A stretch of 23,203 bases of DNA from Chrysochromulina parva (taxonomy: Eukaryota > Haptophyta > Prymnesiales > Chrysochromulinaceae): positions 1-23,203 of the forward strand of contig PJAB01000606.1 in the NCBI GenBank assembly GCA_002887195.1, given 5' to 3'. The position numbers and the translations under genes are program-made. Below are positions 1-23,203 of this stretch, one piece after another (the first letter of the stretch is position 1; each line of letters opens with the position of its first letter). Below the pieces are notes generated by a model, which was not told the DNA's origin, ran no database searches, and worked only from the letters and a program-made list of their open reading frames with translations.

Positions 1-369
1 AAGGAAGTGCACTGAATCTCTTCCTCATTAGGAAAGGGGTTCCACGCACTGAGATCTTGCTGGACCTCTAGCGAGCTCATAGAGCAGGTATCATCGGATT
101 ACCTGACTCATCTCGCGACACTGTTCACATTCACGTTCAATTGCCACTCGGCAACACGCAGCAAGGCGAATCCACTTTGTGTCACGCAAACTCCAACAGA
201 GCCGCATGCATCTTCCAAACAGGAAGTTCTATCCGGTTAGCACTTCAATTTTCTCATCTTGACAGTCGTTTTTGTGGTGTTTCCCCTTATCGGATACTGG
301 CGCGCTGCAATAATCTACCCGTGGGAGTGCAAGGGGTTCGTGGAGCTGCTCCAGAACCCCTATTTATCA
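1..369. other. 5' flank, no gene recognised
   Basis: I see no convincing coding sequence, RNA gene or repeat here. The frame of the methyltransferase gene is open from 241 but has no ATG before 370, so an upstream exon or a 5' UTR could lie in this stretch. The short ORFs that cross it have no recognisable composition or motif. Confidence 0.4.
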
Positions 370-2401
370 ATGCGTTGCAGTGCCCCAGTTCACCTCAGCT
401 GCGAGTCGATAGCTGATACCACCGACAATCGCTTGTGTGCGGGTGTCGGCGGCATCCTGGCAGCCTCGTGCAACAAGCTCTCGAACCACACGTGGCTCAC
501 AAGCGCCATCGGCGCCATCGGCCTCGTGCCTGACACCCGTCGAGAGCGTCTATATGGCGATGCGGCAGTGCACATGGTCTCGAATCGCCGTGCTGGGCTA
601 TGGCAAGATCCAAAACAGCTCGCTTCTGCGCTCATCGAAGCCACTGCGCACGGCGAGGTACTGAGCTATGTCGAGCTCGGCGTGCACACCGCATGGACCG
701 CATGCACAGTCGGCGCCTATCTCTCACGGATGACGACCAAAGCCTTCCATGGCCTCGCGGTCGATAGCTCCAGGGAGCACGTGGCCAAGTACACGGCGGA
801 TCTGCTCGAGCGACTCAACATGCGCTTCATGACGCGCAACGCCTTCGACATGCTTCTGGAACAGCAGCCGCATCTGCAGCCGCAGCAGCCGCAGCAGCCG
901 CAGCAGCGTGCCCACGTTGCCCGGCTCTTTGACCTGTGCTTCATCGATGCCGACCACGACTACATGGGTGTGCGCACCGACTATGAGAGCCTGGCGCCGA
1001 GGTGCTCTGATTGGATGATGCAGCGATGCACCGTTTATTGCACCGGATTGCACCTCTGATTGTACCTATTGCACCGCTGATTGTGCTGGATTGCACTTCT
1101 GATTGCACCGGATTGCACCGCTGATTGCACTGGATTGCACCTCTGATTGTACCTGATTGCACCGCGGATTGTGCTGGATTGCACTTCTGATTGCACCGGA
1201 TTGCACCGCTGATTGCACTGGATTGCACCTCTGATTGTACCGGATTGCACCGCTGATTGTGCTAAATTGCACCGCTGATTGCGCTAATTCGTACATGCAT
1301 GCATCATGCAGGTGCCGATCCATCCTGTTCCATGACATCCAGGACACGACGACGCTCAAGCTGCCCCTCAACCCGACGATGCGCCCCTTCTACCTTGGCG
1401 GCGTCCCCCTCTTCTGGATGCACCTGCTCTCTCGCGTCCTCCCGAGCCGCGTTCACACCTTCACGGAGCAGCACTCATCCTTCCTACCCATGTTTGGCAT
1501 CGGGCTACTGCTCCCGAACGCGCACGGCACGGCGCTTGCTGATGTGTCGATCGAGGCTCGCCCTTGGCCGGCCTTTGCACAGGGCCCGCAGCAGCGCATC
1601 GGCACCTCGTGGACACGCATGCCACGCCCTGCGGGCCTGACGAAACCACACTGCCCTTGGAGGCCGCTCCTCGACGAAGGCGCCGTACCGGGCACCCCGG
1701 CCTCGGGCGCTGCCCCGGGCGTTCCCACCGCGCTGTCACGGGCGCTGCTCACGAGGACGCGCTTCACCCCAGCTGAGCTCGACGCTCTCCTCGTCGCGAG
1801 CCGCGGTGATCAGGACGGCGCGCGAGACGGCGCTCGAGACGGCGCGCGAGACGGCGCTCGAGACGGCGCGTGGCGGCACGTGCATCGTGCTGTGAACGTG
1901 CGCCCCCACCATTACGTGGAGGTCCAGAAGGAGAAGTCGGTTGGCGTCCTCTACTTCCGGCCGGAGACGGATAGCGCGGCCGCCCTCGCCGCCTTGTGGC
2001 ATGAGCTCTGCCTCAGTGCCAACTCGACAGTGCACCGCTGGCTGAGCCCGCCCTTGGCGCTCGATACGGCGCTCGTGCACCACCACCCGCTCAGCCACCC
2101 GCGGCATGGTCTGTGCGCCGTCTCACGGCCCGACGACCTCGGTACCTTCCTCGCCGCCGCCGAGCGCCGTATCAAGCGGGGCCATCTGATGTATGCGACG
2201 CAACGCTGGTATTGCAACGAGTCCACGGTGGTCGGTAAGGTGGTCGAGGGCAAGGTCGGAGGCGCTACAAGCGAGGCTAGAGGCGAGGTCGACAAGTGCG
2301 CGGCGACGGGCCGGCCGCGCATGCCGGCATGGGCGCCTGTGGGGTCTCTACCGAGCCCCTGGCTTGGTGTGGGGCCACTATTGGAGTGGGCTGGCCGTTA
2401 G
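370..2401 (+). CDS. class I SAM-methyltransferase-like protein (two exons)
   Basis: Exons 370-1001 and 1312-2401 join in frame to 573 aa. The joint makes an Arg codon and restores continuity of the domain. Seen: motif I-like YVELGVHTAWTACTVGAYL at residues 100-118, an acidic residue after the next strand (LAVD, to D132), FIDADHDY at 191-198, then FHDIQD at 217-222 just after the joint, followed by GGVPLFW and FGIGLL. This order is typical of Methyltransf_24-type Rossmann methyltransferases. The glycine motif is degenerate (ELGVHTAWT), so catalysis is not certain. A Gln/Pro run (residues 165-179) sits in a loop and a DGAR repeat (about 1815-1870) in the C-terminal half, whose remaining sequence I do not recognise. 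Substrate unknown. The start is uncertain: 370 is the first in-frame ATG and an upstream exon is possible. Confidence 0.72.
1002..1311 (+). repeat. minisatellite intron of the methyltransferase gene
   Basis: This GT-AG intron of 310 nt begins and ends at AGGTGC, so both borders read AG|GTGC. The interior is almost wholly built of 10-12 bp variants of TGATTGCACC and GGATTGCACC. A higher-order period of about 88 bp is visible: the stretch beginning near 1081 recurs from about 1169. The acceptor is GCATCATGCAG. Because the repeat lacks stops on the minus strand it yields long spurious Gln/Ser/Asn-rich ORFs there. Confidence 0.85.
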
Positions 2402-2779
2402 GAAACCGTCGACGTGCGTGGACACGTTTGAGCGCGGTATTTGGTAGTGTGTGTCCACTTGAGTTTATGTAGGCGCGCTTGGCCGCTATGGCGCTTGCTC
2501 GCTAACATCTCCACGGCCATCTACTAACATCAAGCCGCCGACGGCGACGCTTGCGCCGACGCCCACTCCATCCTCCACGCTGCGAGCGCGCGCATGCTCC
2601 GTGTCTCGTATGGGGTCATGTAAGGTGCGTGTATTCCGAGCGGGCAAAATAATCGCGAGTGTTAACGTTCACACGGGCTGCACGGGGCTTCACAACTGCC
2701 AAACGGCAGCGTGCTGCGCGCTGCACGCCGACGGAACCAGCTGGACGGCACAACGGCAACGCAAATTTCCCTCAACACA
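2402..2779. other. intergenic, no gene recognised
   Basis: This 378-bp spacer lies between two genes on the same strand. It must hold the 3' end of the methyltransferase transcript and the promoter of the glycosyltransferase gene, but I see no clear polyadenylation signal, TATA box or repeat. Confidence 0.4.
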
Positions 2780-5700
2780 ATGCGGAGAATCTTCTATAGC
2801 GTCGTACTGCTCGCGCTCTTGCTCGTGCTGCTCGCCCAGAGTGCGCCTGCCGGCGGCCCAACGACCACGCACGATGTCGTCGGCGCCGGTGCCGGCGCAG
2901 GGCGTCATATGACGGAGCAGCACGTCAACTTCTTCTCGGACCTGAAGACGAAGCAAGGGTTGGGGCCGACCACAAAGATGATGCTCTACGCGGAGTGGAA
3001 TGACCCCAGCGCTGGTTCGAAGCCCCACTGCCAGAGTTGGTGCGGTCAAAAGATCGTCGCGAGGGTGGGTGCGATTCGGTACCACGACTGGAAGGAGAAG
3101 TGCGAGTGGGGTACGTGCTCGGCCTGCAGCCCGTGCGCCGAGCTCGCCGAGGGAAAGACGGTCGAGGAGGTCGAGGAGGCGCGAACGGCGTACCGCGCGA
3201 CGCACCGCACTCAATCAGGCTGGGAGCCGCGTAACCTCGTCGGCGGCAGCGAGCTGCTCGGCAAGTTCCCACTGCCAAGCCGGGTCGACCACGACGCGTG
3301 CAGCGAGCACTGCGCTCAGGACGAGCTGTGCACCTCGGTGACGTGGAACTGCGACGCGCGCTGCTACATGCGCACCGGCCCTGTCTCGTACGGGTCGACG
3401 GAGACATGCACGTACTCGTGGCTCAAGCCGCTGGGAGACCGCGCTTCCATATTAGGGAGTGCCCAGAGCCTCTCAAGGACTGCCCACGGCGGCGCGCAGT
3501 GCTCGGGCGTCTACGTGCCGCTCCACGTGCCCGGCATCGTCACCACCGCCAAGGCGCTGTCGCGCCCGCCGACGGTCTGCTGTAACTGGACAGGCCTCGG
3601 CACCGAGAGCAGCAGGAGCAGCAGCAGCAGCAGCAGCGGCAGCATCCCGTCGGCGTCGTCGGGCTCGGAGCAAGTGCTCGGATTTAGTGCGTCTCCGATG
3701 GATCCGATGCCGGAGGCATGCTGATTGCATGCTGATTGCATGCTGATTGCATGCTGATTGCATCCCTCATCAGGTGCGTCTCCGATGGATCCGATGCCGG
3801 AGGCGGTGCCGTTCTTCCATGTACTCATCTTCATGGTCGTGGGCCAGAAGCAGGCGAGCTGCGTGCAGGCGGCTGATGACTACTGATGACTGCTGATGAC
3901 CGCTGAGAACCATTGATGACCACTGATGAGCTCTGATGACCTCTGATGACCTCTGAGGACCTCTGAGAACCTCTGAGGACCTCTGAGGACCACTGAGGAC
4001 CGTTGATGGCCACTGATGACCGCTGAAGACCACTCATGACCACTCATGACCACTCATGACCACTCATGACCACTCATGGCCACTGATGACCTCTGAAGAC
4101 CACTCATGACCGCTGAGGGCCACTGATCGTGTGTGATGGCCACCGGGCAGGCGAGCAACGTGCAGGCCACGTGTGAAACCATCTCGCGGCTGAGTAACGC
4201 CTCCTTCTTCTACGCCCACTACGACGCGAGCCACAGCTGGTACGCGAGCAGCCGTGGTACCAGCCACACGCGTGCATGTAAGTGCTCACCACGGCGCCCC
4301 CCCCCCCACGGCGCACTACCCCCCCACAGGTACGCTCAGCAGCCATGGTACAAGCGATGCTCGCGCTTCCACGTGAGCTATCCTGAGAAGGTCAAGTCGC
4401 GCTTCATCGCGAACGCGCTGTCCGCATATGGCAAGGCGTGGGCGCTCGAGTTCTCCCATATTTGGTCGATCGATGAGGACATCATCATCCCGCCGATGCG
4501 CTACGTGGCCCACTTTTTGCACGAGGCGCAGCGACACGGAGCGCTGATTGCGCAGCCCGCGATCATCGGCTCGATTTGGGACTTGCTCAAGCCGCATCCG
4601 CGCTGCCGCACGCGCGCGACCGACTTTGTGGAACTCATGCTTCCGTTGCTCCAGCTACGGGTGGCGATCGAGGTATGCATGCAAGTGCTCTCTACCGGCC
4701 ACGTGGGCATGCACGTGTGCTCACCAGGGCGCCCTCCGCCTTCCCCACAGGTGTTCTCGTCGCTCTACCGGCCCGAAGCGCGGACTGACTGGGGCGTCGA
4801 CGTGACCTGGTGCGCATGCATGCGCGGATGCCTGCTGATGACCACTGATGACCACTGATGACCACTGATGACCTGGTGCGCATGCATGCGCGAATGCCTG
4901 CTGATGCCCTCGGATGCCTCTCACCCCCCTCCTCCCCAGGTGCAAATTCGCCGCGCGCCGCTTCCTCGCGAGCCCGGCGTGCGTCGTCGTGAACGCTGGC
5001 CTCTTCACACACCCCAAGGGCGCCTCAACGGCCAATTACTCGAGGACGCAAGGCCTCGAAGATGAGTCGTGCATGCGTGCAGGTGATTGCATGCTGATGA
5101 CCTCTGATGGCCTTGGATTGCTCTCGGATTGCTCTCGGGTCACTCACTAATGGCTCACTAATGGACCTCTAATCGCTCTCTAATTGCTCTCTACTTGCTC
5201 TCTAATGGCTCTCTAATGGCTCTCGGATGGCTCGCAGTGCACGCGGCCCTAGTGTCCGAGGTGAGGGACGTCGCGTGTCTCGCTGAGGACCGATTCGGCG
5301 CGCTCGATGTGATCATCGGAGCCCCCGGCGGCGGATCCATCGTCGGCGGCTACGTCGGCGGCGGCAGCGGCCTCGTCGTGGGCGGGTACGTGAGCGATGT
5401 CGGCGGCGAGTTCCAGCTGTCGGCCGCGCTGCCGGCGCCCAGGCCGGCGCGCCTCGCGCTCACGGCGGCGCCGGTCGCACCCGAGGACGAGCGCACGCCC
5501 AACACGGCACGAGTCGGCGGCTCGGCTTCGTCAACGCGGACGCTGCGCATGTACGTGTACGAGCTTGGGGAGCTCGGCATGACCAACTGCCACCCGAATG
5601 ATGGCGGCGGCGTCAACAACTTCGAGTGAGAGCTGCCACTGATTGAGGCTCATGATCGCCTCCCTCATCATGATTGCCACAACTTCATCAGGTGGGAGCT

Positions 5701-7634
5701 CATGATTGCCTCCCTCATCAGGATTGCCTCCCTCATCATGATTGCCTCCCTTCATTAGGTGGGAGCTGCACGTCGAGTCGAATCTGCGTGCCAGCTCATG
5801 ATTGCCTCCCTCATCAAGATTGCCTCCCTCATCATGATTGCCTCCCTTCATTAGGTGGGAGCTGCACGTCGAGTCGAATCTGCGTGCCGCATTCGAGGCC
5901 ACCACCGACCCGGCGCTTGCGGACTTTTTCGTGCTGCCCGCGTGCCTCAACCGGCATTGGGCACACGGCTGGTCGTGGAATGCGAAGCGGCACAAGCTAC
6001 GCTCATGCCTCCGGTGAGCACGCGCTGATGGCGCTTTAATGGAGCTTGATTGCATCTGTGAGCACGCGCTGATGGCGCTTGATGGCGCTTGATTGCACCT
6101 GTGAGCACGCGCCGGATGGCGCTTGATGGCGCTTGATAGCGCTTGATTGCGTCGGATTTGAACCGATCGCCTCTGATGGTCACTGATTGAGATCATGACT
6201 TCCTCCCTCATCATCATGATGGCCTCCCTCATCAGGTGCACCGCCCGATTCGAGCGCAAGTTGCTTGCGGCAATGCGATCGGTGGGGCCTTACTTTGACA
6301 CACACCCCGAGAAGCACCTGATGACTCGTCACAAGTGCCCATACATAGGCGAGCAGGCGTGGTCGATCGGTGCGGGCGAGGACGTGTACACGACGCTCTG
6401 GCGACATCCTAAGATTCGTTACGTGTGCCTCGAAACGGACGCCGAGCCGCCGCCGGGTACGTTCTGATGACCTCTGATTGCCTTCGTCATCCTAAGATTC
6501 GTTACGTGTGCCTCGAGACGGACGCCGAGCCGCCGCCGGGTACGTTCTGATGACCTCTGATTGCCTCTTGATGGCCTTTGATGACCTCTTGAGTGCATCC
6601 CTCCTCAGGCGCGGTGCGTGACTGGCACCGTGAGGTTCACATCCCGTACTATGTGCCCGGCACGACGCTCGCGCGCCCGAGGCGACAGGCGGAGCGCGCG
6701 CGCGACTTTGGCTTCGTTGGCAGCCTGTGCTGCGGCCGAGGCTGGCTCAAGGAACTGCTACGCCCAGGTGACTGCCGCGGATTGCCATCGGATTGCGATC
6801 GGATTGCCGTGTAATCAGGGAGTATGATCGCCCAGGTGACTGCCGCGGATTGCCATCGGATTGCGATCGGATTGCCGTGTAATCAGGGAGTATGATCGCC
6901 CAGGTGACTGCCGCGGATTGCCATCGGATTGCGATCGGATTGCGATCGGATCGCATGGGATGACCACTGATGACCGCTTATCGTGTGGCGCACTGATGAC
7001 CACTGATGACCACTGATGACCACTGATGACCCCTGATCGTGTGGCGCACAGGGGAGACGCTCGAGTTGAGCAACCACATGGGCGCCCAGTACGACGCCGA
7101 GAACGCGACGAGATTGCTCGCGTCGTCGCGGTTCGCCGTCGAGCCACGTGGCGACACGCCCGAGCGCCGTAACATGTATGAGGCGTTGCATGCAGGCACA
7201 CTGATGACCTCCAACGACCTCTGATGACCTCCGATTGCCTCCCTCATCAGGTACGAAGCGTTGCATGCAGGCACACCCCTCGTGTTCACCTCGAGCGTGG
7301 CGCCGCCTCTGCGCCTGCCCGGCTGGGAAGGGCTCGCCATCGAGACGTCGGTTACGAATTGGGATGAGCACCGGAACGGGCACGAACACCCCAAGTATTC
7401 TTTGCACACGCTTCGCTCGCGGGAGGTCGAGCGCGCGCTCGCCCGGTACGACGCCTTTTTGGCCGAGGATGACCTCCAATGACCTCTGATGACCTCTGAT
7501 GACCTCCGATTGCCTCCCTCATCAGGTACGACGAGTACATAGCGGGCTTCGAGGCAGCGCGGGAGGTGCTCGTGTGGGGAACGCTCGCCTTCCGCAACCG
7601 CCTCCGGCTGGTAGTCACAGACGTCTTCACGTGA
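2780..7634 (+). CDS. PAN-like / DUF707-like / exostosin GT47 fusion protein (13 exons)
   Basis: Exons: 2780-3686, 3774-3853, 4151-4239, 4330-4672, 4751-4809, 4940-5082, 5238-5625, 5855-6013, 6236-6456, 6609-6767, 7052-7175, 7251-7445, 7526-7634. They join in frame to 991 aa. ATG 2780 is chosen because it begins a signal or type II anchor (MRRIFYSVVLLALLLVLLAQ). Cys-rich segments follow; residues 170-215 look PAN/apple-like. Residues about 313-510 resemble DUF707, with YAHYDASHSWYAQQPWYK and WSIDEDIII carrying a DED acidic motif at 407-409. A Gly/Ala linker leads to an exostosin-like domain (about 643-991): LRMYVYELGEL, FFVLPACL, HIPYYVPGTT, FGFVGSLCCGRGW and SRFAVEPRGDTPERRN. GT47 members build glycans in the Golgi, so a Golgi enzyme with two transferase modules is inferred. 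Intron 2 is GC-AG. The exon 6/7 joint is the least certain. It could be two genes if an exon was misjoined. Confidence 0.8.
3687..3804 (+). repeat. intron 1 with 31-bp flanking direct repeat
   Basis: The intron is 3687-3773 (GT-AG, 87 nt). Its first 31 bases (3687-3717) are identical to the first 31 bases of exon 2 (3774-3804). The middle is four copies of TGATTGCATGC, and the end is GATTGCATCCCTCATCAG. The exon copy carries the coding frame; the intronic copy soon reaches a stop. Confidence 0.9.
3851..4170 (+). repeat. intron 2 (GC-AG) packed with TGATGACC minisatellite
   Basis: The intron is 3854-4150. The donor is CAG|GCGAGC and the exon 3 start after GGGCAG is also GCGAGC. The 20 bases at 3851-3870 match those at 4148-4167 with two differences. 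The interior from about 3880 to 4130 is a 10-bp minisatellite (CTGATGACCA, CTGAGGACCT, CTCATGACCA variants). A GT donor is not available in the right phase, which supports GC-AG. Confidence 0.75.
4240..4353 (+). repeat. intron 3, introner-like family A, with flanking repeat
   Basis: The intron is 4240-4329 (90 nt). It starts GTACGCGAGCAGCC and exon 4 starts GTACGCTCAGCAGCC, an imperfect copy of about 20 bp. The interior has CATGTAAGTGCTCACCACGG at about 4275-4294, then a C-rich tract and CCACAG. Splicing at the first GTACGC rather than at the better-looking GTAAGT keeps the reading frame. Confidence 0.85.
4673..4750 (+). repeat. intron 4, introner-like family A
   Basis: A 78-nt GT-AG intron. 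It starts GTATGCATGCAAGTGCTC and has a second core, GTGTGCTCACCAGGGCGCCC, at about 4716-4735 before TTCCCCACAG. It is the same family as introns in the LETM1-like and MSH4 genes. The next exon starts with GT. Confidence 0.85.
4804..4939 (+). repeat. intron 5 with duplicated exon/intron boundary
   Basis: The intron is 4810-4939 (130 nt). About 37 bp covering the exon 5 end and donor (from 4804) recur inside the intron from 4870 with one difference, separated by CTGATGACCA repeats. Two equivalent donors are therefore present, and only the first keeps the DUF707-like frame. Confidence 0.85.
5083..5237 (+). repeat. intron 6, minisatellite
   Basis: A 155-nt intron filled with 10-12 bp units of the type CTCTCTAATGG and CTCTCGGATTG. 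The acceptor is GGCTCGCAG followed by TG. Exon 7 phase is fixed by the long open frame leading into the exostosin domain. The donor at 5083 is the best phase-compatible GT but is less certain than the others. Confidence 0.65.
5626..5888 (+). repeat. intron 7 with nested duplications of the next exon start
   Basis: The intron is 5626-5854 (229 nt). The exon 8 start (5855-5888, 34 bp) is repeated exactly at 5759-5792 inside the intron. Shorter diverged copies start at 5694 (GTGGGAGCT) and at the donor itself (GTGAGAGCTGCC). Each copy is preceded by a family B acceptor (CCTCATCAG or CTTCATTAG). This gives three stacked acceptor-like sites before the real exon. Confidence 0.88.
6014..6235 (+). 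repeat. intron 8, minisatellite with repeated donor
   Basis: A 222-nt intron. The donor region GTGAGCACGCGCTGATGGCG recurs about every 45-48 bp (from 6014, about 6059, about 6102), followed by GATGGCGCTT units and a family B end GGCCTCCCTCATCAG. Each copy renews a GTGAGC donor-like site. Confidence 0.8.
6405..6608 (+). repeat. intron 9 containing an 83-bp duplication of the exon 9 3' end
   Basis: Exon 9 ends at 6456 and the intron is 6457-6608. The segment from 6405, covering 52 nt of exon plus the donor and early intron, is repeated from 6488 with one visible base change. The intron therefore contains a decoy copy of the exon end with its own donor GTACGTTCTG. Exon 10 follows GTGCATCCCTCCTCAG and begins GC. 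Confidence 0.9.
6761..7051 (+). repeat. intron 10: 68-bp tandem repeat of the donor region plus minisatellite
   Basis: The intron is 6768-7051 (284 nt). A 68-bp unit starting at CGCCCAG|GTGACTGCC occurs at 6761, 6829 and 6897 (the last diverging near its end), so three identical donors are stacked. Units also carry GGATTGCGATC subrepeats. The 3' half is CTGATGACCA minisatellite with two TCGTGTGGCGCAC copies, the last ending in the acceptor CACAG|GG. Confidence 0.88.
7176..7276 (+). repeat. intron 11 with 26-bp flanking direct repeat
   Basis: The intron is 7176-7250 (75 nt). Its first 26 bases match the first 26 bases of exon 12 (7251-7276) with two differences. The rest is TGATGACCTC repeat ending GATTGCCTCCCTCATCAG. 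Confidence 0.92.
7446..7525 (+). repeat. intron 12, introner-like family B
   Basis: An 80-nt intron. It starts GTACGACGCC and exon 13 starts GTACGACGAG, an 8-bp exact flanking copy. The interior is TGATGACCTC repeat and the last 18 bases are identical to those of intron 11. Confidence 0.9.
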
Positions 7635-8395
7635 TGACCTGATAGCTGATGATTAGAATCATCTTAGGCGCTCCGTGCAGGTTGTGCACTCTACGTTTCG
7701 CATCGATCGCATGGACCATGGAGGCGATACGGGAATCTAGAATGGCCAGAATCGCGAGATTATCGCGAGATGCGGGTAGCCCTGTGGGGCTGCCCTCTGA
7801 GGTCTCGGTCCCGTCGCAGTAGTGGTTTGGGGATTCGATCTGCGCTCCCGGCTCGGGGAACACGGAAGAACGGGGGGACCGAGCCGGGATAAGCTATAAC
7901 GGCTGTGCGTTTACCGCACGCAAAGCCAAGCGTGTACAGGGGTCATAGGTCAATATTAGGTCCCGTCGGTCGAGCCCGCACTTGGAGCTAATTTGTTGTT
8001 TGTATATGCATGATCGTGTCGAACATCCGACGTTTTAATACACGCCGGACCGACCGAGACCGGACGCCGCGCCGCGCTCACGCAGTCAGGTCGGGTACTC
8101 GGCGCGATGTCCGATGAAGACGATTATCAATGATCGCCGGGGAACGGGGCGAAACCGGCGCGTGTTGCTACAGACGTCCGTAATAGCGTTTTTTAACGAC
8201 ACCGACCTCGAGCTCATCCTCGCCCAGCCGCATCAACAAACACCAGGAAACGCTCTCGCCCAAAGCGGTACTACAGCCCGCACAGCGACAGCCACACGGT
8301 CGGGGACTACACGTGGTAGAGGGTAGTACATTCGGCGGAATTAGCACGTGATTGCATGGGATTGTCAGCCGCGTAACTCGATGGCCGCGCGGACG
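7635..8395. other. convergent intergenic region, no gene recognised
   Basis: This spacer lies between the 3' ends of the glycosyltransferase gene (+) and the EF-hand gene (-). Base composition is less GC-rich and the CTGATGACC repeats are absent. I see a small hairpin (GTGCG-TTTAC-CGCAC, 7905-7919) and a repeated TCGCGAGAT-like motif near 7750-7770. There is no tRNA- or rRNA-like structure and no coding sequence I trust. Confidence 0.45.
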
Positions 8396-8570
8396 AGTGG
8401 AGCTGCGTCGTGGCAGGCGTCGTGGCATCGAGGGCAGGCGTCTGATGACCTCTGATGTCTGATGACCTCTGATGACCTCTGATGACCTCTGATGACTTCT
8501 GATGACCTCTGATGACAGAGACAATTAGCCCCTAGGAGCTGCGTCGTGGCATCGAGGGCAGGCGTCGCAT
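8396..8570 (-). repeat. duplicated 3' end of the EF-hand gene around a minisatellite
   Basis: On the minus strand, the sequence coding for the Cys-rich tail (8534-8570) is repeated with an 18-bp internal duplication at 8396-8443, and the two copies are separated by GGTCATCAGA repeats. This is the same layout as the introns elsewhere in the window. A GC-AG splice at TAT|GCGACG to ATCAG|ACGCC would give an alternative C-terminus ending in IELRG. The donor is weak, so a 3' UTR duplication is equally possible. Confidence 0.6.
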
Positions 8571-9643
8571 AGTGCATAATGCGAGAAGGTGCAGCATTTG
8601 CACCGCACAAGCTTGTAACGGTTCTTCCTCGTCTCTGCTGCCGCCGCCTTCTCCGCCGCCGCCATTAGCTCGGTCGCCATGATCTCGGCCGCCGCCGCCG
8701 CCTCGGCCGCCGCCTTCACCGCCGCCGCCGCTGCCTCGGCCGCCGCCGCTTCGGTCGCCGCCGCCTCCTGCGTCTTGTACACTCGTTCAGCGTCGAGGTT
8801 AGCAGCGAGGTTAGCAGCAAGCTGGCGGTCGGCCGCCGCCTTGGCCGCCGCCGCCGCTGCCGCCTCGGCCGCCGCACCTGCCGCCGCACTCTCCTCCATG
8901 GGCGCTCCGAAGAGGAGTCGACCGAGAAAGCTTCGCAGCCCGGAGAGCAAACTGCTCTCCTCCACTATCACCGCGAGCTTGGGCGTCGTCGCGCCCCCCT
9001 CCTTCGCCTTCTGCATGCATGCGCAGAATTCGTCAAAGTCGATCTCGCCGGAGCGGTTGGCATCGACCTCGACCACGATCGCGTCGAGCTCCTCCGCGCT
9101 CAGGTTCTGGCCGAGCGCACTCATCATTTCGCCCAGCTCGCTCGTGGAGACGGTGCCACTGCCGTCCTTGTCGAAGACGGAGAACGCCTCCTTGTAAGAT
9201 GCGAGCGCCTCCGCGGAGATCGCGGGCGCTGGAGCTACCGCGGGCGCTGGAGCTACCGCGGGCGCTAGGGCAGGCGCAACCACCTCGGGAACCACCTCGG
9301 CAACGGGCTCCGCCGCCGCGCGCAGTGCTGCGGCCGTGGGCGCGGGCAGGTCGAGGTTGGCCAGCCATGCGGGCACAGCCTTGCTCGTATCTAGACCGGC
9401 ACTGCGGGCATCCGCGAGGACGCCAGCAGCGACGGGCGCGGGCGCGGCCGCCACCACATCGGTCGACGGCTTTGCCACCGGCTTTTCCTCCTCGGTCGCC
9501 ACTACCTCGGCCGGGGGCACAATTACGTTGGCGGTCGGCGGCGCCGACCTGAGCACTGGAGCCTCCTCGGCGGCAATAGGCTTGAGCTCCTCCGGCTTCG
9601 CTGGGTCTGCGATGACAACGGGGGTAGAAGAGGCGCAGCCCAT
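8525..9643 (-). CDS. N-acylated EF-hand protein with Ala-rich helix and Cys-rich tail
   Basis: A single ORF of 372 aa. ATG 9643 is chosen because it gives MGCASS, a classic N-myristoylation plus palmitoylation signal; upstream codons lack ATG. Residues 10-145 are Pro/Ala/Val/Glu-rich and disordered-looking. An EF-hand pair follows, with loops DKDGSGTVSTSE (158-169) and DANRSGEIDFDE (194-205), both with calcium ligands intact. Residues 250-340 are an Ala/Glu-rich helix or coiled coil. The tail has clustered cysteines (348, 350, 351, 359, 362, 365), possibly zinc binding. The likely role is a membrane-tethered calcium sensor; targets are unknown. The Ala-rich part produces long shadow ORFs on the other strand. 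The 3' end is duplicated downstream, so the C-terminus may be longer if spliced. Confidence 0.85.
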   Translation of the reverse strand: MGCASSTPVVIADPAKPEELKPIAAEEAPVLRSAPPTANVIVPPAEVVATEEEKPVAKPSTDVVAAAPAPVAAGVLADARSAGLDTSKAVPAWLANLDLPAPTAAALRAAAEPVAEVVPEVVAPALAPAVAPAPAVAPAPAISAEALASYKEAFSVFDKDGSGTVSTSELGEMMSALGQNLSAEELDAIVVEVDANRSGEIDFDEFCACMQKAKEGGATTPKLAVIVEESSLLSGLRSFLGRLLFGAPMEESAAAGAAAEAAAAAAAKAAADRQLAANLAANLDAERVYKTQEAAATEAAAAEAAAAAVKAAAEAAAAAEIMATELMAAAEKAAAAETRKNRYKLVRCKCCTFSHYALCDACPRCHDAAPRG

Positions 9644-10221
9644 GGCTATTTTGGGGTTCGGTGTTCTGCGAGCGAGGAGCCACACGGGATGCGTCAACAA
9701 TTCGCGCCGGCCGCGCCCGGCGATCGACGGCAAACGCAGCGGAAATGCGAGGAACGCGGCATCGAGGTTCGCGGGTGCCAAGAATTTTCCTTCACACACC
9801 GCGCCGTATCGAGCAGCATTGCGTATTCTCACGACGCGCACACACACCGGACCCCCTAGCACAAGGGCCTCTATCGCTCGTTTTTCGGGGGTTCCTCAAT
9901 GTAGAGACCAATTGGTAGATACATGTACACAAAATCACAAATCGCGAGTGGCGAATGATGATGTACGTTGATGTATGATGCTGTACGATGTACGATGGTA
10001 TCCAGTGAATCTTCGCTTGATCGCTTGTATCTTCGCCGAGTTACAAACGAACGCCTCACGCAAGGCCGCAGAATAGCCGCAGAAATCAGTTGGTCCGCCC
10101 GGCTCCCCCTGCAGCCTGGCACGCCTGTTCGAAAGTATCTTGATTCGCGCGGTGAACCGGCGAAGTCAGACTGTGCAGAGACGCGACACAGAAACATAAA
10201 CCGTCAGGATTGTTGTAGAAC
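9644..10221. other. intergenic between two minus-strand genes
   Basis: This 578-bp stretch holds the promoter and 5' UTR of the EF-hand gene and the 3' end of the DUF4116 gene. It includes ATGTACGATG-type short repeats at about 9960-10000. The EF-hand reading frame stays open up to about 9862 but has no ATG, so I treat it as UTR. No RNA gene seen. Confidence 0.45.
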
Positions 10222-11730
10222 CTATTCATCCTCCTCGGTGTCGTCAATGATGATCGGGTTTCGCTCTGCGGCCTTGTTAAGAAGCTCTCGCGCCAGGAGC
10301 CGGCTCGCCTTGTCGTTCCGTTCGGGGCATTTTTTCAGGCACGGAAGGGCGCCCGGGCACTCTTTACGACAATGGTAGCAAAAGGTGAACCAAGAGCCCC
10401 CAGTATGATGAGGCGAGCGGCAGGTGATCATGTTGCACCCTTGCTCGCTCACGGGGACGCCACATCTGCACGATGGACAGTTGATGTCGCCGTTGAGAAA
10501 GTCTTCTTGCTTGATGGTTGGCGCCGCTGCGCGGCGGGCCGACGTCCGAGGCTCCAAAGTGCGCTTCAAACCTTTCCTCTTCGGCGTGCCCACGCTTGGG
10601 TCAAGTCGGGATGGAGCCTTGCGGATGCGGCGGAAGGGAAAACTCTCAACATCGACCGCCTCTGCCTGCAGGCTGACGTTTCGCTCGGCGAGGGACGTTT
10701 CGCCCTCGAAAGCCACCTCGCCATCGCCGTCCAAAACGGTTCCCTCCACATCTTGCATGCTAACCTCCACGTGGACTGCGTCTGCTAGTTGCCTAATTTG
10801 GGACGAGTGGCCGCCCGCCTCGTCTGCGAGTAGGCGACGCTCTCCCTCTCCAAGGACTAGTGCTGAGGCGTCGGCGGCCTCAGAGGAGGAAGCTAGTGCA
10901 GAGCCGGTTGGCTGCGTCTTCGCCTGCGTGTCAGCGCCCTTGACGGCCTTGAGCTCGGCTAACAGGACCGCTTCTTTGCGCTTCGAGGCAGCCTCTCTGA
11001 TCTCGCGATCGGCCTGCAGCTCGACAGAAGCGTATGCGAGCGCCCTGCCGTCCTGCTGCACGGCCGCAAGCACCACCTCGCGATAAACTTCACGATCGGC
11101 CTGCAGCTCGGCAGAAGCGTATTTGAGCGCACAGCCGTCCTGCTGCACGGCCGCAAGCACCACCTCGCGATCGGCCTGCAGCTCGGCAGAAGCGTATGCG
11201 AGCGCCCAGCCGTCCTGCTGCACGGCCGCAAGCACCACCTCGCGATCGGCCTGCAGCTCGGCAGAAGCGTATGCGAGCGCCCAGCTGTCCTGCTTCACGG
11301 CTGCAAGCACCACCTCGCGATAAACCTCACGATCGGCCTGCAGCTCGACAGAAGCGTATGCGAGCGCCCAGCCGTACTGCTTCACGGCTGCAAGCACCAC
11401 CTCGCGATCGGCCTTGAGCTTGGCAGAAGCGTAATCGAGCGCCCAGCCGGCCTGCTTCACGGCTGCAAGCACCACGTCGCGATCGGCCTTCAGCTCGACA
11501 GAAGCGTATTTGAGCGCCCAGCCGTCCTGCTTCACGGCTGCAAGCACCACCTCGCGATCGGCCTGCAGCTTGGCAGAAGCGTATTTGAGCGCCCAGCCGT
11601 TCGGCTTCACGGCTGCAAGCACCACCTCGCGATCGGCCTTCAGCTTGGCAGAAGCGTATCTGAGCGCCCTGCCGTCCTGCTTCACGGCCGCAAGCACCAA
11701 CTTGCGACGATGCACCTCGCGACGATGCAT
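10222..11730 (-). CDS. DUF4116-repeat protein with IBR/RING2-like zinc module
   Basis: An intronless ORF of 502 aa. Residues 1-241 are nine tandem units of 25 residues of the form REVVLAAVKQDGWALKYASA plus ELQAD; units 6 and 9 carry an extra REVY. This matches the DUF4116 pattern, found in many protists and of unknown function. A Lys/Glu-rich link, an acidic Ala/Ser region and a basic stretch (PKRKGLKR, possible nuclear signal) follow. Residues 418-468 have cysteines at 418, 421, 423, 432, 437, 451, 454, 458, 464 and 468 with GCNMITC and FCYHC, resembling the IBR or RING2 fold of RBR ubiquitin ligases. No RING1 is visible, so E3 activity is only a guess. The tail is acidic (DDTEEDE). The gene is divergent from the LETM1-like gene. 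Confidence 0.82.
   Translation of the reverse strand: MHRREVHRRKLVLAAVKQDGRALRYASAKLKADREVVLAAVKPNGWALKYASAKLQADREVVLAAVKQDGWALKYASVELKADRDVVLAAVKQAGWALDYASAKLKADREVVLAAVKQYGWALAYASVELQADREVYREVVLAAVKQDSWALAYASAELQADREVVLAAVQQDGWALAYASAELQADREVVLAAVQQDGCALKYASAELQADREVYREVVLAAVQQDGRALAYASVELQADREIREAASKRKEAVLLAELKAVKGADTQAKTQPTGSALASSSEAADASALVLGEGERRLLADEAGGHSSQIRQLADAVHVEVSMQDVEGTVLDGDGEVAFEGETSLAERNVSLQAEAVDVESFPFRRIRKAPSRLDPSVGTPKRKGLKRTLEPRTSARRAAAPTIKQEDFLNGDINCPSCRCGVPVSEQGCNMITCRSPHHTGGSWFTFCYHCRKECPGALPCLKKCPERNDKASRLLARELLNKAAERNPIIIDDTEEDE
10999..11715 (-). repeat. 75-bp coding tandem repeat (nine DUF4116 units)
   Basis: Nine near-identical 75-bp units, two of them with a 12-bp insert, encode the DUF4116 array. 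Neighbouring units differ by only a few bases, which suggests recent unit duplication or gene conversion. Unit 1 (nearest the start) is the most diverged. Confidence 0.9.
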
Positions 11731-12010
11731 CGCGTATTCGGCCTGCTGGGTGCAGCTGAACAGAAATCGCGAGGCGGGCCTCGTCTCTCTTCTTGCACCG
11801 GGGGACTCTCTTCGTCAAAAGAAAAAGGCAAGTCATGTGGCGACGTTGTGTGGTGTTCTGGATGGCAAGCATGGGCACAATGCATGCAGCTCGGTCGCGC
11901 CGGCGCCTCGGGAGCCCTCATTCACACCCTCTGAACTCCTTCGACGCAGCGAGAGATCTGGTTCTTGAGGATTTCGCGGCAGCCTGCCGAAAAGAGACAC
12001 CACACGCGCT
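11731..12010. promoter_or_regulatory. divergent promoter region
   Basis: A 280-bp spacer between the start of the DUF4116 gene (minus) and the start of the LETM1-like gene (plus). Both must be transcribed from within it unless upstream untranslated exons exist. I see no clear TATA box or shared motif, so this is placed by position only. Confidence 0.4.
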
Positions 12011-15000
12011 ATGGAGCGCGTCATCTTGCTGCCCCTGTTCTTTACGACCGCCTCCGCCGCAGTGCGTGTGACCGTCGGCGCGAACAGCGCGCTGCGTGCG
12101 TCGCCGCTCGGGCTGCGCGCGCTGCGCGACCTCGGGCTCGTGAGCCAGCAGCTGCGCGAGCTGCAGGAGCTCGTGCAGCCTGCGGCCGAGCAGGGGTGCA
12201 AGGCGCCGACGCAGGCGAGCGAGATCGCGTCGCTGCGTGCGGTGCTCGACGGCGGCATAGTGTCGCTCACCGGCTCGCTGGGCGAGCTGACCGCCTCCAT
12301 CGAGGCGGCCAGCCGGAGCGCGCCGGCGCCGCTGCCGCTGGCGACGACGAGTGAGGCGGCGGCGCCGGCGAGCCTCAAGACGCTGTGCGAGCAGGCGAGC
12401 CGGCTGCACCGGACGGTGCAGAAGCAGCGCGAGTACATCCTCGTGCTCGAGGAGCAGGAGGGCGGCGCTGCCGAGCGCACGCGTGAGGTCTTCGACGGCC
12501 TCGACACCGACGGCAACGGTCAGCTCGAGTGGTCCGAGTTTGAGGCGGGCGCGGCGGCGCTGCTGTCGCCGGACGCGCTCAAGGACGCGACGTACACGCA
12601 GGAGCTCAAGGAGGCCTTCGAGCGCGCCGACGCCAGCAACGACGCCTCCCTCTCGTACGAGGAATTCGTCACTCTGATGTCTTCGATGCGCGACGATCAG
12701 CTAGGGCCGTTGAGGGCGTCCTTCTCGGAAGGTGCGCGCTGATGGCCGCTGATGGCCGACGAGTGCCACTGATGACCCACGATGGCCAATGATTGCCACT
12801 GCGTGCCCTTGAGTGAACTCTGAGCGCACCTTGTCCCCTGCACCCTAATTTGGCAGGTCTGGAGCAACTGCTCGCGGTTTCGCTGCAGATGATCGCCCTC
12901 ACGCTCTCCTCCGAGCTCTCGACGGGGCTGGGCACACTCCCGCCCGGGCGTGCCCAGCAGCTCGCGCTGTACATCGACCGCTGGTGCGATATCGAGGCCC
13001 GCGCAGAGGTGTGAACCCCTGACGAACCCCTGACGAGCCCACGCCACGCTCGCCACTGACGAACCCCTGACGAACCCCTGACGAGCCCCGGACGAGCCCA
13101 CGCCTCGGACGCCACTGACGAACCCCTGACGAACCCCGGACGGCCCACGCCTCGGACGCCAGCGTTCGCCTCGAGCACACCGCCCCCGCAGAGGCACCGC
13201 CCCTGCATGCAAGTGCTCACCACGGCGCCCTTTTTCCCACAGGTGGCGTTCGCCTCGGCGGGCGCGGTGCCTCGAGTGCAGCGCAGCTCGAAGGTCGAGG
13301 AGGGCTTCTTTGGATCGTCTGCGGAGGTCTGCGTGCCAGCCGAGTGTGTGCTGGTGCCGAGCTCGGGCGAGGAGGTGTGAATAACTGACGAACCCTTGAC
13401 GAACCCCTGACGAACCCCTGCCATTTTCGGGCGTGGAGGTGGCTGCGGAGGCGTTCGCAAAGGCACCGCCCCGGCATGCAAGTGCTCACCACGGCGCCCT
13501 CACCCCACAGGTGGCTGCGGAGGCGTTCGTGGAGATGGTCGATACCGGTGTCGTGACCCCCACCGCTAGCGCCGCCATCTCCCCAGCCGCCGCCGAGCCT
13601 TCCACAGCTGTCGTCGGCGCTCCACCGGCTGCGGACTCGTCGGTGCGGACTGCGGACTCGTCGGTGCGGACTGCGGACTCGTCGGTGGAGGCTGCGATCC
13701 TGTTCGAGTCGCTTCTCACCGAGGTGGGTACACCTGATTGCACATGGCACCTGAATGCATGTGATTGCACCTGATTGCATGCAGGTGGGAGCCCTAGCCG
13801 GGGAGCTCTCTCTCCCCAACATGTGATGGCACCTGAATGCATGTGATTGCACCTGATTGCATGCAGGTGGGAGCCCTAGCCGGGGAGCTCTCTCTCCCCA
13901 ATGCCGCAAGCGCCGACAGCCCAGTACAGCGCCTGGGCCGCTCCATTCGCTTTGCCGTCAGCTCCCTTCGCCAATCGCTCGGTTTCTGTGCGCGCGGCAT
14001 ACGGATCCTGTGTCGTGATCTAGTCGAGGTGGCGCTGCTGCTGCGCACGTTCACCCAAGGCAAGCCTCTCAAATCCGCTGACGTCCAGGTGGGTGCTACT
14101 GATGACACCTGATGACACGTGATGACCCCTGATGACCCCTGATGACCCCTGATGACCTCTGATGACCTTTGATGACCCCTGATGACCCCTGATGACCCCT
14201 CATCCCGCCAGGTGGTGCGCCGTACTCTCGTCGACCTGATGGCACTGGTGCCGTACACCATCATCATGATCATCCCCCTCTCGCCGCCCGGCCACGTGTT
14301 TGCATTCTCGCTGATGAAGAAGTGCTTCCCGGCCGCCATCCCGTCGCCCTTCACCGCGCAGCGTCAGGTGTGCTCGCGGCGTTTCGTCACTGATTGATAC
14401 GTTTCGTCACTGATTGATACGTTTCGTGCTCGCGGCGTTTCGTCACTGATTGATACGTTTCGTCACTGATGGATCCGGGTTCGCCACTGATGGCGGTTGC
14501 CTAATAAGCGCGGATCGTCCCTGAAGAAACTCCGGCTGATGAGCACCAGAGTGCCGCTGAGGACGCCCTGATGAGCTCCAGAGGAGTGCCTCTGATGACT
14601 GGCTGATTGCGCCTGATGAGCTCCAGAGGAGTGCCTCTGATGACTGGCTGATTGCGCCTGATGTGGCAGGACATTTACGAGATCTACACGCGCATTGCAC
14701 TCGAGGCTCAGGCGAACGCGCCTCCGCGTGATCCAATTAAGCAGCTCATCAAGCTCACCTTCGGCCAACTGCCAAAGCTGTTACAGAAGCCCGCTGCTGC
14801 CGCCGCCGCCGTCCCTCCCGGCGCCACCATCAGCGCCGCCAAGGGCGCCGTGGCGGGCGCCGTGGCTAAGGCGGCCGGTCAGGCGGCGGTGCCGCTGAAG
14901 CCACCGGCAGGCTTCGCATGGTCGGAGGGTGTGAATGTTGTGGGTGTGAATGGTCTGCCGTCCTCCCCCGCCTCCGCCGCGAGTGCGAGTGCGAGTGCGG

Positions 15001-15236
15001 CCGTTGCGGGTGTGAACGCTGCGGGTGTGAACGCTACGGCCGCTGCGGCCGCGCGGCCAGACGCGCCGCCGCAGGCGTCGGTGCTCGTGTCGAGGGTGGC
15101 GGCGGCGGGCACGGCGGTGCCGCGTGGCTTGGACCGCGCAAAGCAGCCCCTCGGTAGCGCCCTTGGTAAGGTGCGCAGCTGGGTGCGTCAAAGGGGCGGC
15201 GCCGGCGGCGGCGCGCCTGGCGCCACCACCGACTGA
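12011..15236 (+). CDS. EF-hand / LETM1-like membrane protein (seven exons)
   Basis: Exons: 12011-12731, 12857-13008, 13243-13374, 13511-13723, 13867-14088, 14212-14367, 14670-15236, joining in frame to 720 aa. The N-terminus (MERVILLPLFFTTASAAVRV) looks like a targeting or signal segment. A helical region precedes an EF-hand pair: loop DTDGNGQLEWSE (165-176) and a weaker loop DASNDASLSYEE (207-218). A Ser/Ala linker has a triple ADSSVRT repeat. Exons 5-7 (residues about 425-560) match the LETM1 core: VRRTLVDLMALVPYTIIMII, then PSPFTAQRQDIYEIYTRIAL, with one membrane segment near 486-510. LETM1 proteins act in cation/proton exchange of the mitochondrial inner membrane, and plastid relatives exist. 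EF-hands before the core rather than after it are unusual. The C-terminus is Ala/Gly-rich. Most acceptors are followed by GTGG or GTCT. Confidence 0.82.
12732..12856 (+). other. LETM1-like gene intron 1
   Basis: A 125-nt GT-AG intron with diverged CTGATGGCC and GAGTGCCACTG units. The acceptor TTTGGCAG is followed by GTCTGG. The split Gly codon keeps the frame from the EF-hand region into exon 2. Confidence 0.85.
13009..13242 (+). repeat. intron 2: TGACGAACCCC minisatellite plus introner-like family A
   Basis: A 234-nt intron. The 5' part is a run of CTGACGAACCC and GGACGAGCCCA units. The 3' part carries a copy of the downstream exon text GCGTTCGCCTCG (about 13161-13172; exon copy from 13246), then CATGCAAGTGCTCACCACGG (about 13206-13225) and TTTTTCCCACAG. 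Confidence 0.85.
13375..13529 (+). repeat. intron 3: minisatellite, fossil junction and family A end
   Basis: The intron is 13375-13510. After three TGACGAACCCC units it contains, at about 13427-13457, TCGGGCGTGGAG followed by the exact 19-bp start of exon 4. That is a near copy of the spliced exon 3/exon 4 joint (exon 3 ends TCGGGCGAGGAG). Then come CATGCAAGTGCTCACCACGG and CACCCCACAG, and the real exon 4 start at 13511. Confidence 0.88.
13724..13901 (+). repeat. intron 4 with 82-bp tandem duplication of acceptor and exon 5 start
   Basis: The intron is 13724-13866. A segment of about 74 bp from 13746, covering the intron 3' end, acceptor GCATGCAG and 33 nt of exon 5, recurs from 13828. Two good acceptors exist. 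Only the second leads into the open exon, although the first also opens onto the same coding text for about 33 nt before meeting intron sequence. Confidence 0.9.
14089..14211 (+). repeat. intron 5, TGATGACCCC minisatellite
   Basis: A 123-nt intron made of about nine 10-bp TGATGACCCC units. It starts CAG|GTGGGTGC and exon 6 starts CAG|GTGGTGCG, so borders share a near copy. Confidence 0.88.
14368..14669 (+). repeat. intron 6 with two short tandem repeat blocks
   Basis: A 302-nt intron. The 5' block repeats CGTTTCGTCACTGATTGATA about four times (14385-14470). The 3' block is a tandem pair with 44-45 bp period (about 14567-14660) built around GATGAGCTCCAGAGGAGTGC. The acceptor GATGTGGCAG is followed by GACATT, not GT, and joins PSPFTAQRQ to DIYEIYTRIAL as expected for LETM1. 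Confidence 0.85.
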
Positions 15237-15610
15237 GAGAAAGCGGAGAGAGGAGACCAGGAAAGCAGAGAGGAAACAAGAGGTGTTGAGACTTGAGAGC
15301 GCGGTGTCGTAAGCGCTGTATACGTACCAAGCGTTAAGTACGAGTGCGTGGATCTGTGGATGCTAGGGCGAGAGCGGGTGAGCGGCCCGCGATTGCGAGA
15401 GCCACCTGTGATGGGCGCCGACCACTTATTCAGGAAAGGGACAACGAGACCCGACCGAATGGGAGCTGCGAGTTGCTTGTCATGTATCTTCGTTTCGCAG
15501 AATGCACGCATCGGCGCCGTGTCGACACGACGCGCCGCCGCGGAGAGCCGGCGCGCTCGCTCGGCCCCGCGAAGGGCCGAAGACGCCTGTGTGTTCCTCT
15601 CCCTGTACCG
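15237..15610. other. spacer between LETM1-like and MSH4 genes
   Basis: A purine-rich strand (15237-15295, GAGA/GGAAA type) directly after the LETM1-like stop, then the presumed MSH4 promoter and 5' UTR. The MSH4 frame is open upstream to about 15344 with an in-frame ATG at 15482, so an N-terminal extension is possible. Family conservation begins only after 15611. Confidence 0.45.
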
Positions 15611-18600
15611 ATGGTCGGCTTCGACGCCGTGCAGCCCTTCGCTCGCGCGGACGAGCGCGCCGCGGCTCAGGAGCCGGAGCTCGATTCGGTTGTCGCGCTC
15701 TGCGAGAACCGCGCCTACGAGGTCGGCCTCGCGTGCCTGCGGCTCTCGGACTTCTCGATCGAGCTGTGCTCCTTCTGCGACGACGCGGCGTACTCGCGCA
15801 CGCTGTCGGTGCTCGCGTCGCACAACCCGCGCCAGATCCTCTTCCCACCCTCGTCCGCCCAGAGCGTGCTCGCGCGCGTCGCCGAGGCCGAGTTCCCGGC
15901 CGCGCGCTGCGACCAGGTGCCCCGTCGCAACTGGAACGAGATCAAGGGCCTCGGGTACGTGCGACACTACTCGCACCGCTCGCACGTGCAGGCGCTCGAG
16001 ACGGACGTCAAGTCCAAATACCTGGCGCTCTCGGCCCTTGCCGCGCTCGTCGACGCCGTCGAGCAGTCCGACGGCGCGAGCTTCGTCAAGGGCACCCTTC
16101 GGATCAAGTGCGCACTCCGTCCACCCTCGGAGTGTCCCTTCGAGTGCCTCTCTGCGTGCCATCGGATCGCAACCCTCCCCACGTGCCCTTTGCATGCGTC
16201 GGAAGCATGCGAGTGCTCATCGCGGCGCCCTCTCTTCCACAGGTACCGGAGCGTCGAGGGCGTGATGCTCCTCGACCCGGCGACCGTCGCCAACCTCGAG
16301 CTTCTTCGCAACCTGCGCACCGGCGATCCGAAGGCATCTCTCTTTGGCGCGCTCAACCAGGTGACACTGCGGATCGGATGATGGCATGCCCCACCGAACG
16401 CCTCTGAGTGCCTCTGAGAGGGGCTCAGACCATATTCCTGAGCATGCAAGTGCTCACCACGGCGCCTGTCCCGGTGTGCGCAGTGCAAGACCGCCGCGGG
16501 CAGCCGATACCTGCGGACGCTGTTGCTGCAGCCCTCGACAGATCTGGACACGATCTCAGCGCGCCTCGATTGCGTCTCCGAGCTGCTCGCGCGCGACGAG
16601 CTCCTCGTCGACGCCCATAAGGTGACGGCCTCTGATGAGCTCTGATTGCCTCTGAGGACCTCTGAGGACCTCTGAGGACCTCTGATTGCATCCCTCATCA
16701 GGTGCTTCCCGCCTTTGCGGACTCGGATCGGCTCCTCAAGTTCTTCATGACGAACCCCACCTCGACCGGCTGCGCGCGTGCCAAGGCTGGCATCTCCGCG
16801 GTCCTCCAGCTCAAGACCGCGTTGCATGCGGCGCCGCGCCTCGCCGCCGCGCTCACCTCGAGTGGGGAGGCGCCGCCCACGAACGAGGTGCGATCTCCCT
16901 GATGGCCTCCCTGATGACCTCACTGATGACCTCACTGATGACCTCGAGTGGTGAGGCGCCGCCCACGAACGAGGTGCGATCTCGGACGGAATCTCGGACA
17001 GATCTCGGAAGTACCTCCACCTGCCCTCCTAACCCTGACCTCTACCTGCCCTGCCCCATTCCTGCCCTGCCCTCTACCTGCCCAGCCCTACCTGCCCTAC
17101 CTGCCCTGCCCTCCCTGCCCCCTTCTCCACAGCTGCTGCGCGCCATCGTGGGCAATCTCGCCTCCGACGAGATCGACGAGCTCTGCACGCGCATCCACGC
17201 CATCATTGACGACGAGGCCATCTTCCGCAAGCAGACGAGCCAACGGATGCTTGAGTGCCTCTTCGCCGTGCGCTCGAAGGTGAGTGTCCCGCTGATGGCC
17301 GCTGATGGCCGCTGATTTTCCCTGATGATCACTGATGATCACTGCTGATCACTGATGGCTCAAGTGCCCGCCACGACGCTCGTAGGTTTGCTCGTTCATT
17401 GACGTGGCGCGAGAGACGCTGACCGACTCGACGACCGAGATGGAGCACCTACGCGACACGTACGCTGAGCAGTGCGGCCTGAGCTTGCAAGTGCGGCCTG
17501 AGCATGCGGGTGCTCACCACGACGCCCTACCACTTCCCCACAGGTATGCGGAGCAGTTTGGGGCTGAGTGACCTCAAGCTGGTGTGATGCGGGTGCTCAC
17601 CACGACGCCCTACCACTTCCCCACAGGTACACGGAGCAATTGGGGCTGAGTGACCTCAAGCTGGTGTGATGCGGGTGCTCACCACGACGCCCTACCACTT
17701 CCCCACAGGTATGCGGAGCAGTTTGGGCTGAGTGACCTCAAGCTGGTGTGATGCGGGTGCTCACCACGACGCCCTACCACTTCCCCACAGGTACGCGGAG
17801 CAGTTTGGGCTGAGTGACCTCAAGCTGGTGTGGACTGAGCGGCGGGGCTACCATCTCACGCTGCCAGTGGCGCAGCGCGAGACGGTCGAGCGTGCGGGCT
17901 TCGTCAAGATCGCTTCCCAAGCAAAGAAGACGGTGGCTTGCTCAACGGATCAGCTCGTGCAGGCGAGATTGATTGCGGCTGATGAACGCCCCTGATGATG
18001 ATGCGCCTGGTTGTTCGCTTGAGTGCGGCTGAGGGACTTCTTGAAATCTCGTTGCAACCTCGCTGCGATCTCGTCGCAGCTCTCGGCGCGCGCACAAGAG
18101 ATGATTCAGCAGATTCTCCTCTCGACGGAGGCGCGGATCTCGGCGCTTCTCGGCGAGATACGATCCTCGCTCCACCTAGTCTTCCGCCTGGGTACGTGCT
18201 TGTATGCATCGCTCTGAGCGCGCTTGATTGCCTCTGATGGCCCCAGATGGCCCCAGATGGCCTCTGATGGCCTCTGATGGCCCCTGATGAGCTCTGATGG
18301 CCTCTGATGGCCTCTGATGGCCTCTGATGGCCTGCTGAGTGCGTGAGTGCGTTTGATGATGGGCTCTTAGCGCGTGTGGACGCCCCTTTCCCCAGGCGAG
18401 TCAGTCGCTCTCGTCGACGTGATGCTCGCCTTCGCCGTCTTTGTGCACAAGGGGGGAGGCAACGGCCCGTTCTGCCGTCCCAAGATCGCACACGCCGCCC
18501 CTTTGGTGCTCAAGCGCTGCCGTCACCCGCTCCTCGAGCGGTTTGCGGAGCCCGGCCAGCCTCTCACGCCGAACGACGTCGCCATCACGCACGCGACCAA

Positions 18601-21600
18601 CTTGCAGGTGACAGCCACGCCTGAGATCGCTAATGGCCTAATGGTCTAATGGCCTAATGGCCCAATTGCCCAATTGCCTAATTGCCTAATTGCCTAATTG
18701 CGACCCGGCAGATCATCACGGGGCCCAACATGGCGGGAAAGTCGACGTACCTGCGCCAGACCGCTCTGGTTGTGCTACTGGCCCACATCGGCTGCCACGT
18801 GCCCGCCGACGCGGCCACGGTGCCCCTGCTGCAGGCGAGGGCTGATGACCTTTGATTGAATTTGATGGCTTCTGATGTCCTCTGATCGCCTCTGATCGTC
18901 TCTGATCGCCTCTGTTACGTGGCCTGCTACAGCGTGTCTTCACGCGCATTGGAGCTGCGGACGCGCTTGAGGCGCATGGCTCGACGTTTGCATGCGAGAT
19001 GCGCGAGACCACGTATATCTTGCGCAATCTCGGCGGGCCAGCTCTCGTGCTCGTCGACGAGCTCGGGCGTGGCACCTCCAATGCCGATGGCGCCTCCCTC
19101 AGGTGAGTTGATGACCACTCATCGCATCTCTGATGACCTCTGATGACGGCTGATTGCTCCCTTCATCGCCTCCCTCAGGTGGGCTGATGACCACACTTAC
19201 TGCATCTCTGATGACCTCTGTTGACGTCTGATTGCTCCCTTCCTCGCAGCTTCGCCGTGGCCGAGCAGCTCGCACTCGCCCCTTCGACGTTCACGCTCTT
19301 TGCGACGCACTACCTCTGGCTAGCGAACCTCAAAAACCTCTACCCGAGCAACGTGCGCCCTCCTCAAGCACACGTCTTGCATGCACCTCGATGCTTATAT
19401 TGAGTGCACCCTCCTCAAGCACACGTCTTGCATGCACCTCAATGCTGATTGATTGCCTTCGTTGGTCATTGAATGCCCTCGAGGATCACCCACAGCTACG
19501 GATAACCTTTATCAGGTGCGCCTTCTCAAGCTCGCAACCTCCGACGACGAGCGTGGCGGCGGCGGAGGCGGAGGCGGAGGCGGCAGCGGAGGCGGCGGCA
19601 CTGGTGGCGGTGGAGGAGGCGGCAGCGGAGGCGGCGGCGGCGGCGGCGGCGGCTTCACGCAGCGCTTCCCCCACATCGTGTGCGATGGCGTGACGAGTCG
19701 TCGTGCGTACACGACGGACGTACTCGCCAGCCTGATGAGCTCTGATGAGTACTAATGAGCCACTGATTGCCTCCTTCATCAGGTGCGTACATGACGGACG
19801 TACTCGCGAGCCTCGCGGGTCTGCCGCAGTCCGTGTGCCGACGCGCCGCTGATCTCTCCGCCGCTGTCGATTTTGATCCGGTATAGAGTGTGCCTCTGAG
19901 TGGCACTGATTGGCACTGATAATCGCTGAGTGCCAGTGAGTGCCACCGAGTGCCACTAATTGGTCCGGTGGAGCGGCCCTCGGCACTGATTGCCACTGAT
20001 GATCCCCTGAGTGTCCTCTGATGGCAGGTGGAGCGGCCCTCTGCTCGCACGCGCTCAATGGAGGCGTATGCTCTAGTGGCGGAGCGTCTGATCTGGTATG
20101 CCTCGGATTGCCTCTGATTACGCTCTAGTGGCGGAGCGTCTGATCTGGTGTGCCGCTGATTGCCTCTGATTTCCTCGCATGGCGTCGGATGGCGTCCGGA
20201 TGGTCTCTGAGTGCCGCTGTTTGCCTCTGAGGGCTTCTGAGTGCCTCGGAGTGCCTTCGAGGGCTTCTGAGTGCTTCGGATGGCCTATCTGATGACCTCG
20301 AATTGCGCTCTGATGATTGCACTCGTCATCTCTGATGACATCGGATTGCGCTCTTTATCAGGTATGCGCGCAGCTCGCTCGACGAGGCGTCGCTGCGCAC
20401 TGTGCTTCTCGAGCTGCAAGGGCGGCTGCGCGCCGAAGTGGCCCGTCAGGCTGCCGCCGCCGCCGCCGCCGCTCAGGCGAGAGCCTCTGATTGCCTCTGA
20501 TTGCCTCTGATTGCCTCTGATGCCTCCCTCGTCTCATCTCATCTCCGCCTCATCTCCGCCTCATCTCCCCTCCTTTCCGCCCTCAGGCGAGTGCTCAGGC
20601 CGTGACCGCAGCGGCCAATGCCACTGCCGCCACTGCCGCCACTGCTGCCACTACCACCGCTACCGCCGCTGCTGCCGCCGCTACCGCCGCTGCTGCTTTG
20701 GCCATCGAGACGGCTGCGAACGCCGTCGTCGGCGCCGGGGCGGACGGCGGCGCTGGGGCTCTAGTGGCGCCGTACCGAGCACCCCAAGCGCAGCGCCACA
20801 CGCCTTCGGCTACCCGCAACAGACTCGGCGGCGAAGGAGGCCATGGCGCCTACGACGGCGCCTGCGACGGCGGTGGCAGCAGCCTTGGCAGCGGCGGTGG
20901 CGGCATCGGCGGCCAAGGCCACACCATCATCGCCGGACGGCGCCGCCCGTACCCCTTTGGTGACCTCGAAGACGAGACGAATGACGACATCGCGGGGGGC
21001 GCCTCGGCGGGGCGCTCGGCTTGTCGGCCCACGTTCCGCGGCAGTACGACACTTCCAAATATGGGAGGTGCTCTCGGCGCTCGCATGCACGTGCCTGCTT
21101 TTGGCGCCACTGCCACCCACGGCCCCGCTCTTGGCGACAGCAGCATCTCCATCGGCACTGGCTGCGGCGGCAGCAGCGGCGGCATCGGCGGCATCGGCGG
21201 CAACGGCGGCAGCGGCGGCAGCGGCAGCGGTGGCAACTGCAGTGCTTCTGGCTTCGGGGCCGCTCTTGCCTTTGGTGCCGCGGCGGGCGCTGAACTTGAT
21301 GGCAACGGCAGACACGGCCCTATGATGGCCATGCTGCAATCCTTGGCCAACCCCCCAACCGTTGCCGCGGCCTCGACGGCTACGCACTCGGCGGGGCTTG
21401 CAGTGGGACGTGCAATGGCTGTGATGGAGGAGGAGGAGGCTGCAATAGAGGTAGAGGAGGCAGCGATGGAGGTGGAGGCGGTAGCGATGGAGGCGGAGGA
21501 GGCAGTTGAGAGCGCCGCGGCGGAAGAGGCATCCAAGGCAGCGGTGGAGGATGCCATGGAAGAGGTTGCGGAGGACTTTGTAACGGTCGATGTAACGGCC

Positions 21601-21990
21601 GTGGTCGAGGCCGCCGATGAAGTGATGGAGAAGGCGGTGGAGGCAGCGGCAGAGGAGGGCAAGGCGGCGGGCGAGGCCGCGGTGGTCGTAGAAGACAAGT
21701 GTGACGGCGGCGGCAGCGGCGGCGCTGAGAGCGGCGGCGCTGATAGCAGCGGTGCTGGTGGCGTCGTCGTAGAAGTCGACTACGACGAGGGCGACAAGGG
21801 GTGTGCCGGCGATGGCAGAAGTGGCACGGTCGGTGATCAAAATGACGAGGACGACGACGACAAGAAGGATGGGCGAGCGGTCCGTAGCTCTGCAGCCGAG
21901 ATGACTTCAGGCGAGGCCACGCTCGACTCCAGCCTGGAGCTGGGGGCAGCGTTGCTTGCGACCCTCTACAAGGGCCAGGGTGGTGCGTAA
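15611..21990 (+). CDS. MSH4: MutS homologue MSH4 (17 exons) with low-complexity tail
   Basis: Exons: 15611-16107, 16243-16360, 16484-16621, 16702-16887, 17133-17279, 17386-17459, 17791-17962, 18080-18191, 18396-18607, 18712-18834, 18933-19102, 19250-19352, 19516-19702, 19783-19880, 20028-20095, 20362-20476, 20587-21990, in frame to 1307 aa. MSH4 pairs with MSH5 in meiotic crossover formation. There is no MutS mismatch domain I, as expected for MSH4. Family text seen: [46 protein letters not shown], Walker [10 protein letters not shown] (about 556-564), [15 protein letters not shown], Walker [12 protein letters not shown] (631-641), FTLFATHY and [20 protein letters not shown] 33-residue Gly/Ser insert (698-730) interrupts the ATPase domain. 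After exon 16 a tail of about 468 Ala-, Gly- and Glu-rich residues is unlike MSH4. Introns 7, 10 and 16 are GC-AG. Confidence 0.9.
16108..16242 (+). other. MSH4 intron 1, introner-like family A
   Basis: A 135-nt intron whose 3' part is GCATGCGAGTGCTCATCGCG, then GCGCCCTCTCTTCCACAG, a diverged family A copy. The acceptor is followed by GTACC. The splice makes a Lys codon and joins GTLRIK to [11 protein letters not shown], as in MSH4. Confidence 0.85.
16361..16483 (+). other. MSH4 intron 2, introner-like family A
   Basis: A 123-nt intron. GCATGCAAGTGCTCACCACG at about 16443-16462 precedes GGCGCCTGTCCCGGTGTGCGCAG. The acceptor is followed by TGCAAG rather than GT. The splice joins SLFGALNQ to [11 protein letters not shown], matching the MSH4 core. 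Confidence 0.85.
16622..16701 (+). other. MSH4 intron 3, introner-like family B
   Basis: An 80-nt intron. It consists of CTGAGGACCT units ending GATTGCATCCCTCATCAG, the same end as intron 1 of the glycosyltransferase gene. The next exon begins GTGCTT. Confidence 0.9.
16857..17132 (+). repeat. MSH4 intron 4 with duplicated donor region and C-rich tract
   Basis: The intron is 16888-17132 (245 nt). A 41-bp segment holding the exon 4 end and donor (16857-16897) is repeated at 16943-16983 with one difference, separated by CTGATGACCT units. The remaining 3' part (about 17019-17132) is an unusually long CCTGCCCTGCC pyrimidine tract before CCACAG. Confidence 0.88.
17280..17385 (+). other. MSH4 intron 5
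   Basis: A 106-nt GT-AG intron with GCTGATGGCC and CTGATGATCA units. Its end, CAAGTGCCCGCCACGACGCT then CGTAG (about 17361-17385), is a degraded family A core. The exon 6 start is GTTTGC. Confidence 0.8.
17460..17790 (+). repeat. MSH4 intron 6: four tandem GT...AG units of 82-84 bp
   Basis: Units are 17460-17543, 17544-17626, 17627-17708 and 17709-17790. Each starts GTACGC, GTATGC or GTACAC followed by GGAGCA-like exon text and ends GACGCCCTACCACTTCCCCACAG (family A). Units 2-4 each contain a copy of the exon 7 start (17791 on) up to CTCAAGCTGGTGTG, then diverge at GATGCGGG where exon 7 continues GACTGAGCGG. The first unit is the most diverged. Removing all four leaves THE frame joining exon 6 (HLRDT) to [19 protein letters not shown]. 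Each boundary reads CAG|GT. Confidence 0.93.
17963..18079 (+). other. MSH4 intron 7 (GC-AG)
   Basis: A 117-nt intron. The donor CAG|GCGAGA and acceptor TCGTCGCAG were chosen because they join STDQLVQ to [12 protein letters not shown] in frame and restore the usual MSH4 spacing. Nearer AG sites would leave the wrong phase or an insertion of about 20 residues. Confidence 0.7.
18192..18395 (+). repeat. MSH4 intron 8, TCTGATGGCC minisatellite
   Basis: A 204-nt intron with about twelve 10-bp TCTGATGGCC and CCAGATGGCC units (about 18225-18333). The acceptor TTTCCCCAG is followed by GCGAGT. A split Gly codon joins VFRLG to [12 protein letters not shown]. Confidence 0.88.
18608..18711 (+). repeat. 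MSH4 intron 9, CTAATGGC/CTAATTGC minisatellite
   Basis: A 104-nt intron with 8-bp AT-richer units (CCTAATGG, CCTAATTG). It directly precedes the Walker A exon; the acceptor CCCGGCAG is followed by ATCATC. Phase 0 on both sides. Confidence 0.9.
18835..18932 (+). other. MSH4 intron 10 (GC-AG)
   Basis: A 98-nt intron with donor CTGCAG|GCGAGG and TCTGATCGCC units. The acceptor CTGCTACAG is followed by CGTGTC. It joins the Walker A exon (ending TVPLLQ) to [13 protein letters not shown], matching MSH4. No phase-compatible GT donor is seen. Confidence 0.85.
19091..19249 (+). repeat. MSH4 intron 11 with 76-bp duplication of exon end and donor
   Basis: The intron is 19103-19249. The exon 11 end plus donor, CGCCTCCCTCAGGTGAG (from 19091), recurs from 19167 as CGCCTCCCTCAGGTGGG, followed by similar downstream text in both copies. 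The copy's CCTCAG could act as an acceptor and its GTGGG as a donor. The final acceptor is TTCCTCGCAG. Confidence 0.88.
19353..19534 (+). repeat. MSH4 intron 12 with flanking and internal copies of exon 13 start
   Basis: The intron is 19353-19515. It starts GTGCGCCCTCCTCAAGCAC; exon 13 starts GTGCGCCTTCTCAAGCTC. A second intronic copy begins at 19404 (about 51 bp offset, including ACACGTCTTGCATGCACCTC). The 3' end is CTTTATCAG. Confidence 0.88.
19703..19814 (+). repeat. MSH4 intron 13 with about 32-bp flanking direct repeat
   Basis: The intron is 19703-19782 (80 nt). Its first 32 bases match the first 32 bases of exon 14 (19783-19814) with three differences. The remainder is TGATGAGCTC-like repeat ending GATTGCCTCCTTCATCAG. 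Confidence 0.92.
19881..20040 (+). repeat. MSH4 intron 14 holding a fossil exon-exon junction
   Basis: The intron is 19881-20027 (147 nt). At 19962-19980 it reads GGTCCG followed by the exact first 13 bases of exon 15 (20028-20040). Exon 14 ends GATCCG, so the intron holds a near copy of the spliced joint. Other content is GAGTGCCACTG-like units. Confidence 0.88.
20070..20361 (+). repeat. MSH4 intron 15 with duplicated exon end and minisatellite
   Basis: The intron is 20096-20361 (266 nt). The exon 15 end plus donor GT (20070-20097, 28 bp) is repeated at 20122-20149 without visible change. The rest is a mixture of CTGATTGCCT, GAGTGCCTCG and GAGGGCTTCT units ending GATTGCGCTCTTTATCAG. The next exon starts GTATGC, like the donor. 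Confidence 0.9.
20477..20586 (+). other. MSH4 intron 16 (GC-AG)
   Basis: A 110-nt intron. The donor CTCAG|GCGAGAGCC and exon 17 start CTCAG|GCGAGTGCT are near copies. The interior has CTGATTGCCT units and a CTCATCTCCGC tandem repeat. Reading through without splicing also meets stops, so the intron is needed for the long tail exon. Confidence 0.8.
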
Positions 21991-22444
21991 GCTGAAGAGA
22001 CGCGGCGTCTGAGACGGGGGATAGGCGGGTGCGACACTATGCGCTGCAAGCGCGGTGGCCCTTTCTGCCGCCTGCGCGCCCGCGGGAGATGAATGCGTGT
22101 ACTACGGATGTACGACGGCGATGTGACTCTGACTAGAATAAATCTCGAGAGCGTCGAGCCGACGGGGGAGGCAGGCGGTTGGCAATAGCAAGCGCGCTAC
22201 ACAAGCGCGCTACAACTGCAAACGCACACGCGCCCCCTACCCCGCCCTGGCGCAATTCTGATTTGACCGTAAATTGCGCTATGGCAGTGCGCTATGGTGA
22301 CCATTTGGTGGGTCTGGTCTACCGAAACGCTCTGCTCACTTATAATTGACCTCGTCAACACGCGGCTGGACGCACCTTTTGATGTCGAGTGAAAGACGAT
22401 CGGAGGTACCGTCCGGTCCGGTAGGTCTGGGGGAACCAACTGCT
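21991..22444. other. convergent intergenic region
   Basis: This region lies between the MSH4 stop and the repeat next to the minus-strand histone-fold gene. One AATAAA occurs at 22137-22142, about 150 nt after the MSH4 stop, and could be its polyadenylation signal, although algal signals vary. Otherwise nothing recognised. Confidence 0.4.
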
Positions 22445-22873
22445 TCATCGCTTCTCTGATGCCACCACCATCCCTTCCTCCGATGCAGCCTCTGATGCCG
22501 CCGCCGCCGCCATCTCCCCTTCCTCCGATGCTATGGGGCCCACACAGTCCACCAGCGAGACCACCTCTGCCGGAACCTGCGCCGCCGCCATCTCCCCTTC
22601 CTCCGATGCCATGGGGCCCACACAGTCCACCAGCGAGACCACCTCTGCCGGAACCTGTGCCGCCGCCATCTCCCCTTCCTCCGATGCCATGGGGCCCACA
22701 CAGTCCACCAGCGAGACCACCTCTGCCGGAACCTGCGCCGCCGCTATCACCCCTTCCTCCGATGCCATGGGGCCCACACAGTCCACCAGCGAGACCACCT
22801 CTGCCGGAACCTGCGAAACCACTTCTGCCGGAACCTGCGCGCCGGGCGGCCCGGCCACCAGAGGAAGGTCCTG
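22445..22873 (-). repeat. 78-bp tandem repeat (four main copies), coding status unclear
   Basis: Units with a 78-bp period contain ATGGGGCCCACACAG at 22611, 22689 and 22767, with a first variant (CTATGGGG) at 22531. Since 78 is a multiple of three, several frames stay open: a Pro-rich one on plus, and on minus a VPAEVVSLVDCVGPMASEEG repeat (stop at 22445) and a Gly/Arg-rich repeat. The minus frames could be 3' exons of the histone-fold gene, since CAG|GTTCCGGCAGA occurs near 22815-22840. I cannot decide without RNA. Confidence 0.75.
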
Positions 22874-23203
22874 TCATGGGCCCTGTGCGGGGTTCTGAGT
22901 TGAGAGTGTCGTGCGTTTTGAGACTGGGCCGGTCTGCAGCTGCTCGCACGCCGCTGAAGCAGAATCACGGCTCAGCACCAAGTCCGAGAATTGTTGCATG
23001 GAGGAGTTGATCTCGAGGTCGAGCTCTTCTATCGATGCGGTCAAGTCCGAGGCCGATACGGAGTTCCGCCCCTGGTTCGTGCCCCGCTCGTTTGCCTCGT
23101 CTGAGGCGAAGCGCATGAATTCAGTCCCCATAGTCTGCATCAACGCAGTCACCTCCGCGCTGATTTTTGTGCCAGGCGGGAGCTCTTTGACCAAGGTTTG
23201 TGC
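22874..23203 (-). CDS. histone-fold protein, Dpb4/POLE3- or NF-YB-like (partial at right edge)
   Basis: The frame is open from the window edge to a stop at 22874 (109 codons before the stop), so the N-terminus is missing. Seen near the start: VKELPPGTKISAEVTALMQT, EFMRFASDEANERG and NSVSASDLTASIEELDLEIN. This order (loop LPxxTKIS, long central helix FMxFASxEAN, then ASDLxxSIEELDLE) is the H2B-like histone fold of CBF/NF-YB and of the DNA polymerase epsilon subunit Dpb4/POLE3. The ASDLxxxxEELDLE ending looks more like POLE3. Such proteins pair with an H2A-like partner in replication, remodelling or transcription complexes. The Ser/Thr-rich tail may read into intron sequence before the stop, so the true C-terminus could lie in the repeat to the left. 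Confidence 0.68.
   Translation of the reverse strand, partial: AQTLVKELPPGTKISAEVTALMQTMGTEFMRFASDEANERGTNQGRNSVSASDLTASIEELDLEINSSMQQFSDLVLSRDSASAACEQLQTGPVSKRTTLSTQNPAQGP

Follow-up and report, generated by a model that had tools for sequence, protein, structure and literature searches.

The window, by which is meant the whole stretch of 23,203 nucleotides of Chrysochromulina parva DNA that was analysed, contains three genes, all on the forward strand. Host gene 1 (positions 2780..7630, 12 introns) encodes a protein whose C-terminal part resembles exostosin GT47, below the Pfam cut-off. Host gene 2 (12011..15235, 6 introns) encodes an EF-hand protein and host gene 3 (15611..21990, 16 introns) a MutS-family protein, which we take to be MSH4-like. 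The 34 introns were placed by hand and were in frame once the start of gene 1 and one intron had been corrected, open frames running through all of them; the gene 3 intron at 17963-18033 was placed at 17968-18033 solely for the frame and its splice sites are provisional. The organism is photosynthetic, as judged from 58 light-harvesting matches in its genome, and the sole solved chain with E <1e-40 was 9vfj LHCI-11. Plastid psaA and psaB were searched for and neither was found in the assembly.

Copies of exon starts at the front of introns

The sequence-only reading had listed eight introns, in what was described as a pattern across three genes, that begin with a copy of the next exon. The pattern is real. 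All eight pairs were re-aligned, and a flush copy with a score of at least 8 was found in 7/34 introns where 0.03 were expected, the chance level being taken from 1122 mismatched intron/exon pairs of the window. The reading was to stand or fall with such an excess over control pairs, which is also seen at a score of at least 6 (10/34 against 0.48 expected). By gene, these copies are found in 6/12 introns of gene 1 and 4/16 of gene 3, but in 0/6 of gene 2, and to speak of all three genes is generous.

In gene 1, the first 31 bases of the intron 3687..3773 (3687-3717) are identical to the exon start 3774-3804 (31/31, score 31), and are followed by (ATGCTGATTGC)n and then by ATCCCTCATCAG, the end of a repeated module termed module A. 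The GC-AG intron 3854..4150 opens with a copy (3854-3870) of the exon start 4151-4167 (15/17, score 11) and continues as a long array of 10-bp repeats. Re-alignment of the intron 4240..4329 gave a copy of about 25 bp, with one indel, of the exon start 4330-4355, after which a second module, module B, starts at 4274. The intron 5626..5854, a pair added here to the earlier list, has an 11-bp copy of the exon start at 5855 (10/11) ahead of repeated units of copy plus module. Module A also follows the copy in the introns 7176..7250 (26-bp copy of 7251-7276, 24/26; module at 7202-7250) and 7446..7525 (8-bp copy of 7526-7533, 8/8, weak when taken alone).

The one copy in gene 2 lies inside a longer intron, 13375..13510, where positions 13439-13457 match the exon start 13511-13529 over all 19 bp (19/19) and are followed by filler and then module B. 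In gene 3, the intron 17460..17790, likewise added to the list, starts with a 24-bp copy of the exon start at 17791 (20/24) and holds an 82-bp tandem array of copy-plus-module units, with copies starting near 17544, 17627, 17709 and 17791. A copy of about 17 bp with one indel of the exon start at 19516 was recovered by re-alignment in the intron 19353..19515, and the intron 19703..19782 matches the exon start 19783-19813 at 29 of 31-32 positions before module A at 19734-19782. The last of the eight listed pairs, the GC-AG intron 20477..20586, has an 8-bp similarity to the exon start at 20587 (7/8) that scores below 6 and is not above chance alone.

The exon copy makes up the 5′ part only of these window introns, and the remainder including the AG is module repeated in the genome. 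The preceding exon ends with AG in 1/10 copy-bearing introns versus 18/24 of the others. The mirror pattern, in which the end of the intron copies the end of the previous exon, was found in 2/34 introns at a score of at least 6 (0.09 expected), and these copies, at 17280 and 18835, are suggestive.

Repeated modules and flush repeats across the genome

Highly similar sequences, as are typical of introners, occur at many loci of the 45 Mb genome, their intron status being inferred from flush repeats and frames. The module A end, ...GATTGCCTCCCTCATCAG, was found in 815 exact copies, and module B, consisting of GCATGCAAGTGCTCACCACGGCGCCC, pyrimidines and CACAG, in 1302 core matches, while reversed-pattern controls gave 0 or 1 matches. 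A variant module A end with GCATCC and GT had 61 exact matches. In both families the module sits between the two copies and carries the AG of the 3′ splice site. Module A has an exact 3′ end and, in a listing of selected inserts, no fixed 5′ end; the ends of module B are fairly constant. In viral contigs the exact module A pattern was absent and a single module B match was found, on a short contig at its end.

The copy-plus-module pattern recurs at module-bearing loci elsewhere in the genome. Exact module A copies (102 followed by GT and 38 others) were tested for flush repeats with a score of at least 14, with permuted pairs as the control. Such repeats were present at 58/102 of the GT-followed copies (0.0 expected) and at 19/38 of the others (1.5 expected), several of the non-GT cases falling within tandem arrays. 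They were absent at 63/140, for which age or another origin could be the reason. For module B, 17/39 rows had a flush repeat against 1.2 expected, or 14/36 after removal of one doubly counted locus and two repeats containing the module itself. Measured from the module end, the repeat started at offset 0 in 48/62 cases and not in the remaining 14/62, and 24/48 of the offset-0 repeats were perfect, in agreement with the unusual number and freshness noted from the window. Its length ranged from 11 to 45 bp in 42 module-free cases, and the variable copy length claimed earlier is accordingly borne out. The flush copy mostly starts with GT or GC, the other copy is positioned at the 5′ end of the intron, and some repeats are followed by filler unlike the exon. 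Many inserts are merely 20-60 bp, and repeat length was negatively correlated with insert length (rho −0.51 in the 42 cases; −0.58 in the 27 with a total of up to 90 bp). A scan by the dinucleotide preceding every GT gave 49/1441 after AG versus 72/20152 otherwise and was not relied on, because 26/49 of the sharp hits after AG were satellites or coding repeats on reading of the list; when GC was scanned in this way, hits after AG were not in excess (114/2644, within the range of other dinucleotides).

Sixteen loci were spliced in silico and four of them were run against Pfam. U-box and Chromo domains cross two of the four junctions above the cut-off, a methyltransferase match (L051) crosses its junction below the cut-off, and a glycosyl hydrolase match (L060), also below it, ends short of the junction. 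Some of the 16 loci gave short open spans only or had an ambiguous left exon. MutS homology, too, extends across junctions. When the long U-box protein was compared with solved structures, the 60 matches listed were all of ankyrin type. All paralogue rows detected outside the locus cross the intron site in one row with no stops, both for the U-box (49/49) and for the chromo protein (12/12), and the joined U-box DNA aligns to its own locus in two segments sharing the repeat (query bases 66-97). The two introns compared in this way, with paralogues and not with strains, are at new positions, as introners are.

Origin of the introns

It is very likely that these introns were gained recently, through short repeated modules inserted in coding exons with duplication of an 11-45 bp target, and the proposed tie between intron gain and duplication of the exon start is thereby supported. 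They are best read as introner-like insertions whose target duplications are long and vary in length, and in whose module A inserts no terminal inverted repeats were found. The modules appear to have been inserted in genes with a copy of tens of bases of adjoining coding sequence, which became the front of the intron. The branch point, the pyrimidine tract and the AG would come from the module, and the 5′ splice site, with as much as roughly half of the intron, from the duplicated coding DNA, such that splicing from the GT of the left copy to the AG of the module would give back the original coding sequence. Later lengthening may occur as the 10-11 bp repeats grow and copy-plus-module units reiterate in tandem, and the copies probably decay after insertion.

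Two nicks tens of bases apart followed by fill-in are a candidate for integration, and the module could be joined either through RNA copied by target priming or through its capture as a break is repaired. Target-primed copying is favoured because the 3′ end is fixed, the module A 5′ end is loose and no inverted repeats were found in the module A inserts. Non-LTR retrotransposition by target priming likewise leaves variable target duplications, a fixed 3′ end and a loose 5′ end; the C. parva inserts differ in that no tail was seen, no clear partner reverse transcriptase was found and many are so short. Five RVT_1 matches in the genome (29.7-34.2 bits against a cut-off of 29.6, best E 3.8e-7) lie in open frames that are 758-2709 aa long, and one of these contains a stop; these modest matches do not favour RNA copying, and the assembly may lack repeats.

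Capture during repair, in which staggered double-strand breaks acquire intron-derived DNA by end joining or template switching and selection for a working 3′ splice site makes the modules recur, is a possible but doubtful source of these introns. Variable repeat length, the filler between repeat and module B, and the negative length correlation, which would follow if survival were limited to totals that can be spliced, are in its favour, but 815 near-identical modules that share an exact 3′ end seemingly exceed the need of such selection, and the 48/62 repeats that are exactly flush also argue against it. A further idea, which we regard as unlikely, is that the mobile template is the excised intron RNA itself. 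Its 3′ tail, which stops at the AG, would be target-primed into nicked exons, and the copied target would become the new 5′ splice site and intron front. The flush module end coincides with the 3′ end expected of excised intron RNA and is, like the loose module A 5′ end and the lack of inverted repeats among the module A inserts, compatible with such a template, none of them proving it. If true, introns would breed introns by a route other than reverse splicing or DNA transposition.

The flush target duplication, the copies in thousands and the fairly constant ends of module B would suit a MITE-type introner, a DNA transposon that moves by cut and paste and duplicates its target site, but this is quite improbable given the varying repeat length, the listed module A inserts without a fixed 5′ end and the terminal inverted repeats found in 0/41 module A inserts (at least 6 of 8 matches; 0.76 expected). 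An inverted-repeat likeness seen by eye, CTGATGA...TCATCAG, failed in that count. Classical tandem duplication of an AGGT-containing exon segment, by which the sequence-only reading had let both splice sites arise at once, would account for direct repeats of varying length around the intron body and for the AG that precedes the left copy in 22/52 selected cases of the wider genome set. It is nevertheless highly improbable as the origin of each intron, since the body is repeated module and not exon sequence, the AG is part of the module in both families, and an AG ends the exon before just one of the ten copy-bearing window introns; AGGT is found at some sites and is not required. What remains of the duplication signature is its value as a description, as the order copy, module, copy is formally that of a short tandem duplication whose junction holds an insert. 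That misassembly or satellite slippage imitates the pattern is scarcely credible, for although the assembly is a draft with abundant 10-bp satellites, which also entered the unfiltered GT scan, the frames, protein domains and paralogues fit single splicing at the tested sites and permuted pairs from the same loci yield almost no flush repeats.

Comparison with known introns and meaning

Introners in Symbiodinium microadriaticum and other species have target duplications of 4 bp, and of 3-9 bp in earlier families, according to the relevant sections of the survey by Gozashti et al. 2022 (PMC9860276), which also report inverted repeats in 72/177 families, GC and GA 5′ splice sites in some families, and introners as more common among aquatic species. 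Here, in contrast, the duplications are 11-45 bp and variable, and no inverted repeats were found in the module A inserts. The survey takes copies that are alike to near both splice boundaries, whereas the first 11-45 bp in C. parva are a locus-specific target copy; because similarity between copies stops short of the 5′ boundary, the elements are called introner-like and not strict introners. The introner elements of Amoebophrya are similarly bordered by direct repeats, but as described in part of that work (PMC7789003) these are 3-5 nt and accompanied by inverted repeats of 8-20 nt that form hairpins. Short repeats also flank recent intron gains by break repair in Daphnia, for which the section of the review drawn on here (PMC3488318) describes no genome-wide module. 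Direct repeats near both intron borders were interpreted as insertion scars by Rogers and Bendich 2025 (PMC11782384), with a mean of 11.4 bp in 213 introns of all kinds and 72-86% likeness for repeats of at least 20 bp; a shared module is not mentioned in the parts of that paper drawn on here.

Where new introns come from has long been asked, and fresh cases that keep their scar intact are rare. C. parva offers many fresh cases in one genome, the target copies being perfect in 24/48 flush cases. Low-complexity families were removed from the 2022 survey (PMC9860276), so elements of the C. parva type could have been filtered out there, and the class may be under-counted elsewhere. The route of intron origin is directly testable here. 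The newborn intron consists to a large extent of duplicated coding DNA, and many a GT within an exon could therefore act as a 5′ splice site once a small module has landed in front of it. Introns would then be gained more easily.

Copies of exon starts in three genes

The genome assembly holds 45,074,565 bases in 2199 contigs, and its 58 matches to the chlorophyll-binding domain mark the source organism as a photosynthetic eukaryote. The window is one entire contig (C606) with 63% G+C, and all introns studied in it sit in three plus-strand genes, the spliced models of which contain no internal stop. Gene 1 (2780-7630, 12 introns) encodes an exostosin GT47-like product that does not reach the Pfam cut-off, gene 2 (12011-15235, 6 introns) encodes EF hands, and gene 3 (15611-21990, 16 introns) encodes a MutS product whose domains III to V pass the Pfam cut-off and whose domain II falls short of it. 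Residues 174-283 and 471-702 of the gene 3 product are aligned with a solved MutS protein in the printed alignment, spanning several junctions. The intron 17963-18033 of this gene stays in frame only if its ends are non-canonical, possibly GA-AG, and its junction is ambiguous, with TGCGGCTGA repeats on either side. Outside these genes, an open stretch on the minus strand (8600-9650), starting MGCASST, looks EF-hand-like when read by eye; 11002-11700 holds 7 copies of a repeat unit, mostly of 75 bp and perhaps coding on the minus strand; and 22425-22891 is a 78-bp tandem repeat whose inner copies are 98-99% alike.

The first bases of each of the 34 introns were compared with those of the following exon, and 1122 mismatched pairings of these introns and exons served as control. 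Flush copies with a score of at least 8 were found in 7/34 introns against 0.03 expected, which confirms the sequence-only reading that many introns here begin with a copy of the next exon; a score of at least 6 was reached in 10/34, with 0.48 expected. The best copies belong to the introns at 3687 (31/31), 19703 (29/31), 7176 (24/26), 17460 (20/24) and 3854 (GC-AG; 15/17). The pair 20477/20587, offered as an example in the sequence-only reading, was not above chance by itself. GT or GC opens the next exon after 10/10 copy introns and after 15/24 of the remaining ones. The mechanism first suggested, tandem duplication of a segment containing AGGT, holds as far as the exon start is indeed duplicated, but what follows the copy is a repeated module, and AG ends the exon upstream of only 1/10 copy introns, compared with 18/24 of the others. 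A mirror pattern, in which an intron's last bases resemble those that close the exon before it, was seen at 18835-18932 (score 7) and 17280-17385 (score 6), where 0.03 and 0.09 of 34 introns are expected at thresholds 7 and 6; these are perhaps insertions that brought the 5′ splice site.

Modules and flush repeats through the genome

Two families of intron body ending at the putative 3′ splice site were recognised. In family A, CTGATGACCT-type repeats of 10-11 bp follow the copy and lead to the conserved end GATTGCCTCCCTCATCAG, an 18-mer with 815 exact copies genome-wide, 523 of them with GT next. With GT added and up to two mismatches allowed, 2508 sites in the genome matched, against none for the reversed control pattern. 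The module B core AAGTGCTCACCACGGCGCCC gave 1302 matches at the same tolerance and its control 1; the module was recognised in 14 of 16 aligned cases, being 37-56 bp long and starting with GCATGC or GCATGT, and some cases have a short copy separated from the module by filler of about 14-34 bp that, judged by eye, does not resemble the exon. No terminal inverted repeats (at least 6 matches in 8) were found in 41 module A inserts, with 0.76 expected. IMGVR_UViG_3300027760_000958, catalogued as a viral contig and 4.5 kb long, has an alga-like end (about 4220-4554) in which repeats of TGACGAACCC, module B with CACAGGTGAG behind it and a flanking direct repeat are found; judged by eye, this contig appears chimeric or mis-binned from a metagenome.

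The excess of repeats over controls extends from the window to module-bearing loci through the genome. A non-random sample of 140 distinct exact A ends was drawn from the window and from loci fetched around pattern matches, GT-followed first and non-GT later, and searched for a direct repeat starting within 2 bases of the module end, recurring upstream and scoring at least 14, with permuted exon sides as control. Such a flush repeat was present at 58/102 GT-followed ends (0.0 expected) and 19/38 ends without GT (1.5 expected), leaving 63/140 without one; GC is next in 19 of the 38 non-GT ends, and several of the remainder lie in tandem arrays. Module B reached this score in 17/39 rows against 1.2 expected, or 14/36 after correction for one locus counted twice and two repeats containing the module itself. 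By local alignment excluding module-containing exon sides, 62/140 A ends had a repeat scoring at least 14, starting at offset 0 from the module end in 48 (24 of them perfect), at 1-3 in 8 and further away in 6. At one locus (C35:28630-29270) a perfect, flush 24-bp repeat starts with GAACG, a possible GA-AG intron.

From 151 A anchors (at most 2 mismatches) 85 events were obtained, 26 of which have their left copy behind another module end, in tandem arrays. The 52 unique non-array events remaining after filtering have copies of 11-64 bp, the longest extending into module sequence. Where the copy is module-free and starts with GT, GC or GA (42 events), it measures 11-45 bp and the insert between the two copies 15-199 bp, and the total is at most 90 bp in 27/42. 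Copy and insert lengths are negatively correlated (Spearman −0.51, n = 42; −0.58, n = 27 for totals up to 90 bp), which may reflect selection for a minimal spliceable length. Copy-plus-module units have also multiplied in tandem: at about 17504-17832 four units spaced 82-83 bp apart each end in AG with GT directly behind, so that a single intron offers several competing 3′ splice sites, and units of 65 bp and 67 bp occur at two other loci (L018 and L019, respectively). The introns at 3854, 5626 and 17460 are long (297, 229 and 331 bp) with decayed copies, suggesting that introns lengthen with age.

Two introns absent from detected paralogues

A U-box at locus L029 is interrupted by an intron of 74 bp whose copy is 31 bp long (30/31), and the spliced protein matches Pfam U-box (52 bits, residues 35-96) across junction 58/59. 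The L030 intron, 223 bp long with a perfect copy of 24 bp, interrupts a chromo domain; the spliced protein of this locus matches Pfam Chromo (55 bits) and aligns gapless through the junction with a solved chromodomain. Two other spliced proteins gave Pfam matches below cut-off only. Searched against the genome, the spliced U-box peptide produced 51 rows, 2 of which are L029 itself as two overlapping pieces; the remaining 49/49 span the intron position in one row, with no stops and, counted from the coordinates, at most about 8 extra residues. The joined U-box DNA matched only its own locus in the genome, so that no empty allele was found, and did so as two pieces that share query bases 66-97, which is the repeat. 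The spliced chromo peptide gave 14 rows, comprising its locus as two overlapping pieces and 12 others spanning the position in one row. Both introns are thus absent from all detected paralogues, and this comparison, of paralogues and not of strains, supports gain.

Proposed insertion mechanism and known introners

We propose that a module inserts into an exon directly ahead of GT or GC and that 11-45 bp of target are duplicated. The left copy would then provide the 5′ splice site and the module the remainder of the intron including its AG, and splicing would bring back the reading frame, as it does in the models. The RNA presumably uses these splice sites, and CTGAT/CTCAC-like motifs may act as branch point, a role we assume from the branch-point consensus. 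Integration may take one of two routes. The 3′ end is fixed and the 5′ end loose, the duplication varies in length and inverted repeats are missing, all of which resembles target-primed copying of RNA; the filler and the varying duplication fit break repair as well. Candidate mobility partners are five reverse-transcriptase matches with open frames of 758-2709 aa (C1434, C2182, C324, C103 and C34); these are the only ones in the genome and lie just above the family cut-off, and therefore no firm choice between RNA copying and break repair is made.

DNA transposons reportedly make introns, according to a 2016 Nature paper. The closest known case, from the 2022 survey, is an introner type of Symbiodinium microadriaticum that brings its own 3′ splice site and obtains the 5′ one from a target duplication, of 4 bp there as against 11-45 bp here (PMC9860276). 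Earlier introner families have repeats of 3-9 bp (PMC9860276), and Amoebophrya elements differ in having 3-5 nt repeats with 8-20 nt inverted repeats (PMC7789003). In Drosophila, repeats of at least 5 bp flank 19/77 gained introns, no more than the 26/100 conserved ones (PMC3296678), which makes the repeat excess in this alga more notable. A search by title and start of abstract, which covered a minority of subscription journals, found no report of target duplications tens of bases long at introner-like insertions. The 2022 survey excluded low-complexity families, and this filter may have hidden elements like these (PMC9860276). The case is one of introner-like intron gain, new in that the target duplications are unusually long and variable.
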